Positions 1 to 64,000 of a stretch of 64,000 nucleotides of DNA are shown one piece after another. Position numbers and translations under genes: made by a program. Origin of the DNA: Streptomyces sp. NA04227 (GTDB taxonomy: Bacteria; Actinomycetota; Actinomycetes; Streptomycetales; Streptomycetaceae); NCBI RefSeq assembly GCF_013364195.1, contig NZ_CP054918.1, positions 2,717,001-2,781,000 of the forward strand. Direction: 5' to 3'. Each line of letters begins with the position of its first letter. Position 1 is the first letter of the stretch. The notes beneath the pieces are model-generated. The model was not told where the DNA came from, searched no databases, and was given only the letters and a program-made list of their open reading frames with translations.

Positions 1-515
1 AAGACCAGCGGGTACAGGTGGTCGAAGAGCCGCTTGGTGCCACCGGCCTCCAGGCTGGCGAGCCAGGAGCGGCTGACGAGCTTGCGGCGCAGCGAACCGT
101 TGGGCGAGAAGGCCGGGCCCACCAGCGTCAGACCGGCGACGCGCTCCGGGTAGCGGAGCGTGAACTCACGGGCGATCAGCGTGGAGATGGAGGTGCCGAC
201 CAGGTAGGTCTTCTCGATCTCCAGGTGGTCGAGCAGACGGCGGAGGTCCTCGACGTGGTCCAGGAAGGAGACCGGCTCCGAACCGGGGTTGGAGGCACCC
301 TGGTTGCGCAGGTCGAAGTGGACCAGACGGAAGTCCTTGGCCAGCTCGCCGGTGAAGTTACGCCAGATCGGGCTGACGATGTAGAAGTTGTTCAGCAGGG
401 TGACTGCCGGGCCCTCACCGCTGTCCTCGTAGTAGAGCTCGCCGCCGCCGGGAAGCGCGAGCGCGGCGTGGTTGAGGTAACGGACGTCGAGCTGCCCGAA
501 TTCCTGGTCCGCCAT
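1..515 (-). CDS. Alpha/beta hydrolase, 3' part outside window
   Basis: The first 171 residues are visible and the gene runs off the left edge. The start ATG at 515 follows a good AAGGAG ribosome site. The sequence has the usual alpha/beta-hydrolase opening: a beta hairpin (GGGELYYEDSGEGP), then LVHFDLRNQG and a nucleophile-elbow segment reading LVGTSISTLIA. The candidate nucleophile is the Ser in G-T-S-I-S; most family members have G-x-S-x-G, so the last Gly is replaced. The His and Asp of the triad would lie outside the window. It diverges from the AraC-type gene at 1089, which may regulate it. The substrate cannot be told. Confidence 0.8.
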   Translation of the reverse strand, partial: MADQEFGQLDVRYLNHAALALPGGGELYYEDSGEGPAVTLLNNFYIVSPIWRNFTGELAKDFRLVHFDLRNQGASNPGSEPVSFLDHVEDLRRLLDHLEIEKTYLVGTSISTLIAREFTLRYPERVAGLTLVGPAFSPNGSLRRKLVSRSWLASLEAGGTKRLFDHLYPLV

Positions 516-1088
516 GGGACTCTCCTTGGGTGTGTCTGTGAGTGAGCGGTGTCGGGATGGATGGCCGAGGATCGGTTCACGGCGTCCTTAAGAGAAGTGA
601 CGCCCGATCGGCCTCACACTCCATGGCCGAACGAGGTGCTCGTCACAGCGCGAGGCGCCGCCGGTCTCGCGGCGCCCCCGTCCGGACAACTGCCGGGGCC
701 AAGGTCGTCAAGTACCCGTGAACAGGGCATGAACCGGGAAACCCCGCTGTCGGAGGCCATCCGCCTGTCCTGCGCAACTCCTCACCGACCCCCTCGACTT
801 GGGGTTCCCCAGGGCCCCGGAGCGGGTGGCTCCGGATGCACCCCGACGTGACCGACGTCACCGGAGTACGAGGGAGTGCGAGGGAGTGCGAGCGGGCGCG
901 GACGAGCCGCGGGGCGTCGCCGCGGACTCCCTGAACGCGCCGCCCGCCCCCGCCCCGGCGGCAATCGTGAGCAAGGTCAAAGCCACTAAGCATCCGGCCC
1001 GCCGGTATGAGACGTTGGAGCACAGCGCCTTCACTGATCTCCGCGCAAGGACAAGCCACTCACGCGGGAACAACGGGGGAATTTCCGG
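516..1088. other. Intergenic region between divergent hydrolase and AraC genes
   Basis: No convincing gene is seen in this 573-base gap; the reading frames here have the random arginine-rich composition of shadow frames. It must hold the divergent promoters of the flanking genes. A short run of three 10-bp units, GAGTRCGAGS, lies at 864-893. It could be a regulator site or chance low complexity. Confidence 0.5.
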
Positions 1089-2042
1089 ATGATGCAGACG
1101 GTGTTTCACGGCGACGAGCTACCCGAAGGGGAACGGTTCGTCCGCTGGAACGCGAGCTCCGACGAGTTGTGGATGCCCACGCGTCTGCAAAGTGAGCGCA
1201 CCGAGGACTTCGGGGCGAGCATGAAGCTGATGGAGCTCGGCGCCGTACAACTGTCCGAGGTGACCCTCGCGCCCGTGGAGTCCCACCGGGACCCCAAGCT
1301 CATCCTGCAGTCCGACCCGGAACAGCTTCTGCTCGCCTTCATCCTCAGCGGCAGCGCGGGCCTCGAACAGTCCGGCCGACAAACCCCGTTGGACGCCTAC
1401 GACCTGACGATCTACGACACCTCGCGACCGTTCCGCGCCTGGACGACCAGCGAGCAGAACACCGTCATGGCCCTCCATGTCCCGCGCGCCCTGGTGCCGT
1501 TGCCCGCCCACCGCACCGAACGCCTCATCGCGACGCGCATGCCCGGCCAGGAGGGCGCGGGCGGCCTGCTCACCAAGTTCCTCACCGAACTGCGCTCGGA
1601 CACCACCCAGTACCGCCCCACCTCGGCCGCCCATCTGGGCACCGTCCTGGTGGACCTGCTGACCGTGCTGCTCGGCCACCACAGCGACACCGACTCGGCG
1701 GTGCCGCCGGAGTCCCACCGCACCGCGCTGATCCGCCAGATCCAGGACTTCGTCCAGAGCCACCTGGCCGACCCGGACCTGACCCCGGGCTCCATAGCCT
1801 CCGCGCACCACATATCCACCCGCTACCTGCACCGCCTCTTCCAGGACCAGGGCCTCACCGTCGCCTCCTGGATCCGCTCCCAGCGCCTGGAGTCCTGTCG
1901 TCGCGACCTGGCCGACCCCCGGCTGCGCGGCGAACCCCTGCACCTCATCGGCGCCCGCTGGGGCTTTGGCGCGGCGCAGTTCAGCCGGGCGTTCCGGGCC
2001 GAGTACGGGATGTCGCCGAGCGACTATCGGCAGGGGCGGTAG
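1089..2042 (+). CDS. AraC family transcriptional regulator
   Basis: This is a 317-residue DNA-binding regulator. Residues about 1-190 form an AraC-binding-like sensory domain of the kind with a cupin-like core (LILQSDPEQLLLAFILSGSAG). The last 100 residues form the paired helix-turn-helix domain, with PGSIASAHHISTRYLHRLFQ and the C-terminal signature FGAAQFSRAFRAEYGMSPSDYR. The start ATG at 1089 lies 8-12 bases after a GGGGG run. It is divergent from the hydrolase gene, a common arrangement for a regulator and its target. The inducer is unknown. Length and domain order are normal for the family. Confidence 0.9.
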   Translation: MMQTVFHGDELPEGERFVRWNASSDELWMPTRLQSERTEDFGASMKLMELGAVQLSEVTLAPVESHRDPKLILQSDPEQLLLAFILSGSAGLEQSGRQTPLDAYDLTIYDTSRPFRAWTTSEQNTVMALHVPRALVPLPAHRTERLIATRMPGQEGAGGLLTKFLTELRSDTTQYRPTSAAHLGTVLVDLLTVLLGHHSDTDSAVPPESHRTALIRQIQDFVQSHLADPDLTPGSIASAHHISTRYLHRLFQDQGLTVASWIRSQRLESCRRDLADPRLRGEPLHLIGARWGFGAAQFSRAFRAEYGMSPSDYRQGR

Positions 2043-2050
2043 GGGGACCT

Positions 2051-2066
2051 GGCGGGCGGGCCCGCC
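2051..2066. terminator. Short GC hairpin between convergent genes
   Basis: GGCGGG and CCCGCC arms flank a four-base loop, just after the AraC gene stop and before the stop of the convergent gene at 2112. It could end transcription from either side. There is no T-run, as is often the case in Streptomyces. Confidence 0.45.
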
Positions 2067-2111
2067 GAACGCGCCGGCCGGCGCCCTCCCCGCGGCTCTG
2101 CGCGAACCGGG

Positions 2112-2474
2112 CTACGCCTCCGGCTTCCAGGTGGCGGTGACCGTCAGATGGGCCTGGCCGTTGCCGTTGACGATGCCCAGTTTCAGGTCCTGCCCGAGCT
2201 GCACTCCGAAGGTGACGGTCACCTCGGCGGGTGGCGTGGGTCCGGCCGTCACCGCATCGTGCACCTCTTGGATCACGGGGCCGAGCGGTTGGAGCGTGGT
2301 GCGCAGCACGGCGACAGCGACATCGGCGACGGCCTGCCCGCGCCGGGCCACGGGGTCGAGCGGGCCCATGGCGTCCGAGGAGTCCTCGCGCTCCTGGGCG
2401 GACCGGTCCTCCTCCGCGAGCAGGAACCGAACTGTTGTGGCGTCGTCGAGACGGAACTCCTGTGAACCGGTCAT
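2112..2474 (-). CDS. Trypco1-like (trypsin-co-occurring) protein
   Basis: The 120-residue protein starts at the ATG giving MTGSQEFRLDDATTVRF; upstream codons in the same frame look non-coding. The pattern fits the Trypco1 (CU044_2847) family: an N-terminal strand pair built around a short acidic stretch, a central amphipathic region with LQPLGPVIQEV, and a C-terminal strand set with EVTVTFGVQL and HLTVTATW. Members are small partner proteins encoded beside trypsin-containing conflict proteins, and the next gene upstream is exactly that. The molecular role is not established; a sensor or substrate of the protease is a reasonable guess. Confidence 0.7.
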   Translation of the reverse strand: MTGSQEFRLDDATTVRFLLAEEDRSAQEREDSSDAMGPLDPVARRGQAVADVAVAVLRTTLQPLGPVIQEVHDAVTAGPTPPAEVTVTFGVQLGQDLKLGIVNGNGQAHLTVTATWKPEA

Positions 2475-2588
2475 GAGCAGAATTGTGCGGAAGAAACATA
2501 CGGCGGGCCGGGCCGGGAGCAACTCGGTTACAGGTTCGTGGCAGTGCGGTGGGCGGGCACCGCGCGCCGTGCAGCGGTCGTACGACCG

Positions 2589-5500
2589 TCAGGCGCAGGG
2601 CGGCTTCGACGGCGTCCCCTCCGGAAGCAGCTCACGTTCGGCTGCGGTGTAGTCGCGTCCTGCGGCTGCGCACAGGGTGCGGAACTGGGTGTCGGGGTCC
2701 AGGTCGAGGGTCTGGCTCACAGAGTAGGAGTCCACTGTCAGTCTGTTGCCGCGTACCGAGATCATCGCCGTTTCACCACCGTTCACAAGCACCTTCAGCG
2801 GAGGGTCGGTATTGCCGCGTGTCAGGCGGTGGAACTGGACCGTGTCCTTCATGTAGTCGTGCGTGACGACAGTGCCGCCGGGGCCGAAGCCGACGAGGTA
2901 GCCCGAAACGTCGGGTGCGCCGACCGTCAGTCGCTTCTTGCGATCCACATTCCACACCTCGACCTGTACGCCATCGACGGTCACGGCGAGGTGTGCGCCG
3001 TCCGCGTCGAAGGCGAAGGACCGCACGCGGGTAGCGGAGGTGAACGGCACGTAGAGGGCCGATCCGGTCAGGGAGGCGAGGCGCCGTCGGCCGGGAACGT
3101 CCCAGAGCAGCATCTGGCCGTTGTGGCTTCCCTCCGCGGTGGCCACGACGACCTGTCCCGGGTGTCCGGGGCGGGCGAGTAGCTGGCCCCTGTAGGAGAT
3201 AGAAAGCCCACGGGCGGGATTGTCCACGGAGTTGGGGCCGGGGTGGGCCAGGAACGGCCGCGTGAGCAGGGTCCCGTCGGCCGCGTCGACACGGGTGAGT
3301 GAGCCGTCCTTCGTCAGCAGGGCGATCTCGCTGCCCTCCAGGGGGGCCACGTCGTCGAGTTCCTGGGCCTGCGGAGCCGCGTTGACGAGTGACACGCTGT
3401 CGTTCAGGTCCGAGACGGGAAACGAGCGGTAGAGGTTTCCTCCTTCTTGCCACACCACGATGCGCTGGGAGTCGGCGGTCCACACTCCCACCCGGCTTCC
3501 GCCGGATTCCGGGAACGGCACCTGCGTGTGGCGTCTCCGGGGGACGTCGAGAACTTCGAGATGCGTGCCCGAGACGCGGGCGATGAAGCGCCCGTCGGGT
3601 GACACGGAGAAAGTCTCGCCGTCGCCCTCTCCCCTGAACTCCTCACCACCGGCTGCTTCGGCCCGCACCGCCATCAGCGCTGTGCCCACCGGCACAAGGA
3701 CGGTAAGTTCGCCACTGCCTCGCGGTGCTGCCGCGAGCGAAGGGGCGCCCATGCCACCCGCGGTCGGCAGACGAGTGCGATAGCTCTGCCCGGAGTGCAG
3801 GTCGGTCAGACGAACTTCGCTGTAGCCGCCGTCCTCCGGCCCGTCGATATCGGTGCTCACGCCGTAGTTGTTGGCGTCCGCAGTGGAGTCGGCCGGAGAG
3901 AGCCGGGTCTCCCGGCCGACCGTACGGCGCAGCGTGCGGGTGTACGTGGCCGAGGCGGAGGGGTCGGCAGCGGAGGCGTCCACTTCACGCGTGAGCAAGA
4001 CCTCACCACCGGCCCGGAGTTCCAAGTCGTTGTAGTCGCCGGAGGTGCTCGGGGTGAACCGGTCCCTCACCCGGCCGGTTGCCAGGTCCTTGAGCTCGAT
4101 GTGCCAGGTGCGCTTGCCTTGCTTCCGCGTGCTTCTGACGATCGCGACCGTGTCACGGTCTGAAGTGAAGGCAGCCTGCGACAGCCCCCGGTCGGGCAGC
4201 AGCTCCTCGGCGGTACGGATGGGCGCGCCCGAGGACGTCTGCCATACCTCGGCGAAGGCGGGAGAGCACTTCTCGGGGGTGTTGTAGCACGGCCCGGAGT
4301 TGTCGTCCGTCGTGAGCAGCAGCCTCGTTCCGTCGCCGCTGAAGTCCAGGTGCCCGCCGGGCTTCTCGGGAAGCCTGCGGTCGGTGTGGTCCAGTACGCG
4401 AGGATGCTTCGGGTCGCTCAGGCGCCACAGCCGCACACCGCTCCCGGGGTCGGCGATCGCCGCGAAGTAGCGTCCGTCCGAGCTTGCCGCCGTCAGCAGA
4501 TCCCCTTCGGGGACCCCGCCAAGCTTCTGGGTCCGGGGCTTTCCGTCGAGGGCTCCCGTGACCACCGTGATCGTCAACCGGGCACCCGACGTCTTCGACC
4601 GGACGAAGAGGGTGCGCCCGTCCGGTGTTGCGTCCATGCCGGCGTAGCGCCCCCGCCACAGCGACGGGTAGCTGCCCACGAGGTACTGCCCCCGTGTGTA
4701 CTGGGTCAGCAGTGCCTGGCGGGTCTCGTCGGTCTGCTTGGTCTTCCACCCGGCCAGAGCGAGTTGCAACGCGGTGGTGGGGTCGCTGAGCGGACGGTCT
4801 TCGGCTGCTTGGGCGAGCAGGCCCGCGGCCTGCGCACGCAGGTGCTGCTCGGTGCGCCTCAGGCTCTGGAAGGTGGTCAGCGCCAGGACGAACGCGGTCA
4901 CCATGAGCACGGCCAGCGTCCCGACCGTGGCCTGCCGCAGACGGGTACCCCGTCGGGAGTGCCGACGGCTGAGCTGGATGTACCGGCGCTCCTCGTCGGA
5001 GATGTCCAAGGAGTGCCCCATCAACGTGCGGTCGGCCTTCTCCAGGTCGGTACCGCTCAGCAGTCGGGCCGGCTCACGGTTCTGCGTCCGCCAGCGGCGC
5101 AGGTCGTCCCGTAACTGCTCCTGCCAGACCCGGAAGTCACGGGAGTCGGCGAGCCGTTGCCTCAGAGTCGGCCAGAGTCGCGTCAGTGCCTCGTGCGCCA
5201 GGTCGACGATCTCCTCGGTCTCCCCGCCGCCCGCGGCATGGGAGAGGACAACGAGTTTGCCGAGGGCCAGTTCCCCTGCCACAGCACGGAGTTCGGGTGC
5301 GAGATCGGCCGTGCGGACAGGCCTGCGCGAGAAGGAGTCACCGTCACCGGGACGGGCCAACTGAACGAACAGCCGCCAGGCACAGTCCTGTTGGGTTCGG
5401 GTGAGCCGGGCAACGGCGTCGTCGGCGTAACCGACGAGGGCACCCGCGACGCCGCCCATCGCGTCGTAGGCGGCGTGGGTGAGCATCGAGCGGGTGCGGC

Positions 5501-6869
5501 GGTTCCACAGCTCGGTCAGGGCGAACTGGACCAGCGGCATCCGTCCGGGCTCCGCGCCCGCGTCCGCGACGATCCGCTCGGGCAAACCCGGCTCGAACCA
5601 CAGCCCCGGCACAGCGTCGACAGGCGCGGTCACGGCTTGTTCCAGGTCGTCACCGGCCAACGGGGCGAGGAACTGCACGCAGTCGCTGACCAGGTCGGAG
5701 GTGACGGCCGTGACGAGCGCGTCGAGGGAATCGGCCCGTGCGGTGGCGACAACCCGCAGCGTCTTCTCGCCGTCCTGGCCGGCCAGCGCGGTGAGCAACT
5801 CGAACAGGTCGCGCGCGGCGACCGGTCCGGCTGCCGCGTACTCCTCGAACTGGTCGACGAAGAGGACGTGCCCGGCGCCGTCCGAGCGGGCGAGGACCTG
5901 GCCGCGCAACTCGGCCGGGAGATCATCGGCGGTCTCCAGCAACCCGGCCAGCTCCTCGGCTCGGGCGAGCCGTTCGATCCCTTCGACGCCCGGGGCCAGG
6001 ATCCCTGTCAGCGCACGCGCCAGCACCGCGGAAGGCCGAGCACCGGGCACAGGACGCAGTTCGGACACGCTCATGCCCTCGGCTCGCAGCCGGGGCAGTA
6101 TCCCTGCCCGTACGAGGGACGACTTCCCGCACCCCGAGGGCCCCACCAGCAGCGTCACCGGCCGTCCGCAGACGGCCGTGTGCACACGGGCGGTGGCGCT
6201 GTCACGGCCGTGGAAGAACTCCGCGGCGCCCTCGGAGAACGCCTTGAGCCCCTGGAACGGGCAGCGCGACCTCAGCGTCTGCTCGTCGACCAGTTCGGCC
6301 GACGGCAGCAGATACGCGGTGCTCTCGCCCCGGTGCGCGGTGACCGTCATCCCGACCACGCCGTCCTGTACGTCGTCCCAGACCGGCGCCCCGCTGAAAC
6401 CTCCCGCGATCCGCGGCCCCGGCTCCTGCGCCTCCATCTGCACCCAGCCCGAGCCCTGCCCGGCCCGCAGCGTGCCCGAGGACCACACGCCGCCGTCGGC
6501 GCCGGACGGATAGCCGAGCGCCCGAAACGTGTGCCCCCAGACGTCGGTTCCGTCGACGAGCGGCACCGGGCGAGCACCCTCAACGGCCGCATCGAGCCGC
6601 AGCAGCGCCACATCCGCCCCGCCGCGACGCCAGGACACCACGGTCGCTCGCACCGAGGGGCGATGGCCCAACAGCGGAAAGTCGAGGGTTACGGGCTCGT
6701 TCGGCGCCCGCTCCGCCCCGTTGGGCATCCCGAGGGCCCTGGCTATGACATGCGCGCAGGTGCACACCACATCCGAGGCGATGAGGAAACCGGCGCCGAC
6801 CACTTCACCGGCAGCGGAGCGGATCCGCACCTGTGAAGACTCAAGGACGTTCACCCGTACGGAAGTCAT
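2589..6869 (-). CDS. Trypsin-like protease / nSTAND NTPase / WD40-like repeat protein
   Basis: This 1,426-residue protein is read from the ATG at 6869, preceded by GGGGAT. Residues 1-200 are a trypsin-like protease with an apparently complete triad: His40 (CTCAHV), Asp86 (GADVALL) and Ser159 (GGFSGAPV). A linker of the nSTAND1 type (PFQGLKAF...FFHGRD) leads to a P-loop, GPSGCGKSS, at about 243-251, and a Walker B-like VLFVDQFEE. One membrane-like segment (TVGTLAVLMVTAFVLALTT) lies near residue 690, followed by about 700 residues of beta-propeller-like repeats. The architecture is that of STAND conflict (defence or suicide) proteins: repeats sense, the NTPase oligomerises, the protease acts. 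Its neighbour is Trypco1-like. Target unknown. Confidence 0.88.
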   Translation of the reverse strand: MTSVRVNVLESSQVRIRSAAGEVVGAGFLIASDVVCTCAHVIARALGMPNGAERAPNEPVTLDFPLLGHRPSVRATVVSWRRGGADVALLRLDAAVEGARPVPLVDGTDVWGHTFRALGYPSGADGGVWSSGTLRAGQGSGWVQMEAQEPGPRIAGGFSGAPVWDDVQDGVVGMTVTAHRGESTAYLLPSAELVDEQTLRSRCPFQGLKAFSEGAAEFFHGRDSATARVHTAVCGRPVTLLVGPSGCGKSSLVRAGILPRLRAEGMSVSELRPVPGARPSAVLARALTGILAPGVEGIERLARAEELAGLLETADDLPAELRGQVLARSDGAGHVLFVDQFEEYAAAGPVAARDLFELLTALAGQDGEKTLRVVATARADSLDALVTAVTSDLVSDCVQFLAPLAGDDLEQAVTAPVDAVPGLWFEPGLPERIVADAGAEPGRMPLVQFALTELWNRRTRSMLTHAAYDAMGGVAGALVGYADDAVARLTRTQQDCAWRLFVQLARPGDGDSFSRRPVRTADLAPELRAVAGELALGKLVVLSHAAGGGETEEIVDLAHEALTRLWPTLRQRLADSRDFRVWQEQLRDDLRRWRTQNREPARLLSGTDLEKADRTLMGHSLDISDEERRYIQLSRRHSRRGTRLRQATVGTLAVLMVTAFVLALTTFQSLRRTEQHLRAQAAGLLAQAAEDRPLSDPTTALQLALAGWKTKQTDETRQALLTQYTRGQYLVGSYPSLWRGRYAGMDATPDGRTLFVRSKTSGARLTITVVTGALDGKPRTQKLGGVPEGDLLTAASSDGRYFAAIADPGSGVRLWRLSDPKHPRVLDHTDRRLPEKPGGHLDFSGDGTRLLLTTDDNSGPCYNTPEKCSPAFAEVWQTSSGAPIRTAEELLPDRGLSQAAFTSDRDTVAIVRSTRKQGKRTWHIELKDLATGRVRDRFTPSTSGDYNDLELRAGGEVLLTREVDASAADPSASATYTRTLRRTVGRETRLSPADSTADANNYGVSTDIDGPEDGGYSEVRLTDLHSGQSYRTRLPTAGGMGAPSLAAAPRGSGELTVLVPVGTALMAVRAEAAGGEEFRGEGDGETFSVSPDGRFIARVSGTHLEVLDVPRRRHTQVPFPESGGSRVGVWTADSQRIVVWQEGGNLYRSFPVSDLNDSVSLVNAAPQAQELDDVAPLEGSEIALLTKDGSLTRVDAADGTLLTRPFLAHPGPNSVDNPARGLSISYRGQLLARPGHPGQVVVATAEGSHNGQMLLWDVPGRRRLASLTGSALYVPFTSATRVRSFAFDADGAHLAVTVDGVQVEVWNVDRKKRLTVGAPDVSGYLVGFGPGGTVVTHDYMKDTVQFHRLTRGNTDPPLKVLVNGGETAMISVRGNRLTVDSYSVSQTLDLDPDTQFRTLCAAAGRDYTAAERELLPEGTPSKPPCA

Positions 6870-7434
6870 GAAATCCCCATCGCCACCACGTTGCAAAGGA
6901 CGTGACATGCCAGCATCTCCGGCTCAACGGCTGTGCACAACAAGGGGGTTGCGCAGCGTGTCGAGGTGATCGGAGCTCCCGCGCGGGGACGTGGAAGGCA
7001 GGAGCAGAAGCATGTCGCCGACCTGGCGGGCCGCCCGATCAGATGGCGATGCGGTGGAGGTGGAAGTGCCCGGAACCGGACTTGAAACGGACCCGCCGCA
7101 CTCTCTGACCTGCGGCGATGCTCTGACCTTGGCGAATCGGCCCGCCCTGACCCGAGCTACCCCGGACCAACCCGATTCAGGGGGCGATCCGTGCGCCAAT
7201 GGCGCACGGGTTGGCGCACCGTCCCGCGCACCCGCCCCCGAACGCGCGGAAGCCCGACACCAGATGGCGCCGGGCCCCCATGTGCCCTGGTTGCTTGCGG
7301 AGCATGGCCAGGGCCGCTGCCCGCCGTGGGCTCTCTTGCCGGGGCGGCCGGAAATTCAACGATCAACCACGGCCGAAGCTACTCCCTGCGGGATATCGTC
7401 GCCACGATGCGGGAGTTGATGTCACTCGGCCGGA
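6870..7434. other. Intergenic region with a GTGCGCC palindrome
   Basis: No believable gene is seen in this 565-base gap. It contains the promoter side of the nSTAND gene and the 3' side of the MazG operon. At 7191-7207 there is a perfect 7-bp inverted repeat, GTGCGCC-AAT-GGCGCAC, with a further GGCGCAC copy at 7213-7219. This looks like a regulator binding site, but its owner is unknown. Confidence 0.45.
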
Positions 7435-7746
7435 TTACGATAGCGAGCGGTCGGCGATCTGACGCAGCCGCTCGTCGAAGACTCCAGCCGCGTCAGGGGT
7501 GAACGAGGCGAGCGCGACCATGCTCGTCAGGATCACATCGCACAGCTCCTTTCGGACGTCGTCCTCGGTATGGCTCGCGCCCTTCCTCGGGTTCGCGGCG
7601 AGCATCCCGTGCATCGCTTCGGCGACCTCTCCGGCTTCCTCGGTGATCTTGAGGACCCGCATGATCCGCGCGACGTCCGGAGCGAGCGGGCTCTCTGCGT
7701 CCAGCCACTCGCGAAGCCGCTCAACCGTCTTCCATGTCTCTTCCAT
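7435..7746 (-). CDS. MazG-like nucleotide pyrophosphohydrolase
   Basis: The 103-residue protein has the all-alpha NTP pyrophosphatase pattern: KITEEAGEVAEAMHG supplies the first metal-binding EExxE-type helix and KELCDVILTSMVAL the ExxD-type helix. Family members cleave NTPs or dNTPs to NMP and pyrophosphate. The start ATG at 7746 follows GGAGGATC. It is the last gene of a tight minus-strand operon and begins 18 bases after the EEP gene stop. With a kinase and a radical SAM enzyme upstream, a role in handling a nucleotide product is plausible but inferred. Confidence 0.8.
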   Translation of the reverse strand: MEETWKTVERLREWLDAESPLAPDVARIMRVLKITEEAGEVAEAMHGMLAANPRKGASHTEDDVRKELCDVILTSMVALASFTPDAAGVFDERLRQIADRSLS

Positions 7747-7764
7747 GACGATCCTCCGGGTGTC

Positions 7765-8586
7765 TCAGAACAGGACAGGTACCAGCTCGACTTGCTCGGT
7801 CGGGTCGCCCACGGACAGCAACACGGCAGGGAGCAGAGCAAGCGACACCGTCAGGGCAGAGTGGTCGGTGAGCCGGTCCGATCCGGTACGCGGCTCGTGG
7901 ACGTACGAGCAGCCGCGCAGCTCGGCCGCCAGGCGCGCGGAAGCGTGAGCGTGGTCGTACCGGTAGCCGTCGCCGGTGCGACCCACCCACGAGTATTCGG
8001 CCGCCTCGGGGTGGAGCGTACGGAAGGCATCGCGGTACCCGGCAGTGCCCAGCCACTGGTAGAAGCCATACTCGAACGGCTGGAAGAACCGGTACGCCGG
8101 CTGGTGTTGGGGTTCAAGCACATTGAAGTCGCCGAGCACCAGCCGCAGCCCGTCCCGACCGTCAGGCAGGCCCGTGCGGCAGTGGTCGAGAAACATCCGC
8201 TTGCGCTCGGTCTTCGCCTCCGACGCGTCCCGCGACGGCACGTACAAGCCGATGACGTCGAGCGGCCCTTGGTCGGTGTCCACGGTCACCGAAACCGCTC
8301 GGTGCGACAGGTAGCCGACGGCCGCCGGGCCCGGCCGGACAGGGAGGCGGCTGACGATCATCGCGCCGCGTTCGCCGCGCTCGGGCCTCGGGAACACGAC
8401 CTCGTACCCGGCGGCTTCGAACCGTGAGGCCAGGAAGGCGCAGCCCGCACTGTCGACCGTCTCGGTCAGCACAAGCACCTGCTCGGGCCGAGCCGCGAGG
8501 TACGCGAGCTGACGTCCCGCGCGTTCTCGGGACGGGTTGTTGAGGTTGAACGTCAGCACGTCGAGTGTGCTGGCCTGCCTGGTCAT
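7765..8586 (-). CDS. Endonuclease/exonuclease/phosphatase (EEP) family protein
   Basis: The 273-residue protein starts at the ATG at 8586, preceded by GAGGTG. EEP landmarks are in order: LDVLTFNLNNP at the N-terminus, VLTETVD for the metal-binding Glu, LVLGDFNVL for the D-x-N pair, and a C-terminal TDHSALTVSL. In this family the final motif is usually SDH, so T-D-H is a mild variant. Substrates of the family range from DNA and RNA to phospholipids and sugar phosphates, so the exact reaction cannot be read off. The gene lies 10 bases after the kinase gene and is probably co-transcribed. Confidence 0.85.
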   Translation of the reverse strand: MTRQASTLDVLTFNLNNPSRERAGRQLAYLAARPEQVLVLTETVDSAGCAFLASRFEAAGYEVVFPRPERGERGAMIVSRLPVRPGPAAVGYLSHRAVSVTVDTDQGPLDVIGLYVPSRDASEAKTERKRMFLDHCRTGLPDGRDGLRLVLGDFNVLEPQHQPAYRFFQPFEYGFYQWLGTAGYRDAFRTLHPEAAEYSWVGRTGDGYRYDHAHASARLAAELRGCSYVHEPRTGSDRLTDHSALTVSLALLPAVLLSVGDPTEQVELVPVLF

Positions 8587-8596
8587 GAGCTGCACC

Positions 8597-9196
8597 TCAT
8601 TCACGGTTCTTGATCGCCGCGACGATGCCACGAGCGATGCTGTCCGGTCCGTCGGCGGTCGCGTCGAACTGGGCGACCCGCACGCCGGCAGCCATGAGGA
8701 ACCTAGCTGTTTCACGGAACAACGCGCACTCCCGCTCACTGCTGTCGGGCATCCGCTCGTAGCGGCTATGCGCCCCGCGACCGGTCAGCCGTTTCTCGAC
8801 GACGTCGGCACGGGCGTTGAGGATGACGGCGAGGTCGGGCATGTCCGCGTGCCGGTTGAGTTCCCACACCACGTCGCGGCTGACGCCGTCGATCACTTGG
8901 AGCACCAGCGACGAGGCGATGTACCGGTCACACACGACGATGTCGCCGCGCGCCACAGCCGGGCGGATCTCGCCGTCGAGATGCTGGTACCGGTCCGCGG
9001 CGATCAGGCACGCCATGGCCATGCCGCGGTAGTCCTCAGTGCCGTTGCGGGCGAGCTGCCCCAGCGCGGTGTCGCTGGGCTCTCGTGTCCCGTACACCGG
9101 CAGGCCAATGGCGCGCAGTTCGTCGACGACGGCAGCCGTCACAGTGGATTTGCCGACACCGCCGGGCCCGTCGATCGTCACGAACAGGCCGGTCAC
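8597..9196 (-). CDS. Thymidylate-kinase-like P-loop kinase
   Basis: The 199-residue protein starts at a GTG that overlaps the stop of the upstream gene as GTGA, which implies translational coupling. The P-loop GPGGVGKST is at residues 10-18, followed by a DRY motif (VVCDRYIASS) and a LID-like segment (RLTGRGAHSRYERM). All are typical of dTMP kinase, which makes dTDP from dTMP and ATP. The context is not dTTP housekeeping: a radical SAM enzyme precedes it and EEP and MazG genes follow. It is probably a specialised nucleotide kinase; the real substrate is unknown. Confidence 0.82.
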   Translation of the reverse strand: MTGLFVTIDGPGGVGKSTVTAAVVDELRAIGLPVYGTREPSDTALGQLARNGTEDYRGMAMACLIAADRYQHLDGEIRPAVARGDIVVCDRYIASSLVLQVIDGVSRDVVWELNRHADMPDLAVILNARADVVEKRLTGRGAHSRYERMPDSSERECALFRETARFLMAAGVRVAQFDATADGPDSIARGIVAAIKNRE

Positions 9197-10302
9197 GACA
9201 CACCGACCACGGGCAGCACACGCGACTGCTTCGGCACGACCGGGCACTGCTCGCTGTCGACGGCGCCGATGCGCTGTCCGGCGGCCACGACGGCCGCAGG
9301 GCAGCCCTTGCCGCAGCGGTTTGCGAGCGAGCAGCCGCCGCAGGTGTCGTTGCCGCCCAGGTCCCACCGGTCGCTGAAACGGCCGTACCCGTCCAGCCGT
9401 TCGGCGATGTCGTCGTGCTGCCACACGTTCCCGACGAGGAAGTCAGTGTCGGGGTGCTGGCTGACCTTCGTGCGGGCGGCGAACGCCAGGTACGGGCAGA
9501 CGGCGACCTCGCCCTTCGTGAAGACGTAGATGATCGTGCCCGCCTCGCATCCGGCGAGCGGCTTGTCCTCATTCGGGAACCGGATGTGCACCATGTCCAC
9601 GCCGTCGTCGACGAACGGCAATGTCAAGTCGCGGATGTGTCTCATGTGGTCGTCGGGGCGGCGCAGCTTTCTTGAGGAGTTCGCTCCCCGGCCCATCTCG
9701 CCGAGCGGGTTCATCAGCACGTACTTCGCGCCCTGGTCGCGCGCGAAGGCGCACAGCTCGGCGTACTCCTCGTCCTGGGCGAGGTTGTTCGGCGTGCACA
9801 GCAGCCCTTGGAGGATGCCCGCTTTCGCGAACCGCTTCACCGTCTCCACGGTTTCGTCGAAGCCCTCGGGTCGGCCTCGGAACTTCCCGTGCGAGTCGGC
9901 GGAGAACCCGTCGAGGCTGACGTTCATGTGCGTGTCGAGCGCGGCGAGTTCCCGGATCTGATCATCGTTGACCATCGTCGCGTTGGTGCACACGCCGACG
10001 CCCATCCCGGCCGCGCGGAAATCGGCCGTGATCTGGAGCAGGTCAGGATGCATGAACGGTTCCCCGCCGGTCAGCGTCACCCGGTTCACGCGGGCTGCGG
10101 CGAGTTGCGGGATCAGCCGATCCCGCACTTGGTCGAGCGGCATGTACTCGCCGCGCTTCGTAGCCGAGACGAAGCAGTGGGCGCACTTCTCGTTGCACGG
10201 CTCGCACACCTGGATCAGCGCTTTACGGTGCGGATGGTCGACGGTCGTGCGGAAGTAACAGGACGCGGCCTGCTCAGAGTTGATGATCGGACGTGCAGTC
10301 AT
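9193..10302 (-). CDS. Radical SAM/SPASM domain enzyme
   Basis: The 369-residue protein is read from the ATG at 10302, which has GGAGG ten bases upstream. The radical SAM cluster motif is Cys36-x3-Cys40-x2-Cys43 (CNEKCAHC), followed by TLTGGEPFMHPD. The C-terminal part carries a SPASM-type set of cysteines: GCEAG...GEVAVC, then CGGCSLANRCGKGCPA and a last EQC. SPASM enzymes bind two extra iron-sulfur clusters and usually modify peptides or proteins, but no precursor peptide gene is obvious beside it. It is the first gene of the kinase-EEP-MazG operon. The substrate is unknown. Confidence 0.88.
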   Translation of the reverse strand: MTARPIINSEQAASCYFRTTVDHPHRKALIQVCEPCNEKCAHCFVSATKRGEYMPLDQVRDRLIPQLAAARVNRVTLTGGEPFMHPDLLQITADFRAAGMGVGVCTNATMVNDDQIRELAALDTHMNVSLDGFSADSHGKFRGRPEGFDETVETVKRFAKAGILQGLLCTPNNLAQDEEYAELCAFARDQGAKYVLMNPLGEMGRGANSSRKLRRPDDHMRHIRDLTLPFVDDGVDMVHIRFPNEDKPLAGCEAGTIIYVFTKGEVAVCPYLAFAARTKVSQHPDTDFLVGNVWQHDDIAERLDGYGRFSDRWDLGGNDTCGGCSLANRCGKGCPAAVVAAGQRIGAVDSEQCPVVPKQSRVLPVVGVS

Positions 10303-10332
10303 GCCAGCCTCCATCATTCTCGGGTGTGCCCG

Positions 10333-10369
10333 CCCCCGGGCCGTGCGCCATCACACGACACGGCCGGGG
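10333..10369 (-). terminator. Hairpin before the radical SAM operon
   Basis: Arms CCCCCGGGCCGTG and CACGGCCGGGG pair with one bulged base. The hairpin lies between the small gene at 10376 and the radical SAM start, so it probably separates the two transcription units. Confidence 0.5.
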
Positions 10370-10375
10370 ACGGAG

Positions 10376-10570
10376 TCAGCGGGCGGGCGCCTGGTCCTGC
10401 GCCTCGCGGTATCGGCGCGCCTTCAAACGCAGCCGGTTCAAACAGTCCTCGCACGCGTAGATCGGAGCGCTCTGCCCGTCTTCTTGGATTGGGCCGACCC
10501 ACAGCACCGAAACTCCGGAGCGCTCGCAGTACAACCAGCACTCGCCGGTCGTCCACTCCCGGGTCGCCAT
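10376..10570 (-). CDS. Small cysteine-pair protein, unknown function
   Basis: This 64-residue protein starts at an ATG preceded by AGAGAGGACGAC. It contains CERSGVS near residue 15 and YACEDCLNRLRL near residue 39, which could form one zinc-ribbon-like site. It is flanked by a hairpin on each side, so it may be a single-gene unit. I do not recognise a function. Small proteins of this look are common in Streptomyces islands. Confidence 0.65.
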   Translation of the reverse strand: MATREWTTGECWLYCERSGVSVLWVGPIQEDGQSAPIYACEDCLNRLRLKARRYREAQDQAPAR

Positions 10571-10595
10571 GTCGTCCTCTCTGCTGTGCGGGCGT

Positions 10596-10643
10596 GGCCC
10601 CGGGCCTGCCTCCGACGGGGGGGGCGGTTACAGACCCGGGGCC
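10596..10643 (-). terminator. Hairpin after the small-gene chain
   Basis: A perfect 9-bp inverted repeat, GGCCCCGGG and CCCGGGGCC, has a 30-base loop. It lies downstream of the overlapping gene chain 10690-12380 and upstream of the gene at 10570, where a terminator is expected. Confidence 0.45.
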
Positions 10644-10689
10644 GTCTCAACCCTCCTCCGGACCCTCCCGGCCCGTCTGAGGGGAGCTT

Positions 10690-10776
10690 TCACGACCTCG
10701 CGATGCCGTAGCCGACCGCCGCCATCAAGGCGAACACCACGAGGACGTAGACCACTTGGCCGCGCAGCGGAGTCAA
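10690..10776 (-). CDS. Very short membrane peptide, TTG start
   Basis: This is a 28-codon reading frame starting at TTG with GGAGG eight bases upstream. The start overlaps the previous stop as TTGA. After MTPLRGQ the peptide is hydrophobic (VVYVLVVFALMAAVGYGIA), enough for one membrane helix. The coupling and the strong ribosome site make translation likely; the function is unknown. Confidence 0.5.
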   Translation of the reverse strand: MTPLRGQVVYVLVVFALMAAVGYGIARS

Positions 10777-10946
10777 GAGCTGGCCTCCAGCTCAGACCGC
10801 ACGCGCTTTCCCCAGCGCAGGACGTCAACGCCCAGTCCTCGGATTTGATGGCGCCGATGGCCAGCCCACGGCCCACCACATCGTCCGGCCCCGCGTGACA
10901 GAGGAGCGGCAGGCCGCCGGACCATTCGGTGACCGCACACGCTCAC
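10773..10946 (-). CDS. Small basic protein in overlapping gene chain
   Basis: This 57-residue reading frame starts at a GTG that overlaps the upstream stop as GTGA and ends by overlapping the next start as TTGA. It is basic, with a CGHRMVRR start and a charged WGKRVRSELEASS end. Evidence is the coupling on both sides rather than similarity. Composition in the middle is glycine and arginine rich, so a non-coding shadow cannot be excluded. Confidence 0.4.
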   Translation of the reverse strand: MSVCGHRMVRRPAAPLSRGAGRCGGPWAGHRRHQIRGLGVDVLRWGKRVRSELEASS

Positions 10947-11227
10947 TGCCAGGCCCCCGGCTGGAACCGGTACGGGCGCTGCACGATATGCCGGTACGTG
11001 AAGTGCTCCGGGTTCGACCGCAGATGCCGGACCGCCCACGCCTTCGCCGCCGCCAGGTCCGTCTTCGCGTCACCCTGGTCCTCGCACACCGCGCATTGCA
11101 GCGCATGTGTGACCGGTTCGGCATCCGGGAGGTCATCGGGGATGAGGGTGAACTCACGGAACCGGTACGAGCGTGACTTGCCGCCGGTGCCGGTCTCCGA
11201 GGGGCGTTGAGGCAGGAACGTTTTCAC
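10943..11227 (-). CDS. DUF7848-like small protein
   Basis: The 94-residue protein begins MKTFLPQRPSETG and contains one C-x2-C pair (LQCAVCEDQGDA), followed by an alpha-helical AAKAWAVRHLRSNPEHFTYRH. This layout fits the small actinobacterial DUF7848 family, which lies in islands and near XRE regulators; the match is from memory. Its start overlaps the upstream stop (ATGA) and its stop overlaps the next start (GTGA), so it is in the middle of a coupled chain. Function is not known. Confidence 0.7.
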   Translation of the reverse strand: MKTFLPQRPSETGTGGKSRSYRFREFTLIPDDLPDAEPVTHALQCAVCEDQGDAKTDLAAAKAWAVRHLRSNPEHFTYRHIVQRPYRFQPGAWQ

Positions 11228-11964
11228 GGGCGGGCTCCCTCGGGGACGACGGCAGCGAGTTCGGGTTGTGTACGGGCAAGGTTGGTGACATCGGCGGTCG
11301 TGATCGGCGTCACCCCGTGGAGAGCCACGACGAGGGCACTGGCGAGAGTCCAGTTGAACTCCGGCGCTGAGAACGGCTGAAACGTCGCGGCACCGTCATC
11401 AAGCGGCTTGAGTGTCTTCGGGTGGATCAGTGCGCCGGAGACTCCCCAAAGCGGGGTCTCGCGGACGAGTGCGGTGACGTGGCGGGACAGCTTCGGGCAG
11501 GCGCCGATCGCCTCCAGAGCGCACTCCGGATGCGTCGGTGGTGACGTCGAGCGCTCTCCGTCCGTGACGGGGGTGTAGCCGCCGACGACGTAAAGCCGCG
11601 CCTCCTCATCGGGGATGAGGGGTACGTAGTTACCGCACACCTGGCAGAGGTCATTGAGAATCGCCTGCCGTTGACGCATGGGGTGCACGCGCACGAAGTC
11701 GGGGGCACCTCGGCCTCGGCCAATCCTGCTGCGCACCCACAGGGCTCCCTCACGCCGGTCGGCCTGGTGCTCCTGCGCGTACTCGATACGCTCTCCGGCC
11801 GGGCCTAAACGGGCGGTGAGCCGTCCGGAATCGCCCTGCTCGGATGACCATTGGGTGATGTAGGGCACGTGGATGCCGTGCCAATAGAACTGCTGCCGCA
11901 TGATGCTCCGTCGGGTGTAAGGGACGCCTTGCAAGCGGGGCTCGGGCTGGTGACCAAAGGTCAT
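11224..11964 (-). CDS. Hypothetical protein, unknown
   Basis: The 246-residue protein starts at an ATG overlapping the upstream stop (ATGA), which is why I prefer this start to the internal ATG at 11901. The central part has a possible metal site, with LCQVCGNYVP near residue 108 and an HPECALEA segment near 145. It has a mixed alpha/beta look and no membrane segment. I do not recognise a domain. It is the second gene of the chain whose first ribosome site is in the hairpin at 12387. Confidence 0.7.
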   Translation of the reverse strand: MTFGHQPEPRLQGVPYTRRSIMRQQFYWHGIHVPYITQWSSEQGDSGRLTARLGPAGERIEYAQEHQADRREGALWVRSRIGRGRGAPDFVRVHPMRQRQAILNDLCQVCGNYVPLIPDEEARLYVVGGYTPVTDGERSTSPPTHPECALEAIGACPKLSRHVTALVRETPLWGVSGALIHPKTLKPLDDGAATFQPFSAPEFNWTLASALVVALHGVTPITTADVTNLARTQPELAAVVPEGARP

Positions 11965-12380
11965 GCGGTTGCCGCGCGGCCGGTGAGCGCGTCCCGTAGC
12001 CGCCCCGGGTCCACCAGTGCTCCGAGTCCGTCCGGGGGGCGCACCCAGTAGGGGCCGGGCGGGTTGGTGCGCTCGGGGGCCGGGATGAGGAGCCAGCAGG
12101 CGGCGGCAAGCAGCTCGGTGCCGGGAACGTCGACCCAGTCGGCGTCAGGCGGCACGAGGAAGTACACGCACTGGCCTCCGGGGTCATGGATGACCGGGCC
12201 GGGGACGTCATGCACGGCGGAAAGTCCCTGATGCTGCGCGGCTTTCACCGCCGCCCATTTGCTACCGAGGGGCAAGAGCACGAGCTGAGTGCCCTGTAGC
12301 CAGCGCCGAGCGTGGGCCGGGTCCGGGTCAGCTTCCGCGAGCCATGCCGCAGCGCGGCGGGCGGGGTGGGCGGGCAGCAT
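11961..12380 (-). CDS. Hypothetical protein, first gene of coupled chain
   Basis: The 139-residue protein has an N-terminal alanine- and tryptophan-containing helix (AAAWLAEADPDPAHARRWLQG), then strands such as LVLLPLGSKWAAVKA and QCVYFLVPP. The layout recalls the N-terminal part of bifunctional primase/polymerase-like proteins of actinobacterial islands, but it lacks a clear catalytic motif and I leave it unnamed. Its ribosome site, GAGGGG, is buried in the stem of the hairpin at 12387-12421, so its translation may be controlled. Confidence 0.65.
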   Translation of the reverse strand: MLPAHPARRAAAWLAEADPDPAHARRWLQGTQLVLLPLGSKWAAVKAAQHQGLSAVHDVPGPVIHDPGGQCVYFLVPPDADWVDVPGTELLAAACWLLIPAPERTNPPGPYWVRPPDGLGALVDPGRLRDALTGRAATA

Positions 12381-12386
12381 ATGAGA

Positions 12387-12421
12387 GATCCCCTCACGCG
12401 TCTGTTTTGCGTGAGGGGATC
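12387..12421 (-). promoter_or_regulatory. 13-bp perfect hairpin covering a ribosome site
   Basis: GATCCCCTCACGC and its exact complement are separated by nine bases. In the minus-strand transcript the second arm reads GCGTGAGGGGATC, six bases before the ATG at 12380. That arm contains the only plausible ribosome site. Folding would hide it. The hairpin also lies 73 bases after the XRE gene stop and may double as its terminator. Confidence 0.6.
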
Positions 12422-12434
12422 GTCTCTCTACGTG

Positions 12435-12462
12435 CTGTGCGGTTTGCTCACAAACTGTGCGG
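12435..12462. repeat. Direct repeat CTGTGCGG with 20-bp period
   Basis: CTGTGCGG occurs at 12435-12442 and 12455-12462. The 12 bases between, TTTGCTCACAAA, are themselves a small dyad. A 20-bp period puts the copies on the same DNA face. It lies in the leader of the small-gene chain, so it may be an operator. Confidence 0.45.
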
Positions 12463-12493
12463 AGTCAATATGGCAGAACCGCTTGACAGGTAG

Positions 12494-13723
12494 TCAGGCT
12501 CCGGTCCATCGGGCGAAGGCGGCCAGTGCCTCATCCTGCGTCCGGTCCAACCGGACTAGCGCGCCGGTGACGTGACGGGTCGTCGGATGGAAGCGCGTAT
12601 GCACGGGGCTGATCCCCCGGGCCGTCGCGAGGTCCGCGAAGGCACCGCGGCGGTCGCCTTCGGTGAGCCGGGCCGCCGCGACGTCAATGTGGTGGTGCGA
12701 TGCCCGCTCGCGGGCGATGCCGGACGGCAGCTCCCACTCCGTACGGTCCTGCTCAGCACCCCACTCCCGGAGCCGAGCCAGGGCCTGCTCCGTGTCCCCG
12801 GAGTCAATCAACGTCGCAACCTCATGGATGCGCACGTTCGTCGGGCCGAACGACATCTCGTAGTGCATCGAGTCATCGCGGAGCAGTGCGGCCGTCTCCC
12901 GTGCCTCGGCAAGCCGCTCCCACGCCCGTTCCGGATGCCCGTCCCGCACCTCGACCATCGCGAGCTTGAGGAGGAGAGCACCGCTCACGGCCAGCGCCTG
13001 GTCCGTGTACGAGTTCTCTGGCTGAATCCGATCTACCTCGACCATGAGCCCTTCGAGGAGCCGCCTGGCCGAGGAGAAGGACCCCATCCGGACCATGGCG
13101 CCCGCCTTGAGGTAGGCGGCCGTGACCTGCATCAGCGAATCGCCGGACCGATCGGCGGCCCAGTGCACTCGCTCTACCGCCGTGAGGGAGAGGTCGTGGT
13201 ACCCGAGCTTGTGAGCGAGGGAGTTCGTCGCCCGGTAGCCGCGGGCGAGCCACCAGTACGCTTCCCGACGCTCCCGATCATCCCGGGCCGTGAGCGCGGC
13301 ATGCGTCAGCTCTGTGAGCACACCGGGGAGTAGCGGGCCCATCGGTACGTACTGGCCGTTCTGCCGCATCTCCGAGATGAGGTCCATCTCCGCCGCGAGG
13401 ACCGGTAGAGGGCGGGCCGCCGCCTGAAGGTCATCGGGGTTGTCATAGGTCAGCAGGACACGGCGCAACTCCGGGATCACCGCCTGCACTTGGTCCTCGG
13501 ATTCGGCACCGTTCATGTAGGGCTGACCGGTGAGGCGGTCCGGGCCGACGCCGAGAGCCCGTGCAAGGTTGGCGAGGAGGCCAGCGGTCGGCGTGCGCGA
13601 CCCGGCCTCGAACTTCTCAAGGAGGCTGACAGAGATCGATACGCGGTCAGCGAGCCCGCGCACCGTGAGCTGTCGGACCTTCCGCAGCTCTCGGATCTGC
13701 TGGCCTACGTGCGGCATGCCCAT
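12494..13723 (-). CDS. XRE family regulator with helical C-terminal domain
   Basis: The 409-residue protein starts at the ATG at about 13723, after a strong GAGGGGG site. Residues about 8-62 form a helix-turn-helix (IRELRKVRQLTVRGLADRVS, then LLEKFEAGSRTPTAGLLANL). The remaining 340 residues are helical, TPR-like repeats (for example AYWWLARGYRATNSLAHKLG), the form seen in many Streptomyces XRE regulators that respond to a peptide or protein partner. It is divergent from the gene at 13949 and precedes the small-gene chain it may control. Confidence 0.82.
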   Translation of the reverse strand: MGMPHVGQQIRELRKVRQLTVRGLADRVSISVSLLEKFEAGSRTPTAGLLANLARALGVGPDRLTGQPYMNGAESEDQVQAVIPELRRVLLTYDNPDDLQAAARPLPVLAAEMDLISEMRQNGQYVPMGPLLPGVLTELTHAALTARDDRERREAYWWLARGYRATNSLAHKLGYHDLSLTAVERVHWAADRSGDSLMQVTAAYLKAGAMVRMGSFSSARRLLEGLMVEVDRIQPENSYTDQALAVSGALLLKLAMVEVRDGHPERAWERLAEARETAALLRDDSMHYEMSFGPTNVRIHEVATLIDSGDTEQALARLREWGAEQDRTEWELPSGIARERASHHHIDVAAARLTEGDRRGAFADLATARGISPVHTRFHPTTRHVTGALVRLDRTQDEALAAFARWTGA

Positions 13724-13755
13724 GCTGGCCCCCTCACTATGTGGTGCGGCCAGCG

Positions 13756-13774
13756 TACGGGCGCTAGGCCCGTA
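13756..13774. promoter_or_regulatory. Inverted repeat upstream of the XRE gene
   Basis: TACGGGC-GCTAG-GCCCGTA has 7-bp perfect arms and lies about 33 bases before the XRE start, in the divergent promoter region. It is a candidate autoregulatory operator. Confidence 0.45.
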
Positions 13775-14107
13775 TCTACGCGCCGAGTTCGTAAACTCCC
13801 GGTGTCGCCCGCCCCTCGGGTGTGAACCTTGGATCGCTGCGCGCGCAGGGTGTATCCTCCCGCGCGCTCCGGCTTGGACGAACTTCGCGATCACGCAGTG
13901 GAGTTCGCCCACTGCTGATTGTCAGGGGTGGCGCTTAGCCTCACCGTCATGGATTTCCCGGCCACGGCGCCCGCCCCTGCGGCATGCCGAGACACCCTCA
14001 ACGACCGCATCCGGGCGTTGATGTCGACGCCCAGCCCTCACGGGCACGCCGCCGAGTACGCCCGGCTCCTTGTCGAGTGGACGGCTGCCGACCGTGCGCA
14101 AAGACCG

Positions 14108-14226
14108 AAGGCGCCCCGACCGGATTCCGACGGTGAGACGCCCTCGCGCAGCAAGCCAACAGCAATCTGCGTGGACTTCAAGCAGGATACGGGCGCAGCG
14201 GACAGAACTCGTGTTAGGAAGACGCG
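14108..14226. other. Candidate left prophage junction
   Basis: No gene is supported here. The stretch lies between the point where the gene at 13949 stops looking like protein (about 14105) and the hairpin that ends the phage late operon (14227). It is the most likely place for an attachment site. A core cannot be named without the other junction. Confidence 0.4.
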
Positions 14227-14266
14227 GAGCCCGACCGCACGGGATGTGGGACGTACGGCCGGGCTC
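14227..14266 (-). terminator. Terminator of phage lysis operon
   Basis: Arms GAGCCCGACCGCAC and GTACGGCCGGGCTC pair over 14 positions with two mismatched sites. The hairpin lies downstream of the last late gene on the minus strand. Confidence 0.55.
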
Positions 14267-14420
14267 TCGCACCGCAGGGGTAGTGCGGCGTCGCCGATCT
14301 CGGGGGGCGTCGATCAGCGCTACTCCCAGTCTCCCGCACCAACCAGCACGCGTGCATGCACATCGCTGAAGTCGCCCTGAAGGGTGGCCGCTTCATGACC
14401 CGTGGAGCGGGCCACTCGTC

Positions 14421-14777
14421 TCATTCCCCGCTACTGAGCGGCCCCTCAGGGCAGAGCCGTGCGAGCTGCCGGTTCGCGTGGTCGACCGCGTCTCGCAGGC
14501 TGTCGCCCGAGTTCGGGTACAGCTCGTGCTCGACACGGCTCAGCCGCTCCTCGATGAGCGCGACCCGCTCCAGGAGACCCGGCCTGGCAGGAACTCCCGG
14601 CCGCTCCAGCTCGCCCTGCCAGTCGTCCATGAACTCGTCTACGCGCCGCCAGGTGCGGCCGGCCGCGCGCAGCCCGCCCCACCCCATCGCCGCCACCCCA
14701 CCGAGGAGCGTAACTGCCCCGGCCCACACCAACGCGACGTCGAGCCACGTCACTCCGGTTGCCTCCACGCCAGGCAT
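14421..14777 (-). CDS. Putative holin, one membrane segment
   Basis: The 118-residue protein has a single N-terminal hydrophobic segment (LDVALVWAGAVTLLGGVAAM, residues about 12-31), followed by a charged helical tail with ERVALIEERLSRVEHELYP, which may form a coiled coil. Position directly after the endolysin gene, with seven bases between, and this topology fit the small DUF2746-like holin or anti-holin proteins of actinophages. Function is inferred from place and shape only. Confidence 0.65.
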   Translation of the reverse strand: MPGVEATGVTWLDVALVWAGAVTLLGGVAAMGWGGLRAAGRTWRRVDEFMDDWQGELERPGVPARPGLLERVALIEERLSRVEHELYPNSGDSLRDAVDHANRQLARLCPEGPLSSGE

Positions 14778-14784
14778 CTGCCCC

Positions 14785-15723
14785 TCACCCGGGCAGGGTG
14801 TGCGCCAGCTCCCACGTCACCGGCCCCGGATACCCGTCGGGGTCACCGGACAGCTCGGGCCGCGAGCGCTGGAGGTCGGCGACGTTCCGCCGCGTGTATT
14901 CGGTGAACAGCGACCCCGGGGTGTACCCGTCGCCGTCGTGGTGCCGGTCGAAGCCCAAGCGCACCAGTTGCTTGTCGAGCCACGTCACCGCCGGGTGCCG
15001 CTTTCCGAGCCGAAATGCCTCCCTGCCGGGATAGGGCGGCACCTCCTGCCCAACGGCCTTGTTCGGCACGTGGAGTTCCTGCCCGACGTACACGGAGTAC
15101 GGCGGTCTGAGCCCGTTCACCTTCGCCAGCTCTCGCCAGTCGACATCGAGGCGCCGCGCGATGGCCAGCAGCGTGTCCCCGGGCCGCACCGTGTAGTTGC
15201 CGTCACCGCCGTCCTGGCCGCCGCCGGGCCGCAGAGCGCCGCGCTGCACCCACGCGTACAGACGGGCGCCGGGGCACTCAGTCGGATGGCCGTCGCGGTG
15301 CCCGCCGACCCAGTCCCCGGCGTCCCCGTACTTCCGCAGCCACTCGATCGCGTCCCGCAGCCCATGCAGCATCGCGTCCGACGGCTTCGTGAGCCCACTG
15401 GACCCCAGCAGGGCACACACCGCGTAGTCCTTGCGGTTCAGATTTTGATCTCCGTTCGCGCCAGTCCGCTTGTGCAGGCCACGCCCTTCGTACACGTACC
15501 CGTGCTCGCACACGAGGGCGTTGTACGCAATGTCGACATAGCCCTCGGCCTCGTTCGCCAGGTGCTCGGCGCGAATCCGGCGTACCTGGTCGTCGCACAG
15601 CGAGTGCACCCGGGACTCGTACGCCATCCCGAGGTAGTGGATTTTCACCCCGCGGGTCGAGGACTGGTGCGCGGCAGGGGAGCCCGCGGGAGCTCCCCAC
15701 GCTTCGCGCTGAACGAGCCTCAC
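14785..15723 (-). CDS. Endolysin: amidase, LysM and peptidoglycan-binding domains
   Basis: The 312-residue lysis enzyme cleaves cell-wall peptidoglycan at the end of infection. Residues 1-165 form a PGRP/amidase-2 type domain, with zinc-ligand candidates in VKIHYLGM and HPTECPG, and VGGHRDGH. Residues about 176-221 are a LysM repeat (YTVRPGDTLLAIARRLDVDW). The C-terminal 80 residues resemble a peptidoglycan-binding domain (AVTWLDKQLVRLGF). The GTG start at 15723 overlaps the stop of a tiny upstream frame. A holin-like gene follows. Confidence 0.9.
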   Translation of the reverse strand: MRLVQREAWGAPAGSPAAHQSSTRGVKIHYLGMAYESRVHSLCDDQVRRIRAEHLANEAEGYVDIAYNALVCEHGYVYEGRGLHKRTGANGDQNLNRKDYAVCALLGSSGLTKPSDAMLHGLRDAIEWLRKYGDAGDWVGGHRDGHPTECPGARLYAWVQRGALRPGGGQDGGDGNYTVRPGDTLLAIARRLDVDWRELAKVNGLRPPYSVYVGQELHVPNKAVGQEVPPYPGREAFRLGKRHPAVTWLDKQLVRLGFDRHHDGDGYTPGSLFTEYTRRNVADLQRSRPELSGDPDGYPGPVTWELAHTLPG

Positions 15724-15755
15724 GACGCAGGGATTTGCGCAGCAGGGGTGGTCAT
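15720..15755 (-). CDS. 11-codon frame with strong ribosome site
   Basis: The peptide MTTPAAQIPAS is preceded by AGGAGG with good spacing, and its TGA overlaps the endolysin GTG (GTGA). It may be a leader whose translation feeds ribosomes into the endolysin gene. It is too short for a similarity argument. Confidence 0.3.
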   Translation of the reverse strand: MTTPAAQIPAS

Positions 15756-15768
15756 GAGTGGTCGCCTC

Positions 15769-15810
15769 CTAGGCGTCATAGATGACGAGTTTGGCCTCGG
15801 CGAGCGTCAT
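15769..15810 (-). CDS. 13-codon frame coupled to upstream gene
   Basis: The peptide MTLAEAKLVIYDA starts at an ATG that overlaps the stop of the 108-residue gene (ATGA). It ends 13 bases before the next tiny frame. Translation is plausible by coupling; no function can be given. Confidence 0.3.
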   Translation of the reverse strand: MTLAEAKLVIYDA

Positions 15811-16133
15811 GACTGGGCCCGTCGAAGTTCTGGGCCGACCGCACGGCGGGCGGCTTCTGTTTCCTCTGCGGTGAGGCCGAGAAGCCGTTCGGCAGTGGCG
15901 AGCGGGATACCGGCGGCGGCCAGCGCGGCGACGTCTTCGGCCTTCGAAGTGCGGACCGCCTCGTGCATTTGCTCAATGTGCGTTTCGTGGGCGGTAGTCC
16001 AGGCGGCGACGAGTGCCTGGTAGGCGATCTCTGTGATCACCGTTGCGCCCACGGGGAGCGTCGGCGGCTCCTCGCCGTCGTAACTCACCGCGCCGAAGGA
16101 CTCGTCCGCGTACTGCACGTGCAGCGTGTTCAT
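15807..16133 (-). CDS. Phage protein of tail-fibre region, unknown
   Basis: The 108-residue protein starts MNTLHVQYADESFGAVSY, with a short beta-rich head (residues 1-30) and a long helical remainder (VITEIAYQALVAAWTTAHETH, then SKAEDVAALAAAGI). It lies between the fibre gene and the lysis genes, where small fibre-assembly or capping proteins are often found. I do not recognise the family. The start lies 13 bases after the fibre gene stop. Confidence 0.65.
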   Translation of the reverse strand: MNTLHVQYADESFGAVSYDGEEPPTLPVGATVITEIAYQALVAAWTTAHETHIEQMHEAVRTSKAEDVAALAAAGIPLATAERLLGLTAEETEAARRAVGPELRRAQS

Positions 16134-16145
16134 CGGGTGCCTGCC

Positions 16146-17144
16146 TTAGAGGGAGATGAGGAGGGCGCGGATGATGATTTGGATCAGCGAGTACGTTGCG
16201 CCGCCGGAGCCGCGCCCGACCATGACGTCGAACCCGACGGTGACCGTGCCGCCGGGGTCGACCATGCTCGGGGCGTTCGGGAGGGTCTTCGCGGGCTGGA
16301 TGTGCACGCCCGTGTTCGCAGAGCTGCCAGAGTTCCGCTGGTACCACATCTCGTCACCGGAGTAGCCCATCGCGGCACTCGACCCGGGCGGCATGTCGAA
16401 CCACACGTCTGCTTCGCGGAACGCGACGACAAATGCGGGTCGACACGGGTCCGGGTTGGTGAACTTGGTCTCGAAGTGGGCGGCTACCTGCTGAGCCGCC
16501 GTTGGTACGGCGACATCAGCGAACCGGCGCTCGTCGAAGAACGACTGCATCCCGACCTGGCCGCGCGGTTCGGAGCGGAGCACGCCGTCTTCATCACAGA
16601 CGACGACGCCGCCACGCGTCGCGACGTCACACGGGTAGGGCCACGTGCCGGTAGAGACGATGAGGGGTGTCGCTGCGGCCCCGTCGCCGGTGAGCCCACA
16701 TCCAGTCGTCACGGTGGCAGCACCGGTAGGGACGAAGAGGCCGCCGTCCGTGCCGGTCGTGATGTTGTTCCCGGCGTCGTCGGAGATGTTCGGGGTGAAC
16801 ACTCCGGTCGCTTGGTCGTAGGCCAGGCCGTCCCCGGCGGAGACGCACGGCCGGACCTGAGCGCAGGTGACCTCGGGGGGTGTCGGCACGAGGAGACCAC
16901 CGTCCGCGCCGAACGCGACAGTGTTCCCGGCATCGCTTGACGGGCGGGCGGTGATGACGCCGGTCGTCGGGTTGTACGTGATGCCGTCCCCGGCGGACAG
17001 GCACGACCGTACGGCGGTGCAATTCACCGCCTCGGCGCTGATGACATACGGGTTCGCGGTGCTTCCCGTGCCCGCGACGTCGATACCGTTCCCGGCGATC
17101 ATGGAGCAGTTGCACTGACCGCCACCACACCCACACCGAGCCAA
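16146..17144 (-). CDS. Tail fibre or tip protein with repeats, TTG start
   Basis: The 332-residue protein starts at TTG, giving LARCGCGGGQCNCS, with AAGGGG ten bases upstream; the open frame upstream overlaps a repeat cluster and is not coding. The N-terminal Cys cluster is followed by two or three copies of a module with CLSAGDGITYNPTTGVITA and DAGNTVAFGADGGLLVPT, then a globular C-terminal half. Such modules are typical of fibre or collar proteins that contact the host. The 18-bp late element lies 30 bases upstream. Confidence 0.72.
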   Translation of the reverse strand: MARCGCGGGQCNCSMIAGNGIDVAGTGSTANPYVISAEAVNCTAVRSCLSAGDGITYNPTTGVITARPSSDAGNTVAFGADGGLLVPTPPEVTCAQVRPCVSAGDGLAYDQATGVFTPNISDDAGNNITTGTDGGLFVPTGAATVTTGCGLTGDGAAATPLIVSTGTWPYPCDVATRGGVVVCDEDGVLRSEPRGQVGMQSFFDERRFADVAVPTAAQQVAAHFETKFTNPDPCRPAFVVAFREADVWFDMPPGSSAAMGYSGDEMWYQRNSGSSANTGVHIQPAKTLPNAPSMVDPGGTVTVGFDVMVGRGSGGATYSLIQIIIRALLISL

Positions 17145-17173
17145 GATGATCAGCCCCTTCGGGGGAAGTCTTG

Positions 17174-17191
17174 GCCCGGCCCACAACCAGC
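17174..17191 (-). repeat. Late 18-bp element, copy 1
   Basis: An exact copy of GCCCGGCCCACAACCAGC (plus strand), 30 bases before the TTG start of the fibre gene. Confidence 0.85.
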
Positions 17192-17232
17192 AGCGGCCAC
17201 CCAGTCTACGGCTGGCCCGCCGCCACCCGGCC

Positions 17233-17347
17233 GGTGTCCCACAACTGTCCGGGACGGTGTCCGGACACCTCCCGCCGGGCAGTCCGAGGCAGCGCCCTGA
17301 CCTGCCCGGACAGCGTCCGGACACCGCTACTGGCAGTGTCCGGTCAG
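17233..17347. repeat. Cluster of TGTCCGGACA-like units
   Basis: About seven imperfect copies of TGTCCGGACA lie in 115 bases, including one exact GTGTCCGGACAC and one CGTCCGGACACC. The cluster lies between the fibre gene leader and the stop of the glycine-rich gene. A related cluster is at 38215-38310, inside a coding region. Confidence 0.6.
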
Positions 17348-18066
17348 CCGTAGAGTTCGACGATCACGATGCCGTCCGCTCCGGATGTCCCAGGGGACGT
17401 CTCGCCATCTCGCGCGAACGCTCCTGCCGCGCCGCCGCCGTAGCCGCGCGGGGCGCCGCCGCCGCCGTCCGAGGAGCGCGGAAAACCACCGTGGCCGAGG
17501 TGTGATTCGCCACCGTTGCCGGACTGGCCCTGGAACCCGGTGAGGCGGATAGCGCCGCCGGAGCCGCCTCCGCCGGTAGCCCAGTCCCCTGTGCCGGCCA
17601 GTGGCCCGGCGATACCCGAGAAGCACGCCGAGCCCGTACCGGACGCCATGCCCGTCGTGCCACCGCCGCCACCGTTCGAGGTGACGGTGCCACCGAAGGC
17701 GCTGTTGCCGCCCGCTCCACCATCACTGTCCGTTCCGCCCGCGTTTCCACCCGCTCCGACGAGGACGGTCTCGATCGCGCCGAGCGCGGACACGTCGATC
17801 AGAGCCTCCGCGTATCCGCCGCCTGCACCGCCGTTGCGCACCACGAGTTCGCCCTGAGCCGCCCGAGCCCCGGCAGAACCACCGCCAGCCGCTTGCACGC
17901 GCACACGGATCCGAGCCAGCCAGGGGTAGTCAGCAGCCTGGAACTGGAAGGTCCCGGGCTCCTTGAAGTACAGGACTTGCCGCAGACCCATCGTGCCCGG
18001 GTTGAGGCACAGTTCGCCCTCATCGTTGACGTTGAAGTACGTGCTGCACACACAAACACTGGCCAT
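17344..18066 (-). CDS. Glycine-rich tail tip or fibre protein
   Basis: The 240-residue protein has a short Cys-containing N-terminus (MASVCVCSTYF), a beta-rich segment to residue 70, then about 150 residues dominated by glycine (GGAGGGYAEAL, NGGGGGTTGM and similar) and a closing IVIVELYG. Glycine-rich sandwiches of this kind form host-recognition adhesins in several siphovirus groups. The gene has its own GAGGTGA site, and the late element 30 bases upstream. Confidence 0.7.
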   Translation of the reverse strand: MASVCVCSTYFNVNDEGELCLNPGTMGLRQVLYFKEPGTFQFQAADYPWLARIRVRVQAAGGGSAGARAAQGELVVRNGGAGGGYAEALIDVSALGAIETVLVGAGGNAGGTDSDGGAGGNSAFGGTVTSNGGGGGTTGMASGTGSACFSGIAGPLAGTGDWATGGGGSGGAIRLTGFQGQSGNGGESHLGHGGFPRSSDGGGGAPRGYGGGAAGAFARDGETSPGTSGADGIVIVELYG

Positions 18067-18095
18067 CGGGACTCACCTCGTATGACGGAAGGTGA

Positions 18096-18113
18096 GCCCG
18101 GCCCACAACCAGC
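18096..18113 (-). repeat. Late 18-bp element, copy 2
   Basis: An exact copy of the element, 30 bases before the start of the glycine-rich gene. Confidence 0.85.
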
Positions 18114-18136
18114 GGCTACGGCGCCCAGGGTAGTCG

Positions 18137-18589
18137 TTAGCCGCGGCGGGGCGTCGCAGTCATGTGCACTGCTACGCCCGGCCCGGCCGCGGTGAGCCCT
18201 CCGCCGTCGACGAAGACCAGGACGCGGATGACGGCCCGTGTAGCGCTCGCCTCCTCAACGTGCACGAGATACCCCGACACGACGCCTCCCGGGGCATCTG
18301 GGGGAAGGGTGGGGACCGCGCTGAGGACCGGGACGGCGCCGAGGCCAGCAGCCGGGTAGTCCCACACCGCGCGGCCGTCGTCCCCTGTCTCGACGACCGT
18401 CGCCAACGGTCCCGGTACGCGCAGTGGAGCCGCGTCCCGCGCTGGCAGCTCCTCCCCCGCCTGCTCCTGGACGCTCCGTGGCGGCCTGCTGCGCCTGGTC
18501 GTGGTCCTCGTCCGCCGGTCCACGTCCCGCAGAAGACTCCCCATGGGGTTGCCGACGAGTTGCCGTGCCGCTCCGCCTCGCAGCGCCAC
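18137..18589 (-). CDS. Minor tail protein, unknown
   Basis: The 150-residue protein starts at a GTG six bases after the stop of the preceding tail gene. The first 45 residues are arginine-rich; the rest alternates strands (GGVVSGYLVHVEEA, RAVIRVLVFVDG). Place in the cluster suggests a baseplate or tail-tip accessory. No domain is recognised, and the basic N-terminus is unusual for a virion protein. Confidence 0.6.
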   Translation of the reverse strand: MALRGGAARQLVGNPMGSLLRDVDRRTRTTTRRSRPPRSVQEQAGEELPARDAAPLRVPGPLATVVETGDDGRAVWDYPAAGLGAVPVLSAVPTLPPDAPGGVVSGYLVHVEEASATRAVIRVLVFVDGGGLTAAGPGVAVHMTATPRRG

Positions 18590-18595
18590 CGTGCC

Positions 18596-19657
18596 TCACA
18601 CCCCTGCCATCATCGGCGTCGCGGTATCCGAACCTGTCGCCGCTACCTGCACTTGCACCTGTTCCGAGCCCGGCGTCGACTCGGTGCCGCCGTCCTCGGC
18701 CACCTTCAATCCCACAATTTTGAGGCGCTGAGAGATCGGACGGCACGTGACCTGAGTGGTGATGTCCAAGCACCAGCCGGGGACCAGAAGCGGCACCTCT
18801 ACGGCCGCGTCTGGACTGATCGTCACGTCCTGCGTGTCGATGAACACCGGAACCGGCAGCGAGGACCGCAGCCGCGACTTCGCGGCTTCCGTCGCGGCGG
18901 CGTCCGTCGTGATCGTCGTCTGCTCTACGTACCGCTCCAGCAGCCCGTAGTACGGGTCCGCGCCGCCTGCCTCCCCAAGAACGTCGCCCTCGTCGTCTCC
19001 AGCTACGACCCATCGCGTACCCAGCGCGGTACCGTCCTCGGCCACGATCAGGCCCTCCGGCAGGTCTGCGTCGCTGAGACGGCCGACGCTCACCGTGTGG
19101 TTCTCCGGCATGAGCACGATCCGCGAGCCGACCGCGGTGTAGTCGAGACCGGTCTCCGCGAGGTCCCGCAGATGATCGCCGGTCTGCCCCACGTTCCTCA
19201 GGTACTTCCTGCCGCCGCGCACACCAGACCGCCCAAGGATCTGGATCTCGTGACCCGGATCGTCCGGGGCGAACCCGTCGGTGATCAGCCACTCGGCGAT
19301 GTCCGTGAGGTCCGAGCCGCCGAAGGTGATGTCCTGGTGCGGCACCCGCCGGTCCAGCCACGCCAACAGGTCCCCGGCCCAAATCTCGATCTTCCCCAGC
19401 GACCATTCCACCTGGAGGACCGGACCAGACCAGACCGGCACCCCGTCGCGCCAGATGTTCAGGTAGGAGCGCCAGGCCCGGACCTCGCCGAGGCGTTCAC
19501 AGCAGTCCCCATCGGGCTGCACCACGACACGGGCCGTTGAGGTGTCGTCCAGGTTCCTGGTCCACTCCACCTCGGTGAGCGTGTGGACCGGGGTCAGCGT
19601 CGCCCCGCTCCGGTCAGTGATCAAGGCGGCATGAGTGCCGCACCCTGCGACGGCCAT
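18596..19657 (-). CDS. Minor tail protein, Gp37-like
   Basis: The 353-residue protein is read from the ATG giving MAVAGCGTHAALITDRSGA. The segment LTEVEWTRNLDDTSTARVVV near residue 30 and the later LNIWRDGVPVWSGPV and WAGDLLAWLDRR are the pattern of the siphovirus Gp37-like/tail-hub family of actinophages. It probably sits at the distal tail with the next protein upstream. The 18-bp late element is 29 bases before the start. Confidence 0.72.
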   Translation of the reverse strand: MAVAGCGTHAALITDRSGATLTPVHTLTEVEWTRNLDDTSTARVVVQPDGDCCERLGEVRAWRSYLNIWRDGVPVWSGPVLQVEWSLGKIEIWAGDLLAWLDRRVPHQDITFGGSDLTDIAEWLITDGFAPDDPGHEIQILGRSGVRGGRKYLRNVGQTGDHLRDLAETGLDYTAVGSRIVLMPENHTVSVGRLSDADLPEGLIVAEDGTALGTRWVVAGDDEGDVLGEAGGADPYYGLLERYVEQTTITTDAAATEAAKSRLRSSLPVPVFIDTQDVTISPDAAVEVPLLVPGWCLDITTQVTCRPISQRLKIVGLKVAEDGGTESTPGSEQVQVQVAATGSDTATPMMAGV

Positions 19658-19685
19658 AGGGCACCCCCGGCGTGAGGAAAGAGGT

Positions 19686-19703
19686 GCCCGGCCCACAACC
19701 AGC
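19686..19703 (-). repeat. Late 18-bp element, copy 3
   Basis: An exact copy of the element, 29 bases before the Gp37-like gene start. Confidence 0.85.
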
Positions 19704-19727
19704 GACCCGCTCAGGGTACGACGGTGG

Positions 19728-21158
19728 TCAGTACCCCCTGCCGGACACCGACAACGTCAGACGCGCGTCCTCGGCCGGAGGATTCAGCGCATCTGTCTCC
19801 ACGCACACGCAGAAGTTCGCGCACTCGAACGACGTGAACGACGGCGGCGCCCCGTCGTAGCCGTACACGTCCCGCGACGTCTCGCACTGCCCACCGCACT
19901 CAACGATGGCCCGCCCGATCTGCCCGTCGATGAGGACCGAACCCCCGGCCGGAACGTACGCCACGGTGTACTGGCTGTGCGGCTCACACCGCTGGAACTC
20001 GGCGACTTCGTCGCACGTGAGGTCATCCCCGCCCGGGGGCCGCTCGTAGAACGTGATGGTCACGTTCCGCAGGTCGTCCGCCCCGGCACGCAGCGAGATC
20101 ATCGGCACGTCCACCGACCATGCTGGCCTGTCCGTGAGGTCCATCTCGAGGCACTCGGTCTCGACCGCGAGGGCCAAGCAGAAACACGTGTCCAGGGCGG
20201 CGGGCTGCGGCGGCGCGGGTGGAGCGCACGACGGGTCGGCACACCCGATGGTGGGGTCCTCGCACGCCGCCAGGCGGCACACCCCGTCGCACTGGTCAGG
20301 CGGGTTCTCCGTCGTCGGCCATGCCAGGTCGCAGGCCGCGTCATCGTTGACGACCGGCGCTGCGAGGGAGCCCCTGCACGTCTCGCGGGTTTCCACACAC
20401 AGCACTTGTGGCGCCTGCCCGGTCACGCACCACACCACGCACTCGTTGTCGTCGGCGTTGCCCGGCAGAGGCACATCCAGGATCGGCGTGGGGTCCGTCC
20501 ACGCCCACGGTGTCGCCGCCGTCAGGACGATCTCGACGGTGAGGACATCGGCGCCCGCGCTGCACTCCCCGGACGTACAGCCGTCGCCGTGCCGGGCGGT
20601 CACCGTTGGCCCCTGTGTCAGCGCGACCCGCCGGTAGGTGCGCAGCCTGTGCGCCCGGAACTCCTCCGGTGTCTCTTCCTCACCCGGACAGCACGAGAAC
20701 AACTGGAGGCAGTCCCCGTCGCAGGTGCCGCCCGTGCAGCCGGTCATGGCCTCCGCGAGCCAGTGCAGCCCGTACTCCACGGCGCAGCACGTCGCCCCGA
20801 GCAGGATGCCGGTGATGGTGATGGTGCGCGGCATCGCCCTGGCTGGCCCGAGCGCGGCACCGCCCGTCACGGCGTTCGTGACGCTGCGCCGCATTGGGTA
20901 GTCGTCGAGTCCGTCAACGGACAGCACCAGGAAGCCGGTGAACTCGGCGCTCTCGGGGACGTCCGGGTCGTACCAGGGGGCGCCGTCGTCGGCCGGGTTG
21001 GTGTATGGCAGGTCGCCGACCATCTCCGCAGTGAACGTCGGGCACGCGCACGTACCGGCGTCGGCGAGCGGCGACCCGACGGACTGGAGATATGCCTCCA
21101 GCCGGGCAGAGTTCGCGAGCTCGACACCGCCGAGCGCGAGGTACCCGTCCATCGCCAT
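19728..21158 (-). CDS. Cysteine-rich minor tail (distal tail-like) protein
   Basis: The 476-residue protein directly follows the tape measure gene, the usual place of the distal tail protein, and has a matching strand (RTITITGILLGATCCAVEYG) and WLAEAMTGC helix early on. It contains about 31 cysteines (6.5 percent), many in pairs such as CDGDC and CVCV. This is exceptional for a cytoplasmic product and suggests disulfide or metal-stabilised virion parts. It has no late element of its own; its start is one base from the tape measure stop. Confidence 0.72.
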   Translation of the reverse strand: MAMDGYLALGGVELANSARLEAYLQSVGSPLADAGTCACPTFTAEMVGDLPYTNPADDGAPWYDPDVPESAEFTGFLVLSVDGLDDYPMRRSVTNAVTGGAALGPARAMPRTITITGILLGATCCAVEYGLHWLAEAMTGCTGGTCDGDCLQLFSCCPGEEETPEEFRAHRLRTYRRVALTQGPTVTARHGDGCTSGECSAGADVLTVEIVLTAATPWAWTDPTPILDVPLPGNADDNECVVWCVTGQAPQVLCVETRETCRGSLAAPVVNDDAACDLAWPTTENPPDQCDGVCRLAACEDPTIGCADPSCAPPAPPQPAALDTCFCLALAVETECLEMDLTDRPAWSVDVPMISLRAGADDLRNVTITFYERPPGGDDLTCDEVAEFQRCEPHSQYTVAYVPAGGSVLIDGQIGRAIVECGGQCETSRDVYGYDGAPPSFTSFECANFCVCVETDALNPPAEDARLTLSVSGRGY

Positions 21159-21159
21159 A

Positions 21160-24100
21160 TCAGATCACTCCCGCCGCGAGGGCCAGCCTGGACGCGACGC
21201 GGTGCGCAGTCGCCCGCGCGTCGCCCGCCTCGTAGATGTGGAATACCGCGCCCGGGCCGCCAGGCAGCGGCGGCGGCTTCTCCTTGCTGCGGCTGCTGTC
21301 GCGGCCGTTCATCGCGCCAAGCATGTCCATCAGCCCCGACTTCTCCGCAAGATGCTGCGCGCGGCGGGGCTTCGTCAGCGGGATGATCACCTCGGGCCCG
21401 GCTTCGCCGACGAGCCCGACGACAGGGCTGTTGACGATGCCGCCCTCCGCGAAGGGCAGCACCTTCCGCACCGCGCCCGGCAAGCCGCCCTTGATCTTCG
21501 ACACGATCCGGCTCCCGATGTTGCCCAGCGAGGCAACGATCTTTCCAGGCAGCGACGAGAACAGGTCCACGATCGCCGAGATCAGTGAGGACACCGCCGA
21601 GCGGGCGGAGCCCGTCGCCGACCGGAACACCCCAGCAATCCGGTCCCCGAGGCCGGACAGCGCAGACACGATCCGGCCCGGCAGGGTGGAGAAGAACGTG
21701 GCGACCGACGAACCAAACGTGTGGGCAGCCGCGAGGCCGGAGGAGCCAGCAGACCGGAACAGAGAACTGACCCGTCCGGGCAGTGCGGCCAGCGCGGACC
21801 CGATCCGGCCGGGGAGCGCCGCGAAGAACGACACCGCCGACGAGACGAACAAGCTGATCGCCGACCGGGCAGCGGACACACCACGGGAGAAGGCGCCGCC
21901 GATCGCCGACCCAAGCGACGCGAGCGCGGCGACGATCTTCCCCGGTAGCACCGTGAACAGGGCGATGATCCCCGCCAGCGCGGTCAGCAGAGCGATACCC
22001 AGCAAGGCGACCGCGTTCACGAACAAGTCGACGAGCAGGCCGGGTAGCGCCACCAGCGCGGCGATGATGCGGCCGGGCAGCGCGGTGAAGAAGCCCACCA
22101 CTGCGGTGAAAGCGCTTGTGATGCCCGTGACGATCGTGGTGACCAGCGTCGTGAACGTGGTCGTGATCAGCGACCCCAGCGCCGACAAGCCGGACACGAT
22201 CAGTGTCGGCAGTTGCGTGATGAACGTGACGAGGTTCGACAGGCTGGAGATCAAGAACGTCAGGACGTTCACGACCCCGGTGATGATCGGAACGACGACG
22301 TTGATCGCGGCCCACGACAGGAACGCGGCAGCTACCTGGAGGACGGGGCCGAGGAGCCGCACAACGAGAACAACCAGCGGCGCCAGCGCCTCGACTAACT
22401 GCGCGACGGACGGCAGCAGCGGCACCAGCGCCAGCAGGATCGCGTTGAACGCCTCCACGATCGGTGGGAGCACCGGCAGCAGCGCGTTCGCCAACGCGGT
22501 GTACACCGGCACCAGCGCGCTCGCGATGCGAACCAGGACCCCGGCCAGGGTTTTAAGCACGGGGGCGAGGGACTGGAAGACCTGAGCGACGGCCTGCCCT
22601 GCACCGGCCGCGAGCGGCGCCATGGCCTGCACGAGCATCGAGAACGCCTGACCGATCTGCGGCAGGACCGGCAGCAGCGCCCCGACGAGCGCCTGAATGA
22701 TCGGCTGGAACAGGCTGACGAGGTTCTGGAGAACCGGCGCGAGGGCCTGCCCGATGACGGCGACGATCTGCCCGACGAGCGGCAGCAGAGGCGCGAGCGC
22801 GGACACCGCGCCGCCGATCGCGGCGCCGAGCGGCGCAAGGGAGGGGCCGATGATGCCGAGCCCTTGGGCAAGGGCCTGGCCGACGGCCGCCAGCGACGGC
22901 GCGATGGCCGCCAGGGCGGGCCCGAGCGCGTTGATCAGTCCGGTCAGGGCGGGCCCGACTGCGGTGAAGATGGGGGCCAGGGCAGGGGCGATGGCGCCGA
23001 GCTGCGTCACCAGCGCGCTGAGGATCGGGCCGAGCTGCGCCGCGATCGTGCCGATGGTGCGGAAGATGTTCCCGATGGCCTCTTGGCCCTGGGCGGAGTT
23101 GACGAACTCTCGGAAGCTCGCGGTGATCGTCTGAATGTTGTTCAGCAGTCCGCCGCCCGCGCCGTCGGCGGCTCGGAACACCCCCGCGAGGATGCTGCCG
23201 ACGTTCGAGGCGATGGCGCCGAGCTGCTGGAAGACGGCGACCGCGCCGCGCACCCAGGCTACGGCCTGCCCACCCTCGGCGATGCGGGTCAGGAACTCGC
23301 CGAACCGTACCGCGAGCCCGCCGACCGCCTGTCCGAGCTGCGTGCCGAATGCCTGCGAGACGGCGGCGGCGACGTCCAAGAAGCCCTGGGCGAGCGGCCG
23401 TGTTCCCTGGGCGAGGGCGTCGACGGCGGACTTCGTGCCCGCGATCACGGTCTGGATCTGGGAGAACGCGGCCTGCGTCGACAGGAACCGCAGGCCCGCC
23501 GCTGCGGCACGGCCGAATCCGGCGGCGACATCCTCCAGGCCCTTGCTGAGGGGCAGCAGGTTCTTGATCGCTCCGCTGACCTGCGACGCGAACTCCTCGA
23601 AGAACGCCTGCTGGACAGCCTGTTGAACCTCTTTGAGCTGCGGCGCCAGCTCCTTGACCGCCCCGACGGCTGTCCTCGCGGCCGGGGCCAGGCCCTCGAT
23701 CGCCTCCGCGTACTTCGCGGCGTCCCCGGAGAACGCCGCCACCAGCGCGTCGCCGACACCAACGACCGCCAGGCGCAGGGCGCCGAGCGCGATCTGCGCC
23801 CCGGCGATAGCCGCAGGGAACGCAGCGACGATCCCAGCCGCGGGGGCGAGCGCGGCGACCAGCGCCCCGATGGAGGAAGCCGCCCCGGCGGCGGCGATAC
23901 CGACGGCTCCGAAGGCGAGGAGGCCGCTCAGCGCGCCGCCGACCCGGCCGGCGATACCGCCGAGCCTGCCCAGCGACCGGGACAACCGGTCGGTGTCGAC
24001 GTTCGCGTTGACCGTGACGTCGGGCGGCCGGTGCTCCCGGATACGGGCGTCGAAGCCGTCCAGGTTCGGCACGACCCGTACGGGGATCGGGACGCCGGCC

Positions 24101-24414
24101 AGGACGGCGCGGACCCGCGCGACGAACCCCGTCAGGTCGGGGACGACGGGGACGTTGATGCTGCCCAGGCTGCGGAGCCCGGTCAGCAGCGCCGAGTCGA
24201 ACCGGCGCAGGTCCGGCTCTACTTGGACCGTGACGGCAGCGGCGTTCAGGCCGCGCTGGATGTTCCGCCGGATCTGGGCACCGATGTTGCGTGTGCCCCG
24301 GTCCAGGCTGTTCTGGATGCGGTTGGCGACCTGTCGCGAATCCGACGTCGTGTCGCCGTCGTCGAGGACGATTGTGATCCGTGCTGACCCGTAGTCGACG
24401 TCCTCGCCAGCCAC
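21160..24414 (-). CDS. Tail tape measure protein
   Basis: The 1,084-residue protein is the longest of the tail module and sets tail length. It is alanine, valine and leucine rich, with long hydrophobic helical repeats (ALAPLLPLVGQIVAVIGQAL type) and repeated SSLPGKIVASLG/ALPGRIGSALA units near the C-terminus. The end contains PLTKPRRAQHLAEKSG. I chose the GTG at 24414 (VAGEDVDYGSARITIVLDD) because the late element lies 29 bases before it; codons further upstream overlap that element. Confidence 0.9.
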   Translation of the reverse strand: MAGEDVDYGSARITIVLDDGDTTSDSRQVANRIQNSLDRGTRNIGAQIRRNIQRGLNAAAVTVQVEPDLRRFDSALLTGLRSLGSINVPVVPDLTGFVARVRAVLAGVPIPVRVVPNLDGFDARIREHRPPDVTVNANVDTDRLSRSLGRLGGIAGRVGGALSGLLAFGAVGIAAAGAASSIGALVAALAPAAGIVAAFPAAIAGAQIALGALRLAVVGVGDALVAAFSGDAAKYAEAIEGLAPAARTAVGAVKELAPQLKEVQQAVQQAFFEEFASQVSGAIKNLLPLSKGLEDVAAGFGRAAAAGLRFLSTQAAFSQIQTVIAGTKSAVDALAQGTRPLAQGFLDVAAAVSQAFGTQLGQAVGGLAVRFGEFLTRIAEGGQAVAWVRGAVAVFQQLGAIASNVGSILAGVFRAADGAGGGLLNNIQTITASFREFVNSAQGQEAIGNIFRTIGTIAAQLGPILSALVTQLGAIAPALAPIFTAVGPALTGLINALGPALAAIAPSLAAVGQALAQGLGIIGPSLAPLGAAIGGAVSALAPLLPLVGQIVAVIGQALAPVLQNLVSLFQPIIQALVGALLPVLPQIGQAFSMLVQAMAPLAAGAGQAVAQVFQSLAPVLKTLAGVLVRIASALVPVYTALANALLPVLPPIVEAFNAILLALVPLLPSVAQLVEALAPLVVLVVRLLGPVLQVAAAFLSWAAINVVVPIITGVVNVLTFLISSLSNLVTFITQLPTLIVSGLSALGSLITTTFTTLVTTIVTGITSAFTAVVGFFTALPGRIIAALVALPGLLVDLFVNAVALLGIALLTALAGIIALFTVLPGKIVAALASLGSAIGGAFSRGVSAARSAISLFVSSAVSFFAALPGRIGSALAALPGRVSSLFRSAGSSGLAAAHTFGSSVATFFSTLPGRIVSALSGLGDRIAGVFRSATGSARSAVSSLISAIVDLFSSLPGKIVASLGNIGSRIVSKIKGGLPGAVRKVLPFAEGGIVNSPVVGLVGEAGPEVIIPLTKPRRAQHLAEKSGLMDMLGAMNGRDSSRSKEKPPPLPGGPGAVFHIYEAGDARATAHRVASRLALAAGVI

Positions 24415-24442
24415 CGGGCAACCTCCGCAATTGCGTGTGGTT

Positions 24443-24460
24443 GCCCGGCCCAAAACCAGC
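24443..24460 (-). repeat. Late 18-bp element, copy 4 (one change)
   Basis: GCCCGGCCCAAAACCAGC, one base different from the consensus, lies 29 bases before the tape measure start. Confidence 0.8.
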
Positions 24461-24464
24461 GGCG

Positions 24465-24500
24465 ACGCCTCCGGTCCCCGTGCCCAGGGTCCGGAGGCGT
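24465..24500 (-). terminator. Hairpin just upstream of late element copy 4
   Basis: Perfect 10-bp arms, ACGCCTCCGG and CCGGAGGCGT, lie between the end of the tail chaperone frames (24517) and the late element. The order stop, hairpin, element, start suggests termination then re-initiation. Confidence 0.6.
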
Positions 24501-24516
24501 GACCCCAGGTTAGCCG

Positions 24517-25283
24517 CTACCTGCTACCGGTCATCCGAGCGTCCTCGGCCGCGAGTTGGGCGGCGAGAGCCTGCGCCCCAGCCCGGTCCAGCGCCGTGCC
24601 TGGCGGGCGCCCCCGGCGACGGCCTCGGCCGCGTTCGGACGCGGGCGGGGCGTAGAGCTTCGCCCGGTTTCGCTGCCGCTCGGCGTCGTCTTCCGCTGAG
24701 GCGTCCATCGCGGCCTCTGCGGCGTTGAGCATCGTCCTCAGCGTCCACGTGTGCGGGTCGACCCCTTGGAGGACGAGACCGCCCTCCCACGAGTCCCAGG
24801 AGGCGGCGACGCTGCCGCAGAGCCTCCAGACAGCCCAGTAGGGCGCTGGCCGCCCCCATACAGCTCGACAGCCCACTCCAGCAGCTCGACCAACACCCGG
24901 TCCGGGAGTCGCATCCCCGAGTCGCGCACCGTGGAACCCTTGCTTTCGGCGGCGTGCGCGTCGGCCTCTTCGCGGGTGCCGAACGACTCGACCGCCTTGC
25001 CGCCCTTGACGACCTCCCAGCGAGCGAACACCTGCGCCGACTCCGGGAGCATCAGCTTCGCGAGGAACACACGGAGGGACTGCACGATCGCCCGCAGCTT
25101 ATCCGGGGCGATTCCGGACAAGTTGTTGATGTCGACGCCGAGCTGCTTCTGCGTCTGCTGCAAGTCCTCGTACGCGTCGAGGAACTGGTCGCCCATCACC
25201 TCGGGCTGGAACAGCAGCTCCACGTCGCCGATCTCGGCGACGTGCGGCTCGGTGTTGATCGTGAACTGGCGGCGCTGGCTCAT
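24517..25283 (-). CDS. Tail assembly chaperone GT, -1 frameshift product
   Basis: A second frame, open from about 24876 to its stop at 24517, overlaps the end of the G frame and lies in the -1 register. Its protein-like part (WTLRTMLNAAEAAMDASAED, then DAERQRNRAKLYAPP) is what the T half of G/GT pairs looks like, and it has no good start of its own. The switch is likely at the run of five G bases near 24853-24857, where zero-frame TAT-GGG-GGC can slip back one base. G and GT chaperones assemble the tail around the tape measure protein encoded next. Confidence 0.72.
24738..25283 (-). CDS. Tail assembly chaperone G
   Basis: The 181-residue protein starts at the ATG at 25283 (MSQRRQFTINTEPHVAEIGD). 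It contains a helical middle (QFLDAYEDLQQTQKQLG) and ends with a short SSSKGSTRTRGR tail after the frameshift point. Immediate position before the tape measure gene and the overlapping -1 frame identify it. The late element lies 32 bases upstream. On its 5' side transcription diverges from the plus-strand cassette. Confidence 0.82.
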   Translation of the reverse strand: MSQRRQFTINTEPHVAEIGDVELLFQPEVMGDQFLDAYEDLQQTQKQLGVDINNLSGIAPDKLRAIVQSLRVFLAKLMLPESAQVFARWEVVKGGKAVESFGTREEADAHAAESKGSTVRDSGMRLPDRVLVELLEWAVELYGGGQRPTGLSGGSAAASPPPGTRGRAVSSSKGSTRTRGR

Positions 25284-25314
25284 CGGGTCGCTCCCGCAGT
25301 GTGCTCGTGACGGC

Positions 25315-25332
25315 GCCCGGCCCACAACCAGC
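25315..25332 (-). repeat. Late 18-bp element, copy 5
   Basis: An exact copy, 32 bases before the chaperone G start. Here no minus-strand gene lies immediately upstream, so a local promoter is needed. Confidence 0.85.
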
Positions 25333-25420
25333 GGCGCGGACCGAAGGGTACGCGGTCGGCAAGAACCTGCCTGGGCGTCAGCTACACGCCCTACCGTGAA
25401 CGAGCAGGGGAGGAACCGGT

Positions 25421-26143
25421 ATGGGGAAAGCTCAGCAGGCATGGGGCGGGCTGAATGCTCGTCAGCGCATCTACATGGAGGTCATGTACGGCGAGGACCA
25501 AGGACTGGAGGAGGAGCAGCGGCAGCTCGGCACTCAAGGGCGGTTCACCAAGGCCCCCGCGCAGGTGTGGCGGCGGATCTTCCTCTCCGGGCGGGATGCG
25601 CCCACCCCGAGAGCGTTGCGGGCGCGCGGGTTGTGGGAGTCGGGCGCCGGGTCAACCCTGGCCGCGCTCGCCGACCGGGGGCTGATCGAGCTGGGCACCA
25701 CCGACACCGGCGCCCCGTACGCGCTTCTCACCCGGGCCGGCCGCGCCGCCACGCGTGCCGGGCTGGGTATCGCTCCGATGCCCAGCAAAGCTCCGTGGGA
25801 GCTGTCCGAGTGGCTCTGGCGCGAGATGGCCAAGGTCGCCAGGGCCGGGGAGGACGGCCTGCCGCCCGAGGAGCTGTTCGGGTCCGCGCACCTGTACCTC
25901 GTCACCGGATACGACAGACACCGGGGGAACCGGCCCTACTTGGACGTCCACGAGGAGAGCGTCACATACACGCCCCGGGACTTTAGCGGCAACCTTCGCG
26001 CCGGCCACCAGGCGAGCCGCACCGTGCGCCGCTACCGGTTTACCGAAGCGGGGCGGGCGCACTACGTCGACCACGTCGAGGACTACCGCAAGTTCTACCC
26101 CGAGATCGAGGCACCCGACCTGGCCGTGGTCCCCCGCAGCTAG
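25421..26143 (+). CDS. Plus-strand cassette gene, unknown, possible winged helix
   Basis: The 240-residue protein starts at an ATG after GGGGAGGAACCGGT. Residues about 10-45 (LNARQRIYMEVMYGEDQGLEEEQRQ) are helical. The stretch STLAALADRGLIELG and the later RRYRFTEAGRAHY look like two winged-helix C-terminal strands (the -ALTxxGRxxY- pattern), so it may bind DNA. It is oriented against the late genes and begins the cargo cassette. No family name can be given. Confidence 0.65.
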   Translation: MGKAQQAWGGLNARQRIYMEVMYGEDQGLEEEQRQLGTQGRFTKAPAQVWRRIFLSGRDAPTPRALRARGLWESGAGSTLAALADRGLIELGTTDTGAPYALLTRAGRAATRAGLGIAPMPSKAPWELSEWLWREMAKVARAGEDGLPPEELFGSAHLYLVTGYDRHRGNRPYLDVHEESVTYTPRDFSGNLRAGHQASRTVRRYRFTEAGRAHYVDHVEDYRKFYPEIEAPDLAVVPRS

Positions 26144-26237
26144 CGGCCGTGGTGAGTTTCGCGAATCGGCCACGGCGACCGCGCTCCGCAAGGAAACTTC
26201 CCTGGTCAAGAACTTGTCGGTAGATCAGGAGATTGCG

Positions 26238-27083
26238 GTGCATTCAGTCCTGCGAGTCGTCACGTTCAACACGCTCTTCGGTGGTCATTCCGACTCTGGT
26301 CTTGGGCTAGCCGAACGGTGGGACGGTCAAGTCGAGTTCCTGCGGTCACTGCGGGCGGACGTGCTGGCTCTCCAGGAGTGCAACTTCTGGGACCTGCTGG
26401 GCCGAAGGCGCCTGCATCGGATGGTGACCGCGCTGGGCATGGCTCAGGGCTTCCTCGCAGAGGCCAACGTGACGACGGCCGGACATCGCTTTCACTCCGC
26501 GATCCTGCTCAGCGAACGGGTTGCGGTAGACGCCGAGGACGCGGACCGTACGCGTTACCACCACGTCATGGGTTGGGCGAACCTCACGGTGCCCGGCATG
26601 GAGGGCCTGGTCGAGCTACGTAATCTCCACCTGGACCCCTTCGACCCACGCAACCGAGCGCGCGAGGTAGCCCCGTTGGGGATCTTGGCCGCTCCTGGGC
26701 GACGGTCCTTGGTCGTCGGCGACTTCAACACCGTCGGGCTCGGTTTCGCGGAGCCTGACTGGTCAACGCTCCCGCCGCATCTCCGCAACGGGCACCTGCA
26801 CTTGCCTGGTCAGGCAGAGAGCTCCGATCGCGATGCGCTTGAGCTGTTGGCCCGCGCCGGCTTCGTGGACACTTCGAGCCGCTTCGGGCAGGAAACGGCG
26901 GCGACGGCCGCGTTCGGCGATGGTGACGTGCCTCGGCGCCAGGACCTCATCCTGGCGAGCCCCGCTATGGCCGCGGGTCTCGTGCGCTACCAGGTGCACA
27001 TGGAACCGGTAGATATGGGGCTGTCGGACCACGCTGCCGTGAGCGCGGACTTCGACCTCGGTGTGCTGGCGCAGGGGGCGTGA
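26238..27083 (+). CDS. Second EEP family protein (cargo cassette)
   Basis: The 281-residue protein starts at the GTG at 26238, with AGGAG seven bases upstream; the longer frame upstream overlaps the previous gene and is not protein-like. EEP motifs are complete: RVVTFNTLFGG, DVLALQECNFW (metal-binding Glu), LVVGDFNTVG and GLSDHAAVSADF. It is therefore likely to be an active metal-dependent nuclease or phosphatase. It is distinct in sequence from the EEP gene at 7765. In a cassette with a 2H phosphoesterase, a role in cleaving a nucleotide signal or RNA is possible. Confidence 0.85.
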   Translation: MHSVLRVVTFNTLFGGHSDSGLGLAERWDGQVEFLRSLRADVLALQECNFWDLLGRRRLHRMVTALGMAQGFLAEANVTTAGHRFHSAILLSERVAVDAEDADRTRYHHVMGWANLTVPGMEGLVELRNLHLDPFDPRNRAREVAPLGILAAPGRRSLVVGDFNTVGLGFAEPDWSTLPPHLRNGHLHLPGQAESSDRDALELLARAGFVDTSSRFGQETAATAAFGDGDVPRRQDLILASPAMAAGLVRYQVHMEPVDMGLSDHAAVSADFDLGVLAQGA

Positions 27084-27092
27084 CGGGTCTGG

Positions 27093-27617
27093 TCAAGTGC
27101 GGCTGTTGGCGCTGATGTGGTGGTGGGCGAGCGAGTGTGCCGCCCACCGCGCCGACTCCTCCATCATCGTGCCGCCAGGCCAGTTGTCGGCGGAACTCAG
27201 TTCCACGCCGGTCGCGGTGTAGGCGAGAGGCGGGTGGCGGGTGGTGAGTTGGCGGAAGAGGGCGCTGAGGGGGGAGTCGTCCTCGAGGTCGTGTCCGTGC
27301 TGGGTCAAGCCGTCGCGGACGGTGTGCTCAAGCGAGGCGTCGGTCGCGTCACCGGGGCTTGGGGTGAGCGCGACGACAAGCTCGTCGACCGATACCTCCT
27401 CGGGATCCTGGTCGAGGGGGCGTGCGTACAGCAGGAGTGCCACGGTCGGCAGGGCGTGGGTGAAGGGGCCGGCGCTGTAGTGCTTGGGCCACGTCGGCTC
27501 AAGGAGGGTGGCCGAGGCGCGAAGGGCATGGTGCCACCGCACAGTTGCCTGTTCGCCTGTCGACAATGCGAAGGCCATCCGGCCCGCCGCCCACCACAGA
27601 TTCCGCATGTCCGCCAT
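27093..27617 (-). CDS. Hypothetical protein in cargo cassette, minus strand
   Basis: The 174-residue protein starts at MADMRNLWWAAGRMAFALST. It is helical in the first half (VRWHHALRASATLLEPTW) and ends SARWAAHSLAHHHISANSRT. It is the only minus-strand gene within the cassette, convergent with the EEP gene and nine bases from its stop. I see no known motif. The ribosome site is weak, so the ATG nine bases further in (27608) is also possible. Confidence 0.55.
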   Translation of the reverse strand: MADMRNLWWAAGRMAFALSTGEQATVRWHHALRASATLLEPTWPKHYSAGPFTHALPTVALLLYARPLDQDPEEVSVDELVVALTPSPGDATDASLEHTVRDGLTQHGHDLEDDSPLSALFRQLTTRHPPLAYTATGVELSSADNWPGGTMMEESARWAAHSLAHHHISANSRT

Positions 27618-27796
27618 GGCCGTCAACCTATGGTCTCGAAGGCTCCTTTGTCTCCCCGCATCCCCCTGTGGCCCGGGTAGTTGGGGTAGGGCGCCAAGGC
27701 GCCCTACCTGAGGGCCCCGGCTCTGGCATCTTGCCTCTCGGCGTGGATCGGGCATGACAAGCTCGTACGAAGCGACACCGATGATGAGGGGGACAT

Positions 27797-28279
27797 GTGA
27801 GCACCGTTGTCGATCGGCTCCGTACGTGGCAGGCGGCTGGCGGACCGGATCTGTGGCAGCGCTCCTGGGACCGAGCAATCAGCGTGGTGGAGGGTCCACT
27901 CGCCGGGTACGAGATCCGGCTCGACGGAGTTGTCATCGCTGAAGGAGCTGCCGGTCTCGCTACCGCGCTGTACATTCTGTCGGCAGAGCACGGCATCGAC
28001 CCGGATCAAGTCGTCGACGAGCAGGTCCGCGAGCTGTACGACGGCGAGATGGCCGGAGAGGAGCGCCAGGCTCTTTGGGAGCGGCGTCTTGCTGCGCTCG
28101 GCCATGACCTGACGGACACGTGCGACCCCGTGGTTCAGGTATGGACGATCATCACCCACACCTACACCACCCCGGGCGCCGCGTGGGATGACGCGTTCGA
28201 TGCGTCCATGACGCGCTGGGGCCGCGGCTACACCGACGGAATGACGCGACTGCGTACGCGCTTCGGCATCAGCCTCTGA
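27797..28279 (+). CDS. Hypothetical protein in cargo cassette
   Basis: The 160-residue protein starts at a GTG directly after GGGGGACAT. It is acidic and mostly helical (WQRSWDRAISVVEGPLAGYE, then EERQALWERRLAALGHDL), with a WTIITHTYTTPGAAW segment near residue 115. It lies 16 bases before the 2H phosphoesterase gene, so the two are probably co-expressed and may form a pair. Function is unknown. Confidence 0.65.
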   Translation: MSTVVDRLRTWQAAGGPDLWQRSWDRAISVVEGPLAGYEIRLDGVVIAEGAAGLATALYILSAEHGIDPDQVVDEQVRELYDGEMAGEERQALWERRLAALGHDLTDTCDPVVQVWTIITHTYTTPGAAWDDAFDASMTRWGRGYTDGMTRLRTRFGISL

Positions 28280-28295
28280 CTCGGGGGAGCTTGAG

Positions 28296-28934
28296 GTGCA
28301 GCCGTTCAAGTTCCAGCATGGGACGGACGCTTGGAAGGCCGACAGCGTCCTGCATGTCTACGGGATCGTCGATCTCGTCGACCCTCGCCACGAGCCTTTG
28401 ATCACCCTCTTGACCAAGGCGACCGAGGTCCTGCTCGACGCGGGTTTCCCGGTATGCCCGGTGGAGCCGCAGTGGCTCCACATCACGCTCGATCAACTGT
28501 CAGGCCGCCCCGCATCGGCCGTGCCCCAAGAGGAACGAGAGGCCTTGGTCGAAGCCCTGAACCGGCGCCTGTCCGACGTCGCGCCGCTCGACGTCGTCGT
28601 GGGGTCCATGCTGGCGTACCACTCCGGCGTGATCGGGGACTTGCATCCCGATGAGGAGATCGCTGCTCTGCACACCGCAGTGCGCAGCACTATCCGGAGC
28701 GTCTGCGGGGAAGCCGCCACCCGATACCTCTGGGGAGTGCAACACCTGACGGCGGCCTACGCCTACGACCACGCCGACTCCGACGCGGCTCAGCGTCTGC
28801 TGCGACGCGTCCGGCCGAGCCACGCTCACCTGCACATCTCCGCTGTCCACCTGGTGGACGTCACCGCGACGACCACCGAGCAGTCGAAAACCATTACCTG
28901 GGAACACCTAGCTGAGATCCCGCTCGGTGGATAA
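28296..28934 (+). CDS. 2H phosphoesterase (2'-5' RNA ligase family)
   Basis: The 212-residue protein has the two H-x-T motifs of 2H enzymes: His62-Ile-Thr64 in WLHITLDQL and His150-Leu-Thr152 in VQHLTAAYAY. A further HLHIS at about 178-182 matches the closing strand. 2H enzymes open cyclic phosphates or cleave 2',5' and 3',5' linkages in RNA and oligonucleotides; some phage members destroy cyclic nucleotide alarm signals. The start GTG follows GGGGGAGCTTGAG. It is last in the cassette, converging on the late neck gene. Confidence 0.82.
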   Translation: MQPFKFQHGTDAWKADSVLHVYGIVDLVDPRHEPLITLLTKATEVLLDAGFPVCPVEPQWLHITLDQLSGRPASAVPQEEREALVEALNRRLSDVAPLDVVVGSMLAYHSGVIGDLHPDEEIAALHTAVRSTIRSVCGEAATRYLWGVQHLTAAYAYDHADSDAAQRLLRRVRPSHAHLHISAVHLVDVTATTTEQSKTITWEHLAEIPLGG

Positions 28935-28946
28935 AGCCCAGCACAC

Positions 28947-29324
28947 CTAGCGGCCTGCGCGTAGCGCCCGTCCCAGGAAGTCGTTCGGGCGGGTGCCGGG
29001 GTGGTGCACGACGGCAGCGAAGACCGTGCGCCCGCCTGCGTCGAACCGCAGCGCCTTCGCACGCCGAGGCCGGATGATGTGCGGCCGGGTGCCGTACAGC
29101 ACGAACAGCGTCGCGGGGTGGTCGCAGACGATGACGCCTTCCAGGCCCCGGGCGCCGGGCTGCACCTTCCAGTCGATGTAGGAACCCATCCGGCCGGGGG
29201 CCTCGCGGCGGGCGATGTCGGCGACACGGCGGGTCCGGCGCGCGAGGATGCGTTCGGCGATGCCTCCCCGGGCGTTCAGGGCTCGGGCGAGGCGGCCCTG
29301 CTCGATGCGCATCTCGACGGTCAC
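28947..29324 (-). CDS. Neck or tail-completion protein, HK97 gp10-like
   Basis: The 125-residue protein has the HK97-gp10-like layout: an N-terminal helix (GRLARALNARGGIAERIL), then a beta core containing YGTRPHIIRPRRAKALRF, where YGTxPH is a good family signature, and a closing NDFLGRALRAG. Such proteins join head and tail. Its start overlaps the upstream gene stop by four bases. It is the last late gene before the cargo cassette. Confidence 0.78.
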   Translation of the reverse strand: MTVEMRIEQGRLARALNARGGIAERILARRTRRVADIARREAPGRMGSYIDWKVQPGARGLEGVIVCDHPATLFVLYGTRPHIIRPRRAKALRFDAGGRTVFAAVVHHPGTRPNDFLGRALRAGR

Positions 29325-29911
29325 ACCGACTCCTCACCGGGGCAGGGCGCGCAGCCGGGCAGCGCGACCAGGACGCGCTGCTCGATGCCGACGCATCCGC
29401 CCTGCGGGCCGATCGTCTTCTGCTGGCTCATGACGAATTTCCGGCCCCGGCGCCGGCCGGGCTGGGTGCCGCGCAGGCAGCAGTACAGCCCGTTGTAGAC
29501 GGTGACCGCGTCGACGTGCAGGACCCGCGCCGCCTGGTCCAGCTCGTCGCACGAGGGCGGGCATCCCTGCTCGTCCGGGGTCGGGGCGCAGCGCAGCAGC
29601 GTCACCGCCAGCTCGGCCGCGGTGGTCGTCGGCAGCGGGCAGTTCCGCATGCCCATCACGGTGCGGTCCTCGTTCGGGAACGGGTTCGTGGGGAACAGGC
29701 GGATCAGGTTCACAGAGAGCTGGCCGCCGTCGCCCTTGCCGTCGCACGGGTCGTCGCACGAGTCCCACGCCACGAGCCCGGGGACGACGCACGCGCGGCA
29801 CGGGCATCCGGGCTGCCCGTCGACCTGCTGCGCGGTGTCTTGCAGCGCGGCGCAGATGCAGCCGAGGATCGTCTCGGTCAGGTCGTGCACGTCCAGCGGG
29901 TTCAGCGGCAT
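29321..29911 (-). CDS. Cysteine-rich head-tail protein, unknown
   Basis: The 196-residue protein begins MPLNPLDVHDLTETILGCIC. It has about 16 cysteines (8 percent), in clusters such as GCPCRACVV and DSCDDPCDG. The place between two connector-type genes suggests a neck protein such as a tail terminator or head-closure protein. I do not recognise its fold. The cysteine load matches other virion proteins of this phage. Confidence 0.65.
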   Translation of the reverse strand: MPLNPLDVHDLTETILGCICAALQDTAQQVDGQPGCPCRACVVPGLVAWDSCDDPCDGKGDGGQLSVNLIRLFPTNPFPNEDRTVMGMRNCPLPTTTAAELAVTLLRCAPTPDEQGCPPSCDELDQAARVLHVDAVTVYNGLYCCLRGTQPGRRRGRKFVMSQQKTIGPQGGCVGIEQRVLVALPGCAPCPGEESV

Positions 29912-29927
29912 CAGCGGGGCCTCCTCG

Positions 29928-30755
29928 TCACGGCCAGGTCGTCACGCGAGGGCGCCGAAAGTCCGGCGAGTACACGCGACTTGCGGAGGCGAGCCGGCCG
30001 GGGTTCACGGCTGCGAGCCACGCGTCGGCCATGGGCAGCCCGGTGCGGCCCTCGCTGTAGATGACCGTCGGGTCGGCGAACTCCATCTCGAAGCCCTGCC
30101 GGTTCAGGCGGGAGACGTTCTTGTTGCCCTTGCAGCCACAGGAGCCGCCGCCGCAGCCCTTGATGTAGTGGCACGTCAGCTCGGAGACGGCGGCGATGGC
30201 GGCCTCGTCGAGCGGCAGCCCGGTCCGGTACGTCACCGTGAACGTCCCCGGGGTGCTGGGCGGCGCGGCCATGTCCTGGCAAGAGGGCCAGCACTCGCCG
30301 TCGGTGCGTACGAGCATCCCCGGCGCGTCCACTCGGTAGCCGCCGATCACGTCGTTGTCGGGGTCGGGCCGGGCCAGTACCTCGCCGTCGATGTCGACGC
30401 TGACGATGTCGTAGACGGGGCCGGGCAGGTACACCTCGCACAGTTCCCCGCACGAGCAGCCCGACGAGCAGCCGCACACGGACGCGTTGCGCCATTGCCC
30501 GTCGACGCCTTTGTACGGCACCCACGGCCCGTACGAGTTCCAGCGAATGCCGAAGGCGTAGTCGTCCAGGCATGACCGGCGGCACGGTCGCACCGAGACG
30601 GGGCAGGAAGGTCCCCAGCGCATGCCGGACAGGCGCCACAGCATGATGGTGGCGACTTTCGTCCACCGTTCGATCACTTCTGTCTGGGTGTCGTCGGGCA
30701 GGTCGCAGCACGACAGGTCGACCGGCCAGGGGTCACACGGCGCAGTGGAGAGCAT
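29928..30755 (-). CDS. Head-to-tail connector-like protein, cysteine-rich
   Basis: The 275-residue protein has an N-terminal helical part (DTQTEVIERWTKVATIMLWR) like phage adaptor proteins, a beta middle (YLPGPVYDIVSVDIDGEVL) and a C-terminal segment ending PGRLASASRVYSPDFRRP. About 17 cysteines include VCGCSSGCSCGELC and GCGGGSCGCKG. It probably links portal and tail. Its ATG coincides with the last base of the upstream gene stop. Confidence 0.68.
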   Translation of the reverse strand: MLSTAPCDPWPVDLSCCDLPDDTQTEVIERWTKVATIMLWRLSGMRWGPSCPVSVRPCRRSCLDDYAFGIRWNSYGPWVPYKGVDGQWRNASVCGCSSGCSCGELCEVYLPGPVYDIVSVDIDGEVLARPDPDNDVIGGYRVDAPGMLVRTDGECWPSCQDMAAPPSTPGTFTVTYRTGLPLDEAAIAAVSELTCHYIKGCGGGSCGCKGNKNVSRLNRQGFEMEFADPTVIYSEGRTGLPMADAWLAAVNPGRLASASRVYSPDFRRPRVTTWP

Positions 30756-31468
30756 CAGCGGCCTCCGGCTTCGTACCGGCAGGCCCGGGGGAACGAGCGG
30801 CGGATGTGGGCGCCGACGTAGCCGTGCGCAAAGGTGTCGGGCATGGTCGACAGGAACGCCGACTCTTGGTCGAAGCGGGGGCTGCGGTTGAGCATCTTCA
30901 CGTCGCGGATCTCGTCCCCGCCGAGCCCGGCGAGGTTGCCGTACAGGGTCCGCTTGTGCACGACGGTCAAGTGCCGACCGACGTCGAGGGCCTTGAGCAT
31001 CTGGTCCTTCGCGACCGGCAGCGGCACATGCAGCTCGTACGACATCGGGTTCTCGTGCCCCAGGGAGACCAGCAGGTCGCGGGTCTCCCGTAGTCCGGCC
31101 AAGTACCGGCCCGATGCGCGGCTCGCGTAGTACGCCTCCACGCGGGATACCGGCCCTCGGTGCAGCACTGGCATCCCGTCAGGCTGCGGCGTCATGACGA
31201 AGAAGTCGTCGTTGCACAGTAGGAACACATCGGAGACGTCACCCGACGAGCAGGCGGCGCGCACCGCCGCCGTGGTGTTCTGGTACTTCGTGCCGTTCTG
31301 CCGGGTCGGGATGTGCTTCACCCCGCGAACCCACGTCGGCTTGTGGCCGACGATCCACACGTGCCGATGCGGGAGATTTGCCGCCCAGGATCGCAGCGCG
31401 AACCGCAACTGCTCGTTGGTGGCGCCGACCCGCACCGGCACGACGATGTCGACCTCGGGTGTGGTCAT
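30755..31468 (-). CDS. Stealth-like phosphotransferase or glycosyltransferase
   Basis: The 237-residue protein has the layout of Stealth proteins: an N-terminal DIVVPVRVGATNEQLRFALRS strand-helix pair, WIVGHKPTWV, HIPTRQNGTKYQNTTAAV, and LLCNDDFFVM with the double Asp that marks the active region. Stealth enzymes transfer sugar phosphates in capsule synthesis. It lies inside the phage neck region, next to a tandem glycosyltransferase, so it may decorate the virion or host cell surface. It is shorter than full Stealth proteins. Confidence 0.6.
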   Translation of the reverse strand: MTTPEVDIVVPVRVGATNEQLRFALRSWAANLPHRHVWIVGHKPTWVRGVKHIPTRQNGTKYQNTTAAVRAACSSGDVSDVFLLCNDDFFVMTPQPDGMPVLHRGPVSRVEAYYASRASGRYLAGLRETRDLLVSLGHENPMSYELHVPLPVAKDQMLKALDVGRHLTVVHKRTLYGNLAGLGGDEIRDVKMLNRSPRFDQESAFLSTMPDTFAHGYVGAHIRRSFPRACRYEAGGR

Positions 31469-31475
31469 GGCCGGC

Positions 31476-32177
31476 TCAGGACGGAGAGGCGTCGCACAGG
31501 ACCGGCGTGTACTCGCACACCGGCTCAGGCGGGGCCACGGTCGTTACGAATGTCCGCCGGTGGCACGCCCCTCCGAGTGGCGTGAGCAGCGGCCCGGGCG
31601 TGCCGGCCGCGTCGATCGGCATGATGTCGTACGGGCCAGTTCCCCAGCCGCCCCCGGCCCGCGTGGCACCGTTCAGGACGAGGGACACGGCCTCGTTGCC
31701 AACCTCCAGGTCTCCGAGCTGACCGTTGGTTACCCACGGCATCAGGAAGTAGATCCAGGCGCCGTCACCGGCCGCGTCCGGATCGCACACATCCTCGCCG
31801 AGGACTTCGGCCCACAGCTCCAGCGCGAAGCCCGAGTTGCACTGGACCGAGCAGTCGTCGTAGCCGATCGGCTTCCCGTCGTAGCCGTACACCACGGGGT
31901 TGCCCGTCGTGATCTCCACGAACTCGGGGCTGACGGAGAAGAAGTTCAGCTCGATGTCGTAGCCGTTGAACGTGGGGCAGCCGCGCTTGAATCCGCACTG
32001 GCGGCCGTTCGCCGCGGTGTACGCGACGTCTTCGCCTTCCTCGACGTTCGCGTTCATCGAGAGGGTGGCGAAGCAGTCGAAGGTGAAGCCGTTGTCTTCG
32101 CCGCAGACGGGTCGACCGCATCGGTCCACGCGGGTCACACGGATCACGTCCGCGTTAGCGATCAAGGGGCAGGGCAT
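31476..32177 (-). CDS. Major tail protein candidate
   Basis: The 233-residue protein is read from the ATG at 32177 (MPCPLIANADVIRVTRVDRC). Its beta-rich sequence with TFNGYDIELNFFSVSPEFVEITTG resembles tail tube proteins of actinophages. It has a private late element 25 bases upstream, as do the capsid and tape measure genes, which supports high expression. Twelve cysteines are present. A decoration protein is the main alternative, because it comes before the connector genes. Confidence 0.65.
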   Translation of the reverse strand: MPCPLIANADVIRVTRVDRCGRPVCGEDNGFTFDCFATLSMNANVEEGEDVAYTAANGRQCGFKRGCPTFNGYDIELNFFSVSPEFVEITTGNPVVYGYDGKPIGYDDCSVQCNSGFALELWAEVLGEDVCDPDAAGDGAWIYFLMPWVTNGQLGDLEVGNEAVSLVLNGATRAGGGWGTGPYDIMPIDAAGTPGPLLTPLGGACHRRTFVTTVAPPEPVCEYTPVLCDASPS

Positions 32178-32201
32178 CCCGGGCCTCCAACACACGTGTC
32201 G

Positions 32202-32219
32202 GCCCGGCCCACAACCAGC
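32202..32219 (-). repeat. Late 18-bp element, copy 6
   Basis: An exact copy, 25 bases before the major tail protein candidate. Confidence 0.85.
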
Positions 32220-32325
32220 GGCTACACCAGAAGTGTATCCGCGCGCACTCCGCATCGGACGACGCCGGAAGGACGGGGTTACCGACCGGTTCGCCTCGGA
32301 CCGGGCAGCGTTGTGGTCGAGGACG

Positions 32326-34374
32326 TCAACGGGCGCAGGTGGTGCTCAAAATGTCGCGCACGGCGTCCATCCAGACAGCCATTTCTGTACGGGACTCCGC
32401 GGCAAGGGCCCTGCTCCGGGCGCGCGCTGCGGCGCTAGCCTGCGCGCGCTGGCTGCCGTCCGGATATAGCTCGCGGATTGCGTCCGCCCACAGGGCCGTG
32501 TCGGCACGGTCGATGAACCGCGCCGCGTCCCCGAGGGCTTCACGGAGCCCGGGGGTGGGGTGGGCGATGACGGGGATTCCGGACGCAAGGGCCTCCACTG
32601 CGGCCATGCCGAAACTCTCGTAGATGCTCGGCACGAGCAGGACGCGGGTGCGGGCCCAGACGTCGCGCCGCATGTCGGACGTCTGCGGGATGATCCGCGT
32701 GTTTCTCCGTACGGGGCGGAGGACTTGCGGACCGTGGGCGCCGGTCACTCCCAGAAACGGCAGATGAGGCAGCGCCCGGGCGGCGGCACGCCAGGTGTCC
32801 ACGCCCTTGTCCCTGTTCAGGTTGACGAGCGCCACATGATCACCGGCCCGGTGCGTGCGGTGCTCTGCGGGCACAACAGGGGGGTGTACGACGAGAGAGC
32901 GCACGCGGTCGATCTGCGGGTACCGGGCAGTGAGGGACGCCTGCACCCAATGCGTGTTGTAGACGCACAAGTCAGGGCCAGCCAGCAGGGGTTCAGCGAC
33001 CAGGTCGAAGTCGCTGTGGGCGAGGAGCACTGACCGGGAGCCGATGTCGCGGGCCAGGTGGACCGCGCGGGTCGCGTAGTCGTGGTGGGAGACGACCAGG
33101 TGCGGGCGAGCCGAGCGGATGAACGCTTCAGCGGTCTGCGCACCGACGCTGGCGTACGGCACCCCATCCGTGTGCCACGAGGGGGGCGCCTCGGGCATCG
33201 CCGAGCACAGCACCCGTACGGGCACACCGGCGTCGTGGAGTGTCCGCATCATCGTGTGCAGCATCGTCTCCGATCCGGCCCGCCGGTACGGCACGCCGAA
33301 GTGCACCCACGCCACAACGTCCGGCTGTCTGGGCGTCGTACTCGCGGGTGCCGGACGTGCGGGTGCCGCCGTGGAGTGCCGGACCGCTGTTGTGGACCGC
33401 TTCGCGGGCTGCTGGAGGAGACGGCGGCAGGCCCGTTCGAACGCGGCCAGGCGGGCGGCTGGGTCGAGGTCGTTGGTGTGTTCGCGGGCGCGCGCTGCGG
33501 CGGCGGTGTAGGCGTCGGGCGCGTCGAGACGCTGGATCTCCTCCGCCCAGCGGCTGGTGTCGTCGCGGTCGACGTAGGTGGCCGCGGTGCCGAGCGCTTC
33601 GCGGATACCGGGGAGGGGCGCAGCGATGACCGGGATGCCCGACAGCATTGCTTCGACGCCGACTCGGCCCCATGACTCTGTCTGCGACGGCATCAGCAGC
33701 AGCCGCGTTCGGGCGTAGAGCGAGCGGGGGTCCGTACGGTCGATGACGTTGACGTTGTCCGGGAGCAGTACTCCCTCGTGCCAGGGGGTGCGCACGGCGA
33801 GGAACTGCCGGTCGGGCATCCGCTCGGCGACCGCAGCGACGACGTCGGCACCCTTCGCCGCGGTTGTGCCGTTGACCGTGATGAGGCGGCCGGGCTGGGT
33901 GCGGTACCGGGCCGGAGTGATCGGAGGCGGCAGTACGAGCGGCCGGACACCGATGTCGGGGTAGTGGTCGCGGCAGGCTTGTGAGGGGAACCAGGCCGTC
34001 GACGGCCTGCCGAGGTCGCGGTCGTCCGACAGGCCGTGCACCATCAGCAGGTGCGGTACGCCCGGCGTTTGGGCGACGATCCGTGCGCCCCTTCGGTCCC
34101 CGTGGTGGGAGATAAGCACCTGCGGGGCTGATACTCGTGCGGCATGCCGCCACCGCCGCAGAGGCCATACCCGTACTCCGGCCTCGGTGTAAGGCTCCCA
34201 GTTGTCCTTCGACGTGGTCACCACGTCCACGATGTGACCGGCGGCGGCGAGTCCGAGTGCGTACTCGCGGGTGGTGATGAACGCGCCTGCGGCCGGTAGC
34301 GGGCTCCAGGAGGGCAGGAGTACCAGCACCCGCATGCGGTGGGTTCGGCGCCGCAGAGTCTGACGGTCGTTCAT
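32326..34374 (-). CDS. Tandem glycosyltransferase, two GT4-like units
   Basis: The 682-residue protein contains two complete GT-B halves in a row. Unit one (about 15-330) ends with LLLMPSQTESWGRVGVEAMLSG; unit two (about 355-670) ends with LLVPSIYESFGMAAVEALASG. Each E-S-x7-E signature is typical of GT4 retaining transferases that use NDP-sugars. A proline- and alanine-rich linker joins them. Its place between head and tail genes suggests glycosylation of virion or cell-surface targets. The upstream hairpin at 34402 separates it from the head genes. A GTG three bases before the ATG is an alternative start. Confidence 0.82.
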   Translation of the reverse strand: MNDRQTLRRRTHRMRVLVLLPSWSPLPAAGAFITTREYALGLAAAGHIVDVVTTSKDNWEPYTEAGVRVWPLRRWRHAARVSAPQVLISHHGDRRGARIVAQTPGVPHLLMVHGLSDDRDLGRPSTAWFPSQACRDHYPDIGVRPLVLPPPITPARYRTQPGRLITVNGTTAAKGADVVAAVAERMPDRQFLAVRTPWHEGVLLPDNVNVIDRTDPRSLYARTRLLLMPSQTESWGRVGVEAMLSGIPVIAAPLPGIREALGTAATYVDRDDTSRWAEEIQRLDAPDAYTAAAARAREHTNDLDPAARLAAFERACRRLLQQPAKRSTTAVRHSTAAPARPAPASTTPRQPDVVAWVHFGVPYRRAGSETMLHTMMRTLHDAGVPVRVLCSAMPEAPPSWHTDGVPYASVGAQTAEAFIRSARPHLVVSHHDYATRAVHLARDIGSRSVLLAHSDFDLVAEPLLAGPDLCVYNTHWVQASLTARYPQIDRVRSLVVHPPVVPAEHRTHRAGDHVALVNLNRDKGVDTWRAAARALPHLPFLGVTGAHGPQVLRPVRRNTRIIPQTSDMRRDVWARTRVLLVPSIYESFGMAAVEALASGIPVIAHPTPGLREALGDAARFIDRADTALWADAIRELYPDGSQRAQASAAARARSRALAAESRTEMAVWMDAVRDILSTTCAR

Positions 34375-34401
34375 CACCTGTCCATTGGGGGGTGTACGGG
34401 G

Positions 34402-34441
34402 CCGTCTGCGGCCCGGCCCTCGGAAACCAGGCCGCAGACGG
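34402..34441 (-). terminator. 12-bp hairpin between head genes and glycosyltransferase gene
   Basis: Perfect arms, CCGTCTGCGGCC and GGCCGCAGACGG, lie between the zinc-finger gene and the glycosyltransferase start. The loop resembles a decayed late element (CGGCCCTCGGAAACCA). Confidence 0.65.
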
Positions 34442-34535
34442 GGACAAGGGGCCGCTACGTCGTCGTGCTGTGGGTTGACGTCTGGGGCGGCGTACAGGAT
34501 GCCGATCGCGCGACCGGAGCTACACGGGGTGGTGG

Positions 34536-35039
34536 TCAGCCCTCCGAGTGCTTCTGTCGATGGTGGGTGTTACGGCCCCGCTTGGTGGCGAACCGGCGGC
34601 TGCATCGGTCGCAGGGAAAGCCGCTGCCCTGGGTGGGTAGAGGTGCCGGCCTTGGGCTGGGCAGAGCGGCGATAACGTCGGACGGCGGCTCGGTGGGCAG
34701 CGGCGCCGGGGCAGCGCATCCGGCGGGTGCAGCGATGACGTGGGGTGGCTCCGGTTCGGCCGTGTGCTGTTCGGCTGCGTGCTCGGCCAGGCCCTCGGCG
34801 GTGGCCACGCCGAGCAGGTCGGAGGGCGGTGGAGCACCGGCGGCGTCGTCCTCGCTCACTGGCCTGTATCGGTAGCCGTCGACCTCGGCGCCGATGAGTA
34901 CGGATTCGGGCATGTCGGGGAACAGGCGGGCGGGGACCGCGAAGGTGTTGGGCCCGGCCGTGCGGACCTTCGGGCTCTGGGCGACCGCCCACGCCGCGAG
35001 CGGCTGCCGCTGCTCGGGCGCAGGGCGCACGTGAATCAT
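34536..35039 (-). CDS. Phage protein with C-terminal C2H2 zinc finger
   Basis: The 167-residue protein has an N-terminal domain of about 60 residues (NTFAVPARLFPDMPESVLIG), an Ala/Pro-rich linker, and a C-terminal classical zinc finger: Cys143-x2-Cys146-x12-His159-x4-His164, with Phe at the expected place (FPCDRCSRRFATKRG). Such fingers are common in eukaryotes and occur in some actinobacteriophages. It lies directly after a head gene, so it may touch packaged DNA or a head protein. The role is unknown. Confidence 0.72.
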   Translation of the reverse strand: MIHVRPAPEQRQPLAAWAVAQSPKVRTAGPNTFAVPARLFPDMPESVLIGAEVDGYRYRPVSEDDAAGAPPPSDLLGVATAEGLAEHAAEQHTAEPEPPHVIAAPAGCAAPAPLPTEPPSDVIAALPSPRPAPLPTQGSGFPCDRCSRRFATKRGRNTHHRQKHSEG

Positions 35040-35054
35040 CTCGGCAAGCTCTCC

Positions 35055-35918
35055 TCAGCGGATCTGGACGTTGACCGCGCACACGGTGCACGTCGTACCG
35101 ACGACGAAGGTGCGCTCGATCAGCACGCGGCGGTCGTTCGTGCGGATGTTCACGGACGGGCCGGGCCGGTCGGGGGTAGTCACGGACGGGCCGCGGCGGA
35201 TGACGAGCGGGCCGGTGATGTAGAGCCAAGCCGTACCTGGGTCGGCGGGGGTTCCGCCGGGCCCGGTGTTCTCCGCCGAGTAACCGGCGCCGATCACCAC
35301 GCAGTTGCCAGCCAGCGTGCTCAGTGCGCCCGTCGCCGGGTTCTCAAGCGCGAGGTCGCAACAGCCGAGCAAGGCGGCGGCCGAGGCCGGGATGTGGATG
35401 ACGCCGACACCGCCGTACGACTCCGCGAGGCAGCCCTCCAGCGCGGCGACGCCCTGAGAGACGGTCAGCGGCCCGCCGTCGGGTGTGAGGTCGATGGCGT
35501 AGCGGGTCAGCTTCCTCCGCCAGAACGCGGCCTCAAGCGCCTTCTGTTCACCGAGGGCAAGAGTCGCTTCGGCGTGTTCGCGGGCCTCTTCGTACGACCA
35601 GCCGATCGTCGAGCACTCGGCACCCGCGTACAGCGTGATCGGCTCGGCGTACTCGGTCTCGGGGCGGCAGAACTGCTTGGAGCCCGGAGACTCGTCCCCC
35701 GGCGATTCATCGCCTGGTGACTCGTCTCCTGGCGACTCGTCCAGGCACGGGTCCGTCCAGGACCGGACGGGGCAGCAGCCGAGCGCCAGCCACTCGACCC
35801 CGAGCAGCTCGTGCTCGTCAGCGACGTCACGCACGTCCGTACACGGGGTGGTGAGGATGCCGTGTGGCAAGGGCGTCCCGTCGATCGCTTCGACCTGCTT
35901 CCGCAGTCCTGCGGCCAC
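35055..35918 (-). CDS. Second head structural protein with ESPGD repeats
   Basis: The 287-residue protein follows the capsid gene. Residues about 60-80 carry four tandem copies of the five-residue unit ESPGD, encoded by 15-bp DNA repeats. After it comes a helical region (SYEEAREHAEATLALGEQK) and a beta-rich C-terminal part (VGVIHIPASAAALLGCCDL, then TAWLYITGPLVIRRG). The latter part resembles phage coat or decoration proteins. The repeat may be an exposed spacer. Confidence 0.65.
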   Translation of the reverse strand: MAAGLRKQVEAIDGTPLPHGILTTPCTDVRDVADEHELLGVEWLALGCCPVRSWTDPCLDESPGDESPGDESPGDESPGSKQFCRPETEYAEPITLYAGAECSTIGWSYEEAREHAEATLALGEQKALEAAFWRRKLTRYAIDLTPDGGPLTVSQGVAALEGCLAESYGGVGVIHIPASAAALLGCCDLALENPATGALSTLAGNCVVIGAGYSAENTGPGGTPADPGTAWLYITGPLVIRRGPSVTTPDRPGPSVNIRTNDRRVLIERTFVVGTTCTVCAVNVQIR

Positions 35919-35942
35919 GTGCTCAGCTCCTTCGGTATGGGG

Positions 35943-35978
35943 CGGTGGGCCGGCGCCACCCGAAGCACCGGCCCACCG
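35943..35978 (-). terminator. Hairpin after the major capsid gene
   Basis: Perfect 11-bp arms, CGGTGGGCCGG and CCGGCCCACCG, lie 19 bases after the capsid stop. It may stabilise or partly end the capsid transcript. Confidence 0.65.
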
Positions 35979-35996
35979 CGGTCTGGGTGCTGGACG

Positions 35997-37631
35997 TCAG
36001 GAGGCGTCGCAGACCATGAGCGACTGTGCTCCGGTCTCACCGGTCGGGCAGACGGGCACGGTGACGGCGCGGGTGTCCACTGAGCGATCCACGAGGGCGA
36101 CGCATTCCTCTGCGAAAAGTGCGGTGTAGTCGTTCGTGGAGAACTTCGTGCTGTCGTGGACGACGCCGAGGTTGACCTCTTCGCCACGGCCGATCTGGAG
36201 CTGACCGGAGGGGTACATGAGGAACGTGACCTCGTCCGGCCATTCCACAGCGGCGGCCGGCCCGCCGATGTCGGCGGGGACGGCCGGGGTGAGGCCGCGG
36301 GCCCACTGCACCATCACGCCGAGCGGCGTGAACATGTCCTGCACCATCTGCGGATCGACCTGATCGGTCGTCACGCCGTTGCGGCGTGCGAGGTCGGCCA
36401 GGAAGAGGTTCCGGGACCACCACGGGAACACGACCTCGATGGCCGTGCTCTCGCACAGGCTGTGACGCTCGATCATGTCGGCGGCCTGGAGGGCGACCGC
36501 TGCGTACACGGCGGACAGGGCGCCCATCGTCGGCGGGAGGGCGACGGGCGTTGCGCCGGCGAGCGCCTGCTGGAACAGGGCCTGCCTGATCCTGATCTCG
36601 TGCGCGACCATGGTGTTCCTGAGGTACCAGGCGACCAGCTCCGGGAAGTGGCGCTGCGTCAGGATGCCCGCCTCAAGGCACACGCCGACGGCGTCACATC
36701 GGACCTCGACCGGGTCCGGGCAAGGGATCTTGAAGCAGGGCTTCGTCGCGCCGGAGATGTCGTCGGCTTCAGTGTGGATCCACGTCATCGAGGCGACGTC
36801 GAGGCTCGGGGTCTTGTAGTAGCGCAGTCCACCACGGGCGAGCTGGATCTCGGGGGCGTCCCACAGCATGTCAGGGCACGCCACATCGAGCAGGTCGTAA
36901 ACCGTCTCGGAGGGCGCGCACCAGCCGCCGGACGCGATGAGGTCCTGCTGCGGCAGTCGCCGCTGGTTCGCCGCCTGGATGGCCACGGTGGTGCCCTCCG
37001 GCGCGCTGCTGGAGTCCGTGACGATCAAGTCGTGGGTGTACGGGTGCCGGTAGGAGATGACCTGCCCGACGCCTCCACCGGCGGTCTTGAGCGCGTTGGC
37101 GCGAGAGATGATCCCGGCGGTGATGTCGCCGAAGTCGAGCGCGGCGCCCGGAGTGTAGCCGGGCACGTCGACCGCCGCGGTGATGCTGGTGGTCGGCGCG
37201 GGGGGTTCGGGCAGTACGCGCGGCTGGCGGCGCCGCACACCGGACAGGTTCAGGGCCGGCCGCTGCGCGATGGCGGCGCTGACCGTCTTCACCTGCTCCG
37301 GCTCGGGCTCCGGCTCGGCCGCCGCGGTGGCGGTGTCGTCGGCGGGCTCCTCGTCGGCGGGCTCCTCGGGCTGAGCATCGCCGCCCCTCACCTGCGCGGC
37401 GAGCGAGTCGATCTCCGCAGCGGCCTTCTCGGCCGCCTTTCGGCGTGCGGCCTGCTCGGTGCGGATACCGTCGACCGTCGTGGCGAGGGACCGAAGGGAC
37501 TCAAGGTCCTTGGTCGTGACGCTGGTGGACTGCGACTTGGCGTCGAACGCTGCCACGGCGCCCTCAAGCGCTTCGTTCAGCTCGTCGTCCGACAGTGCGG
37601 TGACGTCTTCGGGGATCTCGAACTCAGCCAT
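35997..37631 (-). CDS. Major capsid protein, HK97-like with delta domain
   Basis: The 544-residue protein starts at the ATG at 37631. Residues 1-115 form an acidic helical scaffold region (DDELNEALEGAVAAFDAKSQ, then EEPADEEPADD) that is normally removed by the head protease. The shell domain follows, with GGWCAPSETVYDLLDVAC and a long helical ELVAWYLRNTMVAHEIRIRQ spine-like segment. Gene order protease-capsid supports the call. The late element lies 34 bases upstream and a hairpin just beyond. Confidence 0.87.
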   Translation of the reverse strand: MAEFEIPEDVTALSDDELNEALEGAVAAFDAKSQSTSVTTKDLESLRSLATTVDGIRTEQAARRKAAEKAAAEIDSLAAQVRGGDAQPEEPADEEPADDTATAAAEPEPEPEQVKTVSAAIAQRPALNLSGVRRRQPRVLPEPPAPTTSITAAVDVPGYTPGAALDFGDITAGIISRANALKTAGGGVGQVISYRHPYTHDLIVTDSSSAPEGTTVAIQAANQRRLPQQDLIASGGWCAPSETVYDLLDVACPDMLWDAPEIQLARGGLRYYKTPSLDVASMTWIHTEADDISGATKPCFKIPCPDPVEVRCDAVGVCLEAGILTQRHFPELVAWYLRNTMVAHEIRIRQALFQQALAGATPVALPPTMGALSAVYAAVALQAADMIERHSLCESTAIEVVFPWWSRNLFLADLARRNGVTTDQVDPQMVQDMFTPLGVMVQWARGLTPAVPADIGGPAAAVEWPDEVTFLMYPSGQLQIGRGEEVNLGVVHDSTKFSTNDYTALFAEECVALVDRSVDTRAVTVPVCPTGETGAQSLMVCDAS

Positions 37632-37664
37632 GAAAGCCGGGCCTCCGGTGTCGCTTCGTGGAGT

Positions 37665-37682
37665 GCCCGGCCCAGAACCAGC
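37665..37682 (-). repeat. Late 18-bp element, copy 7 (one change)
   Basis: GCCCGGCCCAGAACCAGC, one base different, lies 34 bases before the capsid start. Confidence 0.8.
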
Positions 37683-37687
37683 GGCTT

Positions 37688-37726
37688 TGCGGGGCGGCCC
37701 GGCAATGGCCGGACGGCCGCCCCGCA
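37688..37726 (-). terminator. Hairpin just upstream of late element copy 7
   Basis: Perfect 12-bp arms, TGCGGGGCGGCC and GGCCGCCCCGCA, lie six bases before the element, repeating the arrangement seen at 24465. Confidence 0.65.
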
Positions 37727-37778
37727 TCAGTTTAGCCCGAACCGTTCACGCTGCTCGGGCATGTGTCAAGCCGCGCTG

Positions 37779-38006
37779 TCAGGCGCGGTTGACGGTCTTC
37801 GTCGTCGTGCTCGTCGTCCTGGCGGTGGTGTTCGCCGAGGCGCTGGTGGTGCTGTCGCCCGGCTTGGCCTTCGGCCTCACGGACGAGCCTTTGTAGCGCT
37901 TCGATACTGCGTTCGCGGTCGGCTGTGACCCGGAAGTGAACACGACCTTCCCGGCCTCGGTGACAACCTCGAACTGTTCGCGCTTCCCCTTGCAGGCACA
38001 GGGCAT
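37779..38006 (-). CDS. Small threonine/serine-rich head protein
   Basis: The 75-residue protein begins MPCACKGKREQFEVVTEAGK, with a C-x-C pair and a short beta hairpin, then a Thr/Ser-rich tail (TTSASANTTARTTSTTTK). Its ATG shares a base with the upstream stop (TGATG), so translation is coupled to the fusion protein gene. Small proteins of this pattern often follow the protease in actinophages. Role unknown. Confidence 0.65.
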   Translation of the reverse strand: MPCACKGKREQFEVVTEAGKVVFTSGSQPTANAVSKRYKGSSVRPKAKPGDSTTSASANTTARTTSTTTKTVNRA

Positions 38007-41000
38007 CAGACGGCTCCTTCCTTCTCGACGTGCCCGGCGGCGATCTCCTCGCGGGCCGGGGCGATAACAGATGCGGCGAGCCGGGCCGCCTCGTCGCGGG
38101 CGGCTTCCTCGCGCTGCTCCTGGCGGCGGTCCATCGCGGTCAGGAGCGCGTCGACGAACGGGACGCTGGACAGCAGTGACCTGGCGACCTGGTCAACGTC
38201 GCCGCTCGCCGCCGGGCGGTGCCCGGACATGTCCGGGCCGGTGTCCGGACGCTGCCCGGCGATGCCAGGAGTCGTGCGTGCGGACATGTCCGGAACGGTG
38301 TCCGAGGTGTCCAGGACAGCGGCGGCGGCCGACGCCGCGAGGGCAAGGTTCGAGCGCTCGGCGACCGCGGTTGCGAGCAGTGGCGAGGAGTGGCCGGGGA
38401 CGGGCACGGACAGCACGGCACGGAGCTGCCACCGGCCGCCGCGCTGCTTCATGTGGTAGCTCGGCTGGCACGCCGCAAACACGTTCCGATCCCACTCGGA
38501 CAGCCAGGGGGCGGCGGCGCCGCTGAACCACATGCCCCTGCTGTTCATGCCGACCGTGATGATCGCGGCGACGGTTCGGGTGTCGTCGAACTGGCAGGCA
38601 GCCGACTCGCATTCGGCCCCGTCCCTGTGATGCGGAGCGTTCATGGTGAACGCCCCGGCCTTGACCATCCTGCCGTTGTCGAGCTTGAACCTGGCCCGCA
38701 GGAAATGCGTCGTGTCGATGCGTCCCAGAGACTCGATCGTCAGGTTCTTCCCGGGGTACCCGGCGTGCGGCTCACCGGCCTGCGCGACCCAGCCGTAGAC
38801 CCGCCCGTTCGCGTAGTGCACCCCACCCGAACCAGGGGGCAGTTCCTCGGCGGTGGGCTCACGGAACCAGGCGGCGGGCATCGGATCGGCCTCACGCATC
38901 GCGGACCAGGCCGACGCCTCCAGCTCGCTAATCGACGCCATCGCCTCGTCGCCGTTGTCGCCGTTGCCGTCGCCGTCGTCACCGATCCACGGCGGCACGA
39001 TCGACGGGTCGTCGTACGCCTTCGCGATCCGCTCGTACAGCGTCTCGACTCGGCCGCGTACGGCCTCGCGGTCGTCCTCAGGCAGGTCAACACCGCCCCG
39101 GCCGCCCTGGAGCACAGCAGCGATCGCGTACACCCCTGCCGGGATGACCTCCAGGTGGTCGTCGACGACATCGGCGAACGGCAGCTTGTACGCGGCTGCC
39201 GTCGCCGGGTCGGCGTCGTCGTCGCGGTACAGGAACCCCGAGGCGAGCTTGTCGGCGTCGACCTCGTCTCCGTCGGTCGCCCACGCCAGGATCGCCTTCT
39301 GCGCGGCGGGGCCGTCCCACTTCCGGTCAGGGTCGGCGTGCACCGGCAGTTCGAGGTCACCGGACACCGACGCGGCCAGCTCGGCGCCCTCGTTGGCGGG
39401 GCCGATATACAGGCCGCGCGCCAGACGCACGAGCCGCCCCGCCTTCACCGCCCGCGCGAGGTGCCCGCGCGCGGTCTCCATGCGGATACCGAGTGCCTTA
39501 GCGACCTCGCGCGCACCGACCGGCACAGGGGCTGCCTTCACGTAGTTCACGATCCGCAGGTGCGCCGCAGACGGCCCGGACCCGGCGGCCAGCGCGTACT
39601 CGCCGTCGTCGGCCGGTGCTTCGGCCGGTAGGTCGTCGAGGACGATGCGAGCCTGGGCGTACGCGGGCATCGCGACGAGGGTCGCGCCACGCAGCCGCGC
39701 CCGGGTCACCCGCAGCAGCAGATCTCCGCTGTGCTCGGAGTGCAGGACAACCCCGTCCGGGCTGTCCGGGTCACCAGCCCCGGCGGTGAGGATGCCTGCC
39801 GGGCCGAGCGCAGCCCGTACTGCGGCCGCCGGTACCCGACCGTTGCGGCCAGTGATCAGCTGCGTGCCAGTCGCAGTGCGGGAGAGCGCGGCACCGGAGG
39901 CGGTCCACTGGGCGGTCGCCGTCGCGGTGATCGACCACGACCCGTCGTCGAGGCGGAGGAACGACGCGGACGGCAGCGACGCGGCGAACAGCACGACCTC
40001 GTCGTCTGGCTCGTCGACTCGTTCACTGCTGTTGTCGACGAACTCCACCGAGACATCGTCGAGGTCGACCGAGACGCCCAGTGGTGCCTTCTCTTCGAGC
40101 AACATCAGGGCGTCGGCACCGGCCGGTCGCCCCGGGTAGATGACGCCGGTTCCGGTGATGCGGTCGCCGTCTCGGCCGATGGTCTGGATGGACCCGGCCA
40201 GCTCGGCGCCTTCGTGGCCCATCAGCATCTCGTCGGCGTGCTGGAGCGGCCACGGCCCCGCGCCGTCCCAGTACAGGCTGTTGGGACGGAACACGCGGCC
40301 GTCGCCGGTCTGCTGGTTTTCGAAGGCGAGGGCGGTGTCATCGGGTGTGGACCAGGGGCGCGCCGCGGGGCCCTGCCCGGTCTCTTGGTCGTCCATGGGG
40401 TCCTCCTTGTCCTGGTCGAGTGGGATGTCGGTGTGCTCTCCAGCGAAGGCGACGCGCAAGCGGTCGAAGCGGACCGGGCCGAGGCGTTCGTTCATCGCCG
40501 ACAGCAGGGCGGGGCTGCGCGAGTAGGCAGCGCACACGTGGGGCTGCCACGGCGAGTGCTGGGCGGGCAGCTCGGGCTGCCGGTGCATGCCCTCCAGGGC
40601 GTACGACGCGGCCTGCCGGGCGGCGTCGAGGCCAGGGCCGTCCACTTCCCGGTCGTCGCCGACGGACCACACCCAACAGGGGTCGTCGCCATCCGCGTTC
40701 CACTGGTTCGCGCCGAATGCCCGCCCTGCGAAGGCTTCCAGGTCGGCGCTGATGGAGCGGAGCCGGTCGACGAGGTCGGAGCGGTGCTCCTCGTCCCAGT
40801 CGGCGGCCTCGCCCAGATAGACCAGCGTCAGGTGCAGCTCGCGGGCGGGTTCGGCGCCGGGTGCGGCGAGCGCGAGACGTTCGGCGTCCTCTTCGGTCGG
40901 TACCAGGGCGATCATGGCGCCCGTCTGCGCCCCGGCGGCGGCGGTCACGTCTGGCATCACGCGGTTCTCCCTTGGGATTGAAACTCCGGCCGGTGAGGCG

Positions 41001-41794
41001 CCTTGAGATTCCAAGGCGGCTGTCTGCTGCTCGGGGGCGATACCGAGGCGGCATCGGCAGTTCACGACAAGGGAAGCCGGGGCAGTCGGGTCGCCGGGGG
41101 CCTGCATCTGTACGCCGCCGACGGTGAACGTCTCATCGAGGAGGCGGAGTTGCCCGTCCACCTGATCGTGGGAGTCGCGTACGCGGACGTTGTTCCGGGT
41201 GATCCACTGCTTGACCAGTGCCCGGCCCGGGCCGGTGGTGGCGCGGGCGGCTTCCAGCGTCGCGGTGTTCCAGGCGCGGGTCGCTTCGGTCGCAGCGACG
41301 CGGTGTTCTCGGCCGGGACCGAGCTGCGCACGGTCGCGGGCGAAGGCGTCGCGGAGGCGGGCGCGGAGCTGGTCGATGGTCTCCCCGGCGTCGAGCCCTG
41401 CGGCGAGTTCGCGGCGGGTGGCGTCGGCCAGGCGGTCGCCGACGGCGCGCAGCAGGTGCTCGGTCGTCTCGGCGTACTGGCCAAGCCCGTCGGGCAGGGT
41501 GCCGTTGTCGTACCGGCCGGGCAGATCGTCCCAGCCGTCGGGGAGTTCGGCGTCGGCATCTTCGGCTGCCGCGGTGGCAGCGGTTTCGGCGAGCCTCAGC
41601 AGGCGCCGCACGAGGCCGGTCACGTGGCTGTGCCACATGCGGGCGATGCGGCCGACGGAGAACCGTGCGGCGACAAGTTCGGTGGCGTCAGCGAGGGCGT
41701 CGGCGAACTCGTCGGCGGTCGCAGTGAGTGCGGCGGCCACCGCCTTGGCGAAGTCGCGCTCTGCGGCGTCGAGTTGCGCGTTGCGGTCAGGCAC
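38006..41794 (-). CDS. MuF / 2H / capsid protease fusion protein
   Basis: The 1,262-residue protein joins at least four parts. Residues 1-250 are a MuF/SPP1 gp7-type minor head domain, with RVRDSHDQVDGQ and NCRCRL. Residues about 290-455 look like a 2H phosphoesterase fold: His321-Leu-Thr323 and His419-Val-Cys421, the second motif lacking Ser/Thr. Residues about 488-725 resemble a prohead protease (candidate His519, Ser575) ending ATLVAMPAYAQARI. Residues about 743-798 are a winged-helix-like segment (AREVAKALGIRMETARGHLA). A further region of about 450 residues follows. It cleaves the capsid delta domain, by inference from position. Confidence 0.8.
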   Translation of the reverse strand: MPDRNAQLDAAERDFAKAVAAALTATADEFADALADATELVAARFSVGRIARMWHSHVTGLVRRLLRLAETAATAAAEDADAELPDGWDDLPGRYDNGTLPDGLGQYAETTEHLLRAVGDRLADATRRELAAGLDAGETIDQLRARLRDAFARDRAQLGPGREHRVAATEATRAWNTATLEAARATTGPGRALVKQWITRNNVRVRDSHDQVDGQLRLLDETFTVGGVQMQAPGDPTAPASLVVNCRCRLGIAPEQQTAALESQGASPAGVSIPRENRVMPDVTAAAGAQTGAMIALVPTEEDAERLALAAPGAEPARELHLTLVYLGEAADWDEEHRSDLVDRLRSISADLEAFAGRAFGANQWNADGDDPCWVWSVGDDREVDGPGLDAARQAASYALEGMHRQPELPAQHSPWQPHVCAAYSRSPALLSAMNERLGPVRFDRLRVAFAGEHTDIPLDQDKEDPMDDQETGQGPAARPWSTPDDTALAFENQQTGDGRVFRPNSLYWDGAGPWPLQHADEMLMGHEGAELAGSIQTIGRDGDRITGTGVIYPGRPAGADALMLLEEKAPLGVSVDLDDVSVEFVDNSSERVDEPDDEVVLFAASLPSASFLRLDDGSWSITATATAQWTASGAALSRTATGTQLITGRNGRVPAAAVRAALGPAGILTAGAGDPDSPDGVVLHSEHSGDLLLRVTRARLRGATLVAMPAYAQARIVLDDLPAEAPADDGEYALAAGSGPSAAHLRIVNYVKAAPVPVGAREVAKALGIRMETARGHLARAVKAGRLVRLARGLYIGPANEGAELAASVSGDLELPVHADPDRKWDGPAAQKAILAWATDGDEVDADKLASGFLYRDDDADPATAAAYKLPFADVVDDHLEVIPAGVYAIAAVLQGGRGGVDLPEDDREAVRGRVETLYERIAKAYDDPSIVPPWIGDDGDGNGDNGDEAMASISELEASAWSAMREADPMPAAWFREPTAEELPPGSGGVHYANGRVYGWVAQAGEPHAGYPGKNLTIESLGRIDTTHFLRARFKLDNGRMVKAGAFTMNAPHHRDGAECESAACQFDDTRTVAAIITVGMNSRGMWFSGAAAPWLSEWDRNVFAACQPSYHMKQRGGRWQLRAVLSVPVPGHSSPLLATAVAERSNLALAASAAAAVLDTSDTVPDMSARTTPGIAGQRPDTGPDMSGHRPAASGDVDQVARSLLSSVPFVDALLTAMDRRQEQREEAARDEAARLAASVIAPAREEIAAGHVEKEGAV
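38215..38310. repeat. Second cluster of TGTCCGGACA-like units
   Basis: About six to eight imperfect units (GCCCGGACA, TGTCCGGGC, GTGTCCGGACG, GCGGACATGTCCGG and similar) lie within the coding region of the fusion protein, where they encode PDTGPDMSGHRPA-type sequence. Confidence 0.6.
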
Positions 41795-42026
41795 GGTTGA
41801 TCCTCCTCACCGGTAGCGGGCTGTCGGGGTCGTCGCAGATTTCGCACCACGTCCAGATGCCGACGGTGGCGACACCGCCGGGGCTGAGCAGCAGCAGCGG
41901 TGTGGTGATCTGCGTCCACGCCTTGCAGTCCGCGCACCAGCCCGTCACCAAAGTTCCGGCGTGCAGGGACAAGTCCCCGCCGGTTGGGGCCTGTAGCGGC
42001 AGCTGAGGGCCGCGGGGCCCGGTCAC
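41787..42026 (-). CDS. Small zinc-ribbon-like protein
   Basis: The 79-residue protein starts at a GTG overlapping the portal stop (GTGA) and ends eight bases inside the fusion gene. Two C-x2-C pairs, GWCADCKAW and TWCEICDD, are about 27 residues apart, with LLLLSPGGVATVG between, the form of a small zinc ribbon. Coupling on both sides makes it a firm member of the head operon. It could help portal or protease assembly, but no role is known. Confidence 0.72.
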   Translation of the reverse strand: MTGPRGPQLPLQAPTGGDLSLHAGTLVTGWCADCKAWTQITTPLLLLSPGGVATVGIWTWCEICDDPDSPLPVRRINRA

Positions 42027-43759
42027 TGGGCGCCGCCGACACACGAGGTGAGGACGGTCGACACCAGCCGGTATTCGTGCTCGATGCCGGCCGCGATCAG
42101 CTCCCGGGCGTAGTTGTCGAGCGACGCGGTCAGGCACTCGACGTCGAGGCCGTAGCGGATGGCGATCTCGGGGGCGCGGGACCAGGCGCCATCGAGGAGC
42201 CGCCACTGTTCGACCTGCGTGGGCTCGACCGGGAGCAGCGTGTGCAGGCGGGCTGAGTCGACGTCGCGGGCCTTCGCGCGCTCACTGCGGGGGCAGGCGG
42301 GCGTCTTCCGCAGCTTCTCCCCGGCGGCGGTCAGCGCGCACCAGATCAGACCGTCCGCGGCGGCGAGGAGCCCGTCACTGGCGCCAACCGTGGCCGAGGC
42401 GGGCAGGGTGTCCGGCTCTGCCTCCGTCTCGTCGACGGGCAAGTCGGGCCCGCCGGGCGCCTCCTCGGTGTCGTCGGCGTTCTCGTCCTGGTCGTCGTTG
42501 TTGGTCTGCTGCTCGGCTTCGGTGGGGGCGTCGCTGTCGTCGAAGCCGGTCTCGCGGCGGAGGGCGTCGGCGGAGATAGCGCGTCGGTCGAAGACCTGCA
42601 ACGCGGTCTCCGACCTGTTCGTACGGACGCGGAGTGGGCTGGTGTCGTACCAGACGAGCCAGCGGTGCCAATCCGGATCGCCTTCGGATTCGAGAATGGG
42701 GCGGAGCCACTGCTGCGTGAGGGCGTAGGAGACCGTCCGCAGCTTCGGTTCGATGCCCAGGCGGATCGCCTCGGAGGTGAGTGCCCAGGCGCCCCAGTGG
42801 TTCACGTCGCCGAGTCCGAGCAGGATCTCGGCGGGGATCTCAAGGCCGGTCGCGAAGCGTCGCACGGCCTCTTCCCGCAGCTTGAGCGCGAGTTCGTCAA
42901 ACTGCGACTCGAAGGTGATGTGCTTGAACTCGGCGATGGTGTCCGGCGGCAGCTCCAGCACGATCGGCACCGTCGCGGCGGCGCTCTCGGGGTCGCGGAT
43001 CGCGGTTTCGGCGATCGTCATGAAAATCTCGATCAGGTCGTCCTCGCCTGATCCCTGCTGCTGTGACGACGGGAACCGTGTGCCCTTGGGGACGAGGAGC
43101 AGTCCCCGGCCGGTGATCCTGCTGCGGGCGATGGCCTTCACAGCGGCGTTGAGGAGGAGCAGTTCCTCCAGAAGCTCCAGCGACGACCTGACCGGGCTGT
43201 CGGCGTCGATGGACCGCTCGGGGTCCGGCTCCCACACGCGGAGCGCCACCGGCCCGTCGGGGTCCATCGTGTCGGGGTCGCCCTCGGGGATCGGGACGTC
43301 TTCGCCGTCGATCTCCGCTGTGAGCTTGCCTTGCTGCTGGCGGACCTCGCGTACGGACAGGACACGCCAGTCGTGGCCGTCTTCCGGCGCGTACGGCGAG
43401 AGGACTTCGGCGTTGGGGCGAATGACGATCCAGCCCTCGCCGGGCACGGTCAGGTGTTTCCCGAACTGACCGAGCATCTTGGCCTGTCCGTCGGCGCCTC
43501 CGGCGATCTGGTCGACGATCTCGGCTGCGCGGTGGCCGGCCGGGGCCGGGTCGATCGAGCCGTCATCGTCCCGCCTGCCCGCGTAGAGGCGGGCGCCGGA
43601 CATGGCGTTGCCGATCCACGAGGCGGCGAACCGCACTTCGGGGACCTGGTGGTACATGTCGTAGGCGCGGTGCTGCCATGACTGGTCGCCGGAGCCTTTC
43701 CCTCGGATCTTCCTGGAGGTGTAGCGGGATGCGGCGGCGACGATCTCCTTACGCGGCAT
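42023..43759 (-). CDS. Portal protein
   Basis: The 578-residue protein forms the DNA entry ring of the head. It has the HK97/SPP1-like portal course: an N-terminal DMYHQVPEVRFAASWIGNAMS clip region, a central ELLEELLLLNAAVKAIARSR helix, and LKLREEAVRRFATGLEIPAE followed by GDVNHWGAWALTSEAIRLG. An acidic C-terminal region (EAEQQTNNDDQDENADDTEE) precedes a Cys-containing tail. Gene order after the terminase and before MuF is standard. The ATG overlaps the previous stop as TGATG. Confidence 0.88.
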   Translation of the reverse strand: MPRKEIVAAASRYTSRKIRGKGSGDQSWQHRAYDMYHQVPEVRFAASWIGNAMSGARLYAGRRDDDGSIDPAPAGHRAAEIVDQIAGGADGQAKMLGQFGKHLTVPGEGWIVIRPNAEVLSPYAPEDGHDWRVLSVREVRQQQGKLTAEIDGEDVPIPEGDPDTMDPDGPVALRVWEPDPERSIDADSPVRSSLELLEELLLLNAAVKAIARSRITGRGLLLVPKGTRFPSSQQQGSGEDDLIEIFMTIAETAIRDPESAAATVPIVLELPPDTIAEFKHITFESQFDELALKLREEAVRRFATGLEIPAEILLGLGDVNHWGAWALTSEAIRLGIEPKLRTVSYALTQQWLRPILESEGDPDWHRWLVWYDTSPLRVRTNRSETALQVFDRRAISADALRRETGFDDSDAPTEAEQQTNNDDQDENADDTEEAPGGPDLPVDETEAEPDTLPASATVGASDGLLAAADGLIWCALTAAGEKLRKTPACPRSERAKARDVDSARLHTLLPVEPTQVEQWRLLDGAWSRAPEIAIRYGLDVECLTASLDNYARELIAAGIEHEYRLVSTVLTSCVGGAQ

Positions 43760-44097
43760 CAGCCGTCAGCCTTCCGCTCGTCGTCCCAGCGGTTGAGGAG
43801 GACGGCGGCTCCGGCGACGGCCAGCCACTCGACGCCGTGCACGAGGACCGGGGCGTCCGGCCAGGCGTCGTTCACCAGCAGCCAGGTCGCGAGGAGCGCG
43901 CCAGAGATCCACCAACCCATGCAGTAGACGCAGGAGATCAGCGTCACGACGAACGCGCGCACCTTGGCTTCGGGCTGGGCCTCGTGCCAGGCGAAGATCC
44001 GGTCACGAAGCGGATCGAGGATCGTGTCATGGACCGCGAGCTGCGTGCCGCGGTACCCGGCCAGGGCCAGGAGGGCGAGTTCGGGGAGTTGGAGCAC
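43759..44097 (-). CDS. DUF1360 membrane protein
   Basis: The 112-residue protein starts at a GTG after GGGGGCG. It has an amphipathic N-terminus (GYRGTQLAVHDTILDPLRD), then two membrane segments around VVTLISCVYCMGWWISGALL and WLAVAGAAVLL. CVYCMGWWIS is the DUF1360 signature. Members are common in actinobacterial genomes and phages, often near the portal gene; their function is unknown. Confidence 0.82.
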   Translation of the reverse strand: MLQLPELALLALAGYRGTQLAVHDTILDPLRDRIFAWHEAQPEAKVRAFVVTLISCVYCMGWWISGALLATWLLVNDAWPDAPVLVHGVEWLAVAGAAVLLNRWDDERKADG

Positions 44098-44262
44098 TGC
44101 CGCCCCCTATGCGGAGATCATCCGGGCAACGTCAGCGGGTGATGATAGACCACCTCGCAGACCCTCCCCCGGCGTAATTTCCGCAGGCCAGACCGCATTT
44201 TTAGATCACGCTGGAGGTGTATCGGCCCCCGGCGGGCGGAAGGCGGGGCAGCGGGGGCAAGG

Positions 44263-44526
44263 TCAGAACAGGGCCCACGCATCCTCAGCCTGACCGCGCT
44301 GCGGTGTCTCGTCATCGGAGACATCGTCAAGTTCGAGCTGATGAGCGGGCGGCGGCAGCTCGACGACGTTTAGGGAGCCGGGACACGACACCAGTGGCCC
44401 GTCCGGGGAGCGCAAAGCCCCGGGGTCGTCGTGCCGCCACAAGCGGCCCATGGAGAGACGACCGGCGACCGGTCCTGCCGCGGTGGGTCGGCCGCAGCTC
44501 GGGCACAGGACACGGGGCAGCTTCAT
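44263..44526 (-). CDS. Small CPSCG protein, unknown
   Basis: The 87-residue protein begins MKLPRVLCPSCGRPTAAGPV and has a second Cys in PLVSCPGSL, so one partial zinc site is possible. The stretch VAGRLSMGRLWRHDDPGAL appears conserved in similar actinobacterial proteins as I remember them. It precedes the portal-region genes in transcription and faces the plus-strand gene at 44761. Function unknown. Confidence 0.6.
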   Translation of the reverse strand: MKLPRVLCPSCGRPTAAGPVAGRLSMGRLWRHDDPGALRSPDGPLVSCPGSLNVVELPPPAHQLELDDVSDDETPQRGQAEDAWALF

Positions 44527-44760
44527 GGTGCCCAGTGTGGCGCGCCCAGACAGCGGACGTACGCACTTCCCGGCCACAGCGGTCAGCCTGGATTGGCAGC
44601 CAACCTGCTACTGCTGGAGGTTGCAGGCTCGCGTGCTCGTCTCGTCGAGTACCGAGGCAGTCGGCGGCCACCAGGCTGCCCCTGACCACGGTTCGCGCCC
44701 CTTCGTCCATACTCGTTGGCCGCCGCAGCGAGGACGGCAGGCGGCTCGTATGCTCCAGGG

Positions 44761-45051
44761 GTGTATGAGTTCCCGCAAGACCTGGTCGAAGCGTCCCGCA
44801 CCTGCCGGAAGCTGACCGCCCGCATTGACGAGCTCCCATACCGGGCAGTCACACTCGCCGACGGGACGCCGGTGGAGCGGCGCCGCCCAGCAATCGACTA
44901 CGACCAGGCGCTTGAGGACGAGTTGGCCGAGCTGCGCCGCGAACGGCTCGCCGCAGCGGTGGACGTGGTCACGCACACGTTCTGGGTGTCGGTGGACGCC
45001 GGGGACCGGACTACCGCGCGAACCGCGCTCCACGAGGCTGTTCGAAGCTGA
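44761..45051 (+). CDS. Plus-strand hypothetical protein, possibly leaderless
   Basis: The 96-residue protein begins at GTG (VYEFPQDLVEASRTCRKLTA). A TATGCT box ends about seven bases before the start, so a leaderless transcript is likely. The protein is helical, with ARIDELPYRAV and ALEDELAELRRERLAAAV. It is one of two plus-strand genes inserted between the portal and terminase genes. The upstream in-frame codons lie before the likely promoter. Function unknown. Confidence 0.6.
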   Translation: MYEFPQDLVEASRTCRKLTARIDELPYRAVTLADGTPVERRRPAIDYDQALEDELAELRRERLAAAVDVVTHTFWVSVDAGDRTTARTALHEAVRS

Positions 45052-45221
45052 GCCGAAATTCCCCTCCCTGTCTGCGGACCTTCTGTGACGATCGATCGCA
45101 AGTCGTCAGGCTCAGGGGGTAGTTCGTTGATCACGCTCGGCGTAGTGGGCGGTGATCGCCCCCTCGATGCGTGAGCATATGGCTTTCGCGCGTTCGTCGG
45201 CGGCTCGCTACGGTCGTCGCC

Positions 45222-46034
45222 ATGGGCGAAGGGCGATGGCAAAAGCGAGGCGGGAAAGTCCTCTACGAAGGCGGGCCACAAAACCGGATCCGGCTCACTG
45301 TCGACACCGCAGTCCGGCCGGACGGGGCCACGGTGGATTATCCGTACGTCGCGGCGCCGGACTCGGTGCGTGTGCTGGCGGTGCATCAGGGGCAGGTTGC
45401 GGCGGTGACCCAGCACCACTACCTCCACGACGCGCAGATCACTGACCTGCCCGGAGGTTACGTCGACGAGGGGGAAGATCCGGCCGCTGCCGCCCTCCGG
45501 GAGCTGGAGGAGGAGACCGGTCTCCGGGCTGCCTGGCTGCACCCGCTTGGCGCGGTGGCTACTGCTCGTGCGACCAGCGCCGAGAAAGCTCACCTCTTCC
45601 TCGCGTACGGCTGTACCGAGGGGCCCGTCTCGCTGGATGCGGGCGAGTCAGTGCGTTGCTCGTGGCTGACGTGGCCAGACTTGACCGAGATTGATCTCGC
45701 AATACCGGTCGCGCTACCTCAACCCTTGGCTGACGCGGCATCGTTGGCCGCGATCGAGAGGGCACGGGCGCTGCTGCGGGCTGTGGGCGGAGACCTTCCA
45801 GCCGCCCGAGACGACCTCCCTAGCGCTGCTTCGGCGGCGTCTACGGTGGCTGCGCTCCGCTGCCCGTTCGCGGACGACCGCCTCAGCCTGGTCTGGATGG
45901 ACCTGGCGGTGGGCCGGACTGCGGAGGGTGCCGCGATCCTGGCTGAGCTAAAAGGGGCGTATGACGGGCCGCGGGCGGACGGTGCGTGGCAGCACGCGGC
46001 CGACCGGTTCTCGGATCTGGCGCGGCGTTCGTAA
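45222..46034 (+). CDS. NUDIX hydrolase with helical C-terminal extension
   Basis: The 270-residue protein starts at the ATG at 45222. The Nudix box at 79-101 is complete: GGYVDEGEDPAAAALRELEE followed by ETG, matching G-x5-E-x7-REU-x-EE-x-GU. The N-terminal region (SVRVLAVHQGQVAAVTQHHY) resembles ADP-sugar pyrophosphatases. The last 100 residues form a helical extension (AWQHAADRFSDLARRS). It lies against the late genes, so it is probably cargo, perhaps acting on NAD- or nucleotide-sugar-type signals. Confidence 0.83.
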   Translation: MGEGRWQKRGGKVLYEGGPQNRIRLTVDTAVRPDGATVDYPYVAAPDSVRVLAVHQGQVAAVTQHHYLHDAQITDLPGGYVDEGEDPAAAALRELEEETGLRAAWLHPLGAVATARATSAEKAHLFLAYGCTEGPVSLDAGESVRCSWLTWPDLTEIDLAIPVALPQPLADAASLAAIERARALLRAVGGDLPAARDDLPSAASAASTVAALRCPFADDRLSLVWMDLAVGRTAEGAAILAELKGAYDGPRADGAWQHAADRFSDLARRS

Positions 46035-46132
46035 GCCTGCCGCTGATCACACCGAGGAGTATCGCCGCCCACCATCTCGGCCAGCGTCTTGCGCAGTCAC
46101 GTCGATACGTCATCGCGGCAGTGTCGCATCGG

Positions 46133-47716
46133 TCACTTGCTGATGCGGCGGCCGTACAGCCCGGCGGAGGACGGTGTTTGCCGCCCGGCGGTGGGCTGCG
46201 GGGCGGTTGGGAGCGGGGCGTGGACGATCGCGCCGCGGTTCGCCTCGGGGATCAGGCCGTACACGAGGATGCACGAGGCGTCGATCCGGCCCGGTGAGTC
46301 CGGGTCGGTCGGCTGCCAGGTCGCCCACTCGTTCTCCAGATCGGCGAACGCGCCGCGAAGGCGCACCCGGTCCTGGACCATCTGTTGCGCCACGGGCTCG
46401 GCCCTGAGCAGCTTGCCTTGCTTGGCGCGCACGGGGTCGATCAGCGGCATCAGGTGGCTCTCGGGAATGGCGCCTTCGCGTTGGAGCGTTTCCCACGACG
46501 TCTCCAGGGCGAGGACGGCCATGTCTCTGCCGAAGTTCCACTCGACGTAGATGATCGCCGCGTTCGTCTCATAGGCGAGCAGGCAGGCTGTCTTGGACCA
46601 CTCGGCCGACGACATGGGCGCCGATCGGTCGTGGGTGATCCAGACGCGCTTGTCGTCGCCGAGGAAGCCACTGACGACGCCGGCGGTGTCCCGGCCGCCG
46701 CCCGAGGGATCGATCGCGACGGCGATCTTCTGCGGCTCGACCTTCGTGGACCCGTCCCGGATGAGCCGCAGCAGGTCGCGTGATACCAGCGCGCCTTCGG
46801 ACGGCTGCGGGTCGCCCTGCGCCATGGCGTGCCAGTCCCGGACGCTGGACGTCTTCTTGACGTCCGCCCACCACGCCAGGAGCTGCTTCCGCTGCCTTGT
46901 GGGGATCTTCGGGTGCGGCAGCGGCTCCCCGTCCTGGCGGCCGAGCGGGTCGGGGCCGAACTTGCTGGGGTTGGCGATGGCGGGCAGGTGGACGACCGCC
47001 CACCGGCCGCCGTCCTCCAGGCGGCCTTCATCCTCCAGGCGCCGGCCGGAGAAGTCGTCGGGGTGCCAGCGGGTCTGGATCGCCACCACGGCGTTCCGGT
47101 CCGGCTGCAACCGCTTGAGTGCGGCCGAGCTCCACCAGTCGTGGACTTGCTCCCGCAGCCGGGCCGACTCGGCTTCGCTGCGGTCCTTGTGCGGGTCGTC
47201 GACGACGAGGAGGTTCACCGGGAAGCCGGTGAGGCCCGAGCCAATTGACACGCTGCGGACGCCGCCGCCCTTCGTGGTGTCGTAGTCCTGCGCGGCCGAC
47301 GAGCCTGCGAGGAGCGCCAGGTCGTACTCGCCGCCGTGCTCGGCGATGTACCGGCGAATCGCCTTGCCTCGCCGCATCGCCAGGTCGTCGCTGTAGGACG
47401 TGACGGCGACACGGTCCTCGGGGTGGAGGCACAGCCACCAGAACGGAAACCATTCGGCGACCGTCGTGCTCTTGCCGACCTGGCTCGGCGTGAACACCAT
47501 CAACCGGTCGTAGTCGCCGCGCTCCAGGCCCACCAGGGCCTCGCTGATGACCCGCAGGTGCGGGCGCATCCGGAACGAACCATCGAGGCCCCGGGCAAGG
47601 GTGACCGGGTCACGCAGGAGGTCCTGCCCGATCGCTCGCTCGGCGGCCTGGAGCCGCTGATACACCTCGGCGTCCTCCAGATGCTCAAGGCCGGTGGCGT
47701 TTATCACCGCGGTCAT
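46133..47716 (-). CDS. terL: Terminase large subunit
   Basis: The 527-residue DNA packaging motor has an N-terminal ATPase with a P-loop-like TPSQVGKSTTVAEW near residue 80, Walker B LLVVDDPHKDRS, and a C-terminal nuclease domain beginning VAIDPSGGGRDTAGVV, where the Asp binds metal. The ATP-binding loop has the Gly-Lys-Ser form typical of the family. It overlaps the small subunit gene by four bases (ATGA). Converges with the NUDIX gene. Confidence 0.92.
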   Translation of the reverse strand: MTAVINATGLEHLEDAEVYQRLQAAERAIGQDLLRDPVTLARGLDGSFRMRPHLRVISEALVGLERGDYDRLMVFTPSQVGKSTTVAEWFPFWWLCLHPEDRVAVTSYSDDLAMRRGKAIRRYIAEHGGEYDLALLAGSSAAQDYDTTKGGGVRSVSIGSGLTGFPVNLLVVDDPHKDRSEAESARLREQVHDWWSSAALKRLQPDRNAVVAIQTRWHPDDFSGRRLEDEGRLEDGGRWAVVHLPAIANPSKFGPDPLGRQDGEPLPHPKIPTRQRKQLLAWWADVKKTSSVRDWHAMAQGDPQPSEGALVSRDLLRLIRDGSTKVEPQKIAVAIDPSGGGRDTAGVVSGFLGDDKRVWITHDRSAPMSSAEWSKTACLLAYETNAAIIYVEWNFGRDMAVLALETSWETLQREGAIPESHLMPLIDPVRAKQGKLLRAEPVAQQMVQDRVRLRGAFADLENEWATWQPTDPDSPGRIDASCILVYGLIPEANRGAIVHAPLPTAPQPTAGRQTPSSAGLYGRRISK

Positions 47717-48339
47717 GGGGTCTCGCTCTCGTCATCGTCGTCGGCGGGGCCGTCTTCCTCATCGTCGCCGTCGACCGCGCGGACGCGGCGGGACACCGAC
47801 GCCGCGAGGCCAGCCAGGCGTACCCGCCGCTGCTCCGGCGGCATCTGCGCGAACTCGGCGAGCTGCACCGCGAGCGGGTTCCCGCCGGTGCCGGTGACCG
47901 CGATCGTCGCCGCCGGGTCACCGAAGAGGACGCGCCGGTGCCGCATGGCCACGTCCAGGAGCCGGATGAAATCGCCGACGGACATCGACCCGGCGTCGAG
48001 GGTGCCGAGGCGTTGCGCCAACTTGCCCACCGCCGCGCCCAAGATCCGTGCGTCGGTCTCGGCCGCCTTGCGCCGCTCCTCGACCCAGCCGGCCTCGTAC
48101 AGCCGGTCCAGGTGTCGGTCCCACGAGTCGGCGCGCTCGCGCCACCGGTAGGTCGCCGCCGCCTTCCGGACCGTCACCGGGTGAAGCTGTAGCCCCTCCG
48201 CAGCCTTCTGTAGGGTCCGCGTGCGCCCGAGATCGCGGTAGGTGACGAACTGGCCGTGCTTGCGGGCAGTCTCGTCGGGTTGCTGCTCCCAGGGGTCCAG
48301 GGTTGGACTGAGGCTGATGGGGGGCTTGTTGGCGCTCAC
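47713..48339 (-). CDS. terS: Terminase small subunit
   Basis: The 208-residue protein contains an N-terminal helix-turn-helix (RTLQKAAEGLQLHPVTVRKA) for recognising the packaging site, a central helical oligomerisation part (AAVGKLAQRLGTLDAGSMSV), and an acidic tail (DGDDEEDGPADDDDESETP). Immediate overlap with the large subunit gene supports the call. Length is normal. Confidence 0.78.
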   Translation of the reverse strand: MSANKPPISLSPTLDPWEQQPDETARKHGQFVTYRDLGRTRTLQKAAEGLQLHPVTVRKAAATYRWRERADSWDRHLDRLYEAGWVEERRKAAETDARILGAAVGKLAQRLGTLDAGSMSVGDFIRLLDVAMRHRRVLFGDPAATIAVTGTGGNPLAVQLAEFAQMPPEQRRVRLAGLAASVSRRVRAVDGDDEEDGPADDDDESETP

Positions 48340-48345
48340 GGTGGC

Positions 48346-49242
48346 CTACGCAGGGGTGTCGAGGTACTGGTTGGCCCACAGCTCCAGTGCCTTGTACCGG
48401 TGCTCTGCGGGGACATCGCCACGGGCTACAGCCTGCTGGAGGGCTTTCTCGACGATCGCGGCGGACTTCGTGGGCATCGCGTCGGTGTGGAACAGGGTGA
48501 GGAGCGGGGCCATGCCGTGATGCTTGGGCTCCCCCGTGTCCCGGTCGAACCAGGCGTCGACGAGTTCGGCGGCGTGGTCCTTGAAGCTCTCCAGGATGAG
48601 GCCGAAGGCGGTGGCGACGTTGGTGACGTCGCTGCTCTTGGAGGCGAGGTCGAGGGCAGCCATGGTCTGGTCGTACTGGCGGAGAGCGGCGACCCAGACG
48701 GCGTCGGATGAGGAGGCGAGGCCGAGGGCGTCGCGGATGACGTCCTGGGCGTCCTTGAGGTCGTCGGGGAGGAACACGATCGCGAGGGTCTGGAAGCTCA
48801 GGTTGGCCTCGCCGAGGCTGGGGCTGTCGAGGTCGGCGAGGAGTTCCAGGGTGGCGTCGTCGAGTCCAGCGTACTGGCGGAGGTCGAGGTCTTCGATCTT
48901 CTCGTAGAGGGTCTTGAGGATCGCCAGATCGTCTTCCCCGGCGATCGAGTTGTGCGAGAGCTGGATGGCGAGGCGCTGCGACTCGGTGAGCAGGTCGGAG
49001 GTCTCTAGCCAGGTGATCTCTTCGATTCCGGCCTCGATGGCGGCCTTCGTGCGGTGGTTACCGGAGAGGACGATCCGCTCGCCGGACCCGATGTCGTGCC
49101 AGACGAACGGGGTGGAGGTCAGGGCTTCGTCGCGGCGGACGTTCGCGACGAGCTGCTGATACTGCTCGTGCCGCATGTAGCGCGCGTTCAGGTCGAGGAG
49201 CTTCAGCGAGCGGGGGTCGCCGGTGCGGATCTCGGTCTTCAC
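48346..49242 (-). CDS. ParB-like nuclease-domain protein
   Basis: The 298-residue protein starts at a GTG overlapping the upstream stop (GTGA). The N-terminal 100 residues are ParB-like: IVLSGNHRTKAAIEAGIEEI contains the G-N-H-R-x-x-A variant of the ParB G-E-R-R motif. The rest is helical, without a recognised DNA-binding domain. ParB-like phage proteins may act as nucleases or NTP-dependent switches. Coupling to the modification-like enzyme upstream suggests that the two work together on DNA. Confidence 0.78.
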   Translation of the reverse strand: MKTEIRTGDPRSLKLLDLNARYMRHEQYQQLVANVRRDEALTSTPFVWHDIGSGERIVLSGNHRTKAAIEAGIEEITWLETSDLLTESQRLAIQLSHNSIAGEDDLAILKTLYEKIEDLDLRQYAGLDDATLELLADLDSPSLGEANLSFQTLAIVFLPDDLKDAQDVIRDALGLASSSDAVWVAALRQYDQTMAALDLASKSSDVTNVATAFGLILESFKDHAAELVDAWFDRDTGEPKHHGMAPLLTLFHTDAMPTKSAAIVEKALQQAVARGDVPAEHRYKALELWANQYLDTPA

Positions 49243-50651
49243 TTCTTCACGTCCTTGCCGTATCGCTTCTTCCACTCGCGCAGGACCTCGGCGAGCGGCT
49301 TGCCAGAGAATGCGGCTCCGTACTGGAGCTGGTACTGCTGGGCGTAGTACGAGTCGGTCGGGTCGATGCCCTTCGCCCAGTCCTCCTTGAGGACGTCTTT
49401 CTGATCACGCTTCAGGAGGCGGAGCACGCCGCGGTACTTCATCGACACCGGGCGCTTCGTGAAAGCGGTGGTGGCGAGCGACTGGTAGCGGCGATGTCCG
49501 TGCCGCCAGGTGAGGAGCTGCGCTTCGCGGCTGATCGCGGCCATGACGATCAGCTTCGACAGCTTGGCGTAGCGGCTGGTGGAGACCGGGAAGTCGGACA
49601 GCATGTAGACGGTGGGCTGCTGAGGCAGGTGCGCGCCCCAGTTCCCGAGGGTCGGTGCCCACGAGTACGCGAACACGCCGACCAACTTCCCGTCGACGAG
49701 GACTGCGACGCCGAGCGATTCGGAGCCGGGGCGGATGTTGGCGTTCATGTACGCCGAGCGGAGCGCTGCGAACTGGCCTCCGCTGAGGACGGCGAGGCTG
49801 ATCCTGTCGCCGATCTCCTCGTCGCCGAGGTGAGGGCCGGGCCACGCCTCGGTCTTCTGACGGGGCTCGACCAGGCGCATCGGCCCTGAGTTCGCGTAGA
49901 CGTAGATCGGGATGCCGCGGTTCGTCGTCCTGGTCCGGCCGCGCAGGAACGGCGCCATCTCGGGGACCTCCTCGTTGGTGCCGAGGAGCCAGTGGTCCCG
50001 GTCGGTGATCCGTTGGATCAGGTACTCAAGCTCGGGGTCCTCCATGATCGTGAACTCGGGCGGCGTCCACTCGAACATCTCCTCCAGCTTGGCGAAGTCG
50101 CGGACGAACGCCGCGCCGGCGCCGTGGAACGGCGGGTAGGACACGACGCCAGCGCCAGGCGGGATCTTGTCGACCCAGGTCAGGGCGTCCTCGGCGCTGT
50201 AGGAGGCAAGCTTGAGGACTTCGGCCGCTGCGGTGACCTTCGCGACGGTCTTGGCGTGCAGGTCGGGCCACTGCTGCTCGTATGCCTTGCGCATCTTCGA
50301 CCAGTAGACGTGCGATTCGTTCTTGCCCATGAGCGGGGCGAGGCGCGTGCACAGCAGCATCGTGGCGAGCTGTTCGGCCGGGGTGTCGTGGCGCTCCAGC
50401 GCCCACGGGAACTCGGCCTCGGCGGTTGGGGTGAAGACGAGCGGCATCGGGTCGTCGGCGAGGTACCGGCCGATTGCGGTCGAGTACATGAGCACGTCGC
50501 AGGAGTGGAGGTCTTTCCCCAGCGACGCGAGGGTCTTCTCGACGGTGAAGTTCCCGCAGCACACGTTGTAGACGTCGGTCACGTCGGTCCACAGGGAGAC
50601 GTGCTCTCGGACGATTCGGCACATGTCGCTGGGGATCGAGCCGTGGAACAT
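49239..50651 (-). CDS. Two-part DNA modification enzyme candidate
   Basis: The 470-residue protein is read from MFHGSIPSDMCRIVREHVSL. The first half looks like an amino-methyltransferase: VYNVCCGNFT at 28-36 as a motif-I-like loop and SYPPF at 170-174 as the catalytic N/D/S-PPY/F motif. The second half (from about 300) has GVAVLVDGKLVGVFAYSW and YAKLSKLIVMAAISREAQLL, an acetyltransferase-like (GNAT) pattern resembling Mom-type base-modifying enzymes. Phage proteins of this sort are annotated as putative antirestriction methyltransferases. The reaction is inferred. Confidence 0.6.
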   Translation of the reverse strand: MFHGSIPSDMCRIVREHVSLWTDVTDVYNVCCGNFTVEKTLASLGKDLHSCDVLMYSTAIGRYLADDPMPLVFTPTAEAEFPWALERHDTPAEQLATMLLCTRLAPLMGKNESHVYWSKMRKAYEQQWPDLHAKTVAKVTAAAEVLKLASYSAEDALTWVDKIPPGAGVVSYPPFHGAGAAFVRDFAKLEEMFEWTPPEFTIMEDPELEYLIQRITDRDHWLLGTNEEVPEMAPFLRGRTRTTNRGIPIYVYANSGPMRLVEPRQKTEAWPGPHLGDEEIGDRISLAVLSGGQFAALRSAYMNANIRPGSESLGVAVLVDGKLVGVFAYSWAPTLGNWGAHLPQQPTVYMLSDFPVSTSRYAKLSKLIVMAAISREAQLLTWRHGHRRYQSLATTAFTKRPVSMKYRGVLRLLKRDQKDVLKEDWAKGIDPTDSYYAQQYQLQYGAAFSGKPLAEVLREWKKRYGKDVKK

Positions 50652-50770
50652 GGCTGGCTCCCTGGTGGTTCTGGCGGGGCCGGGCGGTGCATCCGGCCGG
50701 GCGGGGATGGTAGCCGACCAGTGACGGACCGTGTCCGCGTCGCCGCAGGCCAAGGAGGGCCTAACAACGG

Positions 50771-50798
50771 GGAAGCCCCCCGGCTGCGGAGGGCTTCC
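50771..50798 (-). terminator. Terminator after the tRNA-like gene
   Basis: Arms GGAAGCCC and GGGCTTCC have 12 bases between and directly follow the tRNA-like gene on the minus strand. Confidence 0.7.
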
Positions 50799-50803
50799 TC
50801 TTC

Positions 50804-50878
50804 TGGAGCGCCGGCCAGGATTCGCACCTGGACCTCCCGCCCGGAAGGCGGATGTGCTGCTGTTGCTACCACCGGCGC
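50804..50878 (-). tRNA. tRNA-Gly-like gene, anticodon UCC, degenerate D arm
   Basis: The 75-base sequence has a perfect 7-bp acceptor stem (GCGCCGG with CCGGCGC), discriminator T and an encoded CCA. The anticodon stem TCCGC/GCGGG closes a 7-base loop, CTTCCGG, with anticodon TCC. The T stem CCAGG/CCTGG closes the loop TGCGAAT instead of the usual TTCGAAT. The D stem has only two good pairs and the D loop lacks the invariant GG. It may be a functional but divergent phage tRNA or a decaying one. Confidence 0.7.
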
Positions 50879-51000
50879 ACTACGGTCGGCCGCGCCGCTG
50901 CTCAGGACGGCCGATCGCAGAGAGGGATGATACACACACTCTCAGCAATCACATCTGCGCGCGGTGGAGGGCTGCAATCGCGGGCTGCACCTAGGCCCGG

Positions 51001-51587
51001 CTACGCCCGTCGGGCGGCGCCACCGCGTTCCCTCTTTCCGCCAGCACGGAATCCGTGCATCGACTGCCCTTCGCGGCGGGCCGCCCGGGATGCTGACTCC
51101 CGACTCAACGCCTCGCCGCGCGAGTTCAGCAGGAGTGGACCTGCGTCGCGTCCAGCCATGGCGGCGCGGACCAGATCGTCCGCCTTGCCGGAGAGCGGGA
51201 CCGCGCGCTGCCCCGGCCGCGAATATCCTCCGCAGTGGCGGTCTTCCCCTCGGGGTCGATGTCGCGGACGTCGAGGGAGAGGGCTTCGGCCAGCCGGAGT
51301 TCGCTCTCCCACATCAACGCCCACAGTGCCCGGTGCGCGGCAGGGATCGACTCGTCGGCGATGAGGCGCCGGTACTCTTCGGGGCTCACCTCAAGTTGCG
51401 GAAGGTCGGTGCGGTGCCCCTTGCCGGGCATGCACTGGCGGGCGGCCTCGGCGGCAGCCCTGTCGTACCTCATGGCTCCGGTGTCGGGGTCGCGGTCGAT
51501 CGCATCGACGGGGGCGAGGACACGGCGCGCGGCGGCGGCGCTCAGGCCCCAGCGCTGGGCGCATTCTCGGACAGTGGTCAACTCCAT
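51001..51587 (-). pseudogene. Tyrosine-recombinase-like gene with a -1 frame break
   Basis: The first frame (51126-51587) encodes MELTTVRECAQRWGLSAAAA, a helix-turn-helix-like head, then LRLAEALSLDVRDIDPEG, the catalytic-Arg region of tyrosine recombinases. Near 51200-51210, at GGCCGGGGCA, the continuing homology moves to the -1 frame: GQRAVPLSGKADDLVRAAM, LLLNSRGEALS and MHGFR, the HxxR motif. The reading then ends without the usual region around the nucleophile Tyr. It is either a decayed integrase or a programmed frameshift making a DNA-binding relative. Confidence 0.55.
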
Positions 51588-51765
51588 GAATCCGCGACCT
51601 AGACACAGGGTGTGCAGAGGTCAAGCGTTATCCACGGGGGTGGGGTGGCCTCGAAGAACGCGGCACAAGCGGCGCAGAGGGGGCTTCTGGGCGGGGCTGT
51701 AGCCGCTCGATCGAGCAGCGTGGAGGAGGGAAGGCTGCCCGATCAGTAGCCCCGGAGACGCGCAG

Positions 51766-51802
51766 AAGGGGCCCTGACGGGCGTGTGCCGTCAGGGCCCC
51801 TT
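51766..51802. terminator. Strong bidirectional hairpin, 15-bp perfect stem
   Basis: AAGGGGCCCTGACGG and its exact complement are separated by seven bases. Outer TAGCCCC and GGGGCTA bases can extend the stem. It lies downstream of the gene at 51919 on the minus strand. Confidence 0.8.
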
Positions 51803-51817
51803 CGGGGCTATCGCAGT

Positions 51818-51919
51818 TCAGGCCACGAACAGCGTTCCCTGTTCGGCGACTTGCCGTACGGCACGAATGGGTGCCCTGTGGTGGTCGAGGTACGGGGTGA
51901 AGTCGGGGCTGTAGCCCAT
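51818..51919 (-). CDS. Small phage protein, 33 residues
   Basis: The frame MGYSPDFTPYLDHHRAP, continuing to a stop at 51818, has a GGAGCCC ribosome site and ends 16 bases before the strong terminator. It is aromatic at the start and closes with VAEQGTLFVA. Position between the ChlI-like gene and a terminator supports a real small gene. Function unknown. Confidence 0.5.
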   Translation of the reverse strand: MGYSPDFTPYLDHHRAPIRAVRQVAEQGTLFVA

Positions 51920-52019
51920 CGTGGGCTCCGATCTGGACGTTCGGGTGAAGAGAAGGAAAGCGTCGGGGCCGTAGGGGCTGTGTGTGCGCCCTGTACGGCC
52001 CCGGACCGGCGGCGGCTGG

Positions 52020-52946
52020 TCAGGCGCCGACGGGTTCGATGGCGTCGGCGGCGCAGTCCGGGCACTGCTGCCGGTAGGTACACGGCCTGTGCGCGCCGCG
52101 GCGACCGTTGCAGTGCACGCAGTTGCCGGGGTGGTGGGCGTGGCCTGCCAATAGGTTCAGCGCCTCGCTGAGGGTCGAGGCACCGAGGACACGGATACCG
52201 TCGACCTCGCGGGCCTCGGGCACGTTCGCGTCCGGGACTAGGACGACCGGGGCTCCGGCGTCGGCAGCGGCCCGCACCAGGTCGCGAATGTCGCGGACCG
52301 ACCGCAGCTTGCCATCCAGGCCGAGTTCCCCGATCAGCACGAGCCCGGCCAGCGCCGAAGCGGCGAGTTGCCCGGTCGCGGCGAGCACCGCGCACGCGAA
52401 AGCCAGGTCAAGGCTGCTGCCACCGGGCTCGTCGCCGAGCGCGACGACGCCCACCGTGACATTCGACTGGTTCCAGGTCAGGCCGCTGTTCACCATCCCT
52501 GCGCGCACTCGGTCGCGAGTCTCGATGCGGTTCCGCTCGCGCACCCCGAACACGTTGAAGTTCGGCACGCCCGGGGTGCTGGTGCCCTCCAGCCGGTACA
52601 CGGTGGCCCCGGCGACGGCGAGCGCTTCGGCGCTGCCGTACGGCTCGATGGCCGGGGCGGCGTCGCCGAGGGGGCCGTACGCCTCCATGTTGCTGTCCGG
52701 GCTCAGCCCGTAGTTGTCGACGCCGCTGCGCTCGCGCAGGTGGGCAACGTGCTGGTCGACGGCCGCGCGGGCGCTGGCGGCCCACATGGTGGTGACCTCG
52801 CCGAAGGCGTCCATGGCCTCGACGCCGATCTCTTCGAGTGCGATGGCGCACTTCGTGGCGTCGGTCGGCGCGGGGGCGACGTCCCACAGGGTGTAGCTGC
52901 TGCCTTGGTCCTGGCCGACGATGATGTACTCGCGGGTCTCGCTCAT
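52020..52946 (-). CDS. ChlI/ComM N-terminal-domain-like protein
   Basis: The 308-residue protein, starting at the ATG at 52946, has a middle region closely like the N-terminal ChlI domain of ComM/YifB: VFGVRERNRIETRDRVRAGM, then NVTVGVVALGDEPGGSSLDL, LVLIGELGLDGKLRSVRDI and VVLVPDANVPEAREVDG. The AAA+ part that follows in ComM is absent. Instead the C-terminus carries CVHCNGRRGAHRPC and QCPDCAAD, a zinc-binding-like tail. The fold is shared with the Lon protease domain. Function in the phage is unknown. Confidence 0.7.
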   Translation of the reverse strand: MSETREYIIVGQDQGSSYTLWDVAPAPTDATKCAIALEEIGVEAMDAFGEVTTMWAASARAAVDQHVAHLRERSGVDNYGLSPDSNMEAYGPLGDAAPAIEPYGSAEALAVAGATVYRLEGTSTPGVPNFNVFGVRERNRIETRDRVRAGMVNSGLTWNQSNVTVGVVALGDEPGGSSLDLAFACAVLAATGQLAASALAGLVLIGELGLDGKLRSVRDIRDLVRAAADAGAPVVLVPDANVPEAREVDGIRVLGASTLSEALNLLAGHAHHPGNCVHCNGRRGAHRPCTYRQQCPDCAADAIEPVGA

Positions 52947-52966
52947 GGCGTTGCCCTTCCGGCTGG

Positions 52967-53473
52967 TCACTGGGCGTCGGTGAGGTCGAAGTGCGCGCCG
53001 AGCGCTTCGATCTGCTCGGTCTGGGTGCGGCTGAGGGCGTCGCCGGGGTCGCCGCAGGTGCGGTACAGGTCGACGGCGGAGCGCAGGACACCGAGGACGC
53101 CAAGGACGTCGAGGGGTTCGAGCACGGACACGGGACCGGCCAGCGTCGTCTCGGGCGTAACCAACTCGCGCTGGACGTCGACTAGGTCGCGGCAGCGGAA
53201 GATGCGGAGGCCGTAGGCCAACTCGCCGATGCTCGACTCTTCCTCCCGGACGTAACGGACGATTGTCCAATCCGGAGAGCGCCCAGCGGCCATGCGGAAG
53301 ATGGCCTGGGCCGTGGGGTGGTCCTCGCCGAACATGGCGGCGGGGTCGTCCTCGTCGTTCCAGACGTCGAGAACTTCCCGCCATTCGCCGTCGATCAGGG
53401 CGGTGTCGGTGTCTTCAAGGTCGGCCGCGCGGACCGAGTCGGCGGTCCAGGTGGATCGGGTCGGGGTGCTCAC
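52967..53473 (-). CDS. Hypothetical early phage protein
   Basis: The 168-residue protein starts at a GTG after GGAGG. It is acidic, with DGEWREVLDVWNDEDDPAAM, a strand set (DWTIVRYVREEES) and a helical end (DVLGVLGVLRSAVDLYRTCG). It lies 20 bases upstream of the ChlI-like gene, so they share a transcript that probably starts near 53633. I recognise no domain. Confidence 0.65.
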   Translation of the reverse strand: MSTPTRSTWTADSVRAADLEDTDTALIDGEWREVLDVWNDEDDPAAMFGEDHPTAQAIFRMAAGRSPDWTIVRYVREEESSIGELAYGLRIFRCRDLVDVQRELVTPETTLAGPVSVLEPLDVLGVLGVLRSAVDLYRTCGDPGDALSRTQTEQIEALGAHFDLTDAQ

Positions 53474-53553
53474 GCGTTCCTCCAGTGATCTGAATGGGCG
53501 GTACGGTGGGCTCCACGTGCCGAATCGGGTTGTGAAGCCCCGCGGTTGGCGCG

Positions 53554-53595
53554 GCGGCCGACGGATTCCCAAGGCATTTATGCCCCGTCGGCCGC
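53554..53595 (-). promoter_or_regulatory. Leader hairpin, 11-bp perfect stem
   Basis: GCGGCCGACGG and CCGTCGGCCGC flank a 20-base loop in the leader of the gene at 53473. The GCGGTTGG sequence beside it recurs at 55450 and 57263. Confidence 0.55.
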
Positions 53596-53607
53596 TTTGC
53601 TGTTGTT

Positions 53608-53647
53608 GAAGGTGGTACACACCCATTCTTCCCCAAGTTTACTTTGG
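53608..53647 (-). promoter_or_regulatory. Early promoter/operator block, copy A
   Basis: The minus strand carries a CCAAAGTAAACTTGG box (53633-53647), then GGGAAGAATGGG and CCACCTTC. The block matches the one at 55507-55547 over about 40 bases. The palindromic box is a likely repressor site for an early promoter. Confidence 0.6.
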
Positions 53648-53676
53648 AAAACCAGGTTGGGGAAGAAAGTTGCAGG

Positions 53677-55425
53677 TCAGGCGGTCAGGGCCAGGGAGAG
53701 CGGGCCACGCCCCTCGGCGAACCGGGACAGCTCCTCGCCGGTGATCGCCTCGACCAATGCGCAGTACAGGTTCTCGGCGACGCCCGGGGTGACCGCGTTG
53801 CCGAGCTGGCGCACCTGATGCCGCTTCGAGCCCATGATCTTGTAGCCCGGCCGGAAGGCCATCGCCCGTGCGATCTCGTGGGGCTGCAACATCCTGAACA
53901 GGACGTCGTCGATGTTGAACTCGCCCTTCACCAGGGCGTATCGGTCGCGGGTCGGCAGAGCGCCGATCGGCTCGCTGAGTTCCCGGGCCCGGCCGTTGCC
54001 GTAGTACGGGACCAGCAGATGGTCAGGCGCGGCCACCAGACCGTGATGGTTACCGCCAGCCGACACTGTGTGGAGCGGGGCGCTGACGTGCCGGGCTTTC
54101 TCCTTGTCGCCGCCGCCGCGCATGGGGATCACGAAGGGCGGCAGATGAGCGAGGGCGGTCTCCAGGCGGGCCGTCTGGGTGCGCAGCGGGTCGCCCAAAC
54201 TCATGGGCTTCTTGCCGTCGCGTCCCTCACAGGGGACCAGGAAGGGCGGGACCACGACGCCGTCGGTCTCGACTGTTGTGCGGGTCGACATCGGCCGGTC
54301 GAGGGTGACAGCCTTGTCCCGCCAGGTACCGCCGGTCGGAACGAGGAGCGGGCCGGGGGCGGCCTGCGGGGCGTCATCCACGTCTCCGAACAGCGTTTCC
54401 TGTCCGTCGTTCGCCTGCGCTCCCCAGCCCCAGAACTGGGCGAACCCGGCACGGGTCCGCGCGATCGTGGCCGGGGCCAACCCCTCGGGGCACTCTTCCG
54501 TCTTCGGGCGGTCGCCGATCGGCGTCCCGGGTAGCGACCAGTCGATCGCGGCAGCCGCAGGGAGCACCATGGGCTCAACGACTGCGCGGCAGGCCTTGCG
54601 GGGGCACCTGTAGTCGTAGCTCTGGCGATACCTGCCCATGTCCTTGCCCGGCTTGCGGAAGACCTGGACGGCCTCAACCTTCTCGTCGCAGTCGAAGCAG
54701 AAAGCCGCCGGGCGCAGGATCCACTTGTCCCACTGGGGCGTGCGGCCGATGCTCCTGTGGATGTAGGCGACGTACAGCCGGTCTCGGCTCTGCGGGATGT
54801 GGTCGAGGCTGCGCGGGTCGACGTGCATTGAGTTGATCGCGAAGACCCACGTGGCGTAGTTCATCTTGTCGAACTCGGCCATCCAGCGGTCCCAGTCGTC
54901 CCAGTCGCGGCAGTCGATGACGTTCTCGACAACACCCGCCTTGACCAGGCCGCCTCGGGCGATCACACCGCGCAGGTACATGGGGACTTCTTCCATGAGG
55001 GCGCGCGAGCGCTCCTCTGCCGCCCGCCGCTCCTTGTCGCTCTTGAACTCGGGCTCGTCGAAGTCAATCTGACCCTGGAGCGTCTTGTCGAAGTCGCGCT
55101 TCACGCCCCGCGCCGCCGACCACTTGGGGCACTCCGGGCTGGCCCAGAAGATGTCGCACACCGGCCAGCGTTCGACGGGGGCCCGGCGAATGTCACCCTT
55201 CCAGACCTCGCAACGCGGGTTGTTCCACGCGTGCGTCGCGAGGGCCACGTCCCAGTGGTTCGCGGCCCTGGTGACCTGGACGTTGGGGACGGCGTCCGCG
55301 CCCTGCGTGTCGCCGCCAGCTCCGCAGAACCAACTCATGACGGTGAGTTCGCTGCCGTCGTGCTTGTAGGCGCGGGCCGGTCTGCCTGCGGCCCATGCCT
55401 GGGTGGTGGAGTCGATATAGGGCAC
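53677..55425 (-). CDS. DNA (cytosine-5) methyltransferase
   Basis: The 582-residue protein starts at a GTG after GAGGAGC. Motif I is FCGAGGDTQGAD (33-44) and motif VI is VVENVIDC (Glu167). Motif IV is SPECPKWS, with Cys99 as the likely nucleophile; the usual form is PPCQ, so the local sequence is unusual. The final motifs are RQLGNAVTP. A CFDC...CPRKAC region in the middle could bind zinc. It probably protects phage DNA; the recognition sequence is unknown and no restriction partner is seen. Confidence 0.83.
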   Translation of the reverse strand: MPYIDSTTQAWAAGRPARAYKHDGSELTVMSWFCGAGGDTQGADAVPNVQVTRAANHWDVALATHAWNNPRCEVWKGDIRRAPVERWPVCDIFWASPECPKWSAARGVKRDFDKTLQGQIDFDEPEFKSDKERRAAEERSRALMEEVPMYLRGVIARGGLVKAGVVENVIDCRDWDDWDRWMAEFDKMNYATWVFAINSMHVDPRSLDHIPQSRDRLYVAYIHRSIGRTPQWDKWILRPAAFCFDCDEKVEAVQVFRKPGKDMGRYRQSYDYRCPRKACRAVVEPMVLPAAAAIDWSLPGTPIGDRPKTEECPEGLAPATIARTRAGFAQFWGWGAQANDGQETLFGDVDDAPQAAPGPLLVPTGGTWRDKAVTLDRPMSTRTTVETDGVVVPPFLVPCEGRDGKKPMSLGDPLRTQTARLETALAHLPPFVIPMRGGGDKEKARHVSAPLHTVSAGGNHHGLVAAPDHLLVPYYGNGRARELSEPIGALPTRDRYALVKGEFNIDDVLFRMLQPHEIARAMAFRPGYKIMGSKRHQVRQLGNAVTPGVAENLYCALVEAITGEELSRFAEGRGPLSLALTA

Positions 55426-55449
55426 GGTGAAGCTCCTCGTGAAGCTAGG

Positions 55450-55484
55450 CGGTTGGCGGCCGGGCGAGCGGGGATTCCCGCCCC
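55450..55484 (-). promoter_or_regulatory. Leader repeat with GCGGG-GATT-CCCGC hairpin, copy 1
   Basis: This 35-bp block (CGGTTGGCGGCCGGGCGAGC, then GGGGATTCCCGCCCC) in the leader of the cytosine methyltransferase gene is nearly repeated at 57263-57298. Confidence 0.55.
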
Positions 55485-55506
55485 CTGCTCACACGGCCGG
55501 AGTGGT

Positions 55507-55574
55507 GAAGGTGGAACCAGTCCCATTCTCCCCCAAGTCAACTTTGGGTATTCGAGTTTCCAAAGTAAAGTTGG
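55507..55574 (-). promoter_or_regulatory. Early promoter/operator block, copy B with two boxes
   Basis: It contains CCAAGTCAACTTTGG at 55533-55547 and CCAAAGTAAAGTTGG at 55560-55574, opposite in orientation. TTGACT on the minus strand could be a -35 box overlapped by the first palindrome. Confidence 0.6.
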
Positions 55575-55608
55575 CAAAAGAATGGAAGATAATCCCAGGT
55601 CAGCGTGA

Positions 55609-56070
55609 TCACGGCAGGGAGAGCGCTGCGGCCTTGCCTAGGTCCAGCCGCCATACCCGAGTACCGTCACGGTCGGGTAGGCGCTCACTGATCGGCTCCC
55701 ACACCTCGCGGTTGGTGTCGTCGAGGTACGACGTCCACTCGTTCATGTCGAGGACCGCATTCATTCCTTCGGTCTGGCCGAGGTCGTCGACGAACGTGCG
55801 GCGCTCGCCGGCCGCCATCCAGTACGCGCCGGTCGCGAACAGTGACCCGCTCCAGGTCTCGGTGAACTCGGCCCATGCGGCATCGAACGGGGCGTCGTGG
55901 TCGCAGCCGGTCAGGATGTCGCGGACCGTCGCGGCGGCTACGACAGTCATGGCGCGACCGGCTCGCTGCTGCGCTGCGTACAGCTCGCGGATCGCCTTGT
56001 CTACGGCCCGGGACAGCTCGCGGCCGTCAGGCAGCGGGTAGGCGCGGTTCTGGGAGCCGTGGGTGGCCAC
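55609..56070 (-). CDS. Hypothetical early phage protein
   Basis: The 153-residue protein starts MATHGSQNRAYPLPDGRELS. The first half is helical (VDKAIRELYAAQQRAGRAMT) and the second rich in Trp and acidic residues (NAVLDMNEWTSYLDDTNREV). It resembles no family I can name. It lies upstream of the cytosine methyltransferase gene but is separated by the operator block, so the two are probably different units. Confidence 0.65.
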   Translation of the reverse strand: MATHGSQNRAYPLPDGRELSRAVDKAIRELYAAQQRAGRAMTVVAAATVRDILTGCDHDAPFDAAWAEFTETWSGSLFATGAYWMAAGERRTFVDDLGQTEGMNAVLDMNEWTSYLDDTNREVWEPISERLPDRDGTRVWRLDLGKAAALSLP

Positions 56071-56158
56071 GTGGCGTCCTCGTTTCGTCCGGGTGGATGA
56101 AGGGGGTGCGGCCCCGGGGCGGGCACGTGGCCCGCCCCGGGGGCCAGGTATGCGGTGG

Positions 56159-57232
56159 CTACTCGGCCGGGAAGACCAGGACGTACGCGCCGTCCACGTG
56201 CGGCGGTGTGTCGTCGCTCCAGCCGCACGCGGTCAGGTCGTCGCCGGTCGGATTGAAGGCGAGCAGCCCGGCCAGCCGGTCGTGGACCTTCTGTGCGACG
56301 TCGCTGGGCACCGGAGTGCTCGCCTGGCCCTTGGTGTCGTCGACAAGGAACATCACGAACGGCTCGTCGGCGTGAGGGTCGATGACGATGCCAACCGCGT
56401 CGGGGCAGGCCGCGCGGACGTCGTCGACGAGGTACGGCACGGTCTCGGTGAGCAGCTTCCGCCGCGCGGTGATGAACCGTTCGCGGGCCTTCTCCAGTGG
56501 GCCGTCTCCGCACTCCTCGGCGCCGACGGGCGGGAACACGATGCGGTGCAGTTCGGGCAAGCCGATGTCGCGAGCCGGGCACCATCCGCCGATCTCCAGG
56601 TCGGTGTGGCCGTCACGGTGGTCGAGGGCCTTGCGCAGCACCTCGTCCGCCTCGCCCAGTGTCTCGGTGTCGAACGGGCCGTACCCGTCTTCGCCGTCGC
56701 TGTCGTCTCCGGCGGGCCAGCCGGGATGGCCGGTGGCCTCAATGTGGGCGATGTGGCCGAGACCGTCCAGGCACAGGAGCGCCGACGTCGCCTCCGGCAT
56801 CTGGGTGCGGACGATCTCCCCGGCCCGGCGGGCGGACTCGGCGAGTACCTGCTTCCACGCCTCGAACGTCGCCTTCTTCGTGTAGAACAGCGGGCCGTCT
56901 GCGACCTCGTACCAGCACCATTCCCAGCCGCCGATCCAGTAGCGGCCGTTCTCGTCGGGCTTGACGACGTTCGCGGCGCTGCCGGGCTCATCGTGGAGGC
57001 ACGACCAGCGGATATGCAGCACGACCGGCACAGGGCCGTCGATGACCTTGATCTCGTCAGTGCCGTCGTGCCCGGACCTCTCGGCCAATTCCTTGGTGTG
57101 GGCGGCGAGCTGGCGTACGGCGTCCAGCGTGAGGCCGGGCGACAGCCAGCCGTTCCAGCGGTTCGCCAGGTCGACCAGCGCGGGGTAAATGTGCTCGTCG
57201 TCCACGCAGACGAACGTCTCGGTGTAGCCCAT
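56159..57232 (-). CDS. Early phage protein, paralogue of 57322 gene plus extension
   Basis: The 357-residue protein begins MGYTETFVCVDDEHIYPALV. Its first 110 residues match the layout of the next upstream gene: TLDAVRQLAAHTKELAERSG, KVIDGPVPVVLHIRW, and YWIGGWEWCWYEV. The extra C-terminal 240 residues are acidic and mixed alpha/beta (DAVGIVIDPHADEPFVMFLV). No enzyme motif is seen. Its leader contains the second GCGGGGATTCCCGC hairpin block. Confidence 0.68.
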   Translation of the reverse strand: MGYTETFVCVDDEHIYPALVDLANRWNGWLSPGLTLDAVRQLAAHTKELAERSGHDGTDEIKVIDGPVPVVLHIRWSCLHDEPGSAANVVKPDENGRYWIGGWEWCWYEVADGPLFYTKKATFEAWKQVLAESARRAGEIVRTQMPEATSALLCLDGLGHIAHIEATGHPGWPAGDDSDGEDGYGPFDTETLGEADEVLRKALDHRDGHTDLEIGGWCPARDIGLPELHRIVFPPVGAEECGDGPLEKARERFITARRKLLTETVPYLVDDVRAACPDAVGIVIDPHADEPFVMFLVDDTKGQASTPVPSDVAQKVHDRLAGLLAFNPTGDDLTACGWSDDTPPHVDGAYVLVFPAE

Positions 57233-57262
57233 GACAGGGCTCCCTTCAAGTGTGAAGTGTTC

Positions 57263-57298
57263 GCGGTTGTCTGCCGGGCGAGCGGGGATTCCCGCCCC
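57263..57298 (-). promoter_or_regulatory. Leader repeat with GCGGG-GATT-CCCGC hairpin, copy 2
   Basis: Nearly identical to 55450-55484. It lies between the stop at 57322 and the start at 57232. Confidence 0.55.
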
Positions 57299-57321
57299 AC
57301 GCCCGTCCGGCTGCGCCCCGG

Positions 57322-57774
57322 CTACCGCTCAGGGCGGAAGGGGATCTGCGGGTGGATGCCGTCGGGACCGATCGCGTACCAGCACCACGGGAACCCGCCG
57401 ATCGCGTACAGCGGTTCGCCCTGGTACTCCGGGTCGTAGTCCCCGCCGTCCTCGCGGTGGTAGCGGGGCGTGACGATCGTGGTGGCGCCGTCGACGCCCT
57501 TGACGGCGATGTCCATCCAGGAGATGACAACGACGAGGCTCCACGGGTCCTCGTCGACCTCGCCGTCGATGAAGTCGATGGCGTCGATGACGTGGACGGT
57601 GTCGATCGCGTCGTGCCCGAATTCGGCTGCGGCGGCCTGGGTGTTGGCGGCCAGTTCGCGGACGGTGTCCAGGTCGAAGTACGGGCGGACCCAGCCCTCG
57701 TCGTGGCGCTCGTCGGCGTCGACGCAGGCCGGGTACTTGTCGGTGTAGTTGTTGCTGACCATCACGCGGTGCAC
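57322..57774 (-). CDS. Early phage protein, shorter paralogue of 56159 gene
   Basis: The 150-residue protein shares with the gene at 56159 a conserved order: FDLDTVRELAANTQAAAAEF, VHVIDAIDFIDGE, SLVVVISWMDIAV and YAIGGFPWCWYAI. The two probably arose by duplication. The GG-x-x-WCWY motif is the best conserved point and may be functional. No catalytic motif is visible. Confidence 0.68.
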   Translation of the reverse strand: MHRVMVSNNYTDKYPACVDADERHDEGWVRPYFDLDTVRELAANTQAAAAEFGHDAIDTVHVIDAIDFIDGEVDEDPWSLVVVISWMDIAVKGVDGATTIVTPRYHREDGGDYDPEYQGEPLYAIGGFPWCWYAIGPDGIHPQIPFRPER

Positions 57775-57849
57775 GGTGGTCTCCCTTCGGTCATGGGTCG
57801 GGCCGGGCGCGCACTGGTCGTGTGCGTCCGGCCCGGGGTGGGTGATTGG

Positions 57850-58287
57850 TCAGAACTCGAACAGCGCGGGCGGCGCCTGCGGCGGCTGGACTGCTGCGGC
57901 GCCCAGTTCGGGCACCTCCTGGCCGGTCTGCTCCGTCCACCACTTCGCGAAGTGCGTGCGGTGGCACCAGTTGCCGGGCTTGCTGAGCTTGTCGAAGCAC
58001 AGCAGCACGACCGGCACCTCCAGGTCGTTCGCGCCCGCGATGGCCGTCAGCTCCTCGCGGATGGCGTCGATGCCCCGCTCGTTCAGCAGCCGCCGGTAGA
58101 TGAACTCGTACGCGTCCTCGGACTCGATCTTGAGCAGGGACCGTGTGGGCGTCACAGAGCGCGCGATTCCGCCGAGTTGGTAGGAGAGGGGGAAGCGGGG
58201 GTGACCGACCGTGGTACGCACCGGTGTGCCCATGTGCGGGGCGAATTCCTGGTACGTGCAGGTGGCCAGCTTGATCTGTTCGGTCAC
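57850..58287 (-). CDS. DUF488-like protein
   Basis: The 145-residue protein is read from the GTG at 58287, with AAAGAGA upstream; an ATG 24 bases before it has no ribosome site. The stretch VPVVLLCFDKLSKPGNWCHR matches the C-terminal signature of DUF488 proteins (LLC...CHR), in which Cys and His are conserved. The closing WWTEQTGQEVPEL is also typical. Function in phages is unknown. RNA or small-molecule modification has been guessed for the family. Confidence 0.7.
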   Translation of the reverse strand: MTEQIKLATCTYQEFAPHMGTPVRTTVGHPRFPLSYQLGGIARSVTPTRSLLKIESEDAYEFIYRRLLNERGIDAIREELTAIAGANDLEVPVVLLCFDKLSKPGNWCHRTHFAKWWTEQTGQEVPELGAAAVQPPQAPPALFEF

Positions 58288-58345
58288 GTTGATCTCTTTC
58301 TGTTGTGCCATCCCGGCCGGGCCAGGCTGGCCCGGCCGGGGGACG

Positions 58346-58570
58346 TTAGCCGCGGCAGACGCAGGTCTCCTTGGATTCGGAGGGCGTGCCGTAGAGCCGG
58401 TTGGAGAGCCGAAGGATGCGGCTCGTGAGTTGACACAGGTCGGAGTTCTCGTCCTTCTTCTCCTGGCCGGTGAGGGTTTCGCGGAGCCAGGGGAGGAGAA
58501 GCCGCATTTCCTCGCCGGTGAGGACGAAGAGGTCACCTTCTTGAACTGCCCTGGTGGTCTCGCTGTCCAT
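58346..58570 (-). CDS. Small helical phage protein
   Basis: The 74-residue protein starts at the ATG at 58570, with AAGGGAAG upstream. It is helical (MRLLLPWLRETLTGQEKKDE) and ends with a CVC cysteine pair. The 31-bp repeat block lies 30 bases upstream, so this is one of two genes under the same early control. Function unknown. Confidence 0.65.
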   Translation of the reverse strand: MDSETTRAVQEGDLFVLTGEEMRLLLPWLRETLTGQEKKDENSDLCQLTSRILRLSNRLYGTPSESKETCVCRG

Positions 58571-58599
58571 GGGACTTCCCTTGGGTGAGGTAGTGGGTG

Positions 58600-58630
58600 C
58601 AAGATCAACTCTATTGGGTACCCACTATCT
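58600..58630 (-). repeat. Early 31-bp repeat block, copy 1
   Basis: Identical over 31 bases to 61205-61235. It contains the palindrome TGGGTACCCA, a TAGAGT box and TTGATC on the minus strand, and lies 30 bases before the start at 58570. Confidence 0.8.
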
Positions 58631-58664
58631 CGATCAGGGGAACGGCCCTGAAAAGCCGGGAAGT

Positions 58665-59492
58665 TTAGGCCGCCGCGAACAGGTCGAGCTGGCGCGGCTG
58701 CCGCATGTGCCACTCATGGGTCCTCAGCGGGCCGCCCGGGTAACCGGGCAGGAACAGCAGGCACGTGCGGATGCTCGTCCCGCATACCGCGAACGAGTCG
58801 TCGGGCAACTTCTGGATGTCGCCGCCGACTTCGTCGACCATCTCGCGGAACTCCACGGTGGCCTTGTCGCTCCACCACATCAGCCCTTGGCTCATGATCG
58901 AGACGAGGATCGAGTTCTCGCCCATGAACCCGATCGCGTGCTTGATGTGGTCGAGCCCGTTGGCGAAGGGCGGGTTCATCACGAGCCGCTCGAACGGCTC
59001 CTCGTAGTCCAGCGGGTCGGCGGCCAGGAAGTCGCCGTGCACCACGCGCCGCGCGTCGCCCTGCTCGCGCAGGATCTCCACTCGCCGGGAGTCGATCTCG
59101 AAGGCGTCGACGATGCCGCCGCGCCGGGCGATCTCGCCAGCCATCGCACCGGAGCCAGCCGACGGCTCTAGGACCGTCATCCCGGCGTAGATCCCGGCCA
59201 GGTCGCAGACCTGCATCACCAGGGCCGGCGGAGTCGGGAACCATCCCTGCTCATACTTCGACGGGTAGTCGTTCGCTGCGAGGCACTGCCGCATGAACTC
59301 CTCGATGCGGTACGGGTAGACGTGCGCGCGGACCGCCTTGCGGCCGTCCCAGGCGCCGCCCATCTCCTTGAGCACCTTGTTCAACTGCTCGTACACCGGC
59401 CGGTCGATCTCGAAGGGCACGCTGACCTGGTCGTCACGGATCACTGTGCGCGGGTCCGTCAGGACTCGGAGCACTTCGGTTGGGAACTGCAT
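58665..59492 (-). CDS. N6-adenine DNA methyltransferase
   Basis: The 275-residue protein starts at an ATG after GGAGG. Motif I, VLEPSAGSGAM, is at 107-117, an acidic FEID follows, and the catalytic NPPF is at 173-176. These are the marks of an N6-adenine methyltransferase that uses S-adenosylmethionine. No separate target-recognition domain or nuclease gene is nearby, so it is probably a solitary phage enzyme for protection or regulation. The last residues (RQLDLFAAA) are normal. Confidence 0.85.
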   Translation of the reverse strand: MQFPTEVLRVLTDPRTVIRDDQVSVPFEIDRPVYEQLNKVLKEMGGAWDGRKAVRAHVYPYRIEEFMRQCLAANDYPSKYEQGWFPTPPALVMQVCDLAGIYAGMTVLEPSAGSGAMAGEIARRGGIVDAFEIDSRRVEILREQGDARRVVHGDFLAADPLDYEEPFERLVMNPPFANGLDHIKHAIGFMGENSILVSIMSQGLMWWSDKATVEFREMVDEVGGDIQKLPDDSFAVCGTSIRTCLLFLPGYPGGPLRTHEWHMRQPRQLDLFAAA

Positions 59493-59563
59493 GGGGAACC
59501 TCCGCTTAGGGGGCAGCGGCCGGGGCGCGTACGCGAAGCGCCCGGCCCGAAAATGGGGGTGGG

Positions 59564-60769
59564 TCAGGCGGCGTCGGCCGCGGCCTGCGGGTTGATCTCG
59601 ATGCCGCCCGCGCGGACGGCGGCGACCGCCTGGGCGTCGCGCAGGTTCTTGATGGCCTTGGTCGTCAGGTCCCGCAGGTGCTCGATGCGCGTTCGGTAGC
59701 CGACGACGCCGCCGCCGACTCCGGCCAGCAGCAGAGCCAGTTCCTCGGGGTCGGCCGCGACCAGCTCGGACAGGATCTCGCCGGCCGTGGAGAGCTTGTC
59801 GATGCGCTTGGTCAGCCGGATGCGGTCGGCGGTGATCCGCTCGCGCTCCTCGTCGGTGACGTCGTGCGCACCGGGCAACAACTGCTGCTCGCCGCCCGGC
59901 GTCGCGGCGGCCGTCGCCTCGTCGGACAGGACGAAGAACGAGCCCTGCGAGGTTCGCCGGTCCTCCTCGCTGCGGACGGCCTGAGCGAACGCCTCCGCGT
60001 CGCGCTTGGTGGAGAAGTCGCCCCGGGTCCACTTGGCGAGGAACCGCATCTGGTTCTCGTGGCTGATGTTGGCCACGTACCAGGACACCCCGATGGGCAG
60101 GTGGCCTTTGTTGACCGCGTCCTGCAAGGGCTCGGCGAGCTTGAGCAGGTCGATGCGCCAGCCGATGTACGCGGCGGACTTGCCGGTGCCCTCGGCGACC
60201 TCATCGATGGTGTACCCGTCGTCGATGAGCTGCTGGAAGGCACCGGCCTCCTCCATCGCGGTCATGTCCGCGCGGCCGACGTTCTCCGCGACGGCCCTCA
60301 TGCGGATCGTGCGGTCGCCTTGCTTGATGCCGTGCTGAACGACGGCGTCCAGCTCGGTCAGACCCGCGATCTTCGCGGCCCGCCAGCGCCGTTCGCCCAT
60401 GATGAGCGTGTAGCGCTTGGTGCCCGGGTTGTATCGGACGCTCACCGGCTGCTGCTGGCCGATCAGTTTCATGGAGCCAGCCAGCTCGCTCAGCTTCGCC
60501 GGGTCGAAGTGCTTGCGGGGCTGGTCGGGGTCGGCGTCGATCCGGTCGACCGGAATCGTCTTGAGAGACGTGCGCACGTGGGCTGCGGTCGCCTCCGTCT
60601 GCTCGGCGATCGTCTCGCGGCGCTTGGCGACCTTGGTCGGCGTGACGACCTTCTTCGCCGGGGCCTTCCGTGCGGGCGCTTTGGTCGCCGCGTTCTTCGG
60701 CGCTGCCTTCTTGGGCTCGGCCTTCTTCGCCGGGGTGGCGGTGCTGGCCTCGGTGGTGGTGGCGGTCAT
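59564..60769 (-). CDS. ParB-like protein with histone-H1-like N-terminus
   Basis: The 401-residue protein has an N-terminal 60 residues rich in Lys, Ala and Pro (AKKAEPKKAAPKNAATK), like bacterial H1-type tails. The ParB domain follows: IDADPDQPRKHFDPAKLSEL, then LIMGERRWRAAKIAGLTELD with the GERR motif, and ENVGRADMTAMEEAGAFQQL. A helix-turn-helix (YTIDEVAEGTGKSAAYIGWR) completes the DNA-binding core. No ParA is seen, so a role in replication or regulation is as likely as partition. Confidence 0.85.
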   Translation of the reverse strand: MTATTTEASTATPAKKAEPKKAAPKNAATKAPARKAPAKKVVTPTKVAKRRETIAEQTEATAAHVRTSLKTIPVDRIDADPDQPRKHFDPAKLSELAGSMKLIGQQQPVSVRYNPGTKRYTLIMGERRWRAAKIAGLTELDAVVQHGIKQGDRTIRMRAVAENVGRADMTAMEEAGAFQQLIDDGYTIDEVAEGTGKSAAYIGWRIDLLKLAEPLQDAVNKGHLPIGVSWYVANISHENQMRFLAKWTRGDFSTKRDAEAFAQAVRSEEDRRTSQGSFFVLSDEATAAATPGGEQQLLPGAHDVTDEERERITADRIRLTKRIDKLSTAGEILSELVAADPEELALLLAGVGGGVVGYRTRIEHLRDLTTKAIKNLRDAQAVAAVRAGGIEINPQAAADAA

Positions 60770-60826
60770 CGCCTGTCCTCTCGGGTATGAGGGGTTGGTC
60801 GGGTGGTGTGTGGTCTGCGCGGGCGG

Positions 60827-61168
60827 TCAGGCCCAGAGGTCCCGCAGGTACTCCCAGGCGGAGGGACGGGGGCGGCCGAGGCCGCGCGCCGTGGCCTCCT
60901 CGTCGACCGCCGACCAGGCCCAGAAGAAGCCGGGCGTCTCGTCGTCGCTGGCCTCGCGCTCGCGGGCGACAGCCAGCAGCTCCTCGAATTGGGCGCCGGG
61001 CAGGTTCTTGACCAGGTCGCGCACGCGGCGCGCGGCGGCCTCGCCGCGCTTGTCGCAGGACTCGGTGCACGGGGTACCGGGCTCGACCTCGCAGATCAGG
61101 CACCGCTTGTTGAGGTCGGTGGCCTGTGTGTCGCGGCCGATGCTCACGAGTTCATCGAAGGTGATCAC
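60827..61168 (-). CDS. Early phage protein, paralogue A (TFDEL family)
   Basis: The 113-residue protein starts at a GTG giving VITFDELVSIGRDTQ. A CLICEVEPGTPCTESCDKRG segment has four cysteines, probably binding zinc. The end contains EFEELLAVAR-like helix and TPGFFWAWSAV. It is a close relative of the gene at 61286. The 31-bp repeat block lies 37 bases upstream. No function is known. Confidence 0.7.
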   Translation of the reverse strand: MITFDELVSIGRDTQATDLNKRCLICEVEPGTPCTESCDKRGEAAARRVRDLVKNLPGAQFEELLAVAREREASDDETPGFFWAWSAVDEEATARGLGRPRPSAWEYLRDLWA

Positions 61169-61204
61169 TGGGCCTTCCCTTTCTGCCGATGATGGAGGGG
61201 TGGG

Positions 61205-61235
61205 CAAGATCAACTCTATTGGGTACCCACTATCT
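61205..61235 (-). repeat. Early 31-bp repeat block, copy 2
   Basis: Identical to 58600-58630, 37 bases before the GTG at 61168. Confidence 0.8.
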
Positions 61236-61285
61236 AGTACAGATGGTGAGCCGCGAAGATCCATGAATTTTCGCAGGTCAGAGCC

Positions 61286-61588
61286 CTATAGGACGAGAGG
61301 GACACCCCGGGCGGCGGCCTCGTCGCCGACCGCCGACCAGGCCCAGGAGAACCCGGGCGTACTGTCGCCCTCGGCCGCCCGCTTCTGCGCGACGCGCAGC
61401 AGCTCCTCGAACTCGACGGCGGTCAGACCGGCGACCTTCAGGCGCACGGCCTGTTTCGCCTCGCCGCCGCGGTGCTCGCAGTCGACCTCGCAGGGCTCGC
61501 CGGTCTCCGCGCCGCAGTCGAGGCAGTCGTCGTCCTCGTGGTATGCCGGTGTGTCCCGCCCGACCTTCACCAGCTCGTCGAAGGTCAC
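61286..61588 (-). CDS. Early phage protein, paralogue B (TFDEL family)
   Basis: The 100-residue protein starts at a GTG overlapping the DUF3560 gene stop (GTGA). It reads VTFDELVKVGRDTPAYHEDD, then CLDCGAETGEPCEVDCEHRG with the same four-cysteine layout as the neighbour at 60827, and TPGFSWAWSAVGDE. The pair is a tandem duplication, with the 31-bp block between the copies. Function unknown. Confidence 0.72.
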   Translation of the reverse strand: MTFDELVKVGRDTPAYHEDDDCLDCGAETGEPCEVDCEHRGGEAKQAVRLKVAGLTAVEFEELLRVAQKRAAEGDSTPGFSWAWSAVGDEAAARGVPLVL

Positions 61589-62991
61589 GACATTTCCTCT
61601 TGCTTCGGCTCGCCCTTGGCCGGGGCGGGCACGATCGCGGCGACCTCCCCCCGACCTCGGCGGTGCTTCCACTTTCCGGTGCGCTCGTATCCGCGATCGG
61701 CCAGCAGCTCGTCCACCTGCTTCATCAGGTTCCGCGACCAGGTCGCCCGGTGGTACTTCTCTCCCTCCGGGGCGGTGATCGTCTCCGGCTTGTGGCCGGG
61801 GTGCGGCTGGCTGTTCCCGTTCAGCCACGTCAGCGTGGCCTCGCTGGCGCTCAACTCGCACTCGATCTGCACGCGCTTCGGAATCTTCGGATCGCTGCGC
61901 TTCTTCGGCGTCTTCGGCCTGGCCTTCTTCGCCTCGACCTGCGCCCGGCGGATGTCCTCGGCCGGGGCCTGCGCCGACGCCTCGCCGGCCGACTTGGTGC
62001 CGGGCACCTTGCCGTCGGCGAGGAACGCGGCCATCGCCTTCTCCGGGCAGCGGGCGCGCACGTTCGTGTAGTCGACGGTGAAGGTGCCGACCCGGCCACC
62101 GTCGAACGTCGCGTCCTCCAGGGACATCACCTGCTTCGGTGCGAGCCGCAGGTTCCACGCGATCGACAGGCTCTTGGGGTTGACCCGCGCCACCTGGTAC
62201 CACGAGCTGGTGGTGCGCACGAAGTCGCCAGGAGCGAAGTCGTCCGGCCTCCAGATCTTCACGCCGTTCGCCTCGGCCTTGGCGACGACCTCCTCCCAGT
62301 GGGTGATCTCCTCCCGCAGGTCGCGCATGATCCGACCGTCCCGGTCGGTGGGCTGCTCGTCGTCGGCGGCACCGCCGTTGCGGCGCTCGATGACGCGCAG
62401 CCCGGCCCGCAGATTCTCCAGTCTGCGCAGCGTCCGGTACGGGTCGTTGCGGTGCTGTTCGTAGGCGGCTGCGGCGTCCGCCCGGTGCTGCCAGTGGCTG
62501 GCACGGTCCGCATCCTCGAAGCTCTTGCGCATGTTGGTGTCGATGCGGGCGGCGTCGCGGCGGGCCTTCCCCTCGGAGTGGTGGCCGACGAGGATCGGCT
62601 GCCCGAACTCGAACCGGCGGGAGATGTCGTCCGCTCTCGCGCGGCGCGCGTTCGAGGAGCTGGCCGCGTTGTCGGCGTAGCCCTCGTACCGCTCGGTGCG
62701 GCCCTCGGCGCGCTCGACGCGGTCCGCTTCCGCCTCCGCGAAGGTCCGCCGCGTCCCCTCGTCGATCTCGACGTTCACAGTGTGCCCGGCCGCCTCCAGC
62801 GCCCTCGTCGCGTTCTTGATCCGCCAGGTGTCGGCCTCGTTGTCGCGGGAGCGCGGGATGCCGAGCGCGCCGATCGACGGGAACGGGCGGAACCCGTGGT
62901 TCTTGACCACCTCCCAGACGCCGTCCCCTCTCACGGAGTCGGTGATCAGGGTGCCTTCCAACCTGCTGTGCGTGATCGTGATGGTCGCCAT
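61585..62991 (-). CDS. DUF3560 domain protein
   Basis: The 468-residue protein begins MATITITHSRLEGTLITDSV, with a first part on VWEVVKNHGFRPFPSIGALG. The DUF3560 signature FEFGQPILVGHHSEGKARRD lies near residue 130, preceded by an ER/AD-rich helical stretch. The C-terminal half has a basic KKARPKTPKKRSDPKIPKR stretch. DUF3560 proteins are common on actinobacterial phages and plasmids; biochemical function is not established. Starts with AGGAGG upstream. Confidence 0.8.
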   Translation of the reverse strand: MATITITHSRLEGTLITDSVRGDGVWEVVKNHGFRPFPSIGALGIPRSRDNEADTWRIKNATRALEAAGHTVNVEIDEGTRRTFAEAEADRVERAEGRTERYEGYADNAASSSNARRARADDISRRFEFGQPILVGHHSEGKARRDAARIDTNMRKSFEDADRASHWQHRADAAAAYEQHRNDPYRTLRRLENLRAGLRVIERRNGGAADDEQPTDRDGRIMRDLREEITHWEEVVAKAEANGVKIWRPDDFAPGDFVRTTSSWYQVARVNPKSLSIAWNLRLAPKQVMSLEDATFDGGRVGTFTVDYTNVRARCPEKAMAAFLADGKVPGTKSAGEASAQAPAEDIRRAQVEAKKARPKTPKKRSDPKIPKRVQIECELSASEATLTWLNGNSQPHPGHKPETITAPEGEKYHRATWSRNLMKQVDELLADRGYERTGKWKHRRGRGEVAAIVPAPAKGEPKQEEMS

Positions 62992-63025
62992 GCGGCGACC
63001 TCCTCTCTGTTCGATGGGCCGCCGG

Positions 63026-63475
63026 TCAGACGGCCCGGTTGCGGGTCACCGGCGGCCCCCACACCGCCGGCGACGTCTCGGAGTGCCAGGTGTCGGCGTG
63101 GCCGCGGCGGGCCTCGTCGTTGTCGTGGACCGAGGTCCCGCAGACGCACACGACGACCGGCTCGGTGGACGCGTCGTCCGCGCGCTGCGCGTCGAGCCGG
63201 GCGCGGGCCTCCCGCCGCGAGTCCGCCCATTCACGGATCAGGGCGGTGCCCGCCTCACCGGCCGCGTCGCCCGGGCTCAGGCCACGCTCGATCCCGGCGA
63301 GGTAGGCGCTGGCGATCATCACCAACGCGCTGTCCCGCGTGAACTGCTCGACCAGGTCCTCCACTTCCAGGTGCGGCCAGGTGCTGTTGAGGGCCTTCGC
63401 CGCGAGCGCGGCGATCCTGCCGGTGGCCTCGCCGAGCCGTTCGACCTCGTTGGGGGAGAGCTGCTGTCCGGGCAT
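63026..63475 (-). CDS. Hypothetical early phage protein
   Basis: The 149-residue protein begins MPGQQLSPNEVERLGEATGR. The first 95 residues are helical (ALVMIASAYLAGIERGLSPG). The C-terminal part has VVVCVCGTSVHDNDEARRGH, a Cys-x-Cys followed by two or three His, which may be a small metal site. It lies 34 bases upstream of the DUF3560 gene and is probably co-transcribed. Function unknown. Confidence 0.65.
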   Translation of the reverse strand: MPGQQLSPNEVERLGEATGRIAALAAKALNSTWPHLEVEDLVEQFTRDSALVMIASAYLAGIERGLSPGDAAGEAGTALIREWADSRREARARLDAQRADDASTEPVVVCVCGTSVHDNDEARRGHADTWHSETSPAVWGPPVTRNRAV

Positions 63476-63539
63476 GCGCGACCTCTCTTTGGGGCGTGGT
63501 GAGGGCGGGGCCGATCGGCCCCGCCCGGTGGTCGGCTGG

Positions 63540-63989
63540 TCAGCCCGCGAGGTTCTCTTCGCCGAGGCTGGTGAGCGTCACGGCCTGGCCGCCGCGCAGA
63601 TCGCCGGACGTGTCCACCACGGCCCAGCCCATATCGATGGCGTACTGGACCATGGACCGTCGGGGGCAGGACCCGACCTCGACCTTCACTCCGTCTTCCT
63701 GGAGCGTGACGCCGTTGCGCCGGATGGCCTCCAGCACCACCCGCTCCTGAGAAGGCGTCGCCTTCCCGGCCTCGGTGCGCTCGTCTGCGGCCGGGACGTC
63801 GTCCTCGTCGACATCCAAGGTGTCGACGGCGTTGAGGAAGCGGCGCAGGCCCTCCTGCTCGGCCAGACGTGCGGCGTTGGCGACCAGGCTGGTGCTCATG
63901 CTCATCCCGTAGGAGAGCAGGGACTCCAGCGCCTCGGCCTTCTGCTTGGCCAGGCCCTCGCGGACGCCGTGACGCTCGATGCGCTGCAT
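63540..63989 (-). CDS. Hypothetical early phage protein, 5' end uncertain
   Basis: The visible part is 149 residues from the first ATG, but the frame stays open to the window edge (R-Q-L before the Met), so the true start may lie outside. The first half is helical (GLAKQKAEALESLLSYGMSM); the second contains RVVLEAIRRNGVTLQEDGVK and ends LTSLGEENLAG, which may be a winged-helix-like fold. Function unknown. Confidence 0.6.
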   Translation of the reverse strand: MQRIERHGVREGLAKQKAEALESLLSYGMSMSTSLVANAARLAEQEGLRRFLNAVDTLDVDEDDVPAADERTEAGKATPSQERVVLEAIRRNGVTLQEDGVKVEVGSCPRRSMVQYAIDMGWAVVDTSGDLRGGQAVTLTSLGEENLAG

Positions 63990-64000
63990 GAGCTGGCGCC

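Follow-up and report, generated by a model that had tools for sequence, protein, structure and literature searches.

A covarying hairpin before late phage genes of Streptomyces sp. NA04227 as a candidate translational control element in actinobacteriophages

Introduction

Why does one small, putative RNA element precede seven particle-building genes of a temperate phage in Streptomyces sp. NA04227? The first-pass annotation of this locus, a stretch of 64,000 nucleotides (the window), described an 18-bp repeat before late structural genes, explained it either by a late promoter or by translational control through an RNA leader, and likened its place to the start-associated sequences (SAS) of mycobacteriophages. 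In the available text of the sources, start-associated repeats of actinobacteriophages were described in 2011 and have lacked a mechanism since (PMC3203893), and they are still called "ill-defined" (PMC11373665). Here we compare the repeat within the window, across the host genome and among related phage leaders, and propose a mechanism by which it may control the late genes.

Results

As the late genes lie on the minus strand, the reverse complement of the repeat, GCTGGTTNTGGGCCGGGC, was used as the working sequence. The window scan gave seven matches at up to three mismatches (100 dinucleotide shuffles: mean 0.34, largest 2), at exactly the seven coordinates first reported, including the two one-base variants. 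The conserved unit, hereafter the box, is wider than first described, with three further conserved bases (GCY) at its 5' end, and covers 21 nt, GCYGCUGGYYNNGGGCCGGGC. All copies are on the minus strand. Copy 1 (GCTGCTGGTTGTGGGCCGGGC; 17174..17194) ends 29 nt before a TTG at 17144, chosen by inspection as the start of the gene ending at 16146, to which no function is assigned (the gene caller gave 17102). Copy 2 (18096..18116) ends 29 nt before a tail fibre assembly-like gene (17344-18066), copy 3 (19686..19706) 28 nt before a minor tail gene (18596-19657), and copy 4 (24443..24463) 28 nt before the tape measure gene (21160-24414), which has a GTG start. Copies 5 (25315..25335), 6 (32202..32222) and 7 (37665..37685) end 31, 24 and 33 nt before the genes for a tail assembly chaperone-like protein (24738-25283), the major tail protein (31476-32177) and the major capsid protein (35997-37631), respectively. 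The single orientation and the steady place before late gene starts are as first noted, and the distance is 24-33 nt. So is the confinement to the late structural module. A matrix scan found no degenerate further box in the window (seven sites at 31.5-34.1, all else at or below 4). Across the 7.9-Mb host genome, matches at no more than one mismatch were the seven window copies only; the 2 at two mismatches and 46 at three were taken as background, and the total of 55 compares with 120 for a reversed-pattern control. Many copies elsewhere in the host, which would have spoken against the first proposal, were not found.

The box is present in many actinobacteriophage contigs, including those of other Streptomyces phages and a Gordonia phage. 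A GTDB scan gave at least 119 stretches with the box pattern; among the matches listed, many were lone matches in unrelated bacteria, taken as chance, and the multi-copy stretches belonged to Streptomyces, a Micromonospora and a Nonomuraea. No shared box was seen at nine examined starts of Microbacterium phage Squash. Tandem copies behind another box, near-identical leaders, sites with too short a flank and leaders outside the stated start range were dropped before the counts, and an SD-start combination was missing from 13 of 164 unique leaders. A site was called validated if it had an upstream hexamer, an SD and a start; pairing was not a criterion. The possibility of a variable gap between CTGGTT and GGGCC was also considered and rejected: 329 occurrences had a gap of 2, 80 a gap of 7 (the GGGCCGGGCC overlap) and 14 another gap, the last being below the 39 of a reversed-order control.

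A -10-like hexamer, TANNCT, is found upstream of all seven window copies on the same strand. It lies 6-10 nt away in five of them: TAGACT in copy 1 (17203..17208; 8 nt), TACCCT in copies 2 (18127..18132; 10 nt), 3 (19713..19718; 6 nt) and 5 (25345..25350; 9 nt), and TACACT in copy 6 (32232..32237; 9 nt). In the other two, TAACCT of copy 4 (24507..24512) and TAAACT of copy 7 (37729..37734), the distance is 43 nt and a GC-rich minus-strand hairpin occupies the interval (24464..24506, -31.1 kcal/mol, z -4.1; and 37686..37728, for which the same stretch in another locus, L039, gave -35.0 kcal/mol, z -6.0). Many leaders of tape measure and capsid genes have structure in this interval (27 leaders with a mean z of -2.0; in 4 of them the interval contains a variant box). 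Overall, 185 of 237 leaders have TANNCT in the last 20 nt ahead of the box, compared with 2 of 520 control starts, which were searched in one 20-nt window (-60 to -41) and are not exactly position-matched. Sites with a purine at box position 9 had the hexamer in none of 22 cases, and sites with TT, CT, CC, CG or TC do have it. Since the hexamer stands upstream of every copy, the box should be part of a transcribed leader. The distance from hexamer to box varies among leaders (about 6-14 nt or about 27-48 nt), and the box ends 20-40 nt before the start codon in 141 of 151. No recognisable -35 element was found upstream of TANNCT, and no -10 motif within the box.

This arrangement bears on two further explanations. 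The box could be a cis-acting antiterminator RNA of the HK022 put type, whose hairpin modifies RNA polymerase so that terminators of the late operon are read through; its predicted position at the transcript start, its bulged stem and the adjacent second hairpin that appears when the box fold is enforced in copy 1 would suit such a role. However, the box recurs before many genes and not just once in each operon, and its distance to the start is kept while the distance to the hexamer shifts by at least 30 nt, which suits translation better, and we regard antitermination as distinctly unlikely. Alternatively, the hairpins may protect the 5' end of the mRNA or flag a cleavage site whose processing makes the ribosome-binding site accessible. 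A structured leader near the predicted 5' end, and the further structure that many leaders of tape measure and capsid genes have between the hexamer and the box, would be expected of such a stability or processing element, but the conserved sequence and bulges and the steady start-codon distance would be left unexplained, making this role quite improbable.

As RNA, the box can form a hairpin with pairs 1-21, 2-20 and 3-19, a bulged G4, pair 5-18, a bulged U6 and pairs 7-17 to 10-14, closed by a three-base loop, NNG; both bulges are conserved. Among 76 distinct validated 21-mers, 96.4% of cells were paired, and four pairs had two-sided changes, in 31 cells. None of 500 shuffles reached these values for percentage, cells, pair types or score, and 5 did so for the number of pairs; slid registers reached at most 59.4% paired. 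The two-sided compensatory changes fall in pairs 1-21, 2-20 and 3-19, and at two sites only in pair 5-18 (C-G at 307 of 309 sites, A-T at 1 and G-C at 1). Pairs 9-15 and 10-14 have compatible one-sided changes. That 7-17 and 8-16 hardly vary is in part a selection effect, since most stem letters were fixed in the patterns used to fetch the loci. All 28 validated sites lacking both C2 and G20 have T-A (21) or A-T (7) instead, compared with a standard pair in 35 of 59 unvalidated sites that likewise lack both. A19 is accompanied by T3 every time (15 of 15 in one count, 16 of 16 in another), and all six shifted-register variants have a G that restores the stem. Counting against the hairpin, pair 10-14 is G-G at 16 of 309 sites.

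The box therefore has the covariation-supported structure expected of a structured cis-regulatory RNA; folding energy does not favour it. Pairs 2-20, 3-19 and 7-17 occur together in the predicted fold of 5 of 271 leaders, with a mean probability of 0.04 for 2-20, and in the energy model another register of the isolated box folds at least as well. The covarying hairpin is the predicted fold in none of the seven window copies. Because the folding energies do not favour the hairpin, a bound factor is likely.

The same results bear on the two original explanations. A late promoter, DNA operator or activator site would account for an asymmetric conserved block on one strand before late genes and for an RNA hairpin that folding energy does not favour. 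It does not suit compensatory changes with many G-U pairs, copies that differ in pair type within one contig, or a box without an internal -10 motif and with a separate -10-like hexamer at variable distance, where a sigma-type late promoter would keep a fixed place relative to the transcription start and have its own -10. The box is thus probably not the promoter, and a role as a DNA site of any of these kinds is very improbable. The RNA-leader half of the earlier proposal is supported by the G-U-containing covariation, the kept start distance and the separate hexamer upstream. The matched letter changes in Streptomyces phages and a Gordonia phage point to a shared RNA control element.

In some leaders, including those of the tape measure and tail tube genes, the 3' strand of the box hairpin and the bases that follow can instead pair with the SD/start region, and this second helix and the box hairpin are mutually exclusive. 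In copy 2 (18067..18100, minus strand), box bases 17-21 and the following bases pair with the stretch holding the SD. Copy 4 has a 10-bp helix (CCGGGCAACC / GGTTGCCCGG; 24414..24448, minus strand) that would sequester the SD and start, with covariation across 34 orthologous leaders. The tape measure leaders were 90.9% paired in this helix and their covariation score was reached in 0 of 500 shuffles; counting against this, 9 of the 11 two-sided cells are in one pair. Of 217 leaders, 103 had a helix of at least 6 bp, where the 40 swaps gave no more than 70, and leader folds had a z of -1.84 (88 starts) compared with -0.02 for 260 controls. By gene family, such helices exceeded the random-partner level in tape measure (23/24), tail tube (32/44), capsid (10/17), GCGTH minor tail (10/20) and LALGGVE (5/11) leaders, and were no higher than that level in CGGGQCNC (12/46), ACVC (7/28) and chaperone (4/27) leaders. 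Potential masking of the ribosome-binding site is clear in leaders of the tape measure and tail tube genes; of the other six families, three have a weaker signal and three are at chance level.

Counting against the second helix, the 10 nt after the box alone gave no long-helix excess over swaps (6 bp: 32 observed, swap maximum 36), and in Gordonia phage Clown the SD, read by inspection, can fall in the loop or after the helix. In the span from -24 to +3, which leaves out the box 3' end, folding energy was no stronger than in controls (p 0.56), although SD pairing was higher (0.51 against 0.43); the energy difference emerges from -28 on. A rule that the last four box letters always pair with the 3' arm was dropped as a weak trend only: GTCC occurs in 3 of 10 GGAC leaders and GCTC in 3 of 24 GAGC leaders, each against 14 of 196 GGGC leaders. 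Pairing of the box with the 16S rRNA locus was likewise set aside, being no better than for shuffled boxes; its score of 24.0 matched the lowest value among 30 shuffles.

Discussion

We propose, at a probability of roughly one half, that the box is a translational switch in which a predicted factor reads the bulged hairpin and frees the ribosome-binding site. Each copy would fold as a structured part of the 5' leader of an mRNA for a late gene, and transcription would start, under the TANNCT hexamer, at or slightly before the box, or about 40 nt before it in two copies. In the closed fold, the 3' strand of the box would pair with the SD/start region and limit translation. Late in infection, a phage- or host-coded factor may recognise the bulged hairpin and hold the box fold, so that the ribosome-binding site is freed and the capsid, tail tube, tape measure and other tail proteins are produced together. 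That the box is transcribed, and that translation is controlled through it, we infer from sequence comparison. The transcription start, the factor itself and the choice of activation over repression are likewise what we infer. A comparison of the genes shared by TurkishDelight and TP1604 gave no clear candidate for the trans-factor.

The choice of activation has to be weighed against its opposite. The same hairpin may be the operator of a translational repressor, at which a phage structural or regulatory protein blocks initiation for autogenous or early repression. A conserved bulged hairpin near the start codon, tandem boxes that would suit cooperative binding, and the absence of a second helix from some leaders, among them those of chaperone genes, are all consistent with repression. 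However, the window boxes end 24-33 nt before the start codon and do not cover it, one operator across seven late genes has no obvious feedback logic, and unmasking is a better match for the alternative helix found in several families; we consider the repressor operator unlikely.

Returning to the switch, we tentatively suggest that the boxes represent a widespread new family of bistable leader RNAs in actinobacteriophages, in which a predicted factor unmasks the ribosome-binding sites of late mRNAs and a translational regulon is laid atop individual promoters. In Rfam 15 there was no family match for the box; one tRNA alone reaches the gathering threshold in the window, and between 16500 and 38200 the only hit was Chloroflexi-1 (E 0.5; 24.1 bits against a cut-off of 80), on the opposite strand of copy 7. 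No earlier report of the element was found in the open literature searched, including the available text of PMC5511901, PMC11536984 and PMC11302927, and it is apparently undescribed so far. The box lends itself to testing: its structure can be probed, its bulges are defined, a promoter is predicted and the reporter design is simple. Should it be read by an RNA-binding factor, the virion genes would form a regulon common to Streptomyces phages and to at least some phages of Gordonia, and the box might serve as a switchable leader for actinomycete expression work.

Several known systems resemble parts of this model. The coat-protein operators of RNA phages are small hairpins with a conserved bulge near the start codon, as the box is; they cover the start region and repress one gene, whereas the box lies farther upstream and before many genes of a DNA phage. 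The put antiterminator RNA of HK022 has two stems in series, the first of them bulged and close to the promoter; unlike the box, it is not known to be tied to start codons or to be repeated before each late gene. In phage Mu, as described in the available text of PMC6483171, the initiation region of the mom leader is masked by structure and opened by the RNA-binding protein Com, in a fashion similar to that proposed here; in Mu this concerns one gene, with another sequence and another hairpin. The SAS of cluster K mycobacteriophages is, as far as the available text of PMC3203893, PMC11373665 and PMC12699233 goes, a 13-bp sequence (GGGATAGGAGCCC) that usually stands 3-9 bp from the start codon, in most cases outside the structural module; the ESAS adds inverted repeats and a putative promoter, and the role of both is given as unknown. 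The likeness first drawn to these sequences is sound for place and one-strand repetition, both being short asymmetric repeats before many gene starts in mostly one orientation, and fails in all else, as the box differs in sequence, forms a covarying 21-nt hairpin, ends 24-33 nt from the start and has its seven copies inside the late structural module.

Results

The prophage whose late module lies in the window is a relative of Streptomyces phage TurkishDelight (genus Dolmabahcevirus, 93.6 kb). Protein matches to this phage extend from approximately position 11,224 to the right end of the window and about 35 kb past it, and the prophage measures roughly 87 kb, if it is one single element. Read in the direction of the late genes, which are on the minus strand, the element is GCTGGTTNTGGGCCGGGC. 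The first-pass annotation had placed seven copies here, all within the phage late region, and both observations held: seven matches were found at up to three mismatches (mean 0.34 and maximum 2 in 100 shuffles), and in the 7.89-Mb host genome, scanned at the same tolerance, these seven were the only matches with at most one mismatch, none lying outside the late module. The 48 further host matches with two or three mismatches are background: the reversed pattern gave 120 matches, as compared with a total of 55 for the element. Scored with a matrix of relatives, the seven copies reach 31.5–34.1, and no other site in the window exceeds 4; the copies are far beyond chance.

According to our own gene caller and inspection, the 21-nt element (the box) precedes minus-strand genes starting at 17144 (box 17174; without PHROG match), 18066 (18096; tail fibre assembly-like), 19657 (19686; minor tail), 24414 (24443; tape measure), 25283 (25315; tail assembly chaperone-like), 32177 (32202; major tail protein) and 37631 (37665; major capsid). 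A mostly plus-strand cassette at 25421–28934, with an endonuclease/exonuclease/phosphatase-family gene, a 2'-5' RNA ligase-like gene and genes without known function, breaks the minus-strand late genes directly upstream of the chaperone box. A gene for a 682-aa glycosyltransferase (32326–34374) within the late structural module is present in TurkishDelight too, and upstream of it a hairpin-forming stretch contains CTGGTTTCCGAGGGCCGGGC, which is box-like with three extra bases. The predicted prophage also holds a minus-strand tRNA gene (50807–50878; Rfam), accompanied by an integrase-family match below Pfam's cut-off (51126–51587). To its left, positions 2589–6830 encode a protein of 1413 aa that combines trypsin-like and nSTAND1 NTPase domains and may resemble defence-type STAND proteins.

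The element had been proposed to be either a late promoter or an RNA leader. In 237 leaders (the stretches before late-gene starts), the -10-like hexamer TANNNT occurs 195 times with its first base between -20 and -12 relative to the box, against a low background at other positions; its fifth base is C in 94% of 200 aligned hexamers. TANNCT lies within 20 nt upstream of the box in 185/237 leaders, as compared with 14, 9, 1 and 1 for the consecutive 20-nt windows farther up and 2/520 in control starts (one 20-nt window). Counted by gene family, TANNNT is close to the box in 197 of the 237 leaders; in 27 others TANNCT is found only at a greater distance, and 13 lack both. Those 27 are mostly tape measure and capsid leaders; the sequence from hexamer to box has a folding tendency in this group (mean z -2.0) and includes a variant box in four of them. 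TANNCT precedes all seven window copies, at 6–10 nt in five and at 43 nt in two, which have a strong hairpin between. From box end to start codon the distance is 20–40 nt in 141/151 leaders with SD and start; in the window, the supposedly fixed distance of 25–34 nt is kept within a range of 24–33 nt. The upstream hexamer and the steady distance to the start therefore suggest that the box is transcribed leader, tied to the start codon and not to the promoter. Sequence evidence thus speaks against the box as promoter and, through the separate hexamer and a covarying hairpin, for the RNA leader. No -35 motif was seen upstream of the hexamers in the leaders, and such hexamers without evident -35 precede late genes both with and without a box (e.g. 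18127–18132; relatives' loci L280–L283, L291). WhiB-family regulators are annotated in TurkishDelight and four Woodruffvirus records; at a guess, these might serve the hexamer promoters.

Pairing was assessed in 309 sites (76 distinct 21-mers) for which the sole validation was a hexamer upstream plus an SD and start codon downstream. The outer pairs vary most: 1-21 (GC 292, GU 6, AU 3), 2-20 (CG 270, UA 20, UG 11, AU 8) and 3-19 (CG 204, UG 83, UA 15). Pair 5-18 (CG 307, AU 1, GC 1) is supported by two sites; 7-17 (GC 309), 8-16 (GC 308, GU 1), 9-15 (UG 235, CG 71) and 10-14 (UG 275, CG 18, GG 16) follow. Among the distinct 21-mers 96.4% of cells are paired, most stem letters being fixed by the patterns that fetched the loci, and two-sided changes fall at four pairs in 31 cells, which exceed the independent events as the phages are related. 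None of 500 shuffles reached the two-sided cell count, percentage paired, pair types or covariation score, and five reached the number of pairs with two-sided changes; slid registers gave at most 59.4% paired. Sites picked only for missing C2 and G20 had standard pairs in 28/28 validated and 35/59 unvalidated cases. A purine at position 9 coincided with an upstream hexamer in 0/22 sites, and in all six variants starting CCGA or CTGA the G immediately before them restores the stem, leaving a bulge of two bases. Conserved bases are G4, U6 and, in the loop, G13. On this comparative evidence the box is an RNA hairpin; RNA is favoured over a DNA operator because pair types vary inside single loci (L125, L516, L022) and G-U pairs occur. 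Energy models do not favour this bulged fold: pairs 2-20, 3-19 and 7-17 appear in 5/271 predicted leader folds, and isolated boxes (four tried) prefer pairs 5-19 through 10-14 by 0.1 to 5.9 kcal/mol, while pair 5-19 is broken in 16/279 validated sites. A bound factor stabilising the bulged fold would reconcile covariation with energies.

The 3' strand of the box has a second potential partner. Mean folding energy is -16.5 for real leaders and -14.4 when 5' flanks are combined with 3' flanks from other phages; the best of 50 such swaps reached -15.0. Helices of at least 6 bp between the box 3' end plus next bases and the pre-start region occur in 103/217 leaders, a count that was no higher than 70 in any of 40 swaps; with the box 3' end left out, these leaders showed no excess over the swaps. 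In 34 tape measure leaders 90.9% of cells in a ten-pair helix are paired; of its 11 two-sided cells nine fall in one pair, and its covariation score was reached by 0/500 shuffles. This helix takes box bases 16-21, which the box hairpin also requires, and the two folds are therefore mutually exclusive. In the window the second fold uses 4–6 of these bases in six of the seven copies (copy 1 pairs only with first codons included); in five copies its energy is below that of the box fold when the latter is enforced, and for copy 5 the two are about equal. Of 271 leaders, 125 have the second fold more than 1 kcal/mol below the box fold and 97 have it above, and in 49 the two lie no more than 1 kcal/mol apart. 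Helices of at least 6 bp exceed the random-partner level in tape measure (23/24), tail tube (32/44), capsid (10/17) and minor tail leaders (10/20 and 5/11). Three families are at or below that level (12/46, 7/28 and, for the chaperone, 4/27), the strongest finding against a model in which masking is uniform.

In IMG/VR contigs the 18-mer (any base at the eighth place) occurs in at least 120 stretches. It is present in 15/199 genomes of the host genus, nine of them with at least two copies, and in 3/396 genomes phylum-wide, the window's own included. Host-genus copies cluster on one strand of one contig, except in two genomes (three lone copies in one; one copy on a second contig in the other). 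BLAST of the exact 21-mer (G at position 11) against 50,697 named phage records returned TurkishDelight only (two accessions), whose nine copies all lie in the late region, four forming two tandem pairs. Diverged boxes were found in relatives with homologous capsid and tail genes. CTGGCGNTAGGCCG[G/A]G precedes the capsid and tail tube genes of four Woodruffvirus phages, one of which, Mischief19, has it only at the capsid gene; further variants precede the tape measure gene of phiSAJS1 and the tail tube gene of Mischief19. In Gordonia phage Clown, GCYGCTGGCCTCGGGCCGGGC is found ahead of the genes for capsid, tail tube, tape measure and endolysin. One Clown leader matched 58 phage records (54 Gordonia; 46 with at least 80% query coverage), which include many duplicate accessions and some weak intragenic matches, Clown alone being inspected. 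Nine inspected starts of Microbacterium phage Squash had no such repeat. Eleven tandem cases are spaced at 23–68 nt (L116, L118, L126, L248, L009, L029, L042, L047, L050, L057); the first copy is often not followed by a hairpin, and behind the last copy a hairpin lies at the ribosome-binding site.

Discussion

We propose that the box is most likely a leader RNA switch that frees the ribosome-binding site on factor binding. A late promoter would produce mRNA with a short leader, in which the ribosome-binding site of several gene families would be masked without the factor. A putative factor recognising the bulged hairpin would keep the box fold and free the site, and tandem boxes (11 cases) could take more than one molecule of it. 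Repression, antitermination and mRNA protection are possible alternative roles of the box.

For the switch, the closest parallel in mechanism is phage Mu, whose protein Com is reported to open the mom leader in such a way (PMC6483171); this is an analogy, not membership. Within the window, one tRNA was the only match at gathering threshold in Rfam 15, and the late region, searched with relaxed settings, had a single Chloroflexi-1 match, far under its cut-off. We found no report of the box in the open-access papers searched. The nearest described repeats are the start-associated sequences of cluster K mycobacteriophages (PMC3203893, PMC11373665, PMC12699233), which have another sequence and structure than the box, lie at another distance and precede another set of genes.
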